Shown piece by piece: positions 1-64,000 of a DNA stretch of 64,000 nucleotides. The notes under the pieces are model-generated. The model worked only from the letters and a program-made list of their open reading frames with translations. It did not search any database and was not told the origin of the DNA. The stretch lies in assembly GCF_003287935.1 (NCBI RefSeq), contig NZ_CP030287.1:1798001-1862000 (forward strand), given 5' to 3'. This DNA comes from Streptomyces sp. ICC1. Lineage in GTDB: Bacteria; Actinomycetota; Actinomycetes; Streptomycetales; Streptomycetaceae. Every line of letters starts with the position of its first letter. Position 1 is the first letter of the stretch. The position numbers were made by a program, and so were the translations under genes.

Positions 1-273
1 GACGAGGGCGCCGACGCCGACCGCCGCGTAGCCGATCTCGCGCTCGATGGCGTTCATGATGCCGCCGTACGCCGCGGCCGCGGCCAGGGCGGCGACGAGC
101 GCGGCGACGATGCCGAGACCCACGTTGCCGGTGCGCACCGCGACCGGGGCCGGGCCCGGGACCAGGAAGTCGGCACCGGACGGGGCCGGGTGGCCGAGCG
201 GGGCCGGGGCGGCCGCGGCGTCGGTCGAGGGCGTGGCGGACTCGGGCGCGGGCGGCTGGAACTGCTGGCTCAT
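1..273 (-). CDS. Membrane protein, N-terminal part (cut by window edge)
   Basis: Only the first 91 codons are in the window. The product begins MSQQFQPPAPES, followed by about 45 residues rich in Ala and Pro. A hydrophobic stretch comes next (about residues 52-70, containing GIVAALVAALAAAAAYGG), and a second hydrophobic run starts as the sequence leaves the window. This looks like a small actinobacterial membrane protein with a disordered cytoplasmic head. I do not recognise the family. The start is the ATG at 271-273, preceded by a G-rich ribosome-binding stretch. It is read away from the dehydrogenase homologue at 433, which is on the same strand but separated by about 160 bases. Confidence 0.6.
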   Translation of the reverse strand, partial: MSQQFQPPAPESATPSTDAAAAPAPLGHPAPSGADFLVPGPAPVAVRTGNVGLGIVAALVAALAAAAAYGGIMNAIEREIGYAAVGVGALV

Positions 274-432
274 GGAGAAATCCCCCCCAGGGATTTTGGG
301 GCGCACGGATGCCCGCATGTGTGTACGTGTGTACGCGGGACGTATGCGCGAGATAAGTCGCCGCAGGCTAGCACCAGCCCGTGACATCCGTGGAGGGGGT
401 TTCGGCCGCCCGGACCGGCCCTGTGGATCGGG

Positions 433-1662
433 CTACAACCGGTGCGCGGTGCCCACCGGGCTGGCACCGCGGGTGTCCAGCAGCAACTGGGCTTTCACCG
501 CCAGGCCTTGCAGGTCGTACGTGCGGTGGTGCTGGAGCAGGATCGTCAGGTCGGCGTTGGCCGCGGCCTCGTACAGGGATTCGGCGCGGGGGACCGGCTG
601 GTCCCTGACGCGCCATCCGCCGATGTACGGGTCGTGGTAGCTGACCAGCGCCCCGAGGTCGAGGAGCCGGCTGGCGATCTCGCGTGCCGGTGAGCCCTCC
701 TGGTCGGCGAGGTCCGGCTTGTAGGTGACGCCCAGGAGCAGTACGCGAGCCCCGCGGGCGGACTTGCCGTGCTCGTTGAGCAGGGTGGCGCTGCGCTGGA
801 TGACGTACTGGGGCATCCGGTTGTTGATCTCCTGCGCCAGGCCGATCATGCGCAGCGGGTGGCCCGGGGTGCGGGTGGTGTGGGGGAGGTAGTTGGGGTC
901 GAGCGGGACGCCGTGCCCGCCGACTCCGGGGCCGGGCCGGAAGGCCTGGAACCCGTACGGCTTGGTCTCGGCGCACCGGATGACGTCCCACAGGTCCACG
1001 CCGAGGTCGTGGCACAGGACCGCCATCTCGTTCATGAGGGCGATGTTGACGTGCCGGTAGTTCGTTTCGAGGAGCTGGACCGTCTCGGCCTCACGCAGGC
1101 CGCGGGCGCGTACCACCTTCTCGGTGAGGCGGGCGTAGAAGGCGTGCGCGGACTCGGTGCAGGCGGGGGTGAGGCCGCCGATGACCTTGGGGGTGTTGGA
1201 GATGCCGTGCGTGCGGTTGCCGGGGTCGAGGCGGCTGGGGGAGTAGGCGAGGTGGAAGTCCCGCCCGGCGCGCAGCCCGGAGCCCGATTCGAGGATCGGG
1301 CGCAGGTAGTCCTCGGTGACGCCCGGGTGGGCGGCCGATTCGAGGATGACGGTGGTGTGCGGGCGCAGCCGGGCGGCGAGCGTGCGGCCCGCCTCGCCGA
1401 CCGCGGACAGGTCGAGTGCGCGGTCCGCGCCGAGCTGGGTGGGGGCGCAGATGACGGCGGTGCGGACCCGGCCGAGTTCGGCGGGGTTGGTGGTGACCCG
1501 GAAGCCGGCCGCCGACATGCGGCGGATCTCGGCGGCGGTGAGGGTGGAGTCCGTCGCCGGACCGCTGTCGTAGCCGACCGTCTCGATCCCGGCGGCCACG
1601 GCTGCCTGGGCGAGCGGGAGGCCGAGATGGCCGAGTCCGATGACGGCGAGATCTGCGGGCAT
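433..1662 (-). CDS. Nucleotide-sugar dehydrogenase homologue (UDP-ManNAc/UDP-Glc dehydrogenase family), active-site Cys replaced
   Basis: A 409-residue protein with the full three-domain layout of the UDP-sugar dehydrogenases: an N-terminal Rossmann fold with GLGHLG at residues 9-14, the central helical domain (LLETNYRHVNIALMNE), and a C-terminal UDP-binding domain (GVTYKPDLADQEGSPA). Family members oxidise a UDP-sugar twice with NAD+ through a Cys thioester in GGHC. Here that motif reads GVGGHGVPLD, with Gly at residue 251. The conserved Lys of the VKLLENT-type motif is also changed (VQLLETN). On that basis it may bind a sugar nucleotide without doing the full oxidation. The start at 1662 has GGGACGG upstream. 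No sugar pathway genes are next to it. Confidence 0.75.
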   Translation of the reverse strand: MPADLAVIGLGHLGLPLAQAAVAAGIETVGYDSGPATDSTLTAAEIRRMSAAGFRVTTNPAELGRVRTAVICAPTQLGADRALDLSAVGEAGRTLAARLRPHTTVILESAAHPGVTEDYLRPILESGSGLRAGRDFHLAYSPSRLDPGNRTHGISNTPKVIGGLTPACTESAHAFYARLTEKVVRARGLREAETVQLLETNYRHVNIALMNEMAVLCHDLGVDLWDVIRCAETKPYGFQAFRPGPGVGGHGVPLDPNYLPHTTRTPGHPLRMIGLAQEINNRMPQYVIQRSATLLNEHGKSARGARVLLLGVTYKPDLADQEGSPAREIASRLLDLGALVSYHDPYIGGWRVRDQPVPRAESLYEAAANADLTILLQHHRTYDLQGLAVKAQLLLDTRGASPVGTAHRL

Positions 1663-1941
1663 GGGGGTGCCGTCCCTTCCCTTCCCTGACATGCATGAGG
1701 GGGCGGAGCGCGCAAGTCCTGTGGAGGAGGAGAGCTGGCGCAATGTCAGACTAGGCGTATATATGACAGATATGTCGCATTCGGGGCTGATGGCCGTCGT
1801 CGTGTTATCCACAGGCGGTGGCTGATGCGCGTGCGGCCGGTCAGAATCATGAACGGGCGATGTGAGCGGGATCACCCACGACGGGTGGGATGACCGCATA
1901 GGGCGGACGCGGCGACCCGCGTCTACGGGAGGCAGGCAGCC

Positions 1942-3750
1942 GTGAGTACTGGGGCAGGGACAGGGGCAGGGACGGGCGCGGGTACGGGTACGGGTACGGG
2001 TGTGGGTATGGGTATGGGTATGGGTTCGGGGAGGGGAGCTGGAGGGGGGACGACGACGCTGGGGCCGGCGCAGCGCGCCGAGGCGCTCGCCGCGATGGCC
2101 GAGCGGGAACTGGACGTGCTGGTGGTCGGCGCGGGCGTGGTGGGCGCGGGCACCGCCCTCGACGCCGTGACCAGGGGGCTCGCGACCGGACTGGTCGAGG
2201 CGAGGGACTGGGCGTCCGGCACCTCCAGCCGCTCCAGCAAGCTCATCCACGGAGGGCTCAGATATCTGGAGATGCTCGACTTCGCCCTCGTGCGGGAGGC
2301 GCTGAAGGAGCGCGGCCTGCTGCTGGGACGGCTCGCCCCGCACCTGGTGAAGCCGGTGCCGTTCCTCTACCCGCTGCAGCACAAGGGCTGGGAGCGCTTC
2401 TACGCCGGCTCCGGCGTCGCGCTGTACGACGCCATGTCGCTGTCCAGCGGCCACGGGCGCGGACTGCCGACCCATCGCCACCTCTCGCGCAAGAGGGCCC
2501 TGCGCATCGCACCGGCGCTGCGCAAGGACGCGCTGGTGGGCGCCCTGCAGTACTACGACGCCCAGATGGACGACGCGCGCTACGTGGCGACCCTGGTGCG
2601 CACGGCCGCGGCGTACGGGGCGCAGTGCGCCAACCGGGCGAGGGTGGTCGGCTTCCTGCGGGAGGGCGAGCGGGTCGTCGGCGCGCGGGTGCAGGACGTG
2701 GAGGGCGGCGGGGAGTACGAGATCCGCGCGAAGCAGATCGTGAACGCCACGGGGGTGTGGACGGACGACACCCAGGCGCTGATCGGGGAGCGGGGGCAGT
2801 TCCACGTGCGGGCGTCGAAGGGCATCCACCTCGTCGTCCCGAAGGACCGGATCCACTCCTCGACCGGGCTGATCCTGCGGACCGAGAAGTCGGTGCTGTT
2901 CGTGATCCCGTGGGGCCGGCACTGGATCGTGGGCACCACGGACACCGAGTGGGACCTGGACAAGGCGCATCCGGCGGCGTCGAGCGCCGACATCGACTAC
3001 CTGCTGGAGCACGTGAACTCGGTGCTGGCGGTCCCGCTCACCAGGGACGACGTCCAAGGGGTCTATGCCGGCCTGCGGCCGCTGCTGGCCGGGGAGTCGG
3101 ACGCGACGAGCAAGCTCTCGCGCGAACACACGGTGGCCCACCCGGTGCCGGGGCTGGTGGTGGTCGCCGGCGGCAAGTACACGACGTACCGGGTGATGGC
3201 CAAGGACGCGGTGGACGAGGCGGTCCACGGCCTCGACCAGCGTGTCGCGGCGTGCGTGACGGAAGACGTGCCGCTGGTGGGCGCGGAGGGGTACCGGGCC
3301 CTGTGGAACGGGCGGGCGCGGATCGCTGCGCGGACGGGGCTCCATGTGGTGCGGGTGGAACACCTCTTGAACCGGTACGGGTCGCTGACGGAGGAACTGC
3401 TGTCGCTGATCGCGGCGGACTCCTCGCTCGGGGAGCCGCTGACGGGCGCCGACGACTACCTCCGGGCCGAAGTGGTCTACGCGGCCTCGCACGAGGGGGC
3501 GCGGCACCTGGACGACGTGCTGACGCGGCGGACGCGGATCTCGATCGAGACCTTCGACCGGGGGACGCGATCGGCACGGGAATGCGCGGAGTTGATGGCT
3601 CCGGTTCTCGGCTGGGACAAGCAGCAGATCGAGAAGGAAGTGGAACACTACGAGAAGCGGGTCCAGGCCGAGCGGGAATCCCAGCGTCAGCCGGACGATC
3701 AGACGGCGGACGCCGCGCGGCTGGGGGCGCCGGACATCGTCCCGTTGTAA
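1942..3750 (+). CDS. glpD: Glycerol-3-phosphate dehydrogenase (FAD)
   Basis: A 602-residue GlpD. It oxidises sn-glycerol 3-phosphate to dihydroxyacetone phosphate and passes electrons to the respiratory quinone pool from the inner face of the membrane. The FAD-binding GAGVVG lies at residues 63-68. SSRSSKLIHGGLRYLE and the C-terminal ECAELMAPVLGWD region are typical. The start is GTG 1942 with GGGAGGC upstream. The first 36 residues are an odd Gly/Thr/Ala/Met run encoded by a hexanucleotide repeat. The conserved protein begins near residue 40 (LGPAQRAEAL), so the head is probably dispensable. No glpK or glpF is in the window, so this copy is separated from any glycerol operon here. Confidence 0.93.
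   Translation: MSTGAGTGAGTGAGTGTGTGVGMGMGMGSGRGAGGGTTTLGPAQRAEALAAMAERELDVLVVGAGVVGAGTALDAVTRGLATGLVEARDWASGTSSRSSKLIHGGLRYLEMLDFALVREALKERGLLLGRLAPHLVKPVPFLYPLQHKGWERFYAGSGVALYDAMSLSSGHGRGLPTHRHLSRKRALRIAPALRKDALVGALQYYDAQMDDARYVATLVRTAAAYGAQCANRARVVGFLREGERVVGARVQDVEGGGEYEIRAKQIVNATGVWTDDTQALIGERGQFHVRASKGIHLVVPKDRIHSSTGLILRTEKSVLFVIPWGRHWIVGTTDTEWDLDKAHPAASSADIDYLLEHVNSVLAVPLTRDDVQGVYAGLRPLLAGESDATSKLSREHTVAHPVPGLVVVAGGKYTTYRVMAKDAVDEAVHGLDQRVAACVTEDVPLVGAEGYRALWNGRARIAARTGLHVVRVEHLLNRYGSLTEELLSLIAADSSLGEPLTGADDYLRAEVVYAASHEGARHLDDVLTRRTRISIETFDRGTRSARECAELMAPVLGWDKQQIEKEVEHYEKRVQAERESQRQPDDQTADAARLGAPDIVPL
1951..2027 (+). repeat. Hexanucleotide microsatellite at the 5' end of glpD
   Basis: Two imperfect 12-base units (GGGGCAGGGACA type) are followed by eight hexamers of the form GGGTAC/GGGTAT/GGGTGT/GGGTTC from 1980 to 2027. 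All units are multiples of three, so length changes would keep the glpD frame. Confidence 0.85.
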
Positions 3751-3899
3751 CTCCGTCACATCGTGGGGGGAACCGCGGACCCGGGGCTCCCGTCCGTTGC
3801 GGAGTAAGGGACAATGAGGGTTCTGCCGGGGCGGGTTACCGGGCACCCCGGCCGCTGCCGGGGCAACCGGAACAGGCGGCACGATCGCAGAGGGGACGC

Positions 3900-6620
3900 A
3901 TGTCGAAGCCGGAGCACACCGAGTCGTCGGAACCGTCTGTCGGGACGGGATCGCCGGTGCCTCCGGCGGCCACCCCCGCGGACCCGAAGCCCCCGAAGCC
4001 CGGCGCAGGTCAGGCCGCGGCCGAGGAGATACGACCGGGCGAGCCTGCGGCGGCGGAGCCCGGAAAGGCGAAGCCCGCGGCGGCGAAGCCCGAACCGCGC
4101 AAGCCCGCGCCCGCGAAGCCCGAGCCCGCGAAGCCCGAGCCCGCGAAGCCCGAGCCGCGCAAGCCTGCGGCCGCGGAGCCGACGGATGCGAAGCCCGAGC
4201 CGCGCAAGCCCGCGCCCGCGAAGCCTGCGGCTGAGGAGCCCGCGGCCGCGAAGCCCGTCGCTGCCAAGCCTGAGCTGCGCAAGCCCGCGGCGGCGAAGGC
4301 GGCTGGTGCGGCGGAGCCGCAGGATGCGAAGCCTGCGGCCGCCGAGCCCGCGCCCGCGAAGCCCGAGCCGCGCAAGCCTGCGGCCGCGGAGCCGACGGAT
4401 GCGAAGCCCGAGCCGCGCAAGCCCGCGCCCGCGAAGCCTGCGGCTGAGGAGCCCGCGCCCGCGAAGCCCGTCGCTGCCAAGCCTGAGCTGCGCGAGCCCG
4501 CGGCGGCGAAGGCGGCTGGTGCGGCGGAGCCGCAGGATGCGAAGCCTGCGGCCACGGAGCCGGTGGCTGCCAAGCCTGAGCTGCGCAAGCCGGCCGTCGG
4601 GGCGGCGTCCGAGGACGCGGAGCCCCCGGCCGCGAAGGCGGAGCCGCGGGATGCCAAGCCTGCCGCCGTGAGCAAGGCCGACGAGGTGGCGGCCGCCGTC
4701 AAGGCGGCCGCGGCCAAGGCGGGCGAGGGCCCGCACGACGAGGGCCGGCTGCTCGCGGGCCGCTACCGCCTCGGCGACGTCCTCGGCAAGGGCGGCATGG
4801 GCACCGTCTGGCGCGCCGAGGACGAGACCCTCGGCCGGACCGTCGCCGTCAAGGAACTCCGCTTCGGCAGCGGCGTCGACGACGACGAGAAACGCCGCCT
4901 CATCACCCGCACCCTGCGCGAGGCCAAGGCCATCGCGCGGATCCGCAGCGGCGGAGCGGTGACCGTCTACGACGTCGTCGACGAAGACGGCCGCCCGTGG
5001 ATCGTCATGGAGCTCATCGAGGGCCCCTCGCTCGCCGAGTTCGTCCGGGAGAACGGGACGCTCACCCCCCGCCGAGCCGCCGAAGTCGGCCTCGCCGTGC
5101 TCGACGTACTGCGCGCCGCACACCGGCAGGGCATCCTGCACCGCGACGTGAAGCCCTCCAACGTGCTCCTCGCCGACCACGGCAACGGCCGCGTCGTCCT
5201 CACCGACTTCGGCATCGCCCAGGTCGAGGGCGACCCCTCCGTCACCTCCACCGGCATGCTCGTCGGCGCCCCCTCCTACATCTCCCCGGAGCGCGCCCGC
5301 GGCCAGCGCCCCGGTCCGCCGGCGGACATGTGGTCGCTCGGCGGCCTGCTGTACGCCGCGGTCGAGGGAGTGCCCCCGTACGACAAGGGGTCCGCCCTCG
5401 CGACCCTCACCGCCGTGATGACCGAGCCGGTCGACCCGCCCAAGAACGCCGGTCCGCTGACCGAGGTCATCTACGGCCTCCTCGTCAAGGACCCGGCCCA
5501 CCGCCTCGACGACGACCGCGCGCGGGCGATGCTCACCGCCGTGATCGACGCACCCGAGCCGCCGGCCCCCCTCGCGGTCGCGGCCGCCGAGGAGACCCGG
5601 CAGATATCGCTCGCCGAGGCGCAGGAGGCCGCGGAGAAGGCGGCCGCCGAGAAGGCCGCCAAGGCCGCCGAGAAGGCGGAGAAGAAGGAGCGCGAGCGGC
5701 GCGACCGCGAACAGCGCGAGCGGACCCGCGCGGCACTGAAGTCTGCCCGCAAGGCCGCCGCGGTCGCGGCCGCGACCCCCGCCGAGCCCCCGTCCTCGCG
5801 CCCCGCGCCCGTCGCGGCGCCGCTCACCGACGTCGTGCCCCGCCGCACCATCGCCCTCGCGATAGCCGGACTGGTCGTCGCCCTCGCGGTCATCGGCTCG
5901 CTCATCGCCTACATCGTCAGCGGCGACGACAAGAGCGGCGCGAAGGAGGAGGGCAAGGGCGGCGGCAAGGAGTCGTCCGCCGCCTCCGGCCCGTCGCCCG
6001 GGAGTTCGCCGTCCCCCTCGCCCTCGCCCAAGACCGGCGAGCAGGCCGGCACCGGCGGAGCCGGCTCGCCGAGCCCGGGCCAGAGCCCGTCCACCGGCGG
6101 CGGCACCGGCAGTACCACCGGCCAGGGGCAGGGCGCTACGCCCGGCGGCCCCGGGGGCGCGCTCCCGCCGGGGTTCTCCACGGTGACGGACCCCGGCTTC
6201 CACTTCTCGATGGCGATGCCCGACGGGTTCAAGGCGACCGGCACGGTCGGCCAGAACTCCGGTGTCATATACAGCCGGGACGGCGGCTTCCCGCGGATCC
6301 AGGTCGACTTCAACGACTCGCCGCGCGACGACGCGCGCGCCGCCTGGGCCGAGCTGGCCCCGGCGGTGGCGGGCAGCAGCACCAACTACAAGCTGCTGCG
6401 GCTCGAAGTGGTGGACTACCGGGGCTACCCGACCGTCGCGGACTGGGAGTTCGAGCGGGACCAGAAGGGCATGAGGGTCCGTGTGCTCGACCGCGGGTTC
6501 AAGATGGACGCGAAGCACGGCTACGCCATCATGATCAGCTGCGCCGCCGACCAGTGGGACGCCGACGAGTGCACGAAGATGCGCAACACGGCATTCCAGA
6601 CCTTCCAGTCCCTGGGCTGA
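3900..6620 (+). CDS. Transmembrane Ser/Thr protein kinase (PknB-like) with repetitive N-terminal tail
   Basis: A 906-residue Hanks-type kinase. Residues 1 to about 285 are low-complexity Ala/Pro/Lys/Glu. The kinase domain begins near residue 287 (GRYRLGDVLGKGGMGTVW). Catalytic Lys is at about 318 (VAVKEL), HRDVKPSN has Asp at about 416, and DFG and the APE-like SPE follow, so all catalytic residues are present. A coiled, charged Ala/Glu/Lys linker leads to one membrane segment (about 649-672), then a Gly/Ser/Pro linker and an extracellular C-terminal domain of roughly 150 residues that I cannot name. There are no PASTA repeats. The start is ATG 3900 with AGAGGGGA upstream. The pseudokinase at 6751 follows in the same direction and may be its partner (inference). 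Confidence 0.9.
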   Translation: MSKPEHTESSEPSVGTGSPVPPAATPADPKPPKPGAGQAAAEEIRPGEPAAAEPGKAKPAAAKPEPRKPAPAKPEPAKPEPAKPEPRKPAAAEPTDAKPEPRKPAPAKPAAEEPAAAKPVAAKPELRKPAAAKAAGAAEPQDAKPAAAEPAPAKPEPRKPAAAEPTDAKPEPRKPAPAKPAAEEPAPAKPVAAKPELREPAAAKAAGAAEPQDAKPAATEPVAAKPELRKPAVGAASEDAEPPAAKAEPRDAKPAAVSKADEVAAAVKAAAAKAGEGPHDEGRLLAGRYRLGDVLGKGGMGTVWRAEDETLGRTVAVKELRFGSGVDDDEKRRLITRTLREAKAIARIRSGGAVTVYDVVDEDGRPWIVMELIEGPSLAEFVRENGTLTPRRAAEVGLAVLDVLRAAHRQGILHRDVKPSNVLLADHGNGRVVLTDFGIAQVEGDPSVTSTGMLVGAPSYISPERARGQRPGPPADMWSLGGLLYAAVEGVPPYDKGSALATLTAVMTEPVDPPKNAGPLTEVIYGLLVKDPAHRLDDDRARAMLTAVIDAPEPPAPLAVAAAEETRQISLAEAQEAAEKAAAEKAAKAAEKAEKKERERRDREQRERTRAALKSARKAAAVAAATPAEPPSSRPAPVAAPLTDVVPRRTIALAIAGLVVALAVIGSLIAYIVSGDDKSGAKEEGKGGGKESSAASGPSPGSSPSPSPSPKTGEQAGTGGAGSPSPGQSPSTGGGTGSTTGQGQGATPGGPGGALPPGFSTVTDPGFHFSMAMPDGFKATGTVGQNSGVIYSRDGGFPRIQVDFNDSPRDDARAAWAELAPAVAGSSTNYKLLRLEVVDYRGYPTVADWEFERDQKGMRVRVLDRGFKMDAKHGYAIMISCAADQWDADECTKMRNTAFQTFQSLG
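4140..4565 (+). repeat. 213-bp tandem duplication in the kinase tail
   Basis: Copy 1 spans about 4140-4352 and copy 2 about 4353-4565. They match base for base apart from scattered substitutions (for example AAEEPAAAK versus AAEEPAPAK). A partial third copy follows. Each unit encodes 71 residues, so the frame is kept. Confidence 0.85.
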
Positions 6621-6750
6621 GCCGGGCCGCGCCCTTCGGATCGCGCCGGGCCGGGGCGAGCCTTGCCAGGGCCGGGACGCGGGCGCCCCGGGCGTCGTAT
6701 CGTGTCAGCGGGACCAAGGGGACGGGCCCACAGCTCTCGGGGGAGGCGAT

Positions 6751-9700
6751 GTGGAGGACTACGCGGGCCGGATCCTGGCCGACCGCTACCGCCTGCCGCT
6801 GCCCCCGTCGGACGAGTACGAGCTGATCGAGACCCGGGCCTTCGACACCCGGAGCGGGCAGGAAGTCCTCGTACGGCAGGTGCCGTTGCCGGAAGTCGTG
6901 GACGCGGAGCTGCTGGACGGCCCGCGGGGCGGCCCGGCCGCCGCCGTGGGACGGCGCGCCTCCGGTGAACTGCCCGCGGTGCGCAGGGCGATCGCGGCGG
7001 CGCAGGCGGCCGCGTCCGTGCCGGACCATCCGCGGCTGGACCAGGTCTTCGACGTGTTCGCCGAGGGCGGGTCGCTGTGGATAGTGAGCGAACTCGTGCC
7101 GGCCAGACCGCTGGCGGCGCTCATAGCCGACGAACCGCTGAGCCCGTACCGCGCGGCGGAGGTCGCGGCGGACGTGCTGACCGCGCTGCGGGTGCTGCAC
7201 GCGCACGGCTGGACGCACCGGAACATCACCACGCGCACGGTACTGATCTGCGAGGACGGCCGGGTCGTGCTGACCGGGCTGGCCGCGGGGGCGGCGGAGG
7301 ACGCCCTGTGCGGATACGACCCGGTCCCGCCGCGGGAGGGCGTGTGGCCCTTCGAGGGCGACGGGTACGCGGCCGCCATCACCCCGGGGGCCGCCGGAAC
7401 GGGTCCTGAGGGCGGAGCGGTCGCCGGACGTGCGGCGGGGCCCGGCGGGTCCGCCGCCGCGGGCGGAGCGCTGGCCGGGTACGGAGCCGGCGCCGACTCG
7501 GGAGCCGTGACCAGGTACGCAGCCGGGCCGGACCCGACCTTCGACAGCGACAGCTACAGCCGCAGCGACAGCGGCACCGGCGCGGGACCGGCCGTTCGCG
7601 GGCCGGGATCCGGGGCCGGTGACGGGGCCGGAGCCGAGGCGGCGGCGTACGCGCCCCTCGTGGCTCCCGGATACGACACGGGGCCGCGCTACACCGACCA
7701 CATCACCCCCGGGGGCTCCGGGGAACGGCCCGACCTGAAGGCCGCCGCGCGGGCCGGGGCCATCGCCGCGTACCGGGCCGGGGCGCAGGCCGCCGCGCGG
7801 ATCACCGAGCAGCGCAAGGCCGGAGCGGAGCCCGGGCAGGAGGCCGCGGCGGAGCCGAGGCCCGCGGGCTCGAACCTGCCGCGGGGGTACTCGTACCCGT
7901 ACGGCGGCCCGGAGGGCGGCGGGGCCTGGCACGGGGCCACCCCGCGCCGCCAGGCCCTGCCCCCGGCGGAGACCGAGGCCCTGCCCCCGGCGGAGACCGC
8001 ACCCCTGCCCCCGGCGGAGACCGAGGCACGGGCCCCGCAGAGCGAGCAGCCGCCGCAGGGCGCACCGGCCCCGCCGGCCCCGCAGCGCGCACCGCAGCGC
8101 GCGGCGGCCCTGCCTCCCGTGCCGGCCCGCCCCGTGCTGCCCGCGCAGCTCGCCCTTCCCCAGGGCTACCGCCAGGCCGACGCCCCGGACACCCCGGACG
8201 GGCCCGCCACGGGCCGGTTCGGCCACGGCGACCCGCAGCGCCCCGGTACGCCCGGCCCCGCCACCCGCCCGGCGGCGGGCCCCGGCTCCGGCTACGGGCA
8301 GCCCCGGCCCGGGCAGGGCGGAACCCCGCCCCGGACCCAGCCGCAGCACGAGTCCCCGGCCCCGGCAACGGCTCCGGCAACGGCTCCGGCCGGTGGCGGA
8401 TGGGGGAGCGGGCCCCGCAGCGGGCTCGATGCCGAGCGGGCGCGGCAGACGCGGATGGCCGTCGTCGGGGCCGTCACCGAGCGATGGTCGCCCGAGCAGG
8501 CGCAGGCCGTGCACGGGCCCTGGCAGCTGGCCGCTCCCGTCGGGCCCGCCACCGACCTCTGGGGGCTCGGCGCGCTGCTGTACCGGGCCGTACAGGGCCA
8601 CGCCCCGTATCCCGAGGACAGCGTCGCCGAGCTCGTGGAGCTGGTCTGCGCCGAGTCCCCGGCCTTCGCCGAGGAGTGCGGCCCGCTGCGCCCGGTCGTG
8701 GAGTCGCTGCTGCGCCAGGACCCGACCGAGCGGCCCGACTTCGAGGAGCTGCGCGGCTGGCTGCGCTCCCTCGTGCGCTCCGCCCCCGAGCCCGACGGCG
8801 GCTTCGCGATGTTCCCGCTGCCGGAGCCGGATCCCGCCCGGCTGCCCGTCGTACGGCGCCGCGGCGATCTGCACGGCCGCCACCGCAGCGCCGAACACCC
8901 CCGCAAGCCGCGCTCGCTGGGGCGCTCCCTGCTGCTCGGGATACTCGCCCTGCTCGCGGGAGCCGTGGCCTACGCCATGTTCTTCATGCCGCAGTCGGCC
9001 GGTCAGGGCGGGCAGAAGGCGGCCGGGATGGGTCAGCCCAGCCACGCGCAGAGCCAGGGCCAGAGCCCCGGCCCGAGCCCGAGCCCGAAGCCGAGCGGCT
9101 CCGGCCAGGCCCCCAGCCCCTCCGTCCACGCCGGCCGCCCAGTAGATGAGGGCGGGCATGGCGGCCATGACGATGCCGATGGTCGACATCCGCCAGCGGC
9201 CGGCCATGCTGGAGCGCACTTCGAGGTCGACGAGCTGCTCGGACTCCTCGGCGCAGGACTTGGTGAGGGAGTCGGCGCGGCCCATCGTTCGGCCGAGCAG
9301 GATGCCGCTGACCGACAGGGACTCGGTGACCGTCGCGGCCATCGTGGCCAGCTGCTTCTGGCCCGGCGCGGTGATCTTCTTTCGCTCGCGGCCGACCCCG
9401 CGGGTGCAGCCGGCCCCGCGGGTGAGGGCGGGGGCGCCGGTGAGGGGCGGTGGTCTGGTCGCTCCGGCATCGCAGGTCAGCTCCCGGTCGAACGGGTGTT
9501 TACGGGCAAGGGGCAGGATATCCGGGTGAATGGTTCCCAGGGTCTCTCGCCGTCTGGGAGTCGGGGTTCCCGGGCCCGCCGGGGCCGTTGGGAAGGCTTT
9601 CCCTTCGTCGGATCGTGCGATCGAGTTTTGGGTTGCGGACAGGGACTGTCCGCAACGAGGGTTAGTTTGGCGGCATGGCCTCCAGGACGCCCCACCCCGT

Positions 9701-9753
9701 GCTCGACACCCGTTCGCTCAACCGTGCCACGCTCGCCCGCCAGCTGCTCCTGA
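6751..9753 (+). CDS. Membrane pseudokinase with split kinase fold; 3' end abnormal
   Basis: Read from GTG 6751 (GGGGGAGG upstream). Residues 1 to about 200 resemble a kinase N-lobe plus catalytic loop, but HRD is HRN (Asn158), the Mg-binding Asn is Thr and DFG is absent, so I expect no phosphotransfer. About 370 residues of Gly/Pro/Ala-rich sequence then intervene. The C-lobe resumes near residue 569 (TDLWGLGALLYRAVQGHAPYP), followed by one membrane segment at about 723-743 and a Pro/Ser/Gly extracellular linker. After about position 9125 the frame is only antisense to an ABC exporter fragment and then overlaps the next gene. The last 200 or so residues are therefore unlikely to be native. 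The neighbouring active kinase at 3900 is the obvious functional partner. Confidence 0.6.
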   Translation: MEDYAGRILADRYRLPLPPSDEYELIETRAFDTRSGQEVLVRQVPLPEVVDAELLDGPRGGPAAAVGRRASGELPAVRRAIAAAQAAASVPDHPRLDQVFDVFAEGGSLWIVSELVPARPLAALIADEPLSPYRAAEVAADVLTALRVLHAHGWTHRNITTRTVLICEDGRVVLTGLAAGAAEDALCGYDPVPPREGVWPFEGDGYAAAITPGAAGTGPEGGAVAGRAAGPGGSAAAGGALAGYGAGADSGAVTRYAAGPDPTFDSDSYSRSDSGTGAGPAVRGPGSGAGDGAGAEAAAYAPLVAPGYDTGPRYTDHITPGGSGERPDLKAAARAGAIAAYRAGAQAAARITEQRKAGAEPGQEAAAEPRPAGSNLPRGYSYPYGGPEGGGAWHGATPRRQALPPAETEALPPAETAPLPPAETEARAPQSEQPPQGAPAPPAPQRAPQRAAALPPVPARPVLPAQLALPQGYRQADAPDTPDGPATGRFGHGDPQRPGTPGPATRPAAGPGSGYGQPRPGQGGTPPRTQPQHESPAPATAPATAPAGGGWGSGPRSGLDAERARQTRMAVVGAVTERWSPEQAQAVHGPWQLAAPVGPATDLWGLGALLYRAVQGHAPYPEDSVAELVELVCAESPAFAEECGPLRPVVESLLRQDPTERPDFEELRGWLRSLVRSAPEPDGGFAMFPLPEPDPARLPVVRRRGDLHGRHRSAEHPRKPRSLGRSLLLGILALLAGAVAYAMFFMPQSAGQGGQKAAGMGQPSHAQSQGQSPGPSPSPKPSGSGQAPSPSVHAGRPVDEGGHGGHDDADGRHPPAAGHAGAHFEVDELLGLLGAGLGEGVGAAHRSAEQDAADRQGLGDRRGHRGQLLLARRGDLLSLAADPAGAAGPAGEGGGAGEGRWSGRSGIAGQLPVERVFTGKGQDIRVNGSQGLSPSGSRGSRARRGRWEGFPFVGSCDRVLGCGQGLSATRVSLAAWPPGRPTPCSTPVRSTVPRSPASCS
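9130..9403 (-). pseudogene. Fragment of an ABC exporter (ATP-binding/permease) gene
   Basis: On the minus strand one frame reads VGRERKKITAPGQKQLATM, then SLSVSGILLGRTMGRADSLT, and ends MAGRWRMSTIGIVMAAMPAL plus IYWAAG. That is the characteristic membrane-domain region of actinobacterial multidrug-type ABC exporters (family recognition from memory, no search run). Only about 90 codons are present. There is no ATPase domain, and similarity stops at about 9403 on one side and at 9130 on the other. It lies antisense inside the 3' end of the pseudokinase frame, so it is either a rearrangement remnant or an assembly join. Confidence 0.65.
9632..9656 (+). promoter_or_regulatory. Perfect palindrome upstream of the winged-helix gene
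   Basis: Arms of 11 bases (GTTGCGGACAG and CTGTCCGCAAC) around a GGA spacer, ending 18 bases before the ATG at 9675. This is the size and place expected for a repressor operator. Confidence 0.6.
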
Positions 9754-10799
9754 ACCGCGCCGAGATGTCCGCGGCCGACGCCGTCGAGCACCTGCTCGGG
9801 CTGCAGGCCCAGAACGTGAAGCCCCCGTACTTCCAGCTCCACGCCCGCCTCGCCGGCTTCCGCCCCGCCGAGCTCGCCGGGCTCATGGAGTCCCGCGAGG
9901 CCGTCCGGATCGTCACCATGAGGTCCACCATCCACACCCACACGGCCCACGACGCGCTCACCCTGCGGCCGCTCGTCCAGCCCGCCCGCGACCGCGAGGT
10001 CACCTACTTCCGCAAGGGCCTCACCGGAGTGGACCTGGACGCCCTGGCCGAGCACGCGCGGGCGTTCGTCGAGGCCGAGCCGCGCACCATGGCGGAGATC
10101 CGCGAGGAGCTGCTCACGCGGTGGCCGGACGCCGATCCGCAGTCGCTGTCCGTCGCCGCCCGCTGCCGCCTGCCGCTCGTCCAGGTGACCCCGCGCGGGG
10201 TGTGGGGCAGGAGCGGGCAGGTACGGCTCACCACCCTGCGGAAGTGGGTGGGCGACGGAGACGGCCGGGACGAGGGCGCGGCGGCCTCCGTCGACGAGGC
10301 CGTCCTGCGCTACCTCGGGGCCTTCGGGCCCGCCTCCGTCAAGGACATGCAGACCTGGGCCGGCCTCACGCGGCTGCGCGAGGCCTTCGAGCGGCTGCGG
10401 CCCCGGCTGGCCGTCTTCCAGGACGAGAACGGCGTCGAGCTCTTCGACCTGCCCGAGGCGCCCCGCCCCGACGCCGACGTGCCCGCCCCGCCGCGCTTCC
10501 TCCCCGAGTTCGACAACCTGCTCCTCTCCCACGCCGACCGCGCCCGCGTCATCGCCCCCGAGCTCAAGGGGCGCACCTGGTCGGGCAACCAGGCCCACTG
10601 CACCCTGCTCCTCGACGGCTTCCTCGCCGGGCTCTGGAAGGCGGACGGCGCCGCGCTCACCGTCGAGCTGTTCTCCCCCGTCTCCGCGCGGCAGGAGGAG
10701 GAGATCGTCGCCGAAGGCGAAGCCCTCCTCGCCGCCATGGCCGAGGACGCGGAGCCCACCGCCGGCGCCCGTGTCCGCTTCGGGTCAATCCGCGGCTGA
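9675..10799 (+). CDS. Winged-helix DNA-binding domain-containing protein (HTH_42 / YcaQ-like)
   Basis: A 374-residue protein of the actinobacterial winged-helix (COG3214-like) family. Recognisable parts are the N-terminal LLGLQAQNVKPPYFQLHARL, the middle RSTIHTHTAHDAL and the C-terminal LPEFDNLLLSHADRARV. Relatives such as E. coli YcaQ act on DNA crosslinks, while many actinobacterial members are unstudied, so the role here is open. The length is normal. The start ATG lies 18 bases after a perfect 25-bp palindrome, which suggests control by a repressor, possibly itself. It is read toward the acyl-CoA synthetase, 36 bases away. Confidence 0.8.
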   Translation: MASRTPHPVLDTRSLNRATLARQLLLNRAEMSAADAVEHLLGLQAQNVKPPYFQLHARLAGFRPAELAGLMESREAVRIVTMRSTIHTHTAHDALTLRPLVQPARDREVTYFRKGLTGVDLDALAEHARAFVEAEPRTMAEIREELLTRWPDADPQSLSVAARCRLPLVQVTPRGVWGRSGQVRLTTLRKWVGDGDGRDEGAAASVDEAVLRYLGAFGPASVKDMQTWAGLTRLREAFERLRPRLAVFQDENGVELFDLPEAPRPDADVPAPPRFLPEFDNLLLSHADRARVIAPELKGRTWSGNQAHCTLLLDGFLAGLWKADGAALTVELFSPVSARQEEEIVAEGEALLAAMAEDAEPTAGARVRFGSIRG

Positions 10800-10835
10800 C
10801 GCCGCTCTGGTGACCCCCGTACCCGACACGGCACG

Positions 10836-12551
10836 ATGCCTGACATGACCGAGAACACGGCGCACGCGCCGTACGTGAATCCAGACGCCACCGCCCGGTT
10901 CCTCGCGGCGCGCGACTTCCTCCTGGAGCGCCGCGGGGACTACGAAGCCGCCCGCGCCGGATTCACCTGGCCCCGCCCCGAGCGCTTCAACTGGGCCCTG
11001 GACTGGTTCGACCACATCGCCACCGGGAACGGCACCGACGCCCTGCGGATCGTCGAGGAGGACGGCACCAGCCGGGGCGTCTCCTTCGGGGAGATGGCCA
11101 ACCGCTCCGACTCCGCCGCCAACTGGCTGCGCGCCCAGGGCGTCGCCGCCGGCGACCGGATCCTCGTCATGCTCGGCAACCAGCGCGAGCTGTGGGAGGT
11201 GATGCTCGCCGCCATGAAGCTGCGGGCCGTCGTCATCCCCGCCACCCCGCTCCTCGGCCCCGCCGACCTGCGCGACCGCGTGGAGCGGGGCCAAGTGCGC
11301 CACGTCATCGCGCGGGCCGAGGACACGGCCAAGTTCGAGGGGGTCCCCGGCGGGTACACCCGGATCGCGGCCGGGCCCGAGGCCCCGACCGGATGGCGGC
11401 GGCTGGAGGACATCTACGACACCGACTGCCACTTCACCCCGGACGGCGAGACCCTCGCCACCGACCCGCTGATGCTGTACTTCACCTCGGGCACCACCGC
11501 CCGGCCCAAGCTCGTCGAGCACACGCACGCCTCGTACCCGATCGGGCACCTGTCCACCATGTACTGGCTCGGGCTGCGCCCCGGCGACGTGCACCTCAAC
11601 ATCGCCTCGCCCGGCTGGGCCAAACACGCCTGGTCCAACCTCTTCGCCCCGTGGAACGCCGGCGCCACCGTCTTCGTCCACAACTACGCGCGCTTCGACC
11701 CCGAGCGGCTGATGGCCGAAATGGACCGGCACGGCGTGACGAGCTTCTGCGCCCCGCCCACCGTGTGGCGGATGCTGATCCAGTCCGACCTCACCCTGCT
11801 CCGCACCCCGCCGCGCGAGGCCGTCGCCGCGGGCGAGCCGCTCAACCCCGAGGTCATCGACAAGGTCCGCGAGGCGTGGGGGGTGACCATCCGCGACGGC
11901 TTCGGCCAGACCGAGACCACCCTGCAGGTCGGCAATTTCCCCGGCGCACCCGTCAAGCCGGGCTCGATGGGCCGCCCCGCCCCCGGCTACGAGATCGTGC
12001 TGCTCGACCCGGTCAGCGGCAAGGAGTCCGCCGACGAGGGCGAGCTGTGCGTGGCCCTCGGCCCCCGCCCCGCGGGGGTGATGACCGGCTACCGCGACGA
12101 CGCCGAGCGCACCGCCGAGGCCATGGCCGGCGGCCTCTATCGCACCGGCGACATCGCCTCGCGCGACGCCGACGGGTACCTCACCTACGTGGGCCGGGCC
12201 GATGACGTCTTCAAGGCCTCCGACTACAAGATCAGCCCGTTCGAGCTGGAGAGCGCCCTGCTGGAGCACGAGGCCGTGGCGGAGGCCGCCGTCGTCCCCG
12301 CGCCGGACGAGCTGCGCCTCGCCGTCCCGAAGGCGTACGTCACGCTCGCCGCGGGCTGGCAGCCCGGGCCGGAGACGGCCCGCGTGCTCTTCGCGCACTC
12401 CCGCGCTGTGCTGTCCCCCTACAAGAGGATCCGCCGCATCGAATTCGCCGAGCTCCCCAAGACCGTGTCCGGGAAGATCCGCCGGGTGGAACTGCGGGAG
12501 CTCACCGCGGCCGGCTCGGCGGCGGAGTACGACGAGGCGGAGCTGACCTGA
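10836..12551 (+). CDS. Acyl-CoA synthetase (AMP-forming, medium-chain/ACSM-like)
   Basis: A 571-residue member of the ANL adenylation superfamily. It should activate a carboxylic acid as acyl-AMP and transfer it to CoA. The P-loop-like YFTSGTTARPK, the core DGFGQTETT, GLYRTGDIASRDADGYL and the C-terminal LPKTVSGKIRRVEL with its adenylating Lys are all present, so it looks active. SPGWAKHAW, APWNAG and the DIASRD region resemble the medium-chain/benzoate-type acyl-CoA synthetases more than acetyl-CoA synthetase. The substrate cannot be told from sequence. Two starts are possible, ATG 10836 or 10845, and neither has a clear ribosome-binding site. No biosynthetic partner is adjacent. Confidence 0.85.
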   Translation: MPDMTENTAHAPYVNPDATARFLAARDFLLERRGDYEAARAGFTWPRPERFNWALDWFDHIATGNGTDALRIVEEDGTSRGVSFGEMANRSDSAANWLRAQGVAAGDRILVMLGNQRELWEVMLAAMKLRAVVIPATPLLGPADLRDRVERGQVRHVIARAEDTAKFEGVPGGYTRIAAGPEAPTGWRRLEDIYDTDCHFTPDGETLATDPLMLYFTSGTTARPKLVEHTHASYPIGHLSTMYWLGLRPGDVHLNIASPGWAKHAWSNLFAPWNAGATVFVHNYARFDPERLMAEMDRHGVTSFCAPPTVWRMLIQSDLTLLRTPPREAVAAGEPLNPEVIDKVREAWGVTIRDGFGQTETTLQVGNFPGAPVKPGSMGRPAPGYEIVLLDPVSGKESADEGELCVALGPRPAGVMTGYRDDAERTAEAMAGGLYRTGDIASRDADGYLTYVGRADDVFKASDYKISPFELESALLEHEAVAEAAVVPAPDELRLAVPKAYVTLAAGWQPGPETARVLFAHSRAVLSPYKRIRRIEFAELPKTVSGKIRRVELRELTAAGSAAEYDEAELT

Positions 12552-12569
12552 GCCCGGGCGGTACGGTAC

Positions 12570-12589
12570 GGGGCCGCGCGCGCGGCCCC
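12570..12589. terminator. GC-rich palindrome between convergent genes
   Basis: A perfect 20-base palindrome, GGGGCCGCGCGCGCGGCCCC, 18 bases after the synthetase stop. It could act as a terminator for the synthetase and from the opposite side. Confidence 0.5.
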
Positions 12590-12592
12590 GCT

Positions 12593-12691
12593 GAGGCGAC
12601 CCCGTACCGGCGGCGGCCCCGCGGAGGCGACCCCGTACCGGCGGCGGCCCCGCGGAGGCGACCCCGTACCGGCGGCGGCTACGCGGAGGCG
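12593..12691. repeat. 31-bp tandem repeat, just over three copies
   Basis: The unit starts GAGGCGACCCCGTACCGGCG and recurs with exact 31-base period at 12593, 12624, 12655 and partly 12686. The last copies contain the stop codon and final codons (ASA-stop) of the glutathione peroxidase gene, so the repeat grew out of, or into, a coding end. Confidence 0.85.
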
Positions 12692-13173
12692 GGGAGCAGC
12701 GCCTCGATGGCCTCGATGACCTCGGGGGCCTCGGGCTCGGTGCGCGGGCGGAAGCGGCCCACGACCTCGCCGGCCGGGGAGATGAGGAACTTCTCGAAGT
12801 TCCAGGTGATGTCCCCGGCCTCGCCCTCGGCGTCCGGGATCTTCACCAGCTCCTGGTACAGCGGGTGCCGGTTCTCACCGTTGACCTCGGACTTCTCCAG
12901 CATCGGGAAGGTGACGCCGAAGCCGGCCGCGCAGAAGGTCTGGATGTCGTCCGCGTTGCCCGGCTCCTGCCCGCCGAACTGGTTGCAGGGCACGCCGATG
13001 ACGGTGAAGCCCTTCTCCTCGTACGTGAACTGCAGCCGGGCCAGACCCGAGTACTGGGGGGTGAGGCCGCACTGCGAGGCGGTGTTCACGAGCAGGATCG
13101 CCTTGCCCTTGTACGCGCCGAGGCTGGTGGGCTCGTCGGACAGGGTGGTCAGGGGGATGTCGTACAGGCTCAT
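12679..13173 (-). CDS. Glutathione peroxidase family protein (Cys type)
   Basis: A 164-residue thiol peroxidase of the GPx family, which reduces H2O2 or organic peroxides. The peroxidatic Cys is at residue 35 in NTASQCGL. Gln of CNQFGGQEPG and Trp/Asn of WNFEKFL complete the catalytic tetrad. Actinobacteria use mycothiol and thioredoxin rather than glutathione, so the reductant is probably thioredoxin (inference). The length is normal. The start at 13173 has GAGGAGAG seven bases upstream. Its 3' end lies within a 31-bp tandem repeat that also supplies the stop codon. Confidence 0.93.
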   Translation of the reverse strand: MSLYDIPLTTLSDEPTSLGAYKGKAILLVNTASQCGLTPQYSGLARLQFTYEEKGFTVIGVPCNQFGGQEPGNADDIQTFCAAGFGVTFPMLEKSEVNGENRHPLYQELVKIPDAEGEAGDITWNFEKFLISPAGEVVGRFRPRTEPEAPEVIEAIEALLPASA

Positions 13174-13214
13174 CAAGCTCTCCTCGGCAGAAAGGCAGGC
13201 AATACCCCCCGAGC

Positions 13215-14201
13215 CTAGGCCCCTGCCGCGACGAGTCCGTCCGCCGGGTCGTTGACCGGCTGCGGCATGCCCGTGAGGTCCATGACGAAGAGGGGTATCC
13301 CCAGCTCGTCCGCGCGCGTGCGCGCCTCCCGGGTGTATCCGGCGAGCGAGAAGTAGACGCTCGTCGCGGAGGCGGTGAGCCCGTTCAGCCAGACGCACTC
13401 CACGGCCCGCAGCCCGGCCGGCGCCGTGGTCGGGTCCACCTGGGCGACCAGGCCCGGGGCCCGCAGGTCCACCGCCGCCGAGGGGATGGGCCGGCCGTCG
13501 GGCTGGCGCACGTCCTGGAAGCCGAGCCAGCGCAGGTACAGGGCGGCCGTGGCCACCGCGTCCCGGGCGGTACGGATGGTCACGGGGCGGAAGGCGGGGC
13601 GCGGCACCGGCCGGCTGGGTCCGGTGCCCGGTCCCGCGCCCGCGCCCGGTCCCGCGCCCGCGCCCGGACCCGCGCCCGGACCGGAGCCCGCGCCCGGACC
13701 CGCGCCCGGACCGGAGCCCCGGTCCTGGGGAGCGGGGCGGCTCCCGGAGCTCCCGCTGCTCCCGCCGCTCTCCGGGGCCGGCCCTCCGGGCGCGGTCCCC
13801 GCGGGCGGGTCCGTCCGTACCTCCCCGCCCGCGGACTCCCGCGAAAGCTGCGCGGGGGACCCCTGCGGCCCCTGGGGCGGCGTTCGTACGACCGGCACGA
13901 CCGGCACCGCCGGCGCCGCGGGCGGCAGCGGCGCTGCCGGCGGGTGCACGGGAATCAGCACCACCGTCCCGCAGGACCCGCACCCGACCTCCGGGTGCGG
14001 CCAGTCGCTCTCCCGCCCGCAGGATCCGCAGCGCACCGTCACCCACCCCTCCGACCAGGTGCGGTGGGTGAGCTCCTGGGGTGGCGCCGCCAGGTCCAGC
14101 GGCGGGATGACCGGGGTCCCGCAGGCGCAGGGGAAGACCGGGGTGACGTAGTCGTTCTCCCGCAGGCACGCCGGGCAGCGCACCGGTACCGCATCCGCCA
14201 T
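13215..14201 (-). CDS. Zinc-ribbon protein with Mrr-like restriction-endonuclease domain
   Basis: 328 residues. The N-terminus has two Cys4-type ribbons (CPAC with CACG, and CGSCG twice). The middle is a Pro/Gly/Ala linker of about 130 residues containing GPGAGPGAG repeats. The last 130 residues (RDAVATAALYLRWLGFQDVR, AAVDLRAPGLVAQVD, SLAGYTREARTRADELGI) resemble the Mrr_cat fold of the PD-(D/E)XK nucleases. The usual catalytic (E/Q)xK reads QVD here, so the Lys is lost and nuclease activity is doubtful. The start ATG 14201 has GGAGGGGG upstream; an earlier in-frame start at 14249 looks less likely. The peroxidase gene starts 41 bases downstream on the same strand. Confidence 0.7.
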   Translation of the reverse strand: MADAVPVRCPACLRENDYVTPVFPCACGTPVIPPLDLAAPPQELTHRTWSEGWVTVRCGSCGRESDWPHPEVGCGSCGTVVLIPVHPPAAPLPPAAPAVPVVPVVRTPPQGPQGSPAQLSRESAGGEVRTDPPAGTAPGGPAPESGGSSGSSGSRPAPQDRGSGPGAGPGAGSGPGAGPGAGAGPGAGAGPGTGPSRPVPRPAFRPVTIRTARDAVATAALYLRWLGFQDVRQPDGRPIPSAAVDLRAPGLVAQVDPTTAPAGLRAVECVWLNGLTASATSVYFSLAGYTREARTRADELGIPLFVMDLTGMPQPVNDPADGLVAAGA

Positions 14202-14359
14202 GAGAACCGGACCCCCTCCGTCGCTGTGCGTACGGCCATGCTCCACCACCCGCCACCGCGGAGGCGGCCAGACCCTCGATTTTCAGTCGAGCCCTGGTCT
14301 TTCGTACAACTCACCGACCGAGACGCGGCTTTTGGTGGGTTCCGGGCTGCCGTACCGCC

Positions 14360-14425
14360 TTGACGTGTGCGGAGTCGCCGCTTAGCTTGTTCCGTATAGC
14401 AGAACAAAACTTCCGGATTACGGAA
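14360..14425 (+). promoter_or_regulatory. gcl promoter with two TTCC-N7-GGAA operators
   Basis: A -35 TTGACG at 14360-14365 and a -10 TAGCTT at 14383-14388 with 17 bases between. Two 15-bp palindromes follow at once: TTCCGTATAGCAGAA (14390-14404) and TTCCGGATTACGGAA (14411-14425), 21 bases apart, covering the expected start of transcription. The same arrangement occurs at hyi. Confidence 0.75.
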
Positions 14426-14457
14426 AAGCCTGACCGCCAGACCCGCAGGAGAACTCG

Positions 14458-16248
<1,791 letters not shown>

Positions 16249-16275
16249 TCCCATCAGGCTGGTCTAGCACCACCG

Positions 16276-16315
16276 AACGGCCCCCGTCCCTCCTCCAGGA
16301 GGAACGGGGGCCGTT
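16276..16315 (+). terminator. gcl terminator
   Basis: A long hairpin 27 bases after the gcl stop: AACGGCCCCCGT pairs with ACGGGGGCCGTT, and inside it CCTCCT pairs with AGGAGG. Confidence 0.85.
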
Positions 16316-16573
16316 CCGCGTGCCATCCGGGGCACAGGTCCCGGAGGCGTCCCGCGCCGCGGAACGCGCCACGGAACGCGCCGCAGGAGGCCGGCGTTCA
16401 GGGCATCCGGACGACGACGACGGTGATCCGGCCGACGATCGCGGCGACCTTCACGGTGCCGCCTTCACGGCCGTCTTCGCGGCCGCCTCATGGCGGACCG
16501 CGGCCCGTCCGCCCGGACCCGGTCAGGGGCGCGTCCGATGCCGCCCGGCCCCGCCGGGGCGTTCCCCCGGACC
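16316..16573. other. Gene-free stretch after gcl
   Basis: About 260 bases between the gcl terminator and the YCII gene stop. Apart from short direct repeats around TTCACGG and TTCGCGG I see no gene, hairpin or promoter that I can support. Confidence 0.5.
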
Positions 16574-16912
16574 TCAGGCGGTCGGGTCGGGCAAGATCTC
16601 CCGGACCTCTTGCGCACAGCGGCACGCGGCAGCGAGTTTGGCAGCCCACTCCAGCGCGTCCTCGCGCGAGGGCACATCGATGACCGAGAACCCGCCGAGG
16701 ACCGCCTTGGTCTCCGGGTACGGGCCGTCGGTGACGGTCCCATCGGTGGCCACGACGCTCGCCCGCTGCCTCTCCAGTCCACCGCCGAAGACCCACACGG
16801 CGGCCTCCCGAGCCTCCCGGACCACCGCCAGCGAGGCCTCGGCCACCTCGGACAGCTCCTCCGCGGGGAAGGTCATCGCGCCGTCATCGAACGAGATCAG
16901 GTACCGCGCCAT
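16574..16912 (-). CDS. YCII/DGPF-domain protein
   Basis: A 112-residue protein of the YCII-related (DGPF) family: MARYLISFDDGA, the signature VTDGPYPETKAVLGGFSVIDV, and the C-terminal EALEWAAKLA helix. These are small dimeric alpha-beta barrels, often next to ECF sigma factors in actinobacteria and otherwise of unknown function. No sigma factor is adjacent here. The start was taken at 16912, where the family begins; an in-frame ATG lies five codons upstream. It sits between gcl and catalase but is not obviously part of their pathway, and no shared operator is seen before it. Confidence 0.85.
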   Translation of the reverse strand: MARYLISFDDGAMTFPAEELSEVAEASLAVVREAREAAVWVFGGGLERQRASVVATDGTVTDGPYPETKAVLGGFSVIDVPSREDALEWAAKLAAACRCAQEVREILPDPTA

Positions 16913-17018
16913 ACATGGCTCCCTCATGACCCCCTTGGCCTTTGCCCCCCCCGGCCGCCCTCACGCTAGTGCTGTGACCGGGAAGGTCCGGTGCGCCCGC
17001 GCCATCGCCCGGGCATGC

Positions 17019-17060
17019 CAAAGAGCCGAGTCACGGGACCGTCCGTGACTCGGCTCTTTG
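17019..17060 (-). terminator. Perfect 18-bp stem-loop in the catalase 3' region
   Basis: Arms CAAAGAGCCGAGTCACGG (17019-17036) and its exact complement (17043-17060) around a six-base loop. The only gene reading toward it is catalase, whose stop is 356 bases away, so it may be a back-up terminator or the end of an unrecognised transcript. Confidence 0.7.
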
Positions 17061-17415
17061 AGTGTGTGCTGCTTGTTACCGCCCGACGGTACGAGGCTGG
17101 CGCGACAGGACGTTCGCACCGCCGGGCGGAGAGGGTGGGGGAGGTGTTCCTCCGCATGCAGGGGACTCTGTGCGTGGCCCCTATATATAGAGGAGTGATT
17201 GGCTGGGACCGTGGCGAACGGCGACGAGAACTCCGGCTTCGTCTCCCTCAGGTCAAGAGACGGGCCTCGGAACCCATTACCACCGCACTGGCTCGCTCGC
17301 TCGCCACGGTCCTCGTCCTGCCCTCACCGCGTACCACCCCTCATCCGGGTCCGCAGTGTGGGCTCGGCACCCGGAACCTGACCTCCCGTCAGGATCCCGG
17401 TGCAGCTTGTGTGGC
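17061..17415. other. Gene-free stretch after catalase
   Basis: About 355 bases with no ORF I would defend. It contains an unusual TATATATA run near 17183-17190, inside a GC-rich neighbourhood, and a short hairpin CCTGAC-CTCCC-GTCAGG at 17377-17393 that may help end catalase transcription. Confidence 0.5.
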
Positions 17416-18873
17416 TCAGGCGTCGCGCAGGGCGCGGACGGCCTCCTCGACGCGCTTGCCGTAGTCGGCGTCCGCGGCGTGGAAGTGAGCCAGGTTCTTC
17501 TCGATGACGTCCTCGAGGGTGACCTGAGACAGGCCGCCGGCGATGGTCGCCACCAGACGCTGCTTCTCGGCCTCCGACATCAGGCGGTAGAGCTCACCGG
17601 CCTGGAAGAAGTCGTCGTCCTTGGTGTGGGCCGGGGCCTCGTGGGTGCCCGTGTAGCCGGAGACGGCCTTCGGGGCGCCCAGCGCCAGGCCGGTCTCGGC
17701 CGGACCCTGGAACGAGTTGGGCTCGTAGTTCTTGTCGTGGCGCGAGCCGTTGCGCAGCGCCATGACGCCGTCGCGGCCGTAGTTGTCGGCCTTCGTGGCC
17801 TTCGGGGCGTTGACCGGGATCAGGGTGTGGTTCACACCGAGGCGGTAGCGCTGGGCGTCGGCGTACGCGAAGAGGCGGCCCTGGAGCATCTTGTCCGGCG
17901 AGGCGGTGATGCCCGGGACGAAGTTGTTCGGGGAGAACGCGGCCTGCTCGACCTCGGCGAAGACGTTGTCGGGGTTCCGGTCGAGGACCAGGCGGCCGAC
18001 ACGCTGCAGCGGGTAGTCCGTGTGCGGCCACACCTTGGTGAGGTCGAACGGGTTGAAGCGGTAGTCCGCGGCCTCGGCGGCGGGCATGATCTGGACGTAG
18101 AGGGTCCAGCTCGGGTTCACGCCGCGCTCGATCGCCTGCAGCAGGTCGGTCTGGTGCGAGTTGGCGTCCGAGCCGACGAGCTCGGCGGCCTGCTCGCCCG
18201 ACAGGCAGCGGATGCCCTGGTTCGTCTTGAAGTGGTACTTGACGAAGAAGGACTCGCCCTGCTCGTTCGTCCACTGGTACGTGTGGGAGCCGTAGCCGTT
18301 CATGTGGCGGTACGACGCGGGGATGCCGCGGTCACCCATCAGCCAGGTGATCTGGTGCGTCGCCTCGGGGGCGTGCGCCCAGAAGTCCCAGACGTTGTCC
18401 GCTTCCTGCTTGCCCGTGAAGGGGTCGCGCTTCTGCGAGTGGATGAAGTCGGGGAACTTGATCGGGTCCTTGATGAAGAACACCGGGGTGTTGTTGCCGA
18501 CGAGGTCGTAGTTGCCCTCTTCGGTGTAGAACTTGAGCGCGAAGCCGCGCGGGTCGCGGACCGCGTCCGCGCCACCCAGCGAGTCGGCCACGGTGGAGAA
18601 CCGCAGGAAGGTCTCGGTCTTCTTGCCGACCGTGTTCAGGAACGCGGCGCTGGTGTACGCGGTGACGTCGTCGGTCACCTCGAAGTGGCCGTACGCGGCG
18701 CTGCCGCGGGCGTGCACCACACGCTCCGGGATGCGCTCGCGGTTGAACCGGGCAAGCTTCTCGAGGAGCTGCTGGTCCTGGACCAGGAGCGGGCCACCGA
18801 CGCCGGCGGTAGCGGAGTTCTGGTTGTCGGCGACCGGGGCGCCAGACTCGGTCGTCAGCGTGCGCTTCGACAT
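17416..18873 (-). CDS. Catalase (monofunctional haem, clade 3 size)
   Basis: A 485-residue haem catalase. The active-site region FNRERIPERVVHARGSAAYG holds the distal His. The distal Asn lies in PVFFIKDPIKFPDFIHSQKRDP, and the proximal Tyr in RLFAYADAQRYRLG. The start ATG 18873 is chosen for its GGAAGG ribosome-binding site; an in-frame ATG at 18921 would lie within the operator. Uricase makes H2O2, so a catalase under the same operators fits urate breakdown. Its promoter carries both palindrome families: TCAACAGTTTGTTGA over the -35 and TTCCGTCATGCGGAA just after the -10. Confidence 0.95.
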   Translation of the reverse strand: MSKRTLTTESGAPVADNQNSATAGVGGPLLVQDQQLLEKLARFNRERIPERVVHARGSAAYGHFEVTDDVTAYTSAAFLNTVGKKTETFLRFSTVADSLGGADAVRDPRGFALKFYTEEGNYDLVGNNTPVFFIKDPIKFPDFIHSQKRDPFTGKQEADNVWDFWAHAPEATHQITWLMGDRGIPASYRHMNGYGSHTYQWTNEQGESFFVKYHFKTNQGIRCLSGEQAAELVGSDANSHQTDLLQAIERGVNPSWTLYVQIMPAAEAADYRFNPFDLTKVWPHTDYPLQRVGRLVLDRNPDNVFAEVEQAAFSPNNFVPGITASPDKMLQGRLFAYADAQRYRLGVNHTLIPVNAPKATKADNYGRDGVMALRNGSRHDKNYEPNSFQGPAETGLALGAPKAVSGYTGTHEAPAHTKDDDFFQAGELYRLMSEAEKQRLVATIAGGLSQVTLEDVIEKNLAHFHAADADYGKRVEEAVRALRDA

Positions 18874-18912
18874 GGTGACCTTCCGTACGGGGAACTGCTG
18901 ACGGAAATCGTC

Positions 18913-18969
18913 TTCCGTCATGCGGAACAGACTAATTTCGGTATGAACCTGACGTCAACAGTTTGTTGA
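18913..18969 (-). promoter_or_regulatory. Catalase promoter with both operator types
   Basis: Reading the minus strand: -35 TTGACG (18958-18953), 18-base spacer, -10 TAGTCT (18934-18929). The palindrome TCAACAGTTTGTTGA (18955-18969) overlaps the -35, and TTCCGTCATGCGGAA (18913-18927) begins one base after the -10, over the expected transcription start. Confidence 0.75.
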
Positions 18970-19080
18970 AAAGAAAGATGGAGGAGAGGTGATCCGGACG
19001 GTGCCGGCGCTTGGGCGCGACAGGACAGGTGTCAGCACCGGCACCATCCGGAAACTCAGGTCCCCGCGAGCGGGGAGGGG

Positions 19081-19103
19081 GGCGGCCCGGTGAACGGGCC
19101 GCC
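19081..19103 (-). terminator. Terminator of the hyi-reductase operon
   Basis: GGCGGCCCG pairs with CGGGCCGCC around a five-base loop, 14 bases past the reductase stop on the minus strand. Confidence 0.75.
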
Positions 19104-19117
19104 GATCAGAGCGAAGC

Positions 19118-20017
19118 TCAGATCTGGGCGCCGGAGAGGCGCTCGACCGCGCGCAGCAGCGCGGAGTGGTCCAGGCCACCGTCACCCTGGGCGCGCAGCG
19201 AGGCGACCAGCTGGGCGACGACCGCGCCGACCGGGAGGGCCGCACCGACGTTGCGGGCGGCGTCGGTGACGATGCCCATGTCCTTGTGGTGCAGGTCGAT
19301 CCGGAAACCGGGCTTGAAGTCGCGGTTCAGGAAGTTGTTCTTCTTGCGGGTCAGGACCGTGGAGCCGGCCAGGCCGCCGTTGAGGACGTCCAGAGCGGCT
19401 TCGAGGTTGACGCCCGACTTCTCGAGGAAGACGACGGCCTCGGCGCACGCCTGGATGTTCACCGCGACGATGAGCTGGTTGGCAGCCTTCACCGTCTGGC
19501 CGGAGCCGTGCGGACCGCACAGGACGATGGTCTTGCCGAGGGCCTCGAGGACCGGCAGGGCCTCGTCGAAGTCGGCCTGCTCGCCACCCACCATGATCGA
19601 CAGGACGGCCTCGATGGCACCGGCCTCGCCACCGGACACCGGGGCGTCGATGACGCGGATGCCCTTGGCGGCGGCGTTCTTCGCCAGGTCGATCGAGGTC
19701 TGCGGGGTGATCGACGACATGTCGATGATCAGCGCGCCGGACTTGGCGTTCTCGAGGATGCCGTTCTCACCGTAGGAGATGGCCTCGACCTGCGGGGAGG
19801 CGGGCACCATCGTGATGATCACGTCGGCGTCCTTGACCGCGTCGGCGATCGAACCGGCGGCGGAGCCACCGGCCGCGGCGAGGCGGTCCAGCTTGTCCTG
19901 CTCCAGCGTGAAGCCGGTGACCGAGTAGCCGGCCTTCAGGAGGTTCTCGGCCATGGGCGAGCCCATGATTCCGAGTCCGACCCATGCAATCGACGGGAGC
20001 GCAGCGGGGTTGCTCAT
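19118..20017 (-). CDS. glxR: 2-hydroxy-3-oxopropionate (tartronate semialdehyde) reductase
   Basis: A 299-residue member of the beta-hydroxyacid dehydrogenase family that reduces tartronate semialdehyde to D-glycerate with NAD(P)H. It has the Rossmann motif GLGIMGSPMAENLLKAGY near residue 12, the substrate-binding DAPVSGGEAGA and the catalytic Lys motif GQTVKAANQ. The start ATG 20017 has AAGGACC upstream. It is downstream of hyi on the same strand (74 bases between them) with no operator of its own, so the two form an operon. Together with Gcl this gives the glycerate pathway. A related 2-hydroxyacid reductase is the only serious alternative. Confidence 0.93.
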   Translation of the reverse strand: MSNPAALPSIAWVGLGIMGSPMAENLLKAGYSVTGFTLEQDKLDRLAAAGGSAAGSIADAVKDADVIITMVPASPQVEAISYGENGILENAKSGALIIDMSSITPQTSIDLAKNAAAKGIRVIDAPVSGGEAGAIEAVLSIMVGGEQADFDEALPVLEALGKTIVLCGPHGSGQTVKAANQLIVAVNIQACAEAVVFLEKSGVNLEAALDVLNGGLAGSTVLTRKKNNFLNRDFKPGFRIDLHHKDMGIVTDAARNVGAALPVGAVVAQLVASLRAQGDGGLDHSALLRAVERLSGAQI

Positions 20018-20091
20018 GATGAGGGTCCTTCTCTTAATGCTTCGTACGAAAAGTTCGTCAGGTGCCTGGCTGTTCGCCCGGACTTTTCCGC

Positions 20092-20925
20092 CTACTTCGC
20101 GGCGCGGGCCTCGGCGGGCAGCCACGCGAAGGAGGCGGCGGCGTCGGCGGCCTTGTACTCGAGACCGACAAAGCCCTGGTAGCCGGCCTTCTGGAGCTGG
20201 TCGAGCAGCTCTTCGAGGGGCAGCTCACCGGTGCCGGGGGCACCTCGTCCCGGCTTGTCCGCGATCTGGACGTGCCCGGTCTTGGCGGCATACTTTTCGA
20301 TGACCTCGGAGAGGTCCTCATCGTTCATCGCCAGGTGGTACAGGTCGAGGAGGAACTTGGCGTTGCCGAGGCCGGTGGCCTCGTTCACCTTGTCCACGAT
20401 CTCGATGCCGGCCGGGGCGCTCACCAGCGGGTAGAGCGGCGACTCGGGCTTGTTGAGGGTCTCGATCAGGAGGATCGCGCCGACGCGGTCCGCGGCCTGA
20501 GCCGCCACGACCAGGTTCTTCAGCGCGAGCTCGTCCTGAACGGCCGGGTCCACGCCTTCGACGCGGTTGCCGTAGAGGGCGTTCAGCGCCTTGCAGCCGA
20601 CCGAGGCGGCGAAGTCCGCCGCCACGTTGATGTTGGCGTTGAAGCGCTCCGACTCCTCACCGGGAACCGACACCGCACCGCGGTCCGGTCCCGGCAGCTG
20701 GCCGGCGTAGAAGTTCAGGCCCACCAGCTGGGTGCCGGCGTCCTCAAGAGCCTTCTTGAGGGCGTCGAGCTCCGCCTGGGCGGGGGTGGGGGTCTCGATC
20801 CAGGGCCACCACAGCTCGACCGCCGTGAAGCCCGCTGCGGCGGCTGCCGCGGGACGCTCCAGGAGCGGGAGTTCCGTGAAGAGGATCGAAAGATTTACAT
20901 CGAAGCGCTGGTCCGTGTATCCCAT
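20092..20925 (-). CDS. hyi: Hydroxypyruvate isomerase
   Basis: A 277-residue TIM-barrel isomerase interconverting hydroxypyruvate and tartronate semialdehyde. It begins RFDVNLSILFTELPLLERP and carries GFTAVELWWPW, LLIETLNKPESPLYPL and HVQIADKPGRGAPGTGE, all typical of Hyi. The metal-binding Glu/Asp/Gln/Glu set appears intact. The start is ATG 20925; the 340-residue reading that extends further upstream would run through the promoter. It is first gene of the hyi-glxR operon and carries two TTCC-type operators arranged as at gcl. Confidence 0.93.
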   Translation of the reverse strand: MGYTDQRFDVNLSILFTELPLLERPAAAAAAGFTAVELWWPWIETPTPAQAELDALKKALEDAGTQLVGLNFYAGQLPGPDRGAVSVPGEESERFNANINVAADFAASVGCKALNALYGNRVEGVDPAVQDELALKNLVVAAQAADRVGAILLIETLNKPESPLYPLVSAPAGIEIVDKVNEATGLGNAKFLLDLYHLAMNDEDLSEVIEKYAAKTGHVQIADKPGRGAPGTGELPLEELLDQLQKAGYQGFVGLEYKAADAAASFAWLPAEARAAK

Positions 20926-20941
20926 GAGGGGTGTGCGCTCC

Positions 20942-21006
20942 TTCCGTATTGCGGAAGTTAGTTTCTGCCTGATGGAAGACTGCAAGCCCGGTGTCTCACT
21001 TGTCAA
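20942..21006 (-). promoter_or_regulatory. hyi promoter with paired TTCC-N7-GGAA operators
   Basis: Minus strand: -35 TTGACA (21006-21001), 18-base spacer, -10 CAGTCT (20982-20977). Operators: TTCTGCCTGATGGAA (20963-20977) and TTCCGTATTGCGGAA (20942-20956), again 21 bases apart, starting at the -10. Confidence 0.75.
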
Positions 21007-21051
21007 GTACCGACTGCCGAAAAGTCCGGACTGCGGGGTAGCTTGAGCCGC

Positions 21052-21303
21052 GTGCGATTGAGAGTGGAGTTCACGACCGAGCCCTTCGATCTCGAAGAGG
21101 CCCCTGCCCATGCCGTGGCCGCTCGCGAGGTCATCCAGAAGGCCCAGCTGGACGCGGTGGACGTCGGCCCGTTCGGCAACACCGCCGAGGGGGAGGCCGC
21201 CGAGGTGCTGACCGCGGTCACCGCGCTGCTGCGCGATTCGCTGGAGGCCGGAGCGACGCGCGTCTCGCTCCAGGTCAACGTGGTGCGGGAGGAGACGCCA
21301 TGA
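21052..21303 (+). CDS. Small conserved alpha/beta protein coupled to an HTH gene
   Basis: 83 residues from GTG 21052 (an in-frame TTG at 21043 is possible). The sequence starts VRLRVEFTTEPFDLEE, has a helix-like EAPAHAVAAREVIQKA, then DVGPFGNTAEGEAAEVLTAVTA and a closing strand RVSLQVNVVRE. The pattern of strand-helix-strand repeats recalls the small thiamine/metal-binding MTH1187-like fold, but this is only an impression. Its stop overlaps the start of the next gene (ATGA), so the two proteins are probably made in equal amounts. It is divergent from hyi and lies inside the purine cluster, so a sensory role for the next gene's product is plausible but unproven. Confidence 0.65.
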   Translation: MRLRVEFTTEPFDLEEAPAHAVAAREVIQKAQLDAVDVGPFGNTAEGEAAEVLTAVTALLRDSLEAGATRVSLQVNVVREETP

Positions 21304-21683
21304 CCGAGCCCCGCGACCACCCGTTCGTCACCGCGGTGAAGCCGCTGGTGGACGCGATGGGCGGCGAGCTGATGGATCCCGCGCTGGCCCAGCCCGACGA
21401 CGTGGTGCTGGCCTGGGAGGGTCAGGACCTGCTGGCCGTACGGCTGCCGCAGCTCTCCGACTCGCTGGACCACATCCTGGCGGCGCTGGAGCGCCGGCAC
21501 GGCGTACCGTTGTCGCAGCTCGACCGGAAGTCCAAGCAGGACACCGTGCGGATACTCGAGGCACGCGGCGCCTTTTCCGTGAGGCACGGCGTGGAGACGG
21601 TCGCGGGAGCCCTGGGCGTAAGCCGTTTCACGGTCTACAACTACTTGAACCGGGAAAACCCGAACAAAAACAACCAAGAGTAA
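21300..21683 (+). CDS. Helix-turn-helix regulator (YheO/HTH_22-like C-terminus)
   Basis: 127 residues. The N-terminal 80 residues have no motif I know. The C-terminus (KQDTVRILEARGAFSVRHGV, then VAGALGVSRFTVYNYLNREN) is the winged HTH seen at the end of YheO/DauR-type regulators: a helix, the phrase GAF.VR.GVE.VA, and a recognition helix SRFTVYNYL. It starts inside the stop of the small protein before it. Because it sits between hyi and the uricase genes, it is the best local candidate for the unassigned TCAACA-N3-TGTTGA operator (inference). No operator was seen in front of its own pair. Confidence 0.7.
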   Translation: MTEPRDHPFVTAVKPLVDAMGGELMDPALAQPDDVVLAWEGQDLLAVRLPQLSDSLDHILAALERRHGVPLSQLDRKSKQDTVRILEARGAFSVRHGVETVAGALGVSRFTVYNYLNRENPNKNNQE

Positions 21684-21754
21684 GACCCGCTTGACCCACG
21701 GTGACGAGCCGCCGCCCTATTCACCCGGGCGGCGGCTTTTGTGTACGGGAAGTT

Positions 21755-21794
21755 TCAACAAAGTGTTGACGCCGTGTTGTCGAAGGCGTTAGCT
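21755..21794 (+). promoter_or_regulatory. uraD promoter with TCAACA-type operator
   Basis: -35 TTGACG (21766-21771), 17-base spacer, -10 TTAGCT (21789-21794). The palindrome TCAACAAAGTGTTGA (21755-21769) overlaps the -35. Expected leader to the GTG at 21836 is about 35 bases. Confidence 0.75.
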
Positions 21795-21835
21795 ATGCCC
21801 AGCCCGTCAAAGCAACAAGGCCACGGAGGCCTACC

Positions 21836-22351
21836 GTGACTTCGAGTCCGACCCCGGGTCTCACCCGGTTCAACACCTTGGACGACAGCGCGGCCACGGC
21901 CGAACTGCACGAGGTGTGCGCCAGCTCGGCGTGGGGGAGCAAACTGCTCGCCCAGCGTCCCTTCGCCAGCGCCGACACCCTGTTCTCCGCGAACGAGGCC
22001 GCCATGGCCGAGCTCACCGCGGAGGACCTGGCCGAGGCGATGGGAGGCCACGCGCCGATCGGCCGGCCGAAGCCGGGAGACCCGACCTCCGCCCGCGAGC
22101 AGCGTGGCATGGCCGGTGCCCCGGAGGAGCTCAAGACCGAGCTCCTCGAACTGAACCTGGCCTACCAGGACAAGTTCGGCCACGTCTTCCTCATCTGCGC
22201 CACCGGTGCGACCGGTGAGTTCATGCGGGACGCGGTCAAGGTCCGGATCGGCAACTCGCCGGAGCAGGAGCGGGAAATCGCTCGCGGCGAGCTCGTCAAG
22301 ATCAACCGGATCCGCCTGACCCGCCTCGTGGAATCCGCAGAAGGAGCGTAA
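21836..22351 (+). CDS. uraD: OHCU decarboxylase
   Basis: A 171-residue 2-oxo-4-hydroxy-4-carboxy-5-ureidoimidazoline decarboxylase, the last step giving S-allantoin. The catalytic His lies in AMGGHAPIGRPKPGD. FGHVFLICATG and EFMRDAVKVRIGNSPEQE are family signatures. GTG 21836 follows GGAGGCC. First gene of uraD-uraH-uricase, all on the plus strand with gaps of a few bases. Control is probably through the TCAACA palindrome on its -35. Confidence 0.95.
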   Translation: MTSSPTPGLTRFNTLDDSAATAELHEVCASSAWGSKLLAQRPFASADTLFSANEAAMAELTAEDLAEAMGGHAPIGRPKPGDPTSAREQRGMAGAPEELKTELLELNLAYQDKFGHVFLICATGATGEFMRDAVKVRIGNSPEQEREIARGELVKINRIRLTRLVESAEGA

Positions 22352-22359
22352 GACCGAGC

Positions 22360-22749
22360 ATGAGCACTGAGACCACCGCGTCGGTGTCCACGCACATCCT
22401 GGACACCAGCATCGGAAAGCCCGCCGAAGGCGTCGCGATCTCCCTGTCGGCCCGTACGGGTCCGGGCGGCGAGTGGGCGGCCCTGGGCGGCTCCGCCACC
22501 GATGTGGACGGGCGCTGCAAGGACCTGCCGGCTCTGCCGGAGGGCACCACCCACGTACGCCTCGACTTCGAGACCGAGACGTACTTCTCAATGAAGCAAG
22601 CCGAGGCGCAGCAGGACGCCCCCCGCGTAAGGGACAGCGGTGCGTTTTTCCCGGAGGTCACCATCACCTTTGCGGTGAACCCGGGCGAGCACTATCACGT
22701 ACCGCTGCTGCTCAACCCGTTCGGCTACTCCGTTTACCGAGGGAGCTAG
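22360..22749 (+). CDS. uraH: 5-hydroxyisourate hydrolase (transthyretin-like)
   Basis: 129 residues. It hydrolyses the uricase product 5-hydroxyisourate to OHCU. It starts VSTHILDTSIGKPAEGVAIS and ends in the family-defining YRGS tetrapeptide. The His and Arg ligands of the active site are present (STHILDT, HVRLDFETETYF, EHYHVPLLLNPFGYS). It sits eight bases after uraD and five before uricase, so it is part of the same transcript. Confidence 0.96.
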   Translation: MSTETTASVSTHILDTSIGKPAEGVAISLSARTGPGGEWAALGGSATDVDGRCKDLPALPEGTTHVRLDFETETYFSMKQAEAQQDAPRVRDSGAFFPEVTITFAVNPGEHYHVPLLLNPFGYSVYRGS

Positions 22750-22754
22750 CAGAC

Positions 22755-23678
22755 ATGCCCACGATTCTCGGCCAGAACCAGTACGGCAAAGCAGAGAACC
22801 GCGTAGTCAAGATCACGCGGGATGGCGACACCCATCACATCAAGGACCTGAACGTCTCGGTCGCCCTCTCGGGTGACATGGACGACGTCCACTACTCCGG
22901 CTCGAACGCCAACGTCCTGCCGACGGACACCACCAAGAACACGGTGTACGCGTTCGCCAAGGAGTACGGCATCGAGTCCGCCGAGCAGTTCGGCATCCAC
23001 CTGGCGCGCTGGTTCGTCAACAGCCAGGAGCCGATCCAGAAGGCGCGCATCCGGATCGAGGAGTACTCCTGGTCCCGGATCGCCACCTCGGACGCCAACT
23101 CCAAGTTCATCGGCTCCGACGAGGTGAACCACTCCTTCCTCCGCAACGGCGGCGAGACCCGGGTCACCCAGATCACGTACGACGGCAAGAACTGGGAGGT
23201 CATCTCCGGCCTCAAGGACCTCGTCGTCATGAACTCCACGAACTCCGAGTTCTGGGGTTACGTGAAGGACAAGTACACGACCCTGAAGGAGGCCTACGAC
23301 CGCATCCTGGCGACCCAGGTTTCGGCTCGCTGGCGCTTCGCCTGGTCGGATGACGAGCAGCGGATGCCCAACTGGGAGAAGTCCTACGCCGAGACCCGGA
23401 AGCACATGCTCCAGGCCTTCGCGGAGACCTACTCCCTCTCGCTGCAGCAGACCCTGTACCAGATGGGTTCGCGCATCATCAACCACCGTTCGGAGATCGA
23501 CGAGGTCCGCTTCTCGCTCCCGAACAAGCACCACTTCCTCGTCGACCTGGAGCCCTTCGGCCTCAAGAACGACAATGAGGTGTACTTCGCCGCGGACCGC
23601 CCGTACGGTCTGATCGAGGCGACGGTCCTCCGCGACGGCGTCGACGCCCGTATCCCCGTGGACATGACCAACCTCTGA
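22755..23678 (+). CDS. Urate oxidase (uricase)
   Basis: 307 residues, cofactor-free uricase oxidising urate to 5-hydroxyisourate with release of H2O2. Two T-fold domains are visible: ILGQNQYGKAENRVVKITRD, then the catalytic Lys/Thr dyad with PTDTTKNTVYAFAKEYG, and the urate-binding YSLSLQQTLYQMG and LPNKHHFLVDLEPFGLKNDNE. The start ATG 22755 is the usual one for bacterial uricases. The peroxide it makes explains the co-regulated catalase. A modest hairpin (23693-23717) follows. Confidence 0.97.
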   Translation: MPTILGQNQYGKAENRVVKITRDGDTHHIKDLNVSVALSGDMDDVHYSGSNANVLPTDTTKNTVYAFAKEYGIESAEQFGIHLARWFVNSQEPIQKARIRIEEYSWSRIATSDANSKFIGSDEVNHSFLRNGGETRVTQITYDGKNWEVISGLKDLVVMNSTNSEFWGYVKDKYTTLKEAYDRILATQVSARWRFAWSDDEQRMPNWEKSYAETRKHMLQAFAETYSLSLQQTLYQMGSRIINHRSEIDEVRFSLPNKHHFLVDLEPFGLKNDNEVYFAADRPYGLIEATVLRDGVDARIPVDMTNL

Positions 23679-23692
23679 TGCGGCACGCGCGT

Positions 23693-23717
23693 CCCGGGGC
23701 TCCGCAGTGGCCCCGGG
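23693..23717 (+). terminator. Hairpin after uricase
   Basis: CCCGGGGC pairs with GCCCCGGG around a nine-base loop, 15 bases after the uricase stop. Confidence 0.55.
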
Positions 23718-23868
23718 GCGGTGCGACACCCTTCAACTTCCTGAATCGGCACCCGGACGCACCACGCGGGGCGGCAGTACTGTCAGCTGTCAAGGCCCCC
23801 GGCTCCGGCACTCAAATCCCCTGGGTTTTGCCGTGCCCGCACCGCCACTGAAAGCACGAGGAAGTCCC

Positions 23869-25272
23869 ATGGCAGCATCGGCAGCCAATGACAGCGCCGT
23901 AGAGCGCATCGTCATCGAGAACTGTGCGATTGCAACCGTTGATGCGAACGACACCGAGTACGCCTCGGGCTACGTCGTCGTCGCAGGAAACAAGATCGAG
24001 GCCATCGGCGCGGGCAAGGCCCCCGAGAACCTCGACAATGTGGTCCGCCGCATCGACGGCACGGGTCACCTCGTCACCCCGGGTCTGGTCAACACCCACC
24101 ACCACTTCTACCAGTGGATCACGCGTGGTCTGGCCACCGACCACAACCTGTTCAACTGGCTCGTCGCGCTGTACCCGACGTGGGCGCGCATCGACGAGCA
24201 GATGACGTACACGGCCGCGCAGGGCTCCCTCGCCGCGATGGCCAAGGGCGGCGTCACCACCGCCATGGACCACCACTACGTGTTCCCCAAGGGCTCCGGC
24301 GACCTCTCCGGCTCGATCATCCGCGCCGCGTCCGAGATGGGCGTCCGCTTCACCCTCGCCCGCGGTTCGATGGACCGCAGCGAGAAGGACGGCGGTCTGC
24401 CGCCGGACCACGCGGTCGAGACGCTCGAGGGTGCGCTCGCGGACACCGAGGCGACGGTGAAGAAGTACCACGACGCCTCCTTCGACGCGATGACCCAGGT
24501 CGCCGTCGCCCCCTGCTCCCCCTTCTCGGTCTCCACCGAACTGCTCAAGCAGGGTGCCGAGATGGCCCGCCGCCTGGGTGTGCGCATGCACACGCACGGC
24601 TCGGAGACCGTCGAGGAAGAGCAGTTCTGCAAGGAACTGTTCGGCATGGGCCCGACCGACTACTTCGAGTCGACCGGCTGGCTCGGCGAGGACGTGTGGA
24701 TGGCGCACAGCGTCCACATGAACGACTCCGACATCGCCGCGTTCGCCCGCACCAAGACCGGTGTCGCGCACTGCCCGTCCTCCAACGCCCGTCTGGCCGC
24801 CGGCATCGCCCGCGTCCCGGACATGCTCGCCGCCGGTGTCCCGGTCGGCCTCGGCGTGGACGGCACCGCCTCCAACGAGTCCGGTGAACTGCACACCGAG
24901 CTGCGCAACGCGCTCCTCATCAACCGCCTGAACCCGGTCCACCGCGAGCGCGCCCTCAACGCGCGCCAGGCCCTGCGCCTCGGTACGTACGGTGGCGCCC
25001 AGGTCCTCGGCCGCGCCGACAACATCGGCTCGCTCGAGGTCGGCAAGTGCGCCGACCTGGTGATGTGGAACCTGAGCACGCTCCTGCACTCCTCGATCGC
25101 CGACCCGGTCACCGCGCTGGTCTTCGGTGCGGCCGCCCCGGTGACCCTGTCGCTGGTCAACGGCAAGCAGATCGTCGAGAACAACCGCCTCCTCTTCGCC
25201 GACGAGGACGCCATCGCGGTGTCCACCCGGGAAGAGGCCCAGCGCCTCGCGCGGATCTCCGCGCAGGCCTGA
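23869..25272 (+). CDS. 8-oxoguanine deaminase / amidohydrolase
   Basis: 467 residues, a metal-dependent amidohydrolase of the cytosine/8-oxoguanine deaminase group. The metal site is NTHHHFYQW (HxH), a later His in HTHGSETVEEEQF and HSVHMNDSDI, and Asp in GLGVDGTASNESGE. 8-oxoguanine deaminase makes urate directly, which explains its place after uricase. Plain guanine deaminase is the alternative. The start ATG 23869 has GAGGAAG upstream. There is a 190-base gap after uricase with a hairpin, so it probably has its own promoter. Confidence 0.88.
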   Translation: MAASAANDSAVERIVIENCAIATVDANDTEYASGYVVVAGNKIEAIGAGKAPENLDNVVRRIDGTGHLVTPGLVNTHHHFYQWITRGLATDHNLFNWLVALYPTWARIDEQMTYTAAQGSLAAMAKGGVTTAMDHHYVFPKGSGDLSGSIIRAASEMGVRFTLARGSMDRSEKDGGLPPDHAVETLEGALADTEATVKKYHDASFDAMTQVAVAPCSPFSVSTELLKQGAEMARRLGVRMHTHGSETVEEEQFCKELFGMGPTDYFESTGWLGEDVWMAHSVHMNDSDIAAFARTKTGVAHCPSSNARLAAGIARVPDMLAAGVPVGLGVDGTASNESGELHTELRNALLINRLNPVHRERALNARQALRLGTYGGAQVLGRADNIGSLEVGKCADLVMWNLSTLLHSSIADPVTALVFGAAAPVTLSLVNGKQIVENNRLLFADEDAIAVSTREEAQRLARISAQA

Positions 25273-25648
25273 TCCCACGGAGTCCGGCTGGGGGGGACGG
25301 CCCCCGGCCGGCGGCCGCGGACCCGAGCGGGGTCCGCGGCAGCCGTTCCCGGGTAGCGCCCGAGGGTTTTCCCGAAGGCGCCCCGGGGCCGGTGACTCGT
25401 GCCACTGGCCCCGCAGCCCGTGTACGACACCTCGCCACGGCACCTCCAGCTCTTTTTCCGCTTTCCGCTTTTGGCTCTCCGCGTGGAACGACTCGGGCGA
25501 ACCGTTTCCGCACCCCTTGGGACAAGCATTCGCAGCACCCCGCAGCACCCACAACTCCATACAGGCTCGACTCGCACAGCTCAGCTTTCGCATCACCTCC
25601 CAGACACATCACGTCCCTGCCGACGTGTTAAACAGTTCGGAGGAAGCC
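25273..25648. other. Gene-free stretch before the purine permease
   Basis: 376 bases. The first part holds the deaminase terminator; the rest is probably the permease promoter and leader. I see neither of the two operator palindromes here and no riboswitch I can recognise. Confidence 0.5.
25314..25340 (+). terminator. Terminator after the deaminase
   Basis: GCCGCGGACCC pairs with GGGTCCGCGGC around a five-base loop, 42 bases past the stop. Confidence 0.7.
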
Positions 25649-27058
25649 GTGGCCCAGGCGCCCAGGTTTCGCAAAGACGCAGACGCAGTCGCAGTACCAC
25701 AGGTCGCGGGCGACCCCGGGGTGAAACACCCGGTCGACGAGACCTTGCCACCGCTGAAAATGTTCACCAGCGGTCTCCAGCACGTAGCCGCCATGTACGC
25801 GGGTGTAGTGGCCCCGCCCATGATCGTCGGCCCGGCCGTAGGCCTCTCCGCCACCGAGACCGCCTTCCTGATGGGCGCCTCCCTCTTCACCGCAGGCATC
25901 GCCACCCTCCTCCAGACGCTCGGATTCTGGAAGATCGGCGCCAAACTCCCCTTCGTGAACGGCGTCTCCTTCGCCGGAGTCACCCCGATGATCGCCATAG
26001 GCAAGGGGGAGGGCGACAACGCCATCCCGATCATCTTCGGCGCGATCGTCGTCGCCGGCATCCTCGGCTTCTTCGCCGCCCCCTACTTCGGCCGCCTGGT
26101 CAGGTTCTTCCCGCCGGTCGTCACCGGTACGGTCATCACCCTGATCGGCGTCTCGCTGCTCCCGGTGGCCTTCAACTGGTCCCAGGGCGGCAACCGCACC
26201 GCCACCGACTACGGCTCGGTGAAGAACATCGCCATGGCCGCCGCCACCCTCGCGATCGTCCTGGTGATGCGCAAGTTCCTGCGCGGCTTCCTCCAGCAGA
26301 TCTCCATCCTCCTCGGACTGGTGGCCGGCACGCTCATCGCGCTGCCGCTGGGGATGACGAACTTCGACGCCGTCGTGAACGCGGACGTCGTGGGCTTCCC
26401 GACGCCGTTCCACTTCGGGGCCCCGCAGTTCCAGGTCGCCGCGATCGTCTCCATGTGCATCGTGATGCTGGTGTGCATGACGGAGTCCACCGCCGACATC
26501 CTCGCGCTGGGCAAGATCGTCGGTCGTCCGGCGGACGCGAGGACCATCGAGGGCGGCCTGCGGGCCGACGCCCTGGGCAGCGCGGTCAGCCCGCTGTTCA
26601 ACGGGTTCATGTGCAGCGCCTTCGCGCAGAACATCGGCCTGGTCGCCATGACCAAGGTGCGCAGCCGGTTCGTCGTCGCGGCCGGCGGCGGCATCCTGAT
26701 CCTGCTCGGGCTGTGCCCGATGGCCGCCTCCGTCATCGGAGTCGTACCGCTGCCGGTCCTCGGCGGCGCGGGCGTGGTCCTCTTCGGCTCGGTGGCCGCC
26801 AGCGGCATCCAGACCCTGGCCGGCGCGGCCATGGAGAAGGGCGAGAACGCCCTGATCGTCGCCGCCGCGCTCGGTATCGGCCTGATCCCGATCGCGGCCC
26901 CCGGCTTCTACCACGCCTTCCCGCAGGACCTGTTGGTCGTCCTCGACTCCGGCATCAGCACCGGCTGCGTCGTGGCCATCGTGCTGAACCTGGCCTTCAA
27001 CCACCTCGGCGCCAAGAAGGGCGCGGCCCAGGCCGCGGACCCGGTGCCGGTGCACTGA
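25649..27058 (+). CDS. NCS2 family purine (urate/xanthine) permease
   Basis: 469 residues, a polytopic NCS2 transporter with about 12-14 membrane spans. LQHVAAMYAGVVAPPMIVG is the TM1 signature. The TM3 and TM8 motifs PFVNGVSFAGVTPMIAIG and VCMTESTADILALGKIVGR (with the conserved Glu) and FNGFMCSAFAQNIGLVAMTKVRSR (TM10) point to the urate/xanthine branch. GTG 25649 is chosen because it follows TTCGGAGGAAG; the longer reading is unlikely. It brings purines to the uricase route. A strong hairpin follows. Confidence 0.93.
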   Translation: MAQAPRFRKDADAVAVPQVAGDPGVKHPVDETLPPLKMFTSGLQHVAAMYAGVVAPPMIVGPAVGLSATETAFLMGASLFTAGIATLLQTLGFWKIGAKLPFVNGVSFAGVTPMIAIGKGEGDNAIPIIFGAIVVAGILGFFAAPYFGRLVRFFPPVVTGTVITLIGVSLLPVAFNWSQGGNRTATDYGSVKNIAMAAATLAIVLVMRKFLRGFLQQISILLGLVAGTLIALPLGMTNFDAVVNADVVGFPTPFHFGAPQFQVAAIVSMCIVMLVCMTESTADILALGKIVGRPADARTIEGGLRADALGSAVSPLFNGFMCSAFAQNIGLVAMTKVRSRFVVAAGGGILILLGLCPMAASVIGVVPLPVLGGAGVVLFGSVAASGIQTLAGAAMEKGENALIVAAALGIGLIPIAAPGFYHAFPQDLLVVLDSGISTGCVVAIVLNLAFNHLGAKKGAAQAADPVPVH

Positions 27059-27087
27059 CCGGGCTCTGCCCGGCCGGTGCGCGGAGC

Positions 27088-27132
27088 GGCGGTGCGCACG
27101 TCACCCACTGCGGGGTTGACGTGCGCACCGCC
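27088..27132 (+). terminator. Permease terminator
   Basis: A perfect 16-bp stem: GGCGGTGCGCACGTCA (27088-27103) with its complement (27117-27132), loop 13 bases. Confidence 0.85.
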
Positions 27133-27318
27133 GCGCGCGCGTGCCCCTCCGTGGTGTCGATGGCGGAGATGGTGGAGATGGCCGAATTCGTATGCTCTCC
27201 TTGGCGGTTCTCCCGGTCGGTGGCGCGATGGCGGGATGATGACCCGATCATCTCTGTTTGTGCGTTCAACTGTTGAGAGACGCAAGTTGCGCGCACGGAT
27301 CGGATCGCGGGAGGACGT

Positions 27319-29310
27319 GTGGGGGAGGCCGGCTCGGGCATGCGCCAGGCGGTGCCCGCCGAGTTGTCCAGTTTCATCGGGCGGGAGCGGGAGCTGGCCG
27401 CCCTCGCCTCGATGCTCTCCGCCGAACGCCTGGTCACGCTCACCGGCCCGGCCGGAATCGGCAAGACCCGGCTCGCCGTGCGCACCGTACGCACGCTGAC
27501 CGCCCGCAGCGGGCTCGACGCCGTCTGGGTGGATCTCGCGGCCCTGCCCGAGCGCCACTGGGCGGAAGGGGAGGGCGAGCTCGGCGCCCGGCTCGCGGGA
27601 CGCAGGGCGCTGCTCGTGCTCGACGGCTGCGAACAGCTCGGTGAAACCGGCCCGGAACTCGTGGCCGAACTGCTCCGGCGCCTCCCGGAACTGCGCATTC
27701 TGGCCACCTCGCAGCGCAGGCTGTGCCTGGCCGGGGAGGCGGTGCTCGCCGTGCCCCCGTTGGCGGTGCCGTCAGGCGAAGCGGCGCCGGACCCCGCCGA
27801 GCGGTTCCCGGTGGCCGGCATCGAGGGGTACGCGGCCGTCCGGCTCTTCGAGGAGCGGGCGCGCGGCGCCGACCCGTTCTTCGAGCTGACCGAGCGCAAC
27901 GCCGCCGCCGTGGGCGCGCTGTGCCGGGCACTCGACGGGATACCCGGAGCACTGGAGCTCGCGGCGGGGCGTGCGCACCAGTACGCGCCCGCGCAAGCGC
28001 TCCGCAGACTCGGCTCCGACCCGCTGGCCTTCCTCGCGGGCGGCGCCGGGCGCGGCACCAGGGTCGACGCCGAACGCTCGCACCGGCTCGCCCCGCCCGC
28101 CGAGCGGCTGCTCTGGGAGCGGCTCTCCGTCTTCGCCGGCTCCTTCGACCGGGCGGCCGTCGCCGAGGTGTGCGGTTTCGGGGCGCTCACCCCGGACACC
28201 GCCGTCGAGGCCCTGCAACGGCTGGCCCCCGCCCTGTTGGCGGACGCCGGACCGGGCCGCTACCGACTGCCGCTGTCCGTACGGGCGTACGCGGGCCGGC
28301 TGCTCGCGCACGGCCCCGCCGGGGACGGCCCGGCCACCTCCCGGCGCCACCACGAGCGCTGCCGGGTCCTCGCCGAGCGGGCGGCGCGGCTGTGGCGCGC
28401 CGGCGCGCAGCGCGAGGCGCGCGCCCTGGCCGTACGGGAACTCCCCGAGCTGCGCGCGGCCATGAACCCGCTCTCCGCCAGCGGCCCGGGCGCGGCCCTG
28501 GAGATCGCGGTCTCCCTGTGGTTCCTGTGGTCCGCGTGCGGGATGGTGGCGGAGGGGCGGCGGCACCTGGAACGGGCCCTGGCCCTGCACCCCGCGCCCC
28601 GGCCCGCCCGGGCGCTGTGGCTCGCCGCGTGGCTCGTGGCGAGCTTCGGCGAGGCGGACGGCGCCGATCCCCTGCTGGTGGAGGCGTGGACCGCGGCCGT
28701 ACAGGAGGGCGAGGACACCTGCCTGGCCTACCTCGCGCACGTCAGGGGCACCATCGCGCTGTGGGAGGACCGCTACGAGGAGGCCGCCGCGGAGTACCTG
28801 GAGGGACTCGAACTCCTTCCGGCCGATCCCGATCCCGATGCCGATTTCGGACCCGGCCGCGAAGCGCTGGCGGCCGCGCACACCATGGCCGTGGCCCACA
28901 CCGACCCGGCGTCCGTTCCGGTCGAGGACGGGCCGCCGGACGCCCCGGCCGATCTGTGGGCCCGCGCCTGGGTGAGCTACGCCCACGCCCTGGTCCAGCG
29001 CCGCGAGGGCCGCCCGGCGCTGGCCCGCACCGAACTGCTGCGTGCGCTGAGGACCCAGATCGCGCTCGACGACCGGCTCGGGCAGGCCTTCTCGGTGGAA
29101 CTCCTCGCGGAACTGGAGGCGGACCAGGGCCGCTACGCCGAAGCCGCCCGCCTCCTCGGCGCGGTCTCCCGCACCCGGCCGCCCGCGGCTTCCGCCCCCC
29201 GCGCCCAGCGCGTGGTCCGCGCCCGCCTCACCCCGGAGGCCTTCCGGACGTCCTACGCGTCGGGCGCCCGTACGCCGCTGCGCGAGCTCCTGCCGGACCT
29301 GGCGGCGTGA
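27319..29310 (+). CDS. AfsR/LuxR-type ATPase without DNA-binding domain
   Basis: 663 residues from GTG 27319. It starts VPAELSSFIGRERELAALAS, has Walker A TGPAGIGKTRLAV and Walker B RALLVLDGCEQL, and a sensor-like ILATSQRRL, i.e. the NB-ARC/AAA-like STAND ATPase of actinobacterial transcription factors. The C-terminal half is TPR-like helices (EIAVSLWFLWSA, YAHALVQRREGRPALARTEL). The usual LuxR-type or OmpR-type HTH is missing at both ends. It may have lost DNA binding or act through a partner. It sits alone in an accessory island. An imperfect TCAACTGTTGA lies 43 bases upstream but does not match the operator spacing. Confidence 0.8.
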   Translation: MGEAGSGMRQAVPAELSSFIGRERELAALASMLSAERLVTLTGPAGIGKTRLAVRTVRTLTARSGLDAVWVDLAALPERHWAEGEGELGARLAGRRALLVLDGCEQLGETGPELVAELLRRLPELRILATSQRRLCLAGEAVLAVPPLAVPSGEAAPDPAERFPVAGIEGYAAVRLFEERARGADPFFELTERNAAAVGALCRALDGIPGALELAAGRAHQYAPAQALRRLGSDPLAFLAGGAGRGTRVDAERSHRLAPPAERLLWERLSVFAGSFDRAAVAEVCGFGALTPDTAVEALQRLAPALLADAGPGRYRLPLSVRAYAGRLLAHGPAGDGPATSRRHHERCRVLAERAARLWRAGAQREARALAVRELPELRAAMNPLSASGPGAALEIAVSLWFLWSACGMVAEGRRHLERALALHPAPRPARALWLAAWLVASFGEADGADPLLVEAWTAAVQEGEDTCLAYLAHVRGTIALWEDRYEEAAAEYLEGLELLPADPDPDADFGPGREALAAAHTMAVAHTDPASVPVEDGPPDAPADLWARAWVSYAHALVQRREGRPALARTELLRALRTQIALDDRLGQAFSVELLAELEADQGRYAEAARLLGAVSRTRPPAASAPRAQRVVRARLTPEAFRTSYASGARTPLRELLPDLAA

Positions 29311-29349
29311 GCCGGCGGCGGGCGCCGGGGTGTTCAGCGGGTCGAGTGT

Positions 29350-30330
29350 TCAGCAGGTCGAGTGGAAGAGCCCGCCGACCCGCTCGGTCGCGGCCAGCCG
29401 GTTGTACAGGGCGACCGCCGCGGCCGTCTCCTCGACGTGCACCTCTACCCCGGCGCCCCGCAGCAGGTCCAGCGTCTCGGGCATGGTGTGCAGCCGCAGC
29501 TCCATGCCGCGGCTCAGGACGACCTCCGTACAGCCCCGGTCGAGGAGTTCGCGCACGTCCGCCGGCTGGATGCCCGGCTCGTGCCGGGTGCCGTGCACGG
29601 CCCAGTCCCACGCGCGGCCGCCGCCCGGGTACAGCACGAAGTCCTTGCCGGGGGCGAGCCCTTCGACCTCCATGCGGCCCCAGGCGAGCGCGGTGACCAG
29701 CGGGGACCGGGCCGGCGGGACCCACAGCATGAGGTTGCTCATCAGCTCGGCCTGCTCGATCGCGTCGTCCAGCGCGTGATGCGTGTGCGGGCGCCGGGAG
29801 AGCAGCTCGCGCGGCATGCGGCCCTTGACGACGGCGCGCAGCGGGACGCGGGCCTTGGCGGCGTAGAGGGTCTTCATGTCCATGCAGCCCGAGTGCCCGA
29901 AGGGGCTGTCGCCGCCGAAGCTCATCAAGTACCAGTACAGGAAGGTCCAGTCGAAGGACGCCGGGTAGGCGCATATCACCGGCTGCGCCCCGGCCGAGAC
30001 CTCCCGCACCCAGGCGCGGAACTCCGTCATCGCCGCGGCCGGGTCGGCGCCCTCGCGGACCAGCCGGTCGCGGTCCAGTCCGCTCACGGCGAGCGCCTCC
30101 GGCACGTACGCCTCGCTGATCGGGCGCAACTCCCGGTAGAAGGTGTCCCGCTCCGGATCGGCGGCCGTATACGAAGCCCCGTCCTGCCGCCCCGCCACGG
30201 CGGCCCCGAAACTGATCATCGAGTAGGGCCCGGGGACGGGCCCGTCCGCCTCGATGTCCACGGAGATGTAGAGGCTGGGCCGGGCAGGGCGGGCGGGACG
30301 CGCGGTACGGGCTGGCATGCCTGAGAGCAT
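29350..30330 (-). CDS. Fusion: DEDD 3'-5' exonuclease + Mth938-like domain
   Basis: 326 residues. The N-terminal 200 or so form an exonuclease of the RNase T/DnaQ type: SVDIEADG with Asp25 and Glu27, a second acidic site in the ASFDWTFLYWYL region, and HTHHALDDAIEQA with the catalytic His and Asp. From about residue 207 (WGRMEVEGLAPGKDF) the sequence becomes the Mth938/DUF498 domain, complete to its typical end (LYNRLAATERVGGLFHSTC). In most streptomycetes I know these as two separate proteins. The function of the second domain is unknown. The start at 30330 has no clear ribosome-binding site; ATG 30318 is an alternative. Confidence 0.82.
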   Translation of the reverse strand: MLSGMPARTARPARPARPSLYISVDIEADGPVPGPYSMISFGAAVAGRQDGASYTAADPERDTFYRELRPISEAYVPEALAVSGLDRDRLVREGADPAAAMTEFRAWVREVSAGAQPVICAYPASFDWTFLYWYLMSFGGDSPFGHSGCMDMKTLYAAKARVPLRAVVKGRMPRELLSRRPHTHHALDDAIEQAELMSNLMLWVPPARSPLVTALAWGRMEVEGLAPGKDFVLYPGGGRAWDWAVHGTRHEPGIQPADVRELLDRGCTEVVLSRGMELRLHTMPETLDLLRGAGVEVHVEETAAAVALYNRLAATERVGGLFHSTC

Positions 30331-30377
30331 GCCAGCCCGCGGCGGCCCCGATCATTCGAATTAGGGGCGGGAGCCCG

Positions 30378-31571
30378 TCAGGAGGTGGGCGTCAGGTACA
30401 TGCCGGTCTGGTCCCCGCCGGCGGTGTTCTTGCAGCCGAACCCGCTGCTCGCCGGCTGCGCGACGACCAGCGCCAGGCAGCGGCCGGCCGCCAGCTGGCC
30501 GAAGTGGTTGGGGTGCATGGACTCCTGGATCAGCCCCTGCGTCTCGCTGCTGTCGATCCAGCGCGCCCACTCGCTCGTCTTCGCCGAGGCCGGAACCGAG
30601 GAGGTCACCAGCTTGCTCGCCTTCGCGCACACCTCGCGGCCCTGCATCATGTCCTTCAGGTCCAGGAACTGCGCGCCCTTGGCGGCGGCGACCGCCTTGA
30701 GGCGCCCGGCGATCTGCGGCACGAGCGAGTCCCGCGCCCAGTCGGAGTCCTTGTTCCAGAACGGGCATCCGCCGGTGTTGAGCCGGCTCCAGTCGCTCTG
30801 CGTGTACCGGTTCTCGGCCCCGCGCGGGATCGGCGACGGGTAGGACTGCAGCACGATCCGGTACGAGGAGTCGGCGTAGCCGGCGCCGCGCATCACGGCC
30901 CGCACCTCGTCCACGGACTTGCCGACGTCCGCCATGACGGCGTCCATCTTCGCGTTCACGCCCTCCTGCTGGTCGTCGTGGCAGTAGGAGTTCCAGAGGA
31001 TGAAGTCGTACGCGCACTCCTTGATGATGTCGGCGAAGCCGAGGTCGTTCCCGCCGATGGACAGCGCGATGACCTTGACGTTGTTGCTCGCGGCGACGGC
31101 GGCGAGCTGGTCGGCCTGCGGGGCCTCGCCCTTGAAGGCGACACCGCCGTGGGAGGCGCGGAACACGTTCTGCGACGTCGCGCCGGAACAGGCCAGGTTG
31201 ACGGCGACGTCGGCGATGGCGCCGGCGCTCCTGACCTCGGCGGAGTCCGAGCGGTGGCAGCCGCCGGCCGTGGCCCCGTAGACCTTGCCGGGGTCGTAGG
31301 TGCTGCCGCTCACCCAGCCCCGGTCCGTGCCGCCCCGACTGCCGCTGTTGGTCAGGCTGTTGCCCTTCCAGCGCCCGGCCTCGCCGGAGATGTAGCTGTC
31401 GCCCATGGACACCGCGGCGGTGGGTCCGTTCCCGGGCCCGGCCACGGCCGTCCCGGCCCCGCCGGCCACCAGTGCCCCGGCGGCGAGCGGCAGTGCCATC
31501 GCGAACCCGGCCAGTCGTCGCACTCGACTGCGGGCGGCCCGGTTCGTGCTGTCGTTGCGGAATCCGATCAC
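30378..31571 (-). CDS. Secreted SGNH/GDSL hydrolase (lipase/esterase)
   Basis: 397 residues. A signal peptide is clear: RRLAGFAMALPLAAGALVAG, with AVA|GPG cleavage near residue 44. The mature enzyme has SMGDSYISGEAG (nucleophile Ser), CSGATS, SIGGNDLGFADI (oxyanion Asn) and SMHPNHFGQ (catalytic His), so all four SGNH blocks are there. Several Cys residues suggest disulfides outside the cell. GTG 31571 (GFRNDST) is preferred because AGGAG stands eight bases before it; ATG 31595 gives eight extra residues without a ribosome-binding site. Substrate not predictable. Confidence 0.88.
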   Translation of the reverse strand: MIGFRNDSTNRAARSRVRRLAGFAMALPLAAGALVAGGAGTAVAGPGNGPTAAVSMGDSYISGEAGRWKGNSLTNSGSRGGTDRGWVSGSTYDPGKVYGATAGGCHRSDSAEVRSAGAIADVAVNLACSGATSQNVFRASHGGVAFKGEAPQADQLAAVAASNNVKVIALSIGGNDLGFADIIKECAYDFILWNSYCHDDQQEGVNAKMDAVMADVGKSVDEVRAVMRGAGYADSSYRIVLQSYPSPIPRGAENRYTQSDWSRLNTGGCPFWNKDSDWARDSLVPQIAGRLKAVAAAKGAQFLDLKDMMQGREVCAKASKLVTSSVPASAKTSEWARWIDSSETQGLIQESMHPNHFGQLAAGRCLALVVAQPASSGFGCKNTAGGDQTGMYLTPTS

Positions 31572-31808
31572 TGCGGAACTCCTGCGGTCGGCCATGCGGG
31601 AGCCGGGAACAACTCCGGTGCATGGCGGGGTAAGTGGGGGTTACCTCCGGCCGGTGGCAATCGGAAAGGTCCCACCCCGTGCGTTGTTACCGCTAGGTAC
31701 AAGCAAGTTACGAACAAGTAACAACCGGTCGGTCGTTCGGCCCGGAACAGCGGCCTCCGGCGGCTGTTAGATTTTCTCGACAGAAAGCCGAACAGGTGGG
31801 GGCAGCCG

Positions 31809-33755
31809 GTGCAGATGTATCAGATCCTGGACAAGGTGGACTCAGGCGACATCGCCCTTCCCGAGTTCCAGCGCGGCTACGTGTGGACCCGCGACCAAGT
31901 GCGCGCGTTCTTCCACTCGATGTACCGGCAGTACCCGGTCGGCAGTTTTCTGACCTGGAGCACGGAGGCCGCCACGGCGGACACCCGGGGCGGGGTGTCG
32001 GGCAAGGGCGGGGCGATCCAGCTGCTACTCGACGGACAGCAGCGCGTCACCACCCTGTACGGGGTGACGCGCGGCCGGCCCCCGAAATTCTTCGAGGGCA
32101 GGAAAGAGGCCTTCACCGGACTGTATTTCAACGTCGAGACCGAGACGTTCGAGTTCTACGCGCCCGCCAAGATGAAGGTCGATCCCTGCTGGGTCGACGT
32201 AACGGGCCTGTTCGCGACGGGAATCGACGGGCTGTTCGCGATCGTGCAGGCCACGGGCGTGGGACAGGACCTTTTCGGCACGTACCACGGACGCCTCAGC
32301 AAGATCCTCCAAATGAAGGAGCGGCACGTCCACATCGAGGACGTGACCGGCGAGGACAAGACCATCGAGGTCGTCGTCGACATCTTCAACAAGGTGAATT
32401 CCGGCGGCACCAAGCTTTCCAAGGGCGATCTCGCGCTCGCCAGGATCTGCGCCTTCTGGCCGGACGCGCGGCCGACCATGAACGCCGCCCTGGCGTACTG
32501 GGCGGAGGCGGGATTCGACTTCAAACTCGACTGGCTCCTGCGCAATGCCAACGCCGTGCTGACGGGCGAGGCGCAGTTCGCCAAACTCGACGAAGTCGGC
32601 GTCGCGCAGTTCAAGGTGGGGCTGGAGTCCACGGAGCACGCGGTGTCCCACCTCCTGGACGTCCTCGGCGGACGGCTGGGCCTGGACCACGACCGGGTGC
32701 TCGGCGGCCGTGCCGCGTTCCCCGTGATGACCCGGCTGCTGCATCTGAGCGGCGGATCGTTCCCCGACGCCAGGACGTGCGACCGGCTGCTCTTCTGGTA
32801 CGTCCACAGCTTCCTGTGGGGCCGCCACGCGGCCTCGGTCGAGACCACCCTCAACCAGGACCTCCACGCCCTCGAAGGCGAGGGCGGCGGCGTCGACCAG
32901 CTCATCGCGGCCCTGCGCCGCAGCCGCGGCCACCTCGACATCCGCCCGGACGACTTCGACGGGTACACCATCGGGGCGCGGTTCTACCCGCTGCTCTACA
33001 TGCTCTCCCGCGTCCACGGCGCCCGGGACCTCATCACCGGCGTCCCGCTGAAGCACAACATGCTCGGCAAGATGGCCTCGCTCCAGGTGCACCACATCTT
33101 CCCCAAGGCCCGCCTGCGCGACCACGGATACGGCCAGGTCCAGATCAACGCCGTCGCGAACTTCTGCTTCCTCACCCAGGACAGCAACCTGAAGATCAGC
33201 GCGAAGGATCCGGCCGAGTACCTGGAGGAGGCCGAGGCCAGGAATCCCGGGGTGCTCGCCAGCCAGTGGATCCCCCTGGACCGGGAGCTGTGGAAGGTCG
33301 AGAACTACCCGGCCTTCCTCCAGGCCCGCCGGGAGCTGCTCACCACCGCCGCGAACGGGTTCCTGAACGCGCTGCACGACGGTTCCACCCAAGTCGCCCT
33401 GGTGCCGGCCCAGTCCGGCCCGCCCGGGGAGGGCCCCGCGGCCGGGTCGGACGCGGCGCGGCCGGCTTCCGAGGAGGAGGCCCCCGGGCTGGCGCTGCTG
33501 CTCCGGATCGTCGCCGAGGCCGGGCTGGCCGCTCCGGACACCGAGGCGGAGGTGGCGGACCCGGACACCGGCGAGGTGATCACCATCGCGGCGGCGGTCT
33601 GGCCGCGGGGGCTCCAGGAGGAGTCGGGCAGCCCCGTCGTACTGGTCTTCGAGCCGGAGCCCGGCGTACGGGCGGCGCTGGAGTCGTGCGGTTACCGGGT
33701 GTTCCACACGGCCGAAGCCCTGAGCGGGTACATCGCGGGAGCCCGCGCCGCGTAG
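31809..33755 (+). CDS. GmrSD-like protein (DUF262 + HNH/DUF1524-type), possible anti-phage factor
   Basis: 648 residues. The N-terminus is a DUF262 (ParB/Srx-like) domain: IALPEFQRGYVWTRDQV and the signature LLLDGQQRVTTLYG (Asp75 to Arg79). An HNH-type nuclease block lies near residues 425-455: LQVHHIFPKARL (His428, His429) and NAVANFCFLTQDSN. That combination is the one found in type IV restriction enzymes of the GmrSD group, which cut modified phage DNA. The last 120 residues (PAQSGPPGEGP onwards) are unlike the family and not recognised. GTG 31809 is the start. It is a lone gene between parts of the purine cluster, flanked by terminators, as expected for an acquired defence gene. Confidence 0.82.
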   Translation: MQMYQILDKVDSGDIALPEFQRGYVWTRDQVRAFFHSMYRQYPVGSFLTWSTEAATADTRGGVSGKGGAIQLLLDGQQRVTTLYGVTRGRPPKFFEGRKEAFTGLYFNVETETFEFYAPAKMKVDPCWVDVTGLFATGIDGLFAIVQATGVGQDLFGTYHGRLSKILQMKERHVHIEDVTGEDKTIEVVVDIFNKVNSGGTKLSKGDLALARICAFWPDARPTMNAALAYWAEAGFDFKLDWLLRNANAVLTGEAQFAKLDEVGVAQFKVGLESTEHAVSHLLDVLGGRLGLDHDRVLGGRAAFPVMTRLLHLSGGSFPDARTCDRLLFWYVHSFLWGRHAASVETTLNQDLHALEGEGGGVDQLIAALRRSRGHLDIRPDDFDGYTIGARFYPLLYMLSRVHGARDLITGVPLKHNMLGKMASLQVHHIFPKARLRDHGYGQVQINAVANFCFLTQDSNLKISAKDPAEYLEEAEARNPGVLASQWIPLDRELWKVENYPAFLQARRELLTTAANGFLNALHDGSTQVALVPAQSGPPGEGPAAGSDAARPASEEEAPGLALLLRIVAEAGLAAPDTEAEVADPDTGEVITIAAAVWPRGLQEESGSPVVLVFEPEPGVRAALESCGYRVFHTAEALSGYIAGARAA

Positions 33756-33780
33756 CCGGCAAGAACGCGGCGCGCATGAC

Positions 33781-33813
33781 GGCGCCCCCGGAGCCGTGGG
33801 CTCCGGGGGCGCC
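33781..33813. terminator. Shared terminator, GmrSD-like gene / aceB
   Basis: GGCGCCCCCGGAGCC pairs perfectly with GGCTCCGGGGGCGCC around GTG, lying between the two convergent stops. Confidence 0.85.
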
Positions 33814-33855
33814 GCCGGTTTCCGGCTGCTGTGCGTTTCAGTCGGAAGCGGGTGG

Positions 33856-35475
33856 TCAGCCGACGAGCTGGTCGTAGGCCGGGAGGGTGAGGAAGTCGGC
33901 GTAGTCCGCGTCCAGGGACACCTGGAGGAGGAGGTCGTGGGCCTGCTGCCACTTGCCGGAGGTGAAGGCCTCCTCGCCGACCTCGGCGCGGATCGCGGCG
34001 AGTTCGGCCGCGGCGACCTCGCGGGCCAGGTCCGCGGTGGCGAGCTTGCCGTTCTCGAAGACGACGCCGGCGTTGATCCACTGCCAGATCTGCGAGCGCG
34101 AGATCTCGGCGGTGGCCGCGTCCTCCATCAGGCCGAAGATGCCGACGGCGCCGAGGCCGCGCAGCCACGCCTCGATGTAGCGGATGCCGACCTGGACCGC
34201 GTTGCGCAGGCCGTCGTAGGTGGGCTTCGCGTCCAGGGAGTCGATGGCGATGAGCTCGCCCGCGGCCACGTGGACGTCCTCGCGCAGGCGGTCCTTCTGG
34301 TTCGGCTTCTCGCCGAGGACCGCGTCGAAGGAGGCCATGGCGATCGGGACCAGGTCCGGGTGGGCGACCCAGGAGCCGTCGAAGCCGTCGCCGGCCTCGC
34401 GGTCCTTGTCGGCCTTGACCTTCTCGAAGGCGATCTTGTTGATCTCGGCGTCCTTGCGGGACGGGATGAAGGCCGCCATGCCGCCGATGGCGTGCGCGCC
34501 GCGCTTGTGGCAGGTCTTGACCAGCAGCTCGGTGTAGGCGCGCATGAACGGGGCGGTCATCGTCACCGCGTTGCGGTCCGGCAGGACGAACTTCTCGCCG
34601 CCGTCACGGAAGTTCTTGACGATGGAGAAGAGGTAGTCCCAGCGGCCGGCGTTCAGGCCCGCCGCGTGGTCGCGCAGCTCGAAGAGGATCTCTTCCATCT
34701 CGTACGCGGCGGTGATGGTCTCGATCAGGACGGTCGCGCGGACCGTGCCCTGCGGGATGCCGACGTAGTCCTGGGCGAAGACGAAGATCTCGTTCCACAG
34801 GCGCGCCTCGAGGTGCGACTCCGTCTTCGGCAGGTAGAAGTACGGGCCCTTGCCGAGGTCGATCAGACGCTTGGCGTTGTGGAAGAAGTACAGGCCGAAG
34901 TCGACGAGCGAGCCGGACGCCGGGCCGTCCTCGAAGCGCAGGTGGCGCTCCTCGAGGTGCCAGCCGCGCGGGCGCATCACGACGGTGGCGAGCTGCTCGG
35001 CGGGCTTCAGCGCGTACGCCTTGCCGGTGCGGGCGTCGGTGAAGTCGATGCGGCGCTCGTAGGCGTCGATCAGGTTGAGCTGGCCGATGACGACGTTCTC
35101 CCAGGTGGGAGCCGAGGCGTCCTCGAAGTCGGCGAGCCAGACCTTGGCGCCCGAGTTCAGGGCGTTGATGGTCATCTTGCGGTCCGTCGGACCGGTGATC
35201 TCCACACGGCGGTCGTTCAGCGCGGCCGGGGCCGGCGCCACCTTCCAGTCGCCCTCGCGGACCTGTGCGGTGTCCGGGAGGAAGTCGAGGGTGGAAGTGC
35301 GGGCGATCTCGGCACGGCGCACGCCGCGGCGGGCGAGGAGCTCGGCGCGGCGGGGGGCGAACCGCCGGTGGAGCTCGGCCACGAAGGCGAGAGCCGCGTC
35401 CGAGAGGACCTCGTCCTGCCGGGGCAGGGGCTCGGCGTCGACGATGGCCAGCGATGACGGCGCTGGTGCGGACAT
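33856..35475 (-). CDS. aceB: Malate synthase A
   Basis: 539 residues. It condenses glyoxylate with acetyl-CoA to malate. MINALNSGAKVWLADFEDAS-type core, RPRGWHLEERH, ATVLIETITAAYEMEEILFELRDH (Mg/glyoxylate site) and the C-terminal catalytic Asp region LMEDAATAEISRSQIWQWI are intact. The start ATG 35475 follows AAGGAG at eight bases. It gives a second exit for glyoxylate from allantoin. The promoter carries a TTCC palindrome that fills the -35/-10 spacer and a TCAACA-type palindrome over the -35. No isocitrate lyase is in the window. Confidence 0.96.
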   Translation of the reverse strand: MSAPAPSSLAIVDAEPLPRQDEVLSDAALAFVAELHRRFAPRRAELLARRGVRRAEIARTSTLDFLPDTAQVREGDWKVAPAPAALNDRRVEITGPTDRKMTINALNSGAKVWLADFEDASAPTWENVVIGQLNLIDAYERRIDFTDARTGKAYALKPAEQLATVVMRPRGWHLEERHLRFEDGPASGSLVDFGLYFFHNAKRLIDLGKGPYFYLPKTESHLEARLWNEIFVFAQDYVGIPQGTVRATVLIETITAAYEMEEILFELRDHAAGLNAGRWDYLFSIVKNFRDGGEKFVLPDRNAVTMTAPFMRAYTELLVKTCHKRGAHAIGGMAAFIPSRKDAEINKIAFEKVKADKDREAGDGFDGSWVAHPDLVPIAMASFDAVLGEKPNQKDRLREDVHVAAGELIAIDSLDAKPTYDGLRNAVQVGIRYIEAWLRGLGAVGIFGLMEDAATAEISRSQIWQWINAGVVFENGKLATADLAREVAAAELAAIRAEVGEEAFTSGKWQQAHDLLLQVSLDADYADFLTLPAYDQLVG

Positions 35476-35616
35476 ATCTGTCACTCCTTCAGCGGCGGTG
35501 CCTGGCGGCCGCGGGGAATGCTCGCGCTGGACGGCACGCAGTGCCGTCGGGTGTGGAGAGTTCCGGAATACGGTCGCGGGCGCCGTCTGGGGGTTCAGGG
35601 CGCTTCTGACCAGTGG

Positions 35617-35656
35617 ATAGTAATTTCCTCATGGTGGAAGTTCAATGGTTTGTTGA
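35617..35656 (-). promoter_or_regulatory. aceB promoter with both operator types
   Basis: Minus strand: -35 TTGAAC (35645-35640), 17-base spacer, -10 TACTAT (35622-35617). TTCC-TCATGGT-GGAA (35625-35639) occupies the spacer. TCAATGGTTTGTTGA (35642-35656) overlaps the -35; its left arm matches the family in four of six bases. Confidence 0.75.
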
Positions 35657-35748
35657 TGTCGAGATTCTCTGAGTCGACAGAATCCGCTCGGTGGTGGCCC
35701 TCAGTGCCATCGCGGTCACGCCCCGCTGAGGCCGGACGCGAGTCCGGC

Positions 35749-36426
35749 TCAAGCGAGTCGTGCCAGGTCGGGCGGGGTGTCGATGTCGAACGGCTCCGCG
35801 ACGTCCCCGCACTCGACCAGCGTGAGCTCCTGCGCGTGCGCCGACAAGTGCACCCGTGCGCCCTTGTCGCCCGTGGCCGTCGCCACGATGTCCGGCCACC
35901 GGTCCGCCCCGAAGAGCACCGGGTGCCCGCGCTCGCCCCCGTACGCCGCCGCCACCAGGCTCGTGGGGGAGCGGTAGGCCGCCCTGACCCGGGCCACCGC
36001 CTCCGGTCCGATGCCCGGCTGGTCCACCAGGGACACCAGGGCCGCGCGGGCGCCCGTACCGGCCAGCGAGGCGAGGCCGACCCGCAGGGAGGAGCCCATG
36101 CCCTCGGCCCAGTCCGGGTTCTCGCGCACCACGCATCCGCTCAGGTCGGCGCGCTCGCGCACCTCCGCGGCCGAGGCGCCGAGCACCACGTGGAGCGGGC
36201 CGCAGCCCGCCTCGCGCAGGACCCGTACGGCGTTCTCCACCAGCGGGCGGCCCCGGTAGGTCAACAGGGCCTTCGGGCGGCCGCCCAGGCGTCGTCCGCC
36301 GCCGGCGGCGAGGAGCAGGCCCGCGATCACCGGGGGAGCGGAGCCGACCGCTTCCGCCGCGGGCCGGTGCCGGTGCTGTTGCTGCTGGTACTCGTGCTGC
36401 TCGTGCGTGCCGCTGTGGGGTGCCAT
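35749..36426 (-). CDS. MobA-like nucleotidyltransferase (Mo-cofactor cytidylyltransferase type)
   Basis: 225 residues. After a His/Gln-rich head of about 33 residues it has the nucleotide-binding VIAGLLLAAGGGRRLGGRPKALLTYRGRPL, then VVRENPDWAEGMGSSLRVGL and DQPGIGPEAV, matching the MocA/MobA group. Those enzymes add CMP to molybdopterin for xanthine dehydrogenase-type enzymes, which would suit the purine setting although no xanthine dehydrogenase is in the window (inference). The head is low complexity and the start uncertain; translation could begin at the Val of PPVIAG. Confidence 0.78.
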   Translation of the reverse strand: MAPHSGTHEQHEYQQQQHRHRPAAEAVGSAPPVIAGLLLAAGGGRRLGGRPKALLTYRGRPLVENAVRVLREAGCGPLHVVLGASAAEVRERADLSGCVVRENPDWAEGMGSSLRVGLASLAGTGARAALVSLVDQPGIGPEAVARVRAAYRSPTSLVAAAYGGERGHPVLFGADRWPDIVATATGDKGARVHLSAHAQELTLVECGDVAEPFDIDTPPDLARLA

Positions 36427-36578
36427 GCCACCGATTCTCGCTCGGGCCCCCTCCCCTGCCCCCGCTCGCGCCGCAGGAGGCGTCCCACGGCGGCCAGCGC
36501 GGCCCCGACCCGCAGGGGCTCGGCGATCCGGTTCTGGGCGGCGGCGATCAGGGCCCGTTCGTCACGGTCGGTCAACAT
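36327..36578 (-). CDS. Small ORF with strong ribosome-binding site, overlapping the MobA-like gene
   Basis: 83 codons from ATG 36578, preceded by AAGGAGATGCCGCG. It starts MLTDRDERALIAAAQNRIAE and continues PLRVGAALAAVGRLLRRER, an amphipathic helical segment, then a Ser/Thr-rich tail that overlaps the low-complexity head of the MobA-like gene in another frame. Not recognised. The good ribosome-binding site and the helical start argue that at least the first 45 residues are real. It is divergent from the MocR gene and shares its GCCAAT-containing promoter region. Confidence 0.5.
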   Translation of the reverse strand: MLTDRDERALIAAAQNRIAEPLRVGAALAAVGRLLRRERGQGRGPERESVAWHPTAARTSSTSTSSNSTGTGPRRKRSAPLPR

Positions 36579-36592
36579 CGCGGCATCTCCTT

Positions 36593-36654
36593 GCCAATCG
36601 GGGGCCAATGCAGCGAGTCTGGACTTGGATTGGCCTGGCGGGCAGAGCCAATCG
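36593..36654. promoter_or_regulatory. GCCAAT repeats between mocR and the divergent small ORF
   Basis: Four copies: GCCAATCG (36593-36600), GCCAATG (36604-36610), inverted ATTGGC (36629-36634) and GCCAATCG (36647-36654). MocR-type regulators commonly bind such repeated sites near their own promoters. Confidence 0.55.
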
Positions 36655-36666
36655 AGGGAGGTTGGC

Positions 36667-38154
36667 ATGGCAAACGGGCGAGTGGTCCATACGGCGGACA
36701 GGATGCTCGGCAGCCGCCAGCTCGCCGCCCTGCTCCCGGCGGAGGTACTGGCACGCCCCGGCTACCGGTCCCTGGCCGACGCCGTCCGCACCCTGATCCT
36801 CGACGGCCGGATCGCCCTGCACGTCCGGCTGCCCGCCGAACGCGAGCTCGCCGAAGCGGTCGGCGCCAGCCGGGCCACCGTCACCGGCGCCTACGACCTC
36901 CTGCGCGAGAGCGGCTACGTCCGCAGCCGGCGCGGCTCCGGCACCTGGACCGAGCTCCCCGAGGGCCACCGCCCGGTCGGCGCGCACGCCCTCGTCGGCG
37001 CCGGCGGCTACAGCGCCGACGGCGACCCCGGCATCGACCTCGCCATCGCCGCCATGGGCGCCCCCGAGGGCAGCCTCACCGACGCGCTGGCCTGGGCCGG
37101 GTCCAGGCTCCCGGAGCTCGCCCGCAGTCCCGGCTACCACCCCTTCGGGCTGCCCGACCTGCGCACGGCCGTCGCCGACCGGTTCACCCGGCGCGGGCTC
37201 GCCACCCGCCCGGAGCAGATCCTCGTCACGGCGGGCGCGCAGCACGCCTTCGCGCTGGTGGTGAGCCTGCTGTGCCGGCCCGGGGACCGGGTGATGACCG
37301 AGAACCCGACCTACGCCAACGCGCTGGACGCCCTGCGGCACGCGCGGCTGCGCACCGGGTCGATCGCCGTCTCCGACGCGGGCTGGGACCTGGAGATCGC
37401 CGAGTCCGCGCTGCGCCAGACCGTCCCCCGGCTGGCGTACGTGATCCCTGACTTCCACAACCCGACGGGCGCGCTGATGCCGCGGGAGCAGCGGGTGCGG
37501 CTGCTCGAGGCGACGCGGCGGACCGGGACCTGGCTGGTGGTGGACGAGACCATCGCCGACATCGCCCTCGACGTGCCCGCGCCCGCCCCGCTGGCCTCGC
37601 TCGCGGCGAGGGGCGGGGCCGAGCACGTGGTGACCATCGGGTCGCTGAGCAAGACGCACTGGGGCGGGCTGCGGGTCGGGTGGGTCCGGGCCACCGCCAA
37701 GATGATCACGGAGCTGACGGCGGTACGGGTCGCCAGCGACATGACCGGGTCGGTACTGGACCAGCTGGTGGCCCTGCCGCTGCTGGAGGGCCTGGAGCGG
37801 TCGCTGCCCGGGCGGCTGGAGCAGCTGCGCGAACAGCGGGCGGCGCTGGTGGCCTCGCTGGAGCGGCACACGCCGGAATGGTCCTGGCAGCTGCCCCCGG
37901 GCGGCCTCTCGCTCTGGGTGGACCTCGGCGAGCCGGTGAGCTCCGCGCTGGCGGAACGGGCGGAGCGGGCCGGGGTGCACATCGGCCGCGGCGCCCGCTT
38001 CGGGGTGGACCCGGGGACCTTCGAGCACCGGCTGCGGATCCCGTACTCCCTGCCGGCGGACCGGCTGGACGAGGGCGTGCGCCGCCTCGCGGCGGCCTTC
38101 CACGACGGCGTCCCGCTGCCTTCGTCGGTGGAGCGCCCGTACTGGGTGGCGTAG
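36667..38154 (+). CDS. MocR family regulator (GntR HTH + aminotransferase-like domain)
   Basis: 495 residues. The winged HTH is at about residues 30-95: YRSLADAVRTLILDGRIALH, AERELAEAVGASRATVTGAYDLL, YVRSRRGSGTW. The rest is a fold-type I aminotransferase: PDFHNPTGALMPREQR, and the PLP Lys in GSLSKTHWGGLRVGW. MocR proteins sense PLP or amino-acid adducts and often control a divergent membrane gene, but no YczE-like partner is next to it here. ATG 36667 follows GGGAGG. Repeated GCCAAT boxes lie in the upstream region. Confidence 0.92.
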   Translation: MANGRVVHTADRMLGSRQLAALLPAEVLARPGYRSLADAVRTLILDGRIALHVRLPAERELAEAVGASRATVTGAYDLLRESGYVRSRRGSGTWTELPEGHRPVGAHALVGAGGYSADGDPGIDLAIAAMGAPEGSLTDALAWAGSRLPELARSPGYHPFGLPDLRTAVADRFTRRGLATRPEQILVTAGAQHAFALVVSLLCRPGDRVMTENPTYANALDALRHARLRTGSIAVSDAGWDLEIAESALRQTVPRLAYVIPDFHNPTGALMPREQRVRLLEATRRTGTWLVVDETIADIALDVPAPAPLASLAARGGAEHVVTIGSLSKTHWGGLRVGWVRATAKMITELTAVRVASDMTGSVLDQLVALPLLEGLERSLPGRLEQLREQRAALVASLERHTPEWSWQLPPGGLSLWVDLGEPVSSALAERAERAGVHIGRGARFGVDPGTFEHRLRIPYSLPADRLDEGVRRLAAAFHDGVPLPSSVERPYWVA

Positions 38155-38174
38155 GCCGCCCCCGGGATGGGGGC

Positions 38175-38810
38175 TTACGGCGTGCGGATCAGGCGGCGGG
38201 TGGCGGCCGCGGCCACCGCCGAGGTGCGGGAGTCGACGCCGAGCTTGGCGTAGATGTGGACCAGGTGGGACTTGACCGTGGCCTGGCTGAGGAAGAGCTG
38301 CTTGGAGATCTGCTGGTTCGAGAGGCCGTCCGCGACCAGCTGGAGGACCTCCAGCTCCCGCTTGGTCAGGGCCTCCGCGGGCGTGCGCATGCGGTCCATC
38401 AGGCGCAGCGCCACCGCCGGGGCCAGCGCGGACTGGCCCGCCGCCGCCGTGCGGACCGCCGCCGCGAGCTCCTCCGGCGGGGCGTCCTTGAGGAGGTAGC
38501 CCGAGGCGCCCGCCTCCACCGCCGCCAGGATGTCCGCGTCCGTGTCGTACGTGGTCAGGACCAGCACCCGGGGAGCCGAGGGCCGAGCCGTGATCAGCGC
38601 CGTGGCCGCCGAGCCGTGCATTCCGGGGCCGGGGCCGAACTGGAGGTCCATCAGGACCACGTCCACCCCGGCGCGGCCGGCGATCTCCACGGCCGCTTCC
38701 GCCGTCGCCGCCTCCGCGACCACCGCGAAGTCCGGCTCGGTGTCCAGCACCGCGCGCAGCCCGGCCCGGACCACCGGGTGGTCGTCGGCGAGGAGGAGCC
38801 GGATCGTCAT
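38175..38810 (-). CDS. NarL/LuxR-type response regulator
   Basis: 211 residues. The receiver domain begins IRLLLADDHPVVRAGLRAVL. The phospho-acceptor is Asp in DVVLMDLQFG, Thr is in VLVLTTYDTD and Lys in GYLLKDAPPEEL. The LuxR HTH closes the protein: LTKRELEVLQLVADGLSNQQ, then KQLFLSQATVKSHLVHIYAKL. Its start overlaps the stop of the histidine kinase (ATGA), and both face the ABC exporter at 40129, so it probably controls that exporter. Confidence 0.95.
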   Translation of the reverse strand: MTIRLLLADDHPVVRAGLRAVLDTEPDFAVVAEAATAEAAVEIAGRAGVDVVLMDLQFGPGPGMHGSAATALITARPSAPRVLVLTTYDTDADILAAVEAGASGYLLKDAPPEELAAAVRTAAAGQSALAPAVALRLMDRMRTPAEALTKRELEVLQLVADGLSNQQISKQLFLSQATVKSHLVHIYAKLGVDSRTSAVAAAATRRLIRTP

Positions 38811-39994
38811 GACAGTGCCTCCGCGGGCAAGGGCAGGGTGACGGCCACGGCGGTGCCCTGGCCGGGGGAGGACTCGACCGTGAACAGGCCGCTGAGGGTC
38901 TCGGCCCGCGAGCGCATCGCCGGCAGGCCGAAGCCGCCCCCGCCCGAGGGGGCGGAGGAGGCCGAGGAGGGATCGAAGCCCTTGCCGTCGTCGACGATGT
39001 CCAGCGTCACGGAGGTGTCCATGAAGGTCAGGGTGATCTCGGCGCGCCCCGCGCCCGCGTGGCGCACCACATTGGCCAGCGCCGACTGCGCGATCCGCAG
39101 CAGCGCCACCTCGTAGGGCGTGGGCAGGGGCCGGGGCGTGCCGCTGAGGGAGAACCGGACCCGCGGGCCCGGCGCCCCCGAGCACAGTCGCTCCAGCGCG
39201 GCCGGCAGCGAACCGTGCTCCAGGTCGGGAGGCGTGAGGGCCCGTACGAACCGCCGCGCCTCGGCGAGGTTGTCCTGCGCGGCCTCCCGGGCCCGGCCGA
39301 TGTGCGCCACGGCCGGCGAGTCCGCGGGCAGGCTGCGCTCCGCCGCCCGCAGCAGCAGCTGGATGGAGGAGAGCCCCTGCGCCAGGGTGTCGTGGATCTC
39401 CCGGGCGAGGCGTTCGCGCTCCGCCAGGATCCCGGCGGAGCGCTCGGCCGCCGCCAGCTCGGCCCTCGTCGTGATGAGCTCCTCGATCAGCTCGCGGCGC
39501 CGCTCGCTCTCCCGGTACAGCGCCTGGTAGCCCAGTACGGTCGCCACCGCCACGGCCCCGCCCAGCAGCGGCCCGAGGAAGGCCCCGGGCGTCACCGACC
39601 GGCTGTGCGCGAGGAAGCCGCCGATCGCCGCGCAGGCCGTGACGGCCACGGCCGTCACCCCCCAGCGCAGCCGCAGCAGGTGCAGCTCCAGGAAGTACAG
39701 CGGGAAGGCGATCCACAGCCCGTCGGGGGAGACCACGAGCAGCCCCGCCCAGGCCGCGCAGAGCCCGGCCAGCCACACCGCCCCGGCGCGCGCCGAGCGG
39801 TGCACCACGGGGGCCAGTACGCCGGCCACGTACACGGCGGCCAGCACGGCGCAGGCCGCGACCACCCAGCCCGCGCGCGGGCTGGAGTCGGCGACGGCCC
39901 GTCCGGCGGCGAGCGCGAGCAGGCCGAAGAGCAGCGCGTGCAGGCACAGGCGCAGGACGCGGGAGACCGGGGTCAGGGTGCGGGGAGCAGTCAT
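38807..39994 (-). CDS. Sensor histidine kinase (HisKA_3)
   Basis: 395 residues from ATG 39994. Five or six membrane spans fill the first 170 residues (LCLHALLFGLLALAAGRA, VVAACAVLAAVYVAGVLAPV and others) with no large outside domain. The DHp site is REIHDTLAQGLSSIQLLL and the HATPase has NVVRHAGAGRA and DDGKGFDP. A Gly-rich G2 loop (GGGGFGLPAMRSRAETL) is present. It is typical of membrane-stress sensors paired with ABC exporters. Translationally coupled to its regulator. Confidence 0.94.
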   Translation of the reverse strand: MTAPRTLTPVSRVLRLCLHALLFGLLALAAGRAVADSSPRAGWVVAACAVLAAVYVAGVLAPVVHRSARAGAVWLAGLCAAWAGLLVVSPDGLWIAFPLYFLELHLLRLRWGVTAVAVTACAAIGGFLAHSRSVTPGAFLGPLLGGAVAVATVLGYQALYRESERRRELIEELITTRAELAAAERSAGILAERERLAREIHDTLAQGLSSIQLLLRAAERSLPADSPAVAHIGRAREAAQDNLAEARRFVRALTPPDLEHGSLPAALERLCSGAPGPRVRFSLSGTPRPLPTPYEVALLRIAQSALANVVRHAGAGRAEITLTFMDTSVTLDIVDDGKGFDPSSASSAPSGGGGFGLPAMRSRAETLSGLFTVESSPGQGTAVAVTLPLPAEALS

Positions 39995-40128
39995 GGCCTG
40001 ACCAGCGTAAGTCCGGGTCCGGCGGCCCCGGTCAACCAAAAGTTCGATGTCCGCGTGGGTCCTTGGATACGAGGATTACTACTGTGGCGCGATGCCTTGT
40101 GTCCACGCGGAAGACCAAGGTGGGGAAC

Positions 40129-41220
40129 ATGTTCGTCGCATGGAGAGATCTACGGTTCGCCAAGGGCCGCTTCGCCCTGATGGGCTCGGTCGTACTGCTG
40201 ATCACGCTGCTGGTCGGCCTGTTGTCCGGGCTCACCGCGGGCCTGGCCCGGGAGAACATCTCGGCCATCACCGGTCTGCCCGCCACCACCCGCCTCGCCT
40301 TCGCCGCTCCGGCCGGGGACCAGAAGGTCTCCTTCACCAACTCCCAGGTGCCCGAGAAGGCCTGGCTGGGCTGGCGGGAGCGGCCGGGGGTGACCTCGGC
40401 GGAGCCGCTGGGCATCCGCACCACCAACGCCGTCTCGGGTGAGCGCACCGCTGCGGTGTCGGTCTTCGGCGTGGATCCGGCGGGCCGGCTGGGCCCGCGG
40501 GACAAGGGCCTGACCCAGGGGCGGGCGGTCCTCAGCGAGAAGGCCGCCGAGGAGCTCGGCGGGCTCAAGGCCGGCGCCAAGCTCAAGATCGGCCCGCTGG
40601 AGCTGACGGTGGCCGCCGTCTCCGGCACGGCGTCCCACAGCCACACCCCGGTCGTCTGGACGGACCTCAACGACTGGCAGCGCGTCGGCAACCCCGGCAC
40701 CTCCATCGACACCCTCGCCACGGTCGTCGCCCTGGACGCGGCGGGCGACGTGGACTGGGCGGCCGGGGACGAGGCCACCGGCACCAGGGCCCAGACCGTG
40801 GACGAGGCGCTGAGCGCGATCGGCTCCTACACCTCGGAGAACGGCTCGCTCCAGCTGATGCGGGGGTTCCTCTTCGCCATCTCCGCGCTCGTCATAGGAG
40901 CCTTCTTCACGGTGTGGACCATCCAGCGCAGCGGGGACGTCGCCGTGCTGAAGGCACTGGGTGCCTCCACCCCGTACCTCCTGAAGGACGCGCTGGGGCA
41001 GGCCGTGGTGATGCTGGTGCTCGGCACGGGCGCGGGCACCGCGCTCGCCGCCGGCTTCGGCGCCCTGATCAGCGGCGGCGCCGTGCCCTTCGTGCTCGAC
41101 GCCGCCACGGTGCTGGTCCCGGCCGCCGTCATGATCGCGCTCGGCGCGCTGGGCGCGGCCCTGTCCATCCGGCGGATCACCGCCGTAGACCCCCTGACCG
41201 CTCTCGGGAGTGCCCGATGA
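40129..41220 (+). CDS. ABC transporter permease (FtsX/MacB-like)
   Basis: 363 residues. An N-terminal membrane helix (FALMGSVVLLITLLVGLLSG) is followed by a large outside domain of about 200 residues, then three helices near the C-terminus (LFAISALVIGAFFTVWTIQR, AVVMLVLGTGAGTALAAG, AAVMIALGALGAALSIRR). This is the FtsX fold of MacB/LolC-type exporters. ATG 40129 follows AAGGTGGGGA. Its stop overlaps the ATPase start. It is divergent from the two-component genes, which implies sensing and export of an envelope-active compound. Confidence 0.92.
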   Translation: MFVAWRDLRFAKGRFALMGSVVLLITLLVGLLSGLTAGLARENISAITGLPATTRLAFAAPAGDQKVSFTNSQVPEKAWLGWRERPGVTSAEPLGIRTTNAVSGERTAAVSVFGVDPAGRLGPRDKGLTQGRAVLSEKAAEELGGLKAGAKLKIGPLELTVAAVSGTASHSHTPVVWTDLNDWQRVGNPGTSIDTLATVVALDAAGDVDWAAGDEATGTRAQTVDEALSAIGSYTSENGSLQLMRGFLFAISALVIGAFFTVWTIQRSGDVAVLKALGASTPYLLKDALGQAVVMLVLGTGAGTALAAGFGALISGGAVPFVLDAATVLVPAAVMIALGALGAALSIRRITAVDPLTALGSAR

Positions 41221-41909
41221 CCCTGCTCGTATCCGACGTCACCCTCACCTACCCGGACGGCGACGGCCGGCTCACGGCCCTGGACGCGGTCGGCCTGGAG
41301 GTGCCGGCGGGCACCCTGACGGCGGTCATCGGCCCCTCCGGCTCCGGCAAGTCCAGTCTGCTCGCGGTCGCCGCCACCCTCGTCACGCCCGATACGGGGC
41401 GGGTCGTCGTCGCGGGGCAGGACACCGCGAAATTGGGGGCGGCCGAGAAGTCGGCCCTGCGCCGGGAGAAGATCGGCATCGTCTTCCAGCAGCCGAACCT
41501 GCTGGCCTCGCTCACCGCCGCCGAACAGCTCCAGGTCATGGCGCACATCAACGGCCGCCCCGCGCGCGCCCTGCGCCGGCGGGCCCTGGAGCTGCTGGAC
41601 GCGGTGGGTCTGGCGGACAAGGCCGACAGGCGGCCGCACCAGCTCTCCGGGGGGCAGCGCCAGCGGATCAACATCGCCCGCGCCCTGATGAACGAGCCCG
41701 CCGTGCTGCTCGTGGACGAGCCGACCAGCGCCCTGGACCACGAGCGCGGCGCCGCGATCCTGGACCTGCTCGTCACCCTCACCCGGGAGCGCTCCACCGC
41801 CACCGTGCTGGTCACCCACGACCACGCGCACCTGGAGCGGATGGACGCCACGGCGACCATGACCGACGGCCGTCTGACGCAGGGCGCGGAGCCCGCGCCG
41901 GCGGCCTGA
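41217..41909 (+). CDS. ABC transporter ATP-binding protein (LolD/MacB-like)
   Basis: 230 residues. Walker A GPSGSGKSSL, Q-loop FQQPNLL, signature LSGGQRQRI, Walker B AVLLVDEPTSALD and the switch His in LVTHDHAHLERM are all intact. It pairs with the FtsX-type permease whose stop codon it overlaps. A bidirectional hairpin follows it. Confidence 0.95.
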   Translation: MTLLVSDVTLTYPDGDGRLTALDAVGLEVPAGTLTAVIGPSGSGKSSLLAVAATLVTPDTGRVVVAGQDTAKLGAAEKSALRREKIGIVFQQPNLLASLTAAEQLQVMAHINGRPARALRRRALELLDAVGLADKADRRPHQLSGGQRQRINIARALMNEPAVLLVDEPTSALDHERGAAILDLLVTLTRERSTATVLVTHDHAHLERMDATATMTDGRLTQGAEPAPAA

Positions 41910-41957
41910 CGGGCGCCCGTACGGAGCCCCGCGCGGCCGGCGGCCCGGGAGGACGCG

Positions 41958-41993
41958 AGAGCCCGGCGCCCCCACCAGGGGGCGCCGGGCTCT
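41958..41993. terminator. Shared terminator, ABC ATPase / allR
   Basis: A perfect 16-bp stem, AGAGCCCGGCGCCCCC with its complement, around ACCA, between convergent stops. Confidence 0.88.
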
Positions 41994-42019
41994 TTCCGCG
42001 TCTACCGCCCGGCCAGGGC

Positions 42020-42823
42020 CTACGCCGGGTTCTGGCTCTGCAGGGCCACCGACAGCTCGGCGGCGACGCCCTGCAGGATCGGCACGAAGGACTCGGCGAC
42101 CGCCTCGGTCACCCGCCCGGCCGGGCCGGAGATGGAGATCGCGGCGGCGGTCGGCGAGTTCGGCACGGAGACCGCGAGGCAGCGGACTCCTATCTCCTGC
42201 TCGTTGTCGTCGACCGCGTAGCCCAGCTTGCGGACCTGCTCCAGGGCGGCCAGGAAGCCCTCGGGCGTGGTGATGGTCTTCTCGGTCGCGGCCGGCATCC
42301 CGGTGCGCGAGAGCAGGGCCCGGACCTCGTCCGCGGGGGTGTAGGCGAGCAGAGCCTTGCCCACGCCGGTGGAGTGCGGCAGCACGCGGCGGCCGACCTC
42401 GGTGAACATGCGCATGGAGTGCTTGGACGGCACCTGGGCGACGTAGACGATCTCGTCCCCGTCGAGCAGGGCCATGTTCGCCGTTTCGCCGGTCTCCTCG
42501 ACCAGGCGGGCGAGGTAGGGGCGGGCCCAGGTGCCCAGCAGCCTTGAGGCGGACTCGCCGAGGCGGATCAGCCGGGGGCCGAGGGAGTACCGTCGGTTGG
42601 GCTGCTGCCGGACGTAGCCGCACGCCACGAGGGTGCGCATGAGGCGATGGATGGTGGGCAGCGGCAGACCGCTGGCGGCGGAGAGCTCGCTGAGGCCGAC
42701 TTCGCCCCCCGCGTCGGCCATGCGTTCGAGCAGATCGAAGGCGCGCTCAAGGGACTGGACGCCACCGCTGGCGGCGGCGGGCTTGGTGGAGTCGTCGGTG
42801 GTGCTGGCGCTGGACGTCGGCAC
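42020..42823 (-). CDS. allR: IclR family regulator of the allantoin/glyoxylate genes
   Basis: 267 residues from GTG 42823 (GAAAGGACC upstream). The winged HTH is at about 22-75: VQSLERAFDLLERMADAGGE, LSELSAASGLPLPTIHRLMR, GYVRQQPNRRYSLG. The effector domain is the usual IclR C-terminus (FTEVGRRVLPHSTGVGKALL, ISISGPAGRVTE). Its place next to divergent allB matches AllR of S. coelicolor, a repressor released by allantoate/glyoxylate. A TTCC-ATCCTGT-GGAA palindrome lies in the shared upstream region. It is the likely reader of the TTCC family. Confidence 0.9.
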   Translation of the reverse strand: MPTSSASTTDDSTKPAAASGGVQSLERAFDLLERMADAGGEVGLSELSAASGLPLPTIHRLMRTLVACGYVRQQPNRRYSLGPRLIRLGESASRLLGTWARPYLARLVEETGETANMALLDGDEIVYVAQVPSKHSMRMFTEVGRRVLPHSTGVGKALLAYTPADEVRALLSRTGMPAATEKTITTPEGFLAALEQVRKLGYAVDDNEQEIGVRCLAVSVPNSPTAAAISISGPAGRVTEAVAESFVPILQGVAAELSVALQSQNPA

Positions 42824-43150
42824 GGCGCGGTCCTTTCGGTGCTGGCAGGCAAGGAAGCAGCCTACCGGTCGGTCGGCGTCGGCCCTAGAGCCGGGGCAAT
42901 GCCGTCCCCGCCGGTCAGAGGCGGTTTGTCCTGGTGGCGGACGTCCTCGGGAAGTTACCTGCCCAGTCCCTGGTGGTGGTAGCTACATTCTGCATAGTGA
43001 AATCTTAATTCCATCCTGTGGAAACATCCAATTGCGGAACGGGCGGGTCAGTGGTCCGTCCGGGCGCTCTTGACTGGTTCCGCATCGACGGGAAGACTCC
43101 GTCAACAGAACGTTGAATTTCGCTCTGTGGAAGTAGATGGGGAGGTTCCG
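42824..43150. promoter_or_regulatory. allR-allB divergent control region
   Basis: Contains TTCCATCCTGTGGAA (43009-43023), TCAACAGAACGTTGA (43102-43116) and TTTCGCTCTGTGGAA (43118-43132, one base off the family). The last two lie next to each other, as at aceB, with a possible -35 TTGAA inside the first. The allB -10 is unclear (TAGATG at 43134-43139 is a weak candidate). Confidence 0.7.
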
Positions 43151-44494
43151 GTGTCCGACCTGGCTGTGGAACTGGTACTGCGCTCGACGCGCGTCATCAC
43201 CCCCGAGGGGACGCGCGCCGCTTCGGTGGCCGTCGCCGGCGGGAAGATCGCGGCCGTGCTGCCGTACGAGGTCGACGTACCGGCCGGTGCCCGGCTGGAG
43301 GACTTCGGCGACGACGTGCTCCTTCCCGGCCTGGTCGACACCCACGTCCACGTGAACGACCCCGGTCGCACGGAGTGGGAAGGATTCTGGACGGCCACCC
43401 GCGCCGCGGCGGCCGGTGGCATCACCACCATCCTCGACATGCCGCTGAACTCGCTGCCGCCGACCACCACGACCGCCAACCTGGTGGTCAAGCAGGAGGT
43501 CGCGCGCACCAAGGCGCACGTGGACATCGGCTTCTGGGGCGGTGCGCTGCCGGACAACGTCAAGGACCTGCGCCCGCTGCACGACGCCGGCGTCTTCGGC
43601 TTCAAGTGCTTCCTGTCGCCCTCCGGCGTGGACGAGTTCCCGGAGCTCGACCAGGAGCGGCTGGCCGCCTCGCTCGCCGAGATCACCGGTTTCGGCGGCC
43701 TGATGATCGTGCACGCCGAGGACCCGCACCACCTGGAGTCCGCGCCGCAGAACCCGGGCCCCAAGTACGCCGACTTCCTGGCCTCCCGCCCCAAGGACGC
43801 CGAGAACACCGCGATCCAGAACCTGATCGACCAGGCGAAGCGGCGAGACGCCCGCGTCCACGTCCTGCACCTGTCCTCCTCCGACGCGCTGCCGCTGATC
43901 GCCGCCGCGAAGGCCGAGGGCGTGCAGATCACGGTCGAGTCCTGCCCGCACTTCCTCACCCTGACGGCCGAGGAAGTCCCGGACGGCGCCACCGAGTTCA
44001 AGTGCTGCCCGCCCATCCGCGAGTCCGCCAACCAGGACCTGCTGTGGGACGCGCTCGCCGACGGCACCATCGACTGCATCGTCTCCGACCACTCGCCCTC
44101 CACCGCGGACCTGAAGACCGGCGACTTCGCCACCGCGTGGGGCGGCATCTCCTCCCTCCAGCTGGGCCTCCCGGCGATCTGGACCGAGGCCAAGAAGCGC
44201 GGCCGCACCCTCGAGGACGTCGTCCGCTGGATGTCCGCCGCCCCGGCCGCTCTCGCCGGCCTGGCGCAGAAGGGCGCGATCGAGGTGGGCCGCGACGCCG
44301 ACTTCGCCGTCCTGGCCCCCGAAGAAACGTTCACCGTGGACCCGGCCCACCTCCACCACCGCAACCAGGTCACGGCGTACGCGGGCAAGACCCTGCACGG
44401 CGTCGTGAAGTCCACCTGGCTGCGCGGTGCGCAGATCGCCGACCACGGCACCCCGTCCGAGCCCACCGGCCGACTCCTCGAAAGGCAGAACTGA
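43151..44494 (+). CDS. allB: Allantoinase
   Basis: 447 residues, cyclic amidohydrolase opening allantoin to allantoate. The binuclear metal site is [17 protein letters not shown], carboxylated Lys in [15 protein letters not shown], His in [11 protein letters not shown] and [12 protein letters not shown], and Asp in [16 protein letters not shown] 43151 follows GGGGAGG. The stop is two bases before allantoicase, so the two are one transcript. Regulation is through the allR-allB region. Confidence 0.96.
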
Positions 44495-44496
44495 CT

Positions 44497-45609
44497 GTGG
44501 CGATTGAATCCTTCACCGGTAACGCGAACCCGTACGGAGGCGGCGACCCGTACGCGGACTACCGCACCGCGGACTTCCCGTTCACCCAGTTCGCGAACCT
44601 CGCGGCGCGTGCGCTCGGCGCCGGTGTCATCGCCGCCAACGACGAGTTCTTCGCCCAGCGCGAGAACCTGCTCATCGAAGAGGCCGCGCACTTCGACCCC
44701 GAGGACTTCGGCCACAAGGGCAAGGTCATGGACGGCTGGGAGACCCGCCGCCGCCGCGGCATCTCCGCCACCCAGCCCTGGCCGACCGCCGAGGACCACG
44801 ACTGGGCGCTCGTACGCCTGGGCGCCCCCGGCGTGATCCGCGGCATCGTCGTGGACACCGCCCACTTCCGCGGCAACATGCCGCAGGCCGTCTCCGTGCA
44901 GGGCACCTCGGTCGCGGGCTCCCCGACCGAGGAGGAACTGCTCTCCGCCGACGTCAAGTGGACGACCCTCGTCGAGCGCACCCCGGTCGGCGGCCACGCG
45001 GCCAACGGCTTCGAGGTGAGCGTCGAGCAGCGCTTCACGCACCTGCGCGTCAACCAGCACCCCGACGGCGGCATCGCCCGCCTGCGCGTCTACGGCGAGG
45101 TCCGCACGGACCCGAAGTGGCTCGCCGCGCTCGGCACCTTCGACGTGGTCGCGCTGGAGAACGGCGGCTCGGTGCAGGACGCGTCCAACCGCTTCTACTC
45201 CCCGCCGACCAACACCATCAACCCGGGCCGCTCCCGCAAGATGGACGACGGCTGGGAGACCGCCCGCCGCCGTGACAACGGCAACGACTGGATCCGCTAC
45301 CAGCTCGTCGCCGAGTCCGAGATCCGCGCCGTCGAGATCGACACCGCGTACCTCAAGGGCAACTCGGCCGGCTGGGCCTCGCTGTCGGTCAAGACCGGCG
45401 AGGAGGGCGAGTGGACGGAGTTCCTGCCGCGCACCCGCCTGCAGCCCGACACCAACCACCGCTTCGTGCTCGACGCCCCGGCGGTCGGCACGCACGTGCG
45501 CATCGACATCTTCCCGGACGGCGGTTTCTCCCGCCTGCGCCTGTACGGCGCCCTGACGGAGGCCGGCGCGGCCGCGCACGCCGCCCGTCACCAGGAGCTG
45601 GGCGGCTGA
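44497..45609 (+). CDS. alc: Allantoicase
   Basis: 370 residues, two jelly-roll repeats typical of allantoicase. The repeats are recognisable from VMDGWETRRRRG / MDDGWETARRRDNGNDW, VVDTAHFRGNMPQAVSVQ / EIDTAYLKGNSAGWASLSV, and HLRVNQHPDGGIARLRVYGE / RIDIFPDGGFSRLRLYG. It splits allantoate to urea and ureidoglycolate. GTG 44497 is two bases after the allB stop. No ureidoglycolate lyase or urease is in the window. Confidence 0.96.
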   Translation: MAIESFTGNANPYGGGDPYADYRTADFPFTQFANLAARALGAGVIAANDEFFAQRENLLIEEAAHFDPEDFGHKGKVMDGWETRRRRGISATQPWPTAEDHDWALVRLGAPGVIRGIVVDTAHFRGNMPQAVSVQGTSVAGSPTEEELLSADVKWTTLVERTPVGGHAANGFEVSVEQRFTHLRVNQHPDGGIARLRVYGEVRTDPKWLAALGTFDVVALENGGSVQDASNRFYSPPTNTINPGRSRKMDDGWETARRRDNGNDWIRYQLVAESEIRAVEIDTAYLKGNSAGWASLSVKTGEEGEWTEFLPRTRLQPDTNHRFVLDAPAVGTHVRIDIFPDGGFSRLRLYGALTEAGAAAHAARHQELGG

Positions 45610-45674
45610 CGCCACCCACTCCCGCCCCACACTGACCGCCCCGGGGGCCGACACCCCCGGGCGCGTTCAACAGC

Positions 45675-45711
45675 CCGCAGGGGCGCACCGGTTGCCGGTG
45701 CGCCCCTGCGG
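45675..45711 (+). terminator. allB-alc terminator
   Basis: A 17-bp perfect stem, CCGCAGGGGCGCACCGG with its complement, loop TTG, 66 bases after the stop. Confidence 0.85.
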
Positions 45712-45909
45712 CGTTCCCGCCCGCCGGAGGGGCGCACCCGGCGAGATCGCGAGCCGCGACCTCGTGAAGGACGGCCGCCGGCCGGCCTGACCCGCCGGCA
45801 GAAACGGGCAGGGCGTTCGCGCGCGCCGCACCGATGAGTCCCGGGCGTCCCGGGAGTCTGAACCGGTGCAAGGACGACCGCACGACGACCGAACAAGGAG
45901 CGCGGAACC

Positions 45910-46527
45910 ATGGGAAAGCTGACCCTCACCACCTTCCTCACCCTCGACGGCGTGATGCAGGCCCCCGGCGGGCCGGACGAGGACCCCAGCGGCGGGTTCG
46001 AGTACGGCGGCTGGCTGGTGCCGTTCGCCGACGAGGGGATGGGGGAGTTCGTCACCGAGGTCTTCGACCGGGCCGGGGCGTTCCTGCTCGGGCGGCGGAC
46101 CTACGAGATCTTCGCCTCGTACTGGCCGCAGCACGACGACCCGGCCGACCCGGTCGCGGCCGGGCTGAACCGGCTGCCCAAGTACGTGGCCTCGACCACG
46201 CTCAAGGAACCGGCCTGGGGCCCGGCCACCGTGATCGACGGGGCGGACCTCCAGGCCGAGGTCGTCCGGGCCAAGGACGCGCTGGAGGGGGACACCGAGC
46301 TCCAGGTGCACGGCAGCGGGGCGCTCGCCCAGTGGCTGCTGGCGCGCGACCTGGTCGACGAGCTGAACCTGCTCGTCTTCCCGGTGTTCCTGGGCGCGGG
46401 CCGCCGCCTCTTCCCGACCGGCGCGCTGCCCACGGCGTACGAGCTCCTCGGCTCCCGCACCACCGGGAGCGGCACCGCCATCCACACCTACCGCCCGAAG
46501 GGACGCGCCGCCTTCGGCACCTTCTGA
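45910..46527 (+). CDS. Dihydrofolate reductase family (RibD C-terminal) protein
   Basis: 205 residues. TLTTFLTLDGVMQAPGGPDEDP, LLGRRTYEIFASYWP, LQVHGSGALAQWLLARDLVDELNL and VFLGAGRRLFP are hallmarks of the RibD_C family, common orphan NADPH-dependent reductases in streptomycetes. Substrate unknown. ATG 45910 follows AAGGAGCG. Probably single-gene transcription. Confidence 0.9.
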   Translation: MGKLTLTTFLTLDGVMQAPGGPDEDPSGGFEYGGWLVPFADEGMGEFVTEVFDRAGAFLLGRRTYEIFASYWPQHDDPADPVAAGLNRLPKYVASTTLKEPAWGPATVIDGADLQAEVVRAKDALEGDTELQVHGSGALAQWLLARDLVDELNLLVFPVFLGAGRRLFPTGALPTAYELLGSRTTGSGTAIHTYRPKGRAAFGTF

Positions 46528-46676
46528 GCCGCCCGTCCGAGCCGGCCGTCCGAGCCGGCCGGCGGGGTGTCCGCCGGCCGGGATAACCCCTCGACCGGGC
46601 CGATCATGGTCCGGTAGCGTGAACGCTCCCGTGCGAGCCGCCGACGCCTCCACCTCCTCCTGCCGCTGGAGCCCCG

Positions 46677-47498
46677 GTGTCCACCCTCGCCGCCAAGGGC
46701 ATCACCACCACGCACACCGTGATCGCGGTGCTCGTGCTCCGGTTCGCCCTGGTGCTGCCCGTGCTCGTCGTCGCGGGGTGGTCGCGGCTGCGCGCGCTCA
46801 GCCCCGCCCAACTGCGCGGCGCCGGGGTGCTGGGACTCGTACTCGGCGGGATCTTCCTGCTGGAGACCTACGGGGTCGTGCACACCTCCGCCACCAACGC
46901 CGGACTGATCATCAGCCTGACCATGATCTTCACGCCGCTGGCCGAGTCCGCCGTCCGCCGCACCGCGCCCTCGCCCGCCTTCCTCGGCGCCGCGGCCGTC
47001 TCCGTCGCCGGAGTCGTGCTCCTCACCCAGGGCGCCGGCTTCACCGCGCCCGGCCTCGGCGACCTGCTCATCCTCGGCGCCGCCCTCGCCCGGACCCTGC
47101 ACGTCCTGCTCATGGCCCGGATCAAGGCGGTCCAGGACGCCGACGCGCTCTCCCTGACCACCGTCCAGCTCGGCAGCGCCGTCGCCGTGTTCGCCGTACT
47201 GGCCGTGCTGCCCGGCACCGGCGCGAGCCCCTGGGCGGCCGCCGCGGACTTCGGGGCCGCCGAGTGGGCCGGGCTCGCCTTCCTGTCCGTCTTCTGCACC
47301 CTCTTCGCCTTCTTCGTGCAGATGTGGGCCGTCCGCCGCACCTCGCCCTCCCGCGTCAGCCTGCTGCTCGGCACCGAACCCCTGTGGGCGGCCGCCGCGG
47401 GCATCGCCATCGGCGGCGAGCACCTCGGCGCCCCGGGTCTCGCGGGCGTGGCCCTCGTGCTCGCGGGCACCGCCTGGGGGCGGCGCGCCGCTGGCTGA
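46677..47498 (+). CDS. EamA/DMT transporter, apparently lacking its first membrane span
   Basis: 273 residues from GTG 46677. Nine hydrophobic segments can be counted, against the usual ten. The protein begins STLAAKGITTTHTVIAVLVL, which in the family follows the first span. The bases just upstream encode, in another frame, a short HLLLPL-like piece, as if about 80 bases holding TM1 had been deleted with a frameshift. Two EamA repeats are otherwise complete (VHTSATNAGLIISLTMIFTP and SLLLGTEPLWAAAAGI). It may be a decaying gene. No other gene of its transport route is evident. Confidence 0.7.
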   Translation: MSTLAAKGITTTHTVIAVLVLRFALVLPVLVVAGWSRLRALSPAQLRGAGVLGLVLGGIFLLETYGVVHTSATNAGLIISLTMIFTPLAESAVRRTAPSPAFLGAAAVSVAGVVLLTQGAGFTAPGLGDLLILGAALARTLHVLLMARIKAVQDADALSLTTVQLGSAVAVFAVLAVLPGTGASPWAAAADFGAAEWAGLAFLSVFCTLFAFFVQMWAVRRTSPSRVSLLLGTEPLWAAAAGIAIGGEHLGAPGLAGVALVLAGTAWGRRAAG

Positions 47499-47554
47499 AC
47501 GATTGTCCGAAACCGCTCCCACGGAGGGTGAACGGCAGTCCTAGGCTGCTCTCC

Positions 47555-48772
47555 ATGCCAGTCCTGGACGTCAGCAACCTCGCCGAAGACTTCAACGAGA
47601 ACCCCTACCCGCACTACGAGCGGTTACGGGCGAGCGGACCCGTCCACCGCGTCAAGGCGGCGGACGGGGAAGAGGTCTGGCTGATCGTCGGCCACGACGA
47701 GGCCCGCCAGGCCCTCGCCCACCCCGACGTGCTGAAGAACTGGCAGACCGCCGGCCTCTACGCCGACCGCACCGCCACCACCACGACGCTCAGCACCAAC
47801 ATGCTGCGCTCCGACCCGCCCCACCACACGCGGCTGCGCCGCCTGGTGGCCCGCGAGTTCACCGCCCGCCGGATCGAGGCGCTGCGCCCCCGCGTCCAGC
47901 AGGTGACCGACGGGCTGCTGGACGCGATGGCGGCCGCCCCGGACCGCCGCGCCGACCTGATCGGGGCCTTCGCCGACCCGCTGCCGATGACCCTCATCTG
48001 CGAACTCCTCGGAGTCCCCGACCTCGACCGCGGCTCCTTCCGCGCCTGGTGCACCGAGATCGTCGGCCCGAGCGGGCCGGAGCCCGAGAGGGCCGCGCTG
48101 GGCGCCATGTCCGGCTACCTGGCCGAGCTCATCGTCGCCAAGCGCGAGCGCCCCGGCCCGGACCTGTTCAGCGCCCTGATCCGGACCCGGGACGAGGACG
48201 GCGACCGGCTGTCCCGGGCCGAGCTGGTCGGGATGGCCTTCCTGCTGCTGATCGCCGGCTACGAGACCGCGGTGAACCTGCTCGGCAACGGGGTACGGGC
48301 CCTGCTCGCCCACCCCGGCCAGCTGGCGGCCCTGCGCGCCGACCCGGACGGGCTGATCGACGGCGCGGTGGAGGAGATGCTCCGCTACGACGGCCCGGTC
48401 GAGAGCGCCACCTACCGCTTCGCCCGCGCCGACCTGGAGATCGGCGGGACCTTCATCGCGGCCGGCTCTCCCGTACTGGTCTCCCTGGCCGGCGCGAGCC
48501 GCGACCCGGCCCGCTTCGCGGACCCCGGCGCGGGCTCCCGCCCCGGGCCCGAGGCGTTCGACATCCACCGCACCGGCCAGAGCCACCTGGCCTTCGGCCA
48601 CGGCATCCACTTCTGCCTCGGCGCCCCGCTGGCCCGGCTGGAGGCCCGTATCGCGATCCGGTCCCTGCTGGAACGATTCCCCGGCCTGGCCGAGGACCCG
48701 CAGGCGGGGCCGCGCGACTGGCTCCCCGGGACCCTCATCCGGGGCGTCAAGCGGCTGCCGGTCCGCTGGTAG
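47555..48772 (+). CDS. Cytochrome P450 (CYP107/105-like)
   Basis: 405 residues. The I-helix is LIAGYETAVN, the ExxR is EEMLRYDG-adjacent, and the haem loop is FGHGIHFCLGAPLARLEA with the Cys ligand. PHHTRLRRLVAREFTARRIE is typical of the bacterial group. The I-helix Thr-Thr/Ser pair is Thr-Ala here. No ribosome-binding site is seen before ATG 47555; a TAGGCT at 47542-47547 would place the transcription start at or near the ATG, so a leaderless message is possible. No ferredoxin gene lies alongside. Confidence 0.92.
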   Translation: MPVLDVSNLAEDFNENPYPHYERLRASGPVHRVKAADGEEVWLIVGHDEARQALAHPDVLKNWQTAGLYADRTATTTTLSTNMLRSDPPHHTRLRRLVAREFTARRIEALRPRVQQVTDGLLDAMAAAPDRRADLIGAFADPLPMTLICELLGVPDLDRGSFRAWCTEIVGPSGPEPERAALGAMSGYLAELIVAKRERPGPDLFSALIRTRDEDGDRLSRAELVGMAFLLLIAGYETAVNLLGNGVRALLAHPGQLAALRADPDGLIDGAVEEMLRYDGPVESATYRFARADLEIGGTFIAAGSPVLVSLAGASRDPARFADPGAGSRPGPEAFDIHRTGQSHLAFGHGIHFCLGAPLARLEARIAIRSLLERFPGLAEDPQAGPRDWLPGTLIRGVKRLPVRW

Positions 48773-48797
48773 GCGCCGGCCGATGACCGCCACCCGC

Positions 48798-49802
48798 TCA
48801 CAGCCCCGGCAGCTCCTCCAGCCGGACCACGCGCCGCTCGCGGCGCGAGCGCTCGCAGGCCTCCGCCACCCGCAGCGCGGCGAGCGCCTCGACCCCGTCG
48901 CACGGATTGGGGCCCTCGCCGCGCACGAGGCGGACGAAGGCCGCCAGCTCCGCCTCGTACGCCGGGGCGAACCGCTCCAGGAACCCCGACCACGGCTTGC
49001 TCGCCGGGGGCGGGCCGTGCGGCTCGGTCGAGGCGATCGGCGTGCGGTCGTCCAGCCCGGTGGAGACCTGGTCCAGCTCCCCGGCCAGCTCCATCCGCAC
49101 GTCGTAGCCCGCGCCGTTGCAGCGCGTGCCGGTACAGGAGACCAGCGTCCCGTCGTCCAGGGTGAGGAGCGCGGCGCCGGTGTCGATGTCGCCCGTCTCC
49201 CGGAACCGGGGCGGCCCCGCGTCCGACCCGGTCGCGTACACCTCGGCCACCTCGTGCCCGGTCACCCAGCGGACCATGTCGAAGTCGTGCACCAGGCAGT
49301 CCCGGAACAGGCCGCCCGAGGTGGCCAGGTACGAGGCCTCCGGCGGCGCCGGATCGGCGGTCGTGGTCCGTACGGTGTGCAGCCGCCCCAGGGCTCCCGA
49401 GCGGACCAGCTCCCGCGCCGTGCCGTAGCCCGCGTCGAAGCGGCGCATGAACCCGAGCTGGAGCACCCCGCGGGCCGAGGCCACCTCGCGCAGCACCGCC
49501 AGGGTGCGGTCCAGGTCCGGGGCGACCGGCTTCTCGCAGAACACCGGCAGGCCGCCGCGGATCGCCCGTACGACGAGCTCCGCGTGCCCCTCGGTGGCGC
49601 ACGCCACCACCAGCGCGTCCACGCCCCAGGTGAAGACCTGCTCGACGCCGGGCGCGGCGGTGGCGCCGAGCCGGTCGGCGAGGCGGGCCGCCCGCGCGGG
49701 GTCGGCGTCGGCGAGCAGGAGCGAGCCCGCGTCCGCTTGGCGGGCCAGTGCCGCCGCGTGGAAGGACCCGATCCGGCCCGTTCCTATGAGCCCGATGCGC
49801 AT
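48798..49802 (-). CDS. Gfo/Idh/MocA oxidoreductase (inositol 2-dehydrogenase-like)
   Basis: 334 residues. Rossmann GLIGTGRIGSFHAAALARQ, the EKP motif in PVFCEKPVAPDLDRTL, and DCLVHDFDMVRWVTG with the catalytic Asp/His, typical of myo-inositol 2-dehydrogenases. The convergent P450 stops 25 bases away. It is divergent from the sugar-binding lipoprotein at 50032, which suggests uptake and oxidation of an inositol-like sugar. The rest of an inositol operon is absent. Confidence 0.9.
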   Translation of the reverse strand: MRIGLIGTGRIGSFHAAALARQADAGSLLLADADPARAARLADRLGATAAPGVEQVFTWGVDALVVACATEGHAELVVRAIRGGLPVFCEKPVAPDLDRTLAVLREVASARGVLQLGFMRRFDAGYGTARELVRSGALGRLHTVRTTTADPAPPEASYLATSGGLFRDCLVHDFDMVRWVTGHEVAEVYATGSDAGPPRFRETGDIDTGAALLTLDDGTLVSCTGTRCNGAGYDVRMELAGELDQVSTGLDDRTPIASTEPHGPPPASKPWSGFLERFAPAYEAELAAFVRLVRGEGPNPCDGVEALAALRVAEACERSRRERRVVRLEELPGL

Positions 49803-50031
49803 GCACTCAACGTGGCCCCGTCCGGGGGACCTGTCAATCTGCCCGGCTGCGTCCCGATGAGTCCGAGATGGCCCCGATGACCTTGCATGGTGCACTGTGA
49901 CGGATACTGGGCGGCTGCGGCCGCGAACACACGACCGCCCGGGCGGGCGCGGCGCGAGCGGCGCGGACGCGTCGCACCGGCCGCGGTACGGCGCCGGGAC
50001 AGCGGCGGGACGAACGAAAGGCACGGCAGAC

Positions 50032-51063
50032 GTGGCTAGGGTCAAGGCAGGGGTGCGCGTCGTGGGCGCGGTGCTCGCGGCGGTACTGGGAGCCTCCCTC
50101 GTGGGCTGCAGCAGTACGGGCGGCAAGCGTGCCGAGGATCGGGCGAAGGCCGAGGCGGCGGGCCGGCCCGCGGTGTCCACTCCGCGCTGGACCTTCGCGA
50201 TGGTCACCCACGCGGGCGACGGCGACACCTTCTGGGACATCGTCCAGAAGGGCGCCAAGGAGGCCGCGGCGAAGGACAACATCAACTTCGTCTACGCCCA
50301 CGACGACCAGGCGCAGCAGCAGGCGCAGTTCGTCCAGAACGCCATCGACCAGAAGGTCGACGGGCTGATCGTCTCGCTGGCCAAGCCCGAGGCCCTCAAG
50401 GACGTCCTCGCCAAGGCCGTCAAGGCCGGCATCCCGGTGATCACGGTCAACTCCGGATCCGCCCAGTCCGCCGCGTACGGGGCGCTGACCCACATCGGCC
50501 AGGACGAGGAGATCGCCGGCGAGGCGGTCGGCACCGAGCTGGCCAAGCGCGGCAGGAAGAAGGCCGTCTGCGTCCTGCACGAGCAGGGCAACGTGGGCCA
50601 CGAGCAGCGCTGCGCCGGGGCGAAGCGGACGCTCGGCGAGGGCGGCGGGACCCTGGAGAACCTGTACGTCGAGGGCACCAACATGCCGTCCGTCCAGGCC
50701 GCCCTCCAGGCCAAGCTCCAGGCCGACCCGTCCGTCGACGCGATCGTCACCCTGGGCGCGCCCTTCGCCCCCACCGCCGTCAAGGCCAAGGAGGCCGCGG
50801 GCAGCAAGGCGGAGGTCGACACCTTCGACCTGAACGCCTCCGTGGCCCGGGACCTGAAGTCCGGCGCGCTCGGGTTCGCCGTCGACCAGCAGCCCTACCT
50901 CCAGGGGTACGAGGCGGTCGACCTGCTCTGGCTCCACCGCTACAACGCCGATGTGCTCGGCGGCGGCCGCCCGGTCCTCACCGGGCCGCAGATCGTCACC
51001 GCGGACCAGGCCGCCGAGCTGGAGGAGTTCATCAAGCGGGGCAGGCGCCGGAGATGCGTATAA
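50032..51063 (+). CDS. Sugar ABC transporter substrate-binding lipoprotein, C-terminus altered
   Basis: 343 residues from GTG 50032. Lipobox LGASLVGC, then a periplasmic-binding protein of the ribose/inositol type: FAMVTHAGDGDTFWDIVQKG, QQAQFVQNAIDQKVDGLIVS, VITVNSGSAQSA, GFAVDQQPYLQGYEAV. The expected end is near ELEEFIKRG. The last seven residues (RRRRCV region) come from a stretch that contains a Tn5 mosaic-end-like sequence and ends in an opportunistic stop. The ATP-binding and permease genes that should follow are missing; a steroid-catabolism gene follows instead. The 3' end is likely artificial or rearranged. Confidence 0.75.
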   Translation: MARVKAGVRVVGAVLAAVLGASLVGCSSTGGKRAEDRAKAEAAGRPAVSTPRWTFAMVTHAGDGDTFWDIVQKGAKEAAAKDNINFVYAHDDQAQQQAQFVQNAIDQKVDGLIVSLAKPEALKDVLAKAVKAGIPVITVNSGSAQSAAYGALTHIGQDEEIAGEAVGTELAKRGRKKAVCVLHEQGNVGHEQRCAGAKRTLGEGGGTLENLYVEGTNMPSVQAALQAKLQADPSVDAIVTLGAPFAPTAVKAKEAAGSKAEVDTFDLNASVARDLKSGALGFAVDQQPYLQGYEAVDLLWLHRYNADVLGGGRPVLTGPQIVTADQAAELEEFIKRGRRRRCV

Positions 51064-51070
51064 GAGGCAG
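51052..51070 (+). other. Tn5 mosaic-end-like 19-mer
   Basis: AGATGCGTATAAGAGGCAG matches the hyperactive Tn5 mosaic end (AGATGTGTATAAGAGACAG, the core of Nextera adapters) at 17 of 19 positions; both differences are transitions. It is AT-rich in a very GC-rich setting and stands exactly where the upstream gene loses its family's C-terminus. Confidence 0.6.
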
Positions 51071-51111
51071 GGGCGAGGCCGGGGGCGAGCCCAGGGCCGG
51101 GGGCGACGGTG

Positions 51112-51351
51112 TCAGACATCGGCCGGCACCTCCAGGCGGCCCTCCAGGACGGCCGCCTCGATGCCCTCGCGCAGGGCTCCGCAGGAGCGGACGCCGCCGC
51201 TCGGCAGGCCCGCCGCGACCGCGGCGGCGATGCGGGGGCAACCCCCGGGGAGCACGGCGGCCTCGTCCGTCCACTGGATCTGGGTGTGGGCGGGGCTGAA
51301 CTTCTCGCACAGCACCCGGGCGCCGCACTCCCCGCACACGACCGGGGTCAT
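51112..51351 (-). CDS. Small Cys-rich protein coupled to kshA
   Basis: 79 residues. It starts [20 protein letters not shown], with CxxC at residues 6-9, another Cys at 15, and two more Cys later (GGCPRIAA, VRSCGALREGI). The first part looks like half a zinc ribbon or a metal site; HTQIQWTDEA follows. Its ATG overlaps the TGA of the Rieske gene (TGATG), so it is made with it. I do not know a function. A maturation or electron-transfer helper of the oxygenase is an idea only; it is too short for a reductase. Confidence 0.75.
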   Translation of the reverse strand: MTPVVCGECGARVLCEKFSPAHTQIQWTDEAAVLPGGCPRIAAAVAAGLPSGGVRSCGALREGIEAAVLEGRLEVPADV

Positions 51352-52490
51352 CACCGGGTCCCGGCCGCGCGGCGGGCGAGGTTCTCGGCGACCTCCGCCT
51401 TCCAGGCCGCGGTGGCCCGGGTGGTGTCGATCTCGAACTCGAAGCGTCGGACCATCTCGTCCTTGACGTCGGCGGCGTCTACGTAGAACTGCTCGTACCA
51501 GCGGCGGAGCTGGTAGACCGGGCCGTCCTCCTCGGTGAGCAGGGGGTTGTCGATGCGGGTCTTGTTCTTCCAGATATCGACGTCCTGCTCGAAGCCGACG
51601 GCCAGGCCCTCGGAGGTGAGCCGGGCCGCCTCGGCGGCCTGCTCGTCGCTCATGCCGGGGAGCTTCTTGACGATGGCCCCGTACATCAGCACGAAGCTGT
51701 TCTCGTCGATCGGGTAGTGGCAGTTGACGAGGACGGATTCGAGCTCGACGCCTGCGCCGACGTCGCTCCACAGCCGGTCGATCATGTACGAGGGGCCGTG
51801 GTACGAGGCGTCCGAGCGCAGGCCGCCACCGGTGGAGAGGGTGCCGAGGTCGACGTCGCCGCGCGGGGTGGACTCCATGTACTGGGTGGCGACGTGCCCG
51901 TCGAAGACGTTCTTGAAGTAGTGCGGGAAGGCGTAGTGCACGTAGTAGAAGTGCGCCATGTCGACGACGTTGTCGACGATCTCGCGGCAGTTGGAGTTCT
52001 CGACGCGCAGGGAGTTCCAGCTCCAGTCGCTCCACTCGGGGTCGCCGACGCCCTCGATGACGGGGATCGCGACCTCGGGCGGGGGCGGGTTGCCCTCGGG
52101 GTCGTGCCAGACGTAGAGCTGGCCGCTCTGCTCCAGGGCCGTCCAGGCGCGGGTCCTGGCGCGCGGCGGGACGCGGCGGGCGTAGGGGACGGCGGCGCAG
52201 CGGCCGTCGCCGGACCAGCGCCAGTCGTGGAAGGGGCAGGCGACGGTGTCGCCCTTGACGGTGCCGTGGGCGAGGTTGCCGCCCATGTGGGGGCAGTGGG
52301 CGTTCAGGACGGCGAGCTCCGCGCTGTCGGCGCCCTGGAAGACGACGAGCTTGGTCCCGAAGGCCTCGACCTCGTGCGGGGCGCCGTCCTTGAAGGAGGA
52401 GGCGAGTCCCAGGCAGTGCCAGCCGCGGGCGAACCGGGTCGGCGCGGCCGCCGCTTCGATGACACGGGGTTCTTCTTCGATCGCGGTCAC
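51351..52490 (-). CDS. kshA: Rieske oxygenase, 3-ketosteroid 9alpha-hydroxylase oxygenase type
   Basis: 379 residues from GTG 52490 (GGAGGGCC upstream). Rieske cluster: C66-P-H68 and C85-PF-H88. The mononuclear iron site is in [16 protein letters not shown]. The overall pattern ([44 protein letters not shown]) is that of KshA, which opens ring B by 9alpha-hydroxylation of 3-ketosteroids. Overlaps of a few bases with hsaF before it and the small Cys protein after it form a tight operon. The reductase KshB is not in the window. Confidence 0.85.
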
Positions 52491-53587
52491 GTGGTGGCCC
52501 TCCACTTCGTTGTGGTGTCGTGCGGTGCGCGGTCGGGCGCGCCGACGCTTCGCGCGGCTTCGGCCGCGAGTTCGACGGCGATGTCGATGAGCTGGTCCTC
52601 CTGGCCGCCGACGAGGCGGCGTTCGCCCGCGCGCAGCAGGATCCGCGCGCCGGAGACCCCGTAGCGCCCGGCCTGCCGGTAGGCGTGCCGCAGGAAGCTG
52701 GAGTAGACGCCGGCGTGGCCCATGAGCAGGGCCATGCGGTCCAGCCGGCACTCCTCGTCCATGACGGGGCGGACCACGTCCTCGGCCGCGTCGATGATCT
52801 TCAGGACGTCGATGCCGGTGCGGATGCCCATCTTCAGGCAGACGGCGGCGAAGGCCTCGACGGGCGTGTTGCCGGCGCCCGCGCCGAGGCGGCGGGTCGA
52901 GCCGTCGATCTGGAGCGCGCCGGCCCGGACGGCGGCGACGGAGTTGCCCACGCCCAGGCCGAGGTTCTCGTGTCCGTGGAAGCCGACCTGCGCGTCGTCG
53001 CCGAGTTCGGCGACGAGCGCGGCGACCCGGTCGGTGACCTCGTCCATGACCATGGCGCCCGCGGAGTCGACGACGTACACGCACTGGCAGCCGGCGTCGG
53101 CCATGATCCGGGCCTGGCGGGCGAGGTTCTCGGGGGTGGTGGAGTGGGCCATCATCAGGAATCCGACGGTCTCCAGGCCCGTCGCGCGGGCCAGCCCGAA
53201 GTGCTGGACGGAGATGTCGGCCTCGGTGCAGTGGGTGGCGATCCGGCAGATCTGCCCGCCGCCCGCGTGCGCGGCGCGGATGTCGTCCTTCACGCCGAGG
53301 CCCGGCAGCATCAGGAAGGCGATCTTCGCGTTCACCGCCGTGTCGGCGGCGATCTTGATGAGTTCCTGTTCCGGGGTCTTGGAGAAGCCGTAGGTGAAGG
53401 AGGAGCCGCCGAGGCCGTCCCCGTGGGTGACCTCGATGACGGGGACCCCGGCGTCGTCGAGGGCCGCGACGACCGACCGGACGTCCTCCCCCGTGAACTG
53501 GTGGCGCTTGGCGTGCGATCCGTCGCGCAGCGAGGAGTCGGTGACGCGGATGTCGAGGGTGTCGGAGTACGTCGTGCGTGTGCTCAC
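52487..53587 (-). CDS. hsaF: 4-hydroxy-2-oxovalerate aldolase
   Basis: 366 residues from GTG 53587. HMGL-like TIM barrel: [20 protein letters not shown] with the metal Asp, [32 protein letters not shown] with the His ligands, [15 protein letters not shown]. It cleaves 4-hydroxy-2-oxo acids to pyruvate and an aldehyde handed to HsaG. Start and stop overlap the neighbours (GTGA on both sides), expected for the aldolase-dehydrogenase complex. Homologues in phenol or phenylpropionate pathways (MhpE) are very similar; the kshA context favours steroid. Confidence 0.93.
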
Positions 53588-54489
53588 GCGAGCATTCCCT
53601 TCGCGAACTCCTCGCCGACCTTGGCGGCGGCGGCGGTCATGATGTCGAGGTTTCCGGCGTAGGGCGGCAAGTAGTCGCCGGCGCCCTCCACCTCCAGGAA
53701 GATCGCGACCCGGGCCGTGCCGCCGCCCAGCGGGTCGGGGTCGTCGAACTGCGGCTCGGCGCACAGCCGGTAGCCGGGTACGTACGCGGCCACCTCCGCG
53801 GCGACGCGCTGGACGGAGGCGGCGATGGCGCCCCGGTCGGCGTCGGCGGGGATCGCGCAGAAGACGGTGTCGCGCATGATGACCGGCGGGTCGGCGGGGT
53901 TGAGGATGATGACGGCCTTGCCGCGGGCGGCGCCGCCGATCTCCTCGATGCCGCGGGCGGTGGTGCGCGTGAACTCGTCGATGTTGGCGCGGGTGCCGGG
54001 GCCGGCCGAGACGGAGGCCACCGAGGCGACGATCTCGGCGTAGGCGACGGGGACCACGCGGGAGACGGCGTACACCATGGGGATGGTGGCCTGGCCGCCG
54101 CAGGTGATCATGTTGACGTTGGCCCGGTCGAGGTGGGCGGTCAGGTTCGCGGGCGGGATGACGGCGGGGCCGACGGCGGCGGGGGTCAGGTCGACGGCCT
54201 TGATGCCGAGTTCGGCGTAGCGCGGGGCGTTGGCCCGGTGCACGGAGGCGGAGGTGGCCTCGAAGACCAGGTCGGGGAGCTCGTCCTGCCCGAGCAGCCA
54301 GTCGACGCCCTCGTGGGAGGCGTCGAGTCCGGCGCGGCGGGCGCGGGCGAGGCCCTCGCTGTCGGGGTCCACGCCGATCATCCAGCGGGGCTCGATGTAC
54401 GGGGAGCGTTGGAGCTTGTAGAGCAGGTCGGTTCCGATGTTCCCGGAGCCGACGATGGCGGCGGTCGCTTTCGTCTTGATCGTGATCAC
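53584..54489 (-). CDS. hsaG: Acylating acetaldehyde/propionaldehyde dehydrogenase
   Basis: 301 residues from GTG 54489. Rossmann [17 protein letters not shown], the catalytic Cys in [18 protein letters not shown], and [22 protein letters not shown] are family marks. It converts the aldehyde from HsaF to acyl-CoA with NAD+. Its GTGA overlap with hsaF supports channeling in a complex. Confidence 0.94.
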
Positions 54490-54498
54490 CTCAGAGCT

Positions 54499-55281
54499 TC
54501 AGGAGAAGGAGAGCGACACCGGGCCAAGCCCGGTGAATTCGGCGGTGTACGTCCGCCCGGCGGCCACGTCCACGGCGCGGGTGCAGGACCCGGGCAGGAT
54601 GAGGTGGCCCTTGCGCAGCCCGACCCCGAAGCGGGCGACGGTGCGCGCGAGCCAGGCGACGGAGGCGGCGGGGTCCCCCAGGACGGCGTCGCCGCGGCCG
54701 CGCGCCAGGGTGTCCGCGCCGCAGGTCAGGGTGGCTTCGACGGCCTTCAGGTCGAGCTCGCGGGGGTCGCGTCCCTCCCCGATGGCGTATCCGGCGGAGG
54801 AGGCGTTGTCGGCGATGGTGTCGGCGATGGCGATGCGCCAGTCGGCGATCCGGCTGTCGATGAGCTCCAGGGCGGGGACGACCCGCTCGGTCGCGGCCAG
54901 TACGTCGGCGGTCGTGCAGCCCTCGCCGGGGAGGTCGGCGCCGAGCACGAAGCCGATCTCGACCTCGACGCGCGGCGCGCAGTACGCGGCGGTGGGGACC
55001 GGGGTGTCCTGGCGCAGCTCCATCGCGTCCAGCAGGTGCCCGTAGTCGGGCTCGTCGACGCCCATCATGGCCTGCATGACCGGGGAGGACAGGCCGACCT
55101 TGTGGCCGGTGATCCGCTCTCCGTTCGCGCAGCGGTGGCGGATGTTGAGGAGCTGGATCTCGTACGCGTCCTCGGTGTCGATGCCGGGGAAGCGGGTGCT
55201 GAGCGGAGCGACCGGGGTCCGCCCGTGCTCGGCGGACCGCAGCAGTTCAGCGACGCGGAGCCGGTGGCGGTCCGAGAGCAT
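54499..55281 (-). CDS. hsaE: 2-hydroxypenta-2,4-dienoate hydratase
   Basis: 260 residues from ATG 55281 (AAGGAGCG upstream). FAH-like hydratase fold: GHKVGLSSPVMQAMMGVDEP, APRVEVEIGFVLG with the metal-binding Glu residues, LELIDSRIADW, VAWLARTVARFG. It hydrates 2-hydroxy-2,4-dienoates to the HsaF substrate. First gene of the hsaE-hsaG-hsaF-kshA-small protein operon. Two inverted repeats lie upstream. Confidence 0.94.
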   Translation of the reverse strand: MLSDRHRLRVAELLRSAEHGRTPVAPLSTRFPGIDTEDAYEIQLLNIRHRCANGERITGHKVGLSSPVMQAMMGVDEPDYGHLLDAMELRQDTPVPTAAYCAPRVEVEIGFVLGADLPGEGCTTADVLAATERVVPALELIDSRIADWRIAIADTIADNASSAGYAIGEGRDPRELDLKAVEATLTCGADTLARGRGDAVLGDPAASVAWLARTVARFGVGLRKGHLILPGSCTRAVDVAAGRTYTAEFTGLGPVSLSFS

Positions 55282-55355
55282 GTGCGCTCCTTGCGGGGAG
55301 GGGCGGATTCGGTGCGGCGAGGCTAGACGGACCGCCTCCGGCGCCGGGAGGCCGT

Positions 55356-55415
55356 TTTCCCGGTCACCGGGAAAGGCCGCCGGGAAAGGAATCCGGAGCA
55401 ATCCGTTTGCTCCGG
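55356..55415. promoter_or_regulatory. Two inverted repeats between hsaE and the secreted-protein gene
   Basis: TTTCCCGG-TCA-CCGGGAAA (55356-55374) lies 75 bases upstream of the hsaE start. CCGGAGCAA-TCCGT-TTGCTCCGG (55393-55415) lies 88 bases before the divergent gene at 55503. Both have operator size; neither matches KstR2. Confidence 0.55.
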
Positions 55416-55502
55416 GCAACCTTCGGGGCGGTTCGGGGCTCTTAGATGCGGTGCGCGCGACGCGCCCGCAGACCGCAGAATCCGAAGAACCGGAAGAGTT
55501 CC

Positions 55503-56108
55503 ATGAACCACCTCCGCCGCACCCTGGCGACCCTGGCCGCGACGACCGTCGTGGCACCTGCCCTCCTGATCGCGGCGCCCGCCGCGAGCGCCGCCGAGCC
55601 GCCCGCGCCGGCTCCCGTCGCCGCCGATCCCTTCGCCACCTGCACGGGGTGGACGCTGGCCGATGAGCGCAGCACCTCCGAGCTGGTGGGCTTCCCGACC
55701 CGGCTCGTCGCGGGGACCTGGTCCACCTTCACGTTCCGTTCGGTCAACACCTCCAAGGCGCCGCTGAAGGCGGTGGGCGCGAACGTGGACGCCTCGGCCT
55801 CCGCGTACGACACGTACGCGGAGCTCAAGATCACGACGCAGTGGTACGACAAGGCCGCGAAGAAGTGGCGGACGATGCCCCACGCCTCGAAGTTCGCCAC
55901 GATCGGCGGGGTCCTGAAGCCCGGCGCCCGAGCCGACGTCAGGATGCGCGTCAGGGCCGATGCGAAGTCCAAGGCCGGGCTGGGGTTCGCCTTCGACTAC
56001 GGCCGGTACGCCGGCAAGGACGGCGTCTGCGGCTTCGCGCGGACGATCCACGAGTACGACTTCGATGTGGTCCCGGCGGCCCCCGCCCCGAAGCCCGCGA
56101 CGCGCTGA
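55503..56108 (+). CDS. Secreted protein of unknown function
   Basis: 201 residues from ATG 55503 (GGAAGAG upstream). Signal peptide: RRTLATLAATTVVAPALLIA, with cleavage after ASA near residue 31. The mature part is a beta-rich domain (LVAGTWSTFTFRSVNTS, TYAELKITTQWYDKAAKKW, ADVRMRVRADAKSKAGLG) with two Cys (residues near 45 and 179) that may pair. Not recognised. It lies between two steroid blocks but reads away from hsaE, and may be unrelated to the pathway. Confidence 0.8.
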   Translation: MNHLRRTLATLAATTVVAPALLIAAPAASAAEPPAPAPVAADPFATCTGWTLADERSTSELVGFPTRLVAGTWSTFTFRSVNTSKAPLKAVGANVDASASAYDTYAELKITTQWYDKAAKKWRTMPHASKFATIGGVLKPGARADVRMRVRADAKSKAGLGFAFDYGRYAGKDGVCGFARTIHEYDFDVVPAAPAPKPATR

Positions 56109-56115
56109 CGGAGAA

Positions 56116-56159
56116 CGGCCCCGCGCCGGCCGCTCTCACACGCGGCCGGCGCGGGGCCG
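56116..56159. terminator. Terminator between secreted protein and SDR gene
   Basis: A perfect 18-bp stem, CGGCCCCGCGCCGGCCGC with its complement, eight-base loop, between convergent stops. Confidence 0.85.
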
Positions 56160-56207
56160 GGTATCGGGGGCCGGGCATCGGGGGCCGGGCCCGCCGGACG
56201 GCCCCGG

Positions 56208-57116
56208 TCAGCGGGCCCCGTACACCGGTTGCGGCCGCTCCGAGTCGGCGAGCAGCTTCGCCGCCGCCCCCCCCGCCTCCGACGGAGTCCACCGCGCGCC
56301 CCGGTCCGCCGTCCGACCCGGCCGCCAGCCCTCCATCACCGTGATGCGGCCGCCCTCCGCCTCGAAGACCCGGCCCGTGACCCCGGCCGAGGCGTCCGAG
56401 CCCAGCCACACCACGAGCGGGGACACGTTCTCCGGGGCCATCGCGTCGAAGGCCCCGGCCTGCGGGGCGGCCATGGTGTCCGCGAAGGCCTGCTCGGTCA
56501 TCCGGGTGCGCGCGGCCGGGGCGATCGCGTTGACCTGGACGCCGTAGCGGCCCATCTCAGCCGCCGCGACCAGGGTCATGCCGAGGATGCCCGCCTTGGC
56601 CGCGCTGTAGTTGCCCTGGCCGACCGAGCCCAGCAGCCCGGCCCCCGAAGAGGTGTTGATCACCCGCGCGGCCACCTGGCGGCCCTCCTTCGCCTCCGCC
56701 CGCCAGTGGGCCGCCGCGTGCTTCAGCGGCAGGAAGTGCCCCTTGAGGTGCACCCGCATCACCGCGTCCCAGTCGTCCTCGTCCAGGTTCACGAGCATCC
56801 GGTCGCGCAGGAACCCCGCGTTGTTGACCAGGGTGTCCAGCCGCCCGAACGTCGAGACGGCCGTCTCGACCAGGGAGGCCGCGCCGTCCGAGGTGGCGAT
56901 GTCCCCGCCGTGCGCGACCGCCTCCCCGCCGGCCGCCCGGATCTCGTCGGCCACGAGCGCCGCCGGGCTGTCCGCCGCGGGGAGCCCGTCCAGTGCGACT
57001 CCCAGGTCGTTGACCACGACCCGGGCCCCCTCCGCGGCGAAGGCCAGCGCGTGGGCCCGGCCCAGTCCGCGTCCGGCGCCCGTCACGATGACCACACGGC
57101 CTTCGGCAAGTCCCAT
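56208..57116 (-). CDS. SDR oxidoreductase, Rv3548c-like
   Basis: 302 residues. Cofactor site VTGAGRGLGRAHALAFAAEG, NNAG in TLVNNAGFLRDR, catalytic Ser and YSAAK in NTSSGAGLLGSVGQGNYSAAK. The VVNDLGV and LKGHFLPLKHAAAHWR features place it with 17beta-HSD4-like dehydrogenases. Same position and direction as Rv3548c of the M. tuberculosis KstR2 regulon, so a C/D-ring propionate hydroxyacyl step is likely. ATG 57116 follows AGGAGAG, one base after the stop of the next SDR. Confidence 0.88.
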   Translation of the reverse strand: MGLAEGRVVIVTGAGRGLGRAHALAFAAEGARVVVNDLGVALDGLPAADSPAALVADEIRAAGGEAVAHGGDIATSDGAASLVETAVSTFGRLDTLVNNAGFLRDRMLVNLDEDDWDAVMRVHLKGHFLPLKHAAAHWRAEAKEGRQVAARVINTSSGAGLLGSVGQGNYSAAKAGILGMTLVAAAEMGRYGVQVNAIAPAARTRMTEQAFADTMAAPQAGAFDAMAPENVSPLVVWLGSDASAGVTGRVFEAEGGRITVMEGWRPGRTADRGARWTPSEAGGAAAKLLADSERPQPVYGAR

Positions 57117-57117
57117 G

Positions 57118-57936
57118 TCAGCTCTCCTCGTTCGCCTTGTTCGTCTGGTTCGTCTGGTTCGTCTGGTTCGTCTGGTTCGCCTTGTTCACCGTTGCCGCGT
57201 CCAAAAACGCCGGGCGCTCGCCGCCCCCGTGCACGAGCAGGCTCGCGCCGCTCACGTACCGCGCCCGGTCCGAGGCCAGGAAGACCGCCGCGTCGCCCAC
57301 GTCCGAGGGTTCGGCCAGCCGTCCCAGCGGGACGGTCGCGCCGACCGCCGCGATGCCGCTCTCGTCGCCGTAGTGCAGGTGCGAGAGCTCGGTCCGCACC
57401 ATGCCCAGGACCAGCGAGTTGACCCGTACCTCGGGGGCCCACTCGACGGCCATGGAGCGGGCCAGGTTCTCCAGGCCCGCCTTCGCGGCCCCGTAGGCCG
57501 CCGTCCCCGGCGAGGGCCGGGTCCCGCTGACGCTGCCGATCATCACGCCCGAGCCCCGCGCCTCCCGCAGCCAGGGGCGGGCGGCGAGCGAGGCGGTTAT
57601 CGGGGCGATCAGGTTCAGCTCGACGACCCGCGCGTGGCGTTCCGCCTCGCCCTCCCCCAGCAGCCGGTACGGGGTTCCGCCGGCGTTGTTGACCAGGCAG
57701 TCGAGGCGTCCGTGGCGCCGGGCGACCGACGCGAAGAAGTCCTGTACGGCGGCGGGGTTGCGCAGGTCGAGGGCGGCGTAGGACGCGGAACGGCCCTCCA
57801 CCTCGACCGGTTGCGTCGGCGGCCGCCGCGCGCAGACGACGACTTGGGCGCCCGCCGCGAGGAACGACCGCGCGATCCCGGCGCCGACGCCCCGGGTTCC
57901 GCCGGTGACGACGACAACCCTCCCGTTGAGCTCCAT
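57118..57936 (-). CDS. SDR oxidoreductase, Rv3549c-like, with repeat tail
   Basis: 272 residues. VVVTGGTRGVGAGIARSFLA, NNAGG, and SGTRPSPGTAAYGAAKAGLE are intact. It matches Rv3549c in position. The C-terminus is odd: after the usual end (GGGERPAFLDAATV) comes NKANQTNQTNQTNQTNKANE, encoded by a 9-bp tandem repeat. ATG 57936 follows GAGGAAGG. Transcribed from the KstR2-like box that also serves echA20. Confidence 0.88.
   Translation of the reverse strand: MELNGRVVVVTGGTRGVGAGIARSFLAAGAQVVVCARRPPTQPVEVEGRSASYAALDLRNPAAVQDFFASVARRHGRLDCLVNNAGGTPYRLLGEGEAERHARVVELNLIAPITASLAARPWLREARGSGVMIGSVSGTRPSPGTAAYGAAKAGLENLARSMAVEWAPEVRVNSLVLGMVRTELSHLHYGDESGIAAVGATVPLGRLAEPSDVGDAAVFLASDRARYVSGASLLVHGGGERPAFLDAATVNKANQTNQTNQTNQTNKANEES
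57132..57185. repeat. 9-bp tandem repeat (Asn-Gln-Thr) in the SDR tail
   Basis: On the plus strand: TCGCCTTGT, four copies of TCGTCTGGT, TCGCCTTGT. Six units, all multiples of three, at the very end of the Rv3549c-like gene and just upstream of the next start. Confidence 0.9.
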
Positions 57937-57957
57937 CGGCTGCTACCTTCCTCACCT

Positions 57958-57971
57958 AACAAATGTTTGGT
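57958..57971. promoter_or_regulatory. KstR2-like operator
   Basis: AACAAATGTTTGGT. Against the published KstR2 motif AnCAAGnnCTTGnT it fits AnCAAAnnTTTGnT: same symmetry and free positions, with one symmetric G-to-A/C-to-T change. It lies between the divergent SDR and echA20 genes, as in mycobacteria. Confidence 0.75.
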
Positions 57972-57992
57972 GGAAAGGTAGCTGATCCGCTC

Positions 57993-58742
57993 ATGGGTGT
58001 CTCCACCTCAAGCCCCGACAAGGGCATCGCACTCGTCACAGTCGACTTCCCGCCCGTCAACGCGCTCCCCGTGCAGGGCTGGTACGACCTCGCCGACGCC
58101 CTGCGCGCGGCCGGCCGGGACCCCGAGGTCAGGTGCGTGGTCCTCGCCGCCGAAGGCCGCGGCTTCAACGCCGGCGTCGACATCAAGGAGATGCAGCGCG
58201 ACACCGGGCACGCCTCGCTCATCGGCGCCAACCGGGGCTGCTACGAGGCCTTCGCCGCCGTGTACGAGTGCGAGGTGCCGGTCGTGGCCGCCGTGAACGG
58301 CTTCTGCCTCGGCGGCGGGATCGGCCTCGTCGGCAACGCCGACGCCATCGTCGCCTCCGACGACGCGACCTTCGGACTGCCGGAGCTGGACCGGGGCGCC
58401 CTCGGGGCCGCCACCCACCTGGCCCGGCTCGTCCCGCAGCACCTGATGCGCACCCTCTACTACACCTCGCGCACCGCCACCGCCGCCGAACTGCACGCCC
58501 ACGGCTCGGTGTGGAAGGTGGTCCCGCGCGGGGAACTGCGGGCGGCGGCCCTGGAGCTGGCCGCCGAGATCGCCAAGAAGGACGGCTACCTCATCCGGCT
58601 CGCCAAGGCGGCCATCAACGGCATCGACCCGGTGGACGTGCGCCGCAGCTACCGCTTCGAACAGGGCTTCACCTTCGAGGCCAATCTCAGCGGGGTCGCC
58701 GACCGGGTCCGCGACACCTTCGGCAAGGAGGGACCGGCATGA
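57993..58742 (+). CDS. echA20: Enoyl-CoA hydratase family ring hydrolase, EchA20-like
   Basis: 249 residues from ATG 57993; the longer reading from 57963 would start inside the operator. Crotonase oxyanion segments AAEGRGFNAGVDIKEMQ and AVNGFCLGGGIGLVGNADAI are present, and LPELDRGALGAATHLARLV is the EchA20-like loop. EchA20 opens the last but one ring of the C/D fragment of steroids (HIEC-CoA). Four genes read on: echA20-ipdA-ipdB-ipdC with ATGA/GTGA overlaps. Confidence 0.9.
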   Translation: MGVSTSSPDKGIALVTVDFPPVNALPVQGWYDLADALRAAGRDPEVRCVVLAAEGRGFNAGVDIKEMQRDTGHASLIGANRGCYEAFAAVYECEVPVVAAVNGFCLGGGIGLVGNADAIVASDDATFGLPELDRGALGAATHLARLVPQHLMRTLYYTSRTATAAELHAHGSVWKVVPRGELRAAALELAAEIAKKDGYLIRLAKAAINGIDPVDVRRSYRFEQGFTFEANLSGVADRVRDTFGKEGPA

Positions 58743-59599
58743 CCGGCCAGAGCGACAAGACGATGACCGCCGACGAGGTGGCCGGACGGCTGCGCAGCGG
58801 GATGACCGTGGGCATCGGCGGCTGGGGTTCGCGGCGCAAGCCCATGGCCCTGGTCCGCGCCCTGCTGCGCTCCGAGGTCACCGATCTCACCGTGGTCTCC
58901 TACGGCGGCCCCGACGTCGGGCTGCTCGCCGCCGCCGGGAAGATCGCCAAGCTGGTCACGCCCTTCGTCACCCTCGACTCCATCCCCCTGGAGCCGCACT
59001 ACCGGGCCGCCCGCGAGAGCGGCGCCTTCCCCCTCACCGAGCTCGACGAGGCCATGTTCATGTGGGGCCTGCACGCCGCCGCCAACCGGCTGTCCTTCCT
59101 CCCCGTCCGCGCCGGCCTCGGCTCCGACGTCATGCGCGTCAATCCCGAGCTGCGCACCGTGACCTCGCCCTACGCCGACGGCGAGGAGTTCGTCGCCGTC
59201 CCCGCCCTGCGCATGGACGCGGCCCTGGTCCACCTCAACCGCGCCGACCGGCACGGCAACGCCCAGTACCTGGGCCCGGACCCGTACTTCGACGACCTGT
59301 TCTGCGAGGCCGCCGACACCGCGTACGTCTCGTGCGAGCAGCTCGTCGAGACCGCCGAGCTCTCCAAGGCCGGGCCCCCGCAGTCCCTCCTGGTCAGCCG
59401 CCACTCGGTGACCGGGGTCGTGGAGACCCCGAACGGGGCCCACTTCACCTCCTGCGCCCCCGACTACGGCCGGGACGAGGCCTTCCAGAAGCTGTACGCG
59501 ACCACCCCCTGGCCCGAGTTCGCCGGGCGCTTCCTCTCCGGCGGCAGCGAGCACGCCTACCAGTCGGCCGTCCAGGCCTGGCACGAGGAGCAGAAGTGA
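58739..59599 (+). CDS. ipdA: CoA-transferase-fold ring hydrolase, alpha subunit
   Basis: 286 residues. GMTVGIGGWGSRRKPMALVRAL and SYGGPDVGLLAAAGKIAKLV are the CoA-transferase alpha core. GLGSDVMRVNPELRTVTSPY and LNRADRHGNAQYLGPDPYFDD continue it. IpdAB opens the last ring of COCHEA-CoA by hydrolysis rather than transferring CoA (known of the M. tuberculosis enzyme). Its ATG overlaps the echA20 stop. Confidence 0.93.
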   Translation: MTGQSDKTMTADEVAGRLRSGMTVGIGGWGSRRKPMALVRALLRSEVTDLTVVSYGGPDVGLLAAAGKIAKLVTPFVTLDSIPLEPHYRAARESGAFPLTELDEAMFMWGLHAAANRLSFLPVRAGLGSDVMRVNPELRTVTSPYADGEEFVAVPALRMDAALVHLNRADRHGNAQYLGPDPYFDDLFCEAADTAYVSCEQLVETAELSKAGPPQSLLVSRHSVTGVVETPNGAHFTSCAPDYGRDEAFQKLYATTPWPEFAGRFLSGGSEHAYQSAVQAWHEEQK

Positions 59600-60363
59600 G
59601 CACCACGCCGAGCAGCACGCCGAGCAGCACGCCGACGCACACCGCCACCCGCGCCGAATACTGCGTGATCGCCTGCGCCGAGGCCTGGCGCGACAACGGC
59701 GAGGTGCTGGCCAGCCCGATGGGCCTGGTGCCCTCCTTCGGGGCCCGGCTGGCGAAGCGGACCTTCTCCCCCGACCTGCTGCTGACCGACGGCGAGGCCA
59801 TGCTGGTCGGGCTCGACGGGACGGCCGAGGGCTGGCTCCCGTACCGCCGCCACCTGACCATGGTCACCGGCGGACACCGGCACGTGATGATGGGCGCCAG
59901 CCAGATCGACCGGTTCGGCAACCAGAACATCTCCTGCATCGGCGACTGGGAGCGGCCGGCCCGCCAGCTCCTCGGGGTCCGCGGCGCGCCCGTGAACACC
60001 CTGAACAACCCGGTGAGCTACTGGATCCCCAAGCACTCCACCCGGGTCTTCGTCGAGCGCGTCGACATGGTGAGCGGCGTGGGCCACGACCGTGCCGAGG
60101 CGGCCGGGGTGACCCGCTTCCACCGGCTCCCCCGGGTGGTCAGCGATCTCGGGGTCTTCGACTTCGGCGGCCCGGACCGCTCGATGCGCCTGGCCTCCCT
60201 GCACCCGGGCGTCACGGTGGAGCAGGTCCGGGCGGCCACCGGCTTCGAGCTGGCCGTGGCCGAGGAGGTCCCGTACACGCGGGAGCCGAGCGCCGAGGAG
60301 CTGCGGCTGATCCGCGAGGTCATCGACCCCAAGGGGCTGCGCGACCGGGAAGTGCGGGTCTGA
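59596..60363 (+). CDS. ipdB: CoA-transferase-fold ring hydrolase, beta subunit
   Basis: 255 residues from GTG 59596 (GTGA overlap with ipdA). After a Ser/Thr/Pro-rich head of about 16 residues comes the beta-subunit core: RAEYCVIACAEAWRDNGEVL, MGASQIDRFGNQNISCIGDW and GVFDFGGPDRSMRLASLHPG. Forms the heterotetramer with IpdA. The head repeats SSTPSSTP in a short direct repeat. Confidence 0.93.
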   Translation: MSTTPSSTPSSTPTHTATRAEYCVIACAEAWRDNGEVLASPMGLVPSFGARLAKRTFSPDLLLTDGEAMLVGLDGTAEGWLPYRRHLTMVTGGHRHVMMGASQIDRFGNQNISCIGDWERPARQLLGVRGAPVNTLNNPVSYWIPKHSTRVFVERVDMVSGVGHDRAEAAGVTRFHRLPRVVSDLGVFDFGGPDRSMRLASLHPGVTVEQVRAATGFELAVAEEVPYTREPSAEELRLIREVIDPKGLRDREVRV

Positions 60364-60367
60364 TCCG

Positions 60368-61468
60368 ATGGAGACGGCATTCACCAAGCTGGTCGGGGTC
60401 CGGCATCCGATCGTGCAGACGGGCATGGGCTGGGTGGCGGGTCCGCGCCTGGTGACGGCGGCGGCCGAAGCGGGGGCGCTCGGCATCCTGGCCTCGGCGA
60501 CGATGACGATGGACCAGCTGCGCTCCGCGGTCCACGAGGTCAAGTCCCGTACGGACGCCCCGTTCGGGGTCAACCTGCGGGCGGACGCCGGGGACGCGGC
60601 CGAGCGCGCCCAGCTGATCATCGACGAGGGGGTGCGGGTGGCGTCGTTCGCGCTCGCCCCGTCCAAGGAGCTGATCGCGCGGCTCAAGGACGCCGGGGTG
60701 GTCGTGATCCCCTCGATCGGGGCCCGCCGACACGCCGAGAAGGTCGCGGCGTGGGGCGCGGACGCGGTGATCGTTCAGGGCGGCGAGGGCGGCGGGCACA
60801 CCGGTGACGTGGCCACGACCGTGCTGCTTCCGCAGGTGGTGGACGCGGTGGACATCCCGGTGATCGCGGCGGGCGGCTTCAGCGACGGCCGCGGACTCAT
60901 CGCGGCGCTGGCCTACGGGGCCGCCGGCATCGCCATGGGCACCCGGTTCCTGCTCACCTCCGACTCGACCGTCCCGGACGCCGTCAAGGCCGAGTACCTG
61001 AAGGCCGGCGTCAAGGACGTCACCGTCACGACGGCCGTCGACGGGCTCCCGCACCGGATGCTGCGCAGCGAGCTCGTCGCCTCCCTGGAGCGGTCGGGCC
61101 GGGCGCGGGCGCTGGCCAAGGCCGTGCGGCACGCGGCCGGCTTCAAGAAGCTCTCGGGCCTGTCGTGGCCGCAGATGGTCCGCGACGGCCTCGCGATGAA
61201 ACACGGCAAGGACCTGTCCTGGAGCCAGGTGCTGCTCGCCGCGAACACCCCCATGCTCCTCAAGGCGTCCATGGTCGAGGGCCGTACGGACCTCGGCGTC
61301 ATGGCATCGGGCCAGGTCGCCGGCGTGATCGAGGATCTGCCGTCCTGTGCGGAGCTCGTCACCCGCGTCATGGCCGAGGCCCACGCCGTGCTGGAAGGAC
61401 TGCACGGCCTCACACTCCCCCACCTCATCCCCCCGCACCCGTCCGGCACCCTGCCACCACCAGGGTGA
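60368..61468 (+). CDS. ipdC: Nitronate monooxygenase-like flavoenzyme, IpdC type
   Basis: 366 residues. FMN TIM barrel: GVRHPIVQTGMGWVAGPRLV, VQGGEGGGHTG with the catalytic His, IPVIAAGGFSDGRGL, AGIAMGTRFLLT. IpdC of M. tuberculosis is an NADH-using reductase in C/D-ring breakdown, and this gene has the same place after ipdB. It starts four bases after the ipdB stop. Not a true nitronate monooxygenase by context. Confidence 0.9.
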   Translation: METAFTKLVGVRHPIVQTGMGWVAGPRLVTAAAEAGALGILASATMTMDQLRSAVHEVKSRTDAPFGVNLRADAGDAAERAQLIIDEGVRVASFALAPSKELIARLKDAGVVVIPSIGARRHAEKVAAWGADAVIVQGGEGGGHTGDVATTVLLPQVVDAVDIPVIAAGGFSDGRGLIAALAYGAAGIAMGTRFLLTSDSTVPDAVKAEYLKAGVKDVTVTTAVDGLPHRMLRSELVASLERSGRARALAKAVRHAAGFKKLSGLSWPQMVRDGLAMKHGKDLSWSQVLLAANTPMLLKASMVEGRTDLGVMASGQVAGVIEDLPSCAELVTRVMAEAHAVLEGLHGLTLPHLIPPHPSGTLPPPG

Positions 61469-61499
61469 TTCCCCTTCTCCGTTACAGGAGTTGCCCCAG

Positions 61500-62432
61500 A
61501 TGAGCCGTGCAAGAATCCGTCTGGCGACCGCGGTGCTCGCCTCCGCCCTAGCCCTCGGGACCCTGCCCGCCACCGCGTACGCCGCGCCGGCCAGCAGCGC
61601 CTCCCCCGCACGTCACCACCAGCACCAGCAGTCGGCGGAAACGATCCGCCAGATCCCCCTCCAGGGCGCGGTCAACGTCCGCGACCTGGGCGGCTACCGC
61701 ACCTGGACCGGCGGAAAGGTCCGCCAGGGCCTGGTCTACCGCTCCGACGCACTGGGCAAGCTGACCGCCTCCGACATCACCGCCGTCGCCGGTCTCGGCC
61801 TCACGAAGGTCGTCGACTTCCGCATCCCGATGGAGGTCCAGTACGACGGCGCCGACAAGCTGCCCGCCGGACTGGCCTCCACCGCCCGCCCGGTCAACGA
61901 CCTCGGCCTGTACGGGACCCTGGTCGGCGCGATAGGCAGCGGCGACCCCGTGAAGCAGGAGCAGATGCTCGGCGGCGGCCGCGCCGAGGCGTACATGCGC
62001 GACATCTACCGCGCGTTCGTGACCAACCCCGAGAACCGGGCGCAGTTCGCGACCACCCTGCGCGAGATCGCCGACGGCAAGCAGGGTCCGATCCTGTACC
62101 ACTGCACCTCGGGCAAGGACCGGACGGGCTGGATGAGCTACGTCCTGCTGCGCGCCCTGGCCGTCCCACAGGACACCGCCGAGCGCGACTACCTGGCCTC
62201 GAACACCTTCCGCGGGGCGTACGACGCCCAGGTGCGGGCGGGTCTCAAGCAGTCCGGGCGGATGCAGAACCCGGACCTGCTGATCCCGCTCCAGGAGGTC
62301 CGCCAGGACTACCTGGACTCCGCGACGGATCAGATGGAGGCCGACTACGGCAGCTTCTACGGCTACCTGACGGACGGCCTCGGCCTGGACCTGCGGACGC
62401 TGGCGAAGCTCCAGAACAAGCTGGTCCGGTGA
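61500..62432 (+). CDS. Secreted tyrosine phosphatase (DSP-type)
   Basis: 310 residues from ATG 61500 (AGGAG upstream). Signal peptide LATAVLASALALGTLPATAY, cleavage after AYA. NVRDLGGYRTWTGGKVRQG and the phosphatase loop HCTSGKDRTG (Cys nucleophile, Arg) put it in the tyrosine/PTEN-like group with many streptomycete homologues, exported and possibly active on lipids or phosphotyrosine. It follows ipdC by 31 bases but is probably not part of the steroid path. Ended by a strong hairpin. Confidence 0.92.
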   Translation: MSRARIRLATAVLASALALGTLPATAYAAPASSASPARHHQHQQSAETIRQIPLQGAVNVRDLGGYRTWTGGKVRQGLVYRSDALGKLTASDITAVAGLGLTKVVDFRIPMEVQYDGADKLPAGLASTARPVNDLGLYGTLVGAIGSGDPVKQEQMLGGGRAEAYMRDIYRAFVTNPENRAQFATTLREIADGKQGPILYHCTSGKDRTGWMSYVLLRALAVPQDTAERDYLASNTFRGAYDAQVRAGLKQSGRMQNPDLLIPLQEVRQDYLDSATDQMEADYGSFYGYLTDGLGLDLRTLAKLQNKLVR

Positions 62433-62475
62433 TCCGGTAGTCCGGTGGCCGCCACCAGGAGGCCGCCGGACACAG

Positions 62476-62516
62476 CACCGCGCCGGGCAGCACGCGAAGT
62501 GCTGCCCGGCGCGGTG
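62476..62516. terminator. Shared terminator, phosphatase / helicase
   Basis: A perfect 18-bp stem, CACCGCGCCGGGCAGCAC with its complement, loop GCGAA, between convergent stops. Confidence 0.88.
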
Positions 62517-62534
62517 GTCGGTACGTCGTGACGG

Positions 62535-64000
62535 TCAGGCGGAACGGCGGCGGGCCTGGCCCGCGGCACCCACCCGGCTGCGGGCGGACGCGGCGGCAGC
62601 GCCGCCGGAGGCGGCGCCCCCGGTGCGCCGGCCGCGCTCGCCGGAGCCGCCCGCGGCCGCGCCCTGGCCGCCCTGGCCGCGGCGGGCCTGGCCCGAACCG
62701 GAAGCCGGAGCCTGGCCGCCGGCCGCGCCCGCGCCGCCGGTACGGCGGCCGCGGCCGCCACCGGCGGCCGGAGCCGCGCCCGTGCCGGAACCCGTACGCG
62801 CACCGCCCGAGCGGCGGCGCTGGCCGGAGCCCGAGCCGCCGCCGGCCTGGCCGGCGGAGCGCTGGCGCGGCGGGGTGGCCTGCGGCACGTCCATGACGAC
62901 CGGGATGCCCGAGGGCTCCTTGGCGCCGGTGATGCGGACCAGTTCCTCGTCGGAGGACTTGATCTGCGCGGTGCGCGGGGAGATCCCCGCGTCCGACATC
63001 AGGCGGGTCATGTCGCGCTTCTGGTCCGGCAGGACCAGGGTGACGACGCTGCCGGACTCGCCGGCGCGGGCGGTACGGCCGCCGCGGTGCAGGTAGTCCT
63101 TGTGGTCGACCGGCGGGTCCACGTTGACGACGAGGTCGAGGTCGTCGATGTGGATGCCGCGGGCGGCCACGTTGGTGGCGACCAGTGCGGTGACCTCGCC
63201 CGTCTTGAACCAGTCGAGGGTCCGGTTGCGCTGCGGCTGCGAGCGGCCGCCGTGCAGGCCGGAGGCGCGGACACCGTCGGCGAGGAGCTTCTTGACCATG
63301 CGGTCGACGCCGCGCTTGGTGTCGACGAACATGATCACCCGGCCGTCGCGAGCGGCTATACGCGTGGCCACGGCCTTCTTGTCGGTCTCGTCCATGACGT
63401 ACAGGACGTGGTGCTCCATCGTGCTGACCGCACCGGCGGACGGGTCGACGGAGAAGGCGACCGGGTCGTGCAGGAACATCTTGACGAGCTTGTCGATGTT
63501 CTTGTCGAGGGTCGCCGAGAACAGCATGGTCTGGCCCTCGGGCTCGACCTGCTTGAGCAGGGCGGTGACCTGCGGCATGAAGCCCATGTCGGTCATCTGG
63601 TCGGCCTCGTCGAGGACCGTGATGGAGACCTGCGAGAGGTCGGCGTCACCGCGCTCGATGAGGTCCTTCAGACGGCCGGGGGTGGCGACGAGCACCTCGG
63701 CGCCGCGGCGCAGGGCGCCGGACTGCCGGTTGATCGACATGCCGCCGACGACGGTCGTGATGCGCAGGTTGACGGCCGTGGCGTACGGGGCCATCGCGTC
63801 GGTCACCTGCTGCGCGAGCTCACGGGTCGGTACGAGGACCAGGGCGAGCGGCTGCTTCGGCTGCGCGCGGCGGCCGGCGGTCCGGGCCAGCAGCGCCAGG
63901 CCGAAGGCCAGCGTCTTGCCGGAGCCGGTGCGGCCGCGGCCGAGCAGGTCGCGGCCGACGAGGGAGTTCGGGATGGTCGCGGCCTGGATCGGGAACGGCT
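62535..64000 (-). CDS. DEAD-box RNA helicase, N-terminus cut by window edge
   Basis: The stop is at 62535; the start lies beyond 64000. In the minus-strand sense one sees GRGRTGSGKTLAFGLALLA (motif I), LVPTRELAQQV (Ia), TPGRLKDLIERGD, VLDEADQMTDMGF (II), LFSATLDKNI (III), and HRGGRTARAGESG (VI). The final 120 residues are Gly/Ala/Arg-rich (RG-box like). Cold-shock or ribosome-biogenesis helicase (DeaD/CsdA-like) is the best guess. Confidence 0.95.
   Translation of the reverse strand, partial: PFPIQAATIPNSLVGRDLLGRGRTGSGKTLAFGLALLARTAGRRAQPKQPLALVLVPTRELAQQVTDAMAPYATAVNLRITTVVGGMSINRQSGALRRGAEVLVATPGRLKDLIERGDADLSQVSITVLDEADQMTDMGFMPQVTALLKQVEPEGQTMLFSATLDKNIDKLVKMFLHDPVAFSVDPSAGAVSTMEHHVLYVMDETDKKAVATRIAARDGRVIMFVDTKRGVDRMVKKLLADGVRASGLHGGRSQPQRNRTLDWFKTGEVTALVATNVAARGIHIDDLDLVVNVDPPVDHKDYLHRGGRTARAGESGSVVTLVLPDQKRDMTRLMSDAGISPRTAQIKSSDEELVRITGAKEPSGIPVVMDVPQATPPRQRSAGQAGGGSGSGQRRRSGGARTGSGTGAAPAAGGGRGRRTGGAGAAGGQAPASGSGQARRGQGGQGAAAGGSGERGRRTGGAASGGAAAASARSRVGAAGQARRRSA

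Follow-up and report, generated by a model that had tools for sequence, protein, structure and literature searches.

The palindrome and the genes behind it

Which protein reads the palindrome TCAACA-N3-TGTTGA that recurs at purine and glyoxylate promoters in this DNA? An earlier note had claimed nearly identical 15-mers at four promoters of the window (the whole stretch analysed, 64,000 nucleotides), and a pattern scan of the window finds all four, starting at 18955, 21755, 35642 and 43102. The first two match the palindrome exactly, the fourth has 1 mismatch and the third has 2. The sites and the genes around them are these.

18955 to 18969, minus strand: predicted operator of catalase, TCAACAAACTGTTGA then CG in the gene direction, exact match
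17416 to 18873, minus strand: catalase (PF00199, E 1.6e-186)
21755 to 21769, plus strand: predicted operator of uraD-hiuH-uricase, TCAACAAAGTGTTGA, exact match
21836 to 22351, plus strand: uraD, encoding OHCU decarboxylase and leading the urate operon (PF09349, E 2.3e-37)
22360 to 22749, plus strand: hiuH-like gene (hydroxyisourate hydrolase), named by pathway position; beside uraD in relatives
22755 to 23678, plus strand: uricase-like gene, named from the sequence by eye; kept in the operon of relatives
35642 to 35656, minus strand: predicted weak operator of aceB, TCAACAAACCATTGA in the gene direction, 2 mismatches, matrix score 20.0
33856 to 35475, minus strand: aceB, malate synthase (PF01274, E 2.2e-108)
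43102 to 43116, plus strand: predicted weak operator between allB and allR, TCAACAGAACGTTGA, 1 mismatch, matrix score 20.9 on the minus strand
43151 to 44494, plus strand: allB, amidohydrolase (allantoinase; PF01979, E 1.1e-21)
42020 to 42823, minus strand: allR, IclR-type regulator (PF01614, E 2.6e-42; PF09339, E 1.2e-18)

It is clear that the palindrome is real and that chance is far from explaining the four sites. Allowing 3 mismatches or fewer, a scan of the window gives 22 matches, versus 3.79 expected. The 9.03-Mb genome contains four exact 15-mers versus about 0.02 expected from base composition, and the reversed pattern, used as a control, has none; at up to 2 mismatches the counts are 215 and 85, respectively. 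A weight matrix derived from 35 exact sites in other genomes, which were chosen by the motif so that its independence from the pattern extends only to the spacer and the flanks, ranks exactly these four sites highest in the window (best-strand scores 43.8, 37.3, 20.9 and 20.0, versus a best background score of 9.7 across 12 Markov windows). The same scan gives no hit above background at gcl and hyi, from which the palindrome had indeed been said to be absent. The versions at aceB and allB here are weak ones only.

All four sites had also been placed over or next to a -35 box. By eye this holds for uraD (TTGACG-N18-TAGCTA, with the -35 TTGACG inside the right arm), catalase (TTGACG-N18-TAGTCT) and aceB (TTGAAC-N17-TACTAT); at allB the spacer between -35 and -10 would be only 15.

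Conservation in other streptomycetes is strong at uraD and catalase and only partial at aceB. The uraD site is exact, 76-125 bp upstream of the gene, in 80 of 80 Streptomyces loci, and its left arm is invariant throughout the conservation profile. The catalase site is exact in 61 of 61 loci (those with catalase inside the fetched flank). Exact copies occur at the aceB promoter of the relatives L097, L118 and L122, and between allB and allR in G303 (locus L262). Purine or glyoxylate genes lie downstream of 48 of the 50 exact copies inspected in Streptomycetaceae; the other two, L099 (inside a gene) and L102, are unexplained, as are exact sites in G185, G400 and G447, whose common sequence context has no purine genes. 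The predicted regulon is wider than first noted. The genome's exact copies lie at catalase, uraD, urease and the gap between a cyclophilin-like gene and cydA, and in relatives the motif also precedes genes for malic enzyme, a DUF6986 aldolase-like protein, a xanthine/uracil-type permease and xanthine dehydrogenase. Uricase makes hydrogen peroxide, and urea is released further along the pathway. From this pathway knowledge, catalase would suit the peroxide and urease the downstream urea.

A second family of sites, TTCC-N7-GGAA, which we take to be the AllR box (following the earlier note), is found at gcl, catalase, hyi, aceB and allR/allB, with no copy at uraD at up to 1 mismatch.

18913 to 18927, plus strand: AllR-type box at catalase
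35625 to 35639, plus strand: AllR-type box at aceB, within the -35/-10 spacer
43118 to 43132, plus strand: AllR-type box at allB, 1 mismatch, 1 bp past the palindrome

The box scan agrees with the idea that the two families are distinct and that catalase, aceB and allB have both while uraD has the palindrome only.

A gene pair beside uraD

The HTH protein at 21300 had been put forward as a candidate regulator. Comparative evidence favours a second regulator, other than the one acting at the TTCC boxes, with this protein as candidate, but as one half of a pair.

21052 to 21303, plus strand: PF01910 (thiamine-binding, MTH1187-type) protein, proposed sensor half; 26.2 bits, cut-off 24.9; GTG start picked by eye
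21300 to 21683, plus strand: HTH_22 protein, proposed DNA-binding half (PF13309, E 2.8e-19)
21708 to 21740, plus strand: terminator-like hairpin, GCCGCCGCCC/GGGCGGCGGC plus TTTT, by eye; between the regulator genes and uraD

The regulator of the palindrome is very probably encoded at 21052-21683, and the pair is preferred over the HTH protein alone because other actinobacteria join both domains in a single polypeptide. The protein at 21300 scores 69.4 bits against HTH_22 (cut-off 29.6), and a fused homologue scores 65.4 bits for HTH_22 and 41.2 for PF01910. Both Pfam domains are present in 114 of 120 homologues among those listed, and 1025 of 8000 scored proteins are fused homologues at E 0.001. 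Given this fusion, an HTH protein working without its partner ranks lower. In the window the ATG at 21300 overlaps the stop of the preceding gene (ATGA), and in 68 of 80 loci the two genes overlap in this way (distance -3). The GC-rich stem and T run of the hairpin are likewise seen in the 80-locus profile.

Existing annotation says little about the pair. Scores against TIGR00106, the MTH1187 thiamine-binding equivalog model, fall below its cut-off (17.5, 21.0 and 25.4 versus 54.7 bits), the HTH protein has no fitting NCBIfam model, and SCO6208, which going by its number precedes uraD in S. coelicolor, carries the annotation putative transposase. A structure model of P0092 (mean pLDDT 80.4, pTM 0.55) was compared over residues 1-93 only; shell proteins rank first, which supports a common ferredoxin-like fold and nothing further. 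Instead of sensing, the PF01910 domain could have an enzyme-like or storage function. A literature search, mostly confined to journals open without subscription and with the HTH_22 literature effectively beyond its reach, returned no description of the motif or the regulator; PMC3711429 concerns other domains.

Does the motif travel with the pair? In a survey of 148 genomes of the class, all 13 with the regulator have it at the urate operon (12 with the motif 67-100 bp from uraD, and G100 at uricase), against 0 of 56 uraD-bearing genomes lacking a regulator orthologue, ten of which have it elsewhere. In all these comparisons the genomes are related and the counts are not independent trials, so Fisher values overstate the case. 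Outside Streptomycetaceae an exact motif precedes uraD or uricase in all five genomes with both domains (G100, G643, G698, G644 and G687, from four families, four with the fused and one with the split form), one of them with 53% GC in the fetched stretch. The fused protein also has weak hits outside Streptomycetaceae in five genomes of the class (G106, G520, G636, G637 and G690), to the HTH part only; G106, the one scanned for the motif, has none.

Decay gives a similar picture. G025 no longer has the regulator or the left half-site but retains TGTTGACG and CTAGCTT; in G022 the PF01910 gene is internally deleted and the motif is absent. No motif is found at a pathway promoter in 10 of 12 regulator-less Streptomyces, a weak comparison since only some of them were checked for a urate operon. 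The counter-examples are G368 and G303, which lack the regulator and retain an exact site at uraD and allB, respectively. An intact left half-site at aceB is found in 10 of 22 genomes with the regulator versus 0 of 13 without; the comparison is not clean, as 12 of the 22 lack it too. All rows were kept, including four with a poor automatic register (G392, G303, G001 and G011, 7-8 of 12), of which G011 was scored intact owing to an exact motif found separately; G340 and G447 gave no aceB match. In G199 and G205 (with the regulator) and G368 (without), TCAACA is one base out of register. In several Streptomyces where the regulator is retained, aceB has dropped out of the predicted regulon.

A probable repressor and its rivals

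The reading that best accounts for these observations, and one that we consider probable, is that TCAACA-N3-TGTTGA is the operator of a PF01910 + HTH_22 regulator of the pathway, most likely a repressor released by a ligand. In Streptomyces the regulator would be made from two overlapping, probably translationally coupled genes, and in other actinobacteria as one fused protein. A dimer would sit on the -35 boxes of catalase and the uraD-hiuH-uricase operon, most likely repressing them, until the PF01910 part takes up a purine-catabolic intermediate (urate or a close product) and the operator is freed. AllR would work at some of the same promoters through its own boxes. Comparison directly shows the conserved motif, the fusion and the fact that motif and pair occur together; binding, a sensor role and a ligand we infer, and ligand-controlled repression is proposed because the site overlaps the -35 and because of the pattern of decay.

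What if the same protein were an activator, recruiting polymerase to the -35 region when ligand is present? Strong conservation of the site is compatible with either sign of control. However, the -35 hexamer lies inside the palindrome, and in G025 and the regulator-less aceB promoters the left arm is lost yet the -35 and -10 survive, which better fits loss of a repressor. Activation is therefore unlikely, if the least unlikely of the alternatives.

More doubtful still is that AllR binds both families, the palindrome being a second form of its operator. The palindrome does abut a TTCC-N7-GGAA box at aceB and allB, L097 and L118 have the two as a pair between allR and aceB, and in G303 the HTH_22 gene is gone while the motif persists between allB and allR. 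Against this, the motif stands at uraD without any such box, and in 10 of the 13 regulator-less genomes the TTCC/GGAA arrangement at aceB is kept (at least 10 of 12) while the intact palindrome is gone. AllR-type boxes thus outlast the regulator and motif. An allR homologue is seen in regulator-less G185, G012, G025 and G303 (the last two outside those 10 genomes), and in other families the motif goes along with the PF01910-HTH_22 gene, a comparison that covered this gene and the motif. The earlier note would have given way had AllR alone bound both families; comparison makes that improbable.

About equally improbable is an unlinked regulator (e.g., of the TetR, GntR or MarR type), with the PF01910-HTH_22 genes as frequent neighbours that have another role. 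Conserved neighbourhood can mimic functional linkage, and regulator-less G368 and G303 keep the motif. Yet motif and gene occur together in the five genomes of four other families with no other regulator seen between them, G100 has a second copy 17 kb away before a xanthine-dehydrogenase-type operon, and in G048 uraD retains the motif although the HTH_22 gene is 13 kb off. Since the regulator gene mostly adjoins uraD, a site belonging to some other regulator may still have been inherited with it through linkage. Finally, that the palindrome is a TTGAC -35 box with a chance inverted copy is scarcely credible: its right arm does resemble a -35 hexamer, but the four exact genomic copies, the invariant left arm and the purine or glyoxylate genes behind nearly all inspected copies contradict it.

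The repressor reading would give a nameless gene pair a proposed regulatory role, operator and regulon, and would make over a thousand fused homologues testable regulators of purine use. It also suggests a new sensory role for the PF01910 fold. Perhaps the proteins form a separate class of purine-catabolite-sensing repressors, with a thiamine-binding-type fold as sensor of urate or a near relative and an operator that predates the split of several actinobacterial families, the two domains lying on separate proteins in Streptomycetaceae but mostly on a single one in other actinobacteria; for this broader proposal the odds seem only slightly favourable.

Comparison with known systems

AllR of Streptomyces coelicolor, an IclR-family protein, reportedly controls allantoin and glyoxylate genes. 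It belongs to the same pathway, with a homologue here at 42020-42823, but the palindrome contains no TTCC-N7-GGAA box and uraD has none, which places these sites outside the AllR operator family. YheO/DauR-type regulators have an N-terminal PAS-like domain before HTH_22. The HTH_22 domain is shared, whereas Pfam reports nothing else in 21300-21680 and the partner here is PF01910. With MTH1187, TM0486 and YkoF the likeness lies in PF01910; the window protein reaches just 17.5 of the 54.7 bits of TIGR00106, is coupled to a DNA-binding domain, and in the fold comparison shell proteins and PII rank equal to or higher than these. HucR and PecS are urate-responsive MarR regulators. They likewise control urate-linked genes, but the DNA-binding family differs, and Pfam finds no MarR match in the proteins of 21052-21303 and 21300-21683 at E 0.001. 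Finally, SenS-SenR affects hpxQTO (SCO6209-6211) in S. coelicolor (PMC4991794). The same type of operon responds there, but the SenR site predicted in that paper is GC-rich, unlike the palindrome.

Palindrome copies and promoter anatomy

The earlier note had described four nearly identical 15-mers, copies of the palindrome TCAACA-N3-TGTTGA, at promoters of purine and glyoxylate genes. All four are present in the window, but only two of them are exact. The sites and the candidate regulator are as follows.

Palindromes, adjoining boxes and candidate regulator genes in Streptomyces sp. ICC1
18955: palindrome at catalase
21052-21303: PF01910 gene
21300-21683: HTH_22 gene, overlapping the PF01910 gene by ATGA
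21755: palindrome at uraD
35625-35656: palindrome (35642) and adjoining AllR-type box at aceB
43102-43132: palindrome (43102) and adjoining AllR-type box at allB
L004 (outside the window): exact palindrome upstream of urease
L003:1501-1515 / L301:3657-3671 (outside the window): exact palindrome 10 bp upstream of a cyclophilin-like gene (PF04126) that is transcribed away from cydA

The whole 9.03-Mb genome holds 4 exact palindromes against about 0.02 expected from composition, and a reversed-pattern control gave 0 exact matches. The urease site, TCAACAAAGTGTTGACG in gene direction, is identical to the uraD site across 17 bases. Both sites outside the window recur in a near relative (G176; the cydA site in L303). 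They were not seen, by place, in the other sampled Streptomyces, where exact copies were partly assigned, and the samples do not show them to be a genus-wide feature. No purine link is evident for the cydA/cyclophilin-like site.

The right arm, TGTTGA(C), provides the -35 box at uraD, catalase and aceB, with a -10-like hexamer 17-18 bases on. The left arm is dispensable for the promoter, yet at uraD it is invariant in 80/80 Streptomyces loci, which points to a predicted binding site. The uraD spacer is also non-random (AAG in 73/80, AAC in 7/80). These loci were retrieved via the HTH protein as the best 80 of 449, and are therefore close kin of the window. In all 80, uraD is the next gene, 76-125 bp from an exact motif. 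Catalase lies in the fetched DNA at 61 loci and outside it at 19, and all 61 have the motif within 400 bp.

An exact motif is present in 55/61 genomes of the family. Fifty exact places were inspected, 30 of them loci from this 61-genome scan and 20 picked from the listed remainder. The gene downstream is uraD (26), aceB (9), DUF6986 (7), malic enzyme (4; 2 by Pfam, 2 by resemblance), catalase (1) or a xanthine/uracil-type permease (1), with 2 unexplained. The regulon thus spans purine uptake and oxidation through glyoxylate use. The seven DUF6986 (HpcH/HpaI-aldolase-like) places are in other genera (L105, L110, L113, L114, L129, L132, L135), and the upstream motif suggests a role for this gene in glyoxylate or purine carbon use. 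The malic enzyme behind the motif in L103, L108, L133 and L134 has a weak ACT-domain match.

Association with the PF01910-HTH_22 pair

A survey of the class covered 148 genomes, with an HTH_22 orthologue defined by E below 1e-18. The orthologue was found in 13, uraD in 69 and the exact motif in 34. The motif stands at the urate operon in 13/13 orthologue-bearing genomes, in 12 within 67-100 bp of the uraD match and in G100 before uricase. Among the 56 genomes with uraD and no orthologue, the exact motif is absent in 46 and elsewhere in 10, either >300 kb from uraD on the same contig or on another contig. Could mere nearness of the gene explain this? In G048 the motif stays at uraD though the HTH_22 gene is 13 kb away, so nearness is not the reason for the association.

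The gene was also followed in 21 family genomes selected for having no or few motifs. It is present in 15/15 with the motif and missing in 5/6 without. The sixth, G022 (L228), keeps the HTH_22 frame and has an internally deleted PF01910 gene, which hints at a need for both proteins. The uraD promoter of G025 (L225) retains TGTTGACG and CTAGCTT, but its left arm is missing. A remnant resembling the HTH_22 protein end extends into this promoter, so the arm and the gene may have disappeared in a single deletion. G022 and G025 are cases of natural decay of the PF01910 or HTH_22 gene alongside loss of the uraD operator.

A PF01910 gene precedes the HTH_22 gene in 80/80 loci, with an identical overlap in 68. 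Of the best 120 matches from a protein search, 114 have both domains. Both lie in a single frame in G100, from another family, and likewise in G643, G698 and G687; G644 has the split form. These five genomes represent four families besides that of the window, one stretch being only 53% GC, and all five have an exact motif before uraD or uricase next to the gene. A second exact motif in G100 is upstream of a xanthine-dehydrogenase-type 2Fe-2S-domain gene followed by further large-subunit-like frames. RFTVYNYLNR in the HTH region is near-invariant among fused homologues and occurs in the window's protein, which would fit recognition of a single operator by all of them. A structure model of the full fusion has a confident ferredoxin-like N-terminal domain, a disordered linker and a confident C-terminal helical domain. 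Fold comparison showed the N-terminal fold to be a common one, and nothing beyond.

Gene-less genomes and a presumed second operator

The HTH_22 gene is missing in 12/296 Streptomyces, and 5 of these 12 have an exact motif. Two of the five have it at a pathway promoter: G368 at uraD, and G303 in the allB-allR gap. These two are direct counter-examples to the coupling of motif and gene; recent gene loss would explain them. The other three have one common context without purine genes.

At aceB and allB the palindrome adjoins a TTCC-N7-GGAA box within the -35/-10 spacer, presumed to be the box of the IclR-type regulator AllR. The pairing recurs in relatives (L097, L118), and the box is absent at the uraD promoter. 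The arrangement resembles a composite operator serving two regulators, and suggests their joint control of one promoter. A single protein binding both elements is unlikely, as they separate at aceB: 10/13 regulator-less genomes have the TTCC/GGAA arrangement there and no palindrome. The left half-site of aceB is intact in 10/22 genomes with the gene versus 0/13 without (Fisher 0.005, ignoring kinship), a suggestive difference. The figures also show aceB often dropping out of the regulon in genomes that keep the gene.

Proposed mechanism and known systems

In the likeliest mechanism, the protein would sit on the palindrome as a dimer, through its two HTH_22 domains, and block -35 recognition. 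A purine-pathway intermediate would bind the PF01910 part and cause release; we infer both the ligand and the sign of control.

HTH_22 and PF01910 are known domains, and pathway-specific operators are ordinary. The literature searched, with most subscription journals outside its scope, held no account of the PF01910-HTH_22 pair as a regulator or of the palindrome as an operator. PMC3897704 enters SCO6208 as a putative transposase. Judged by number, SCO6208 is the gene before uraD (SCO6209), and on that ground it may be a misannotated HTH_22 protein.
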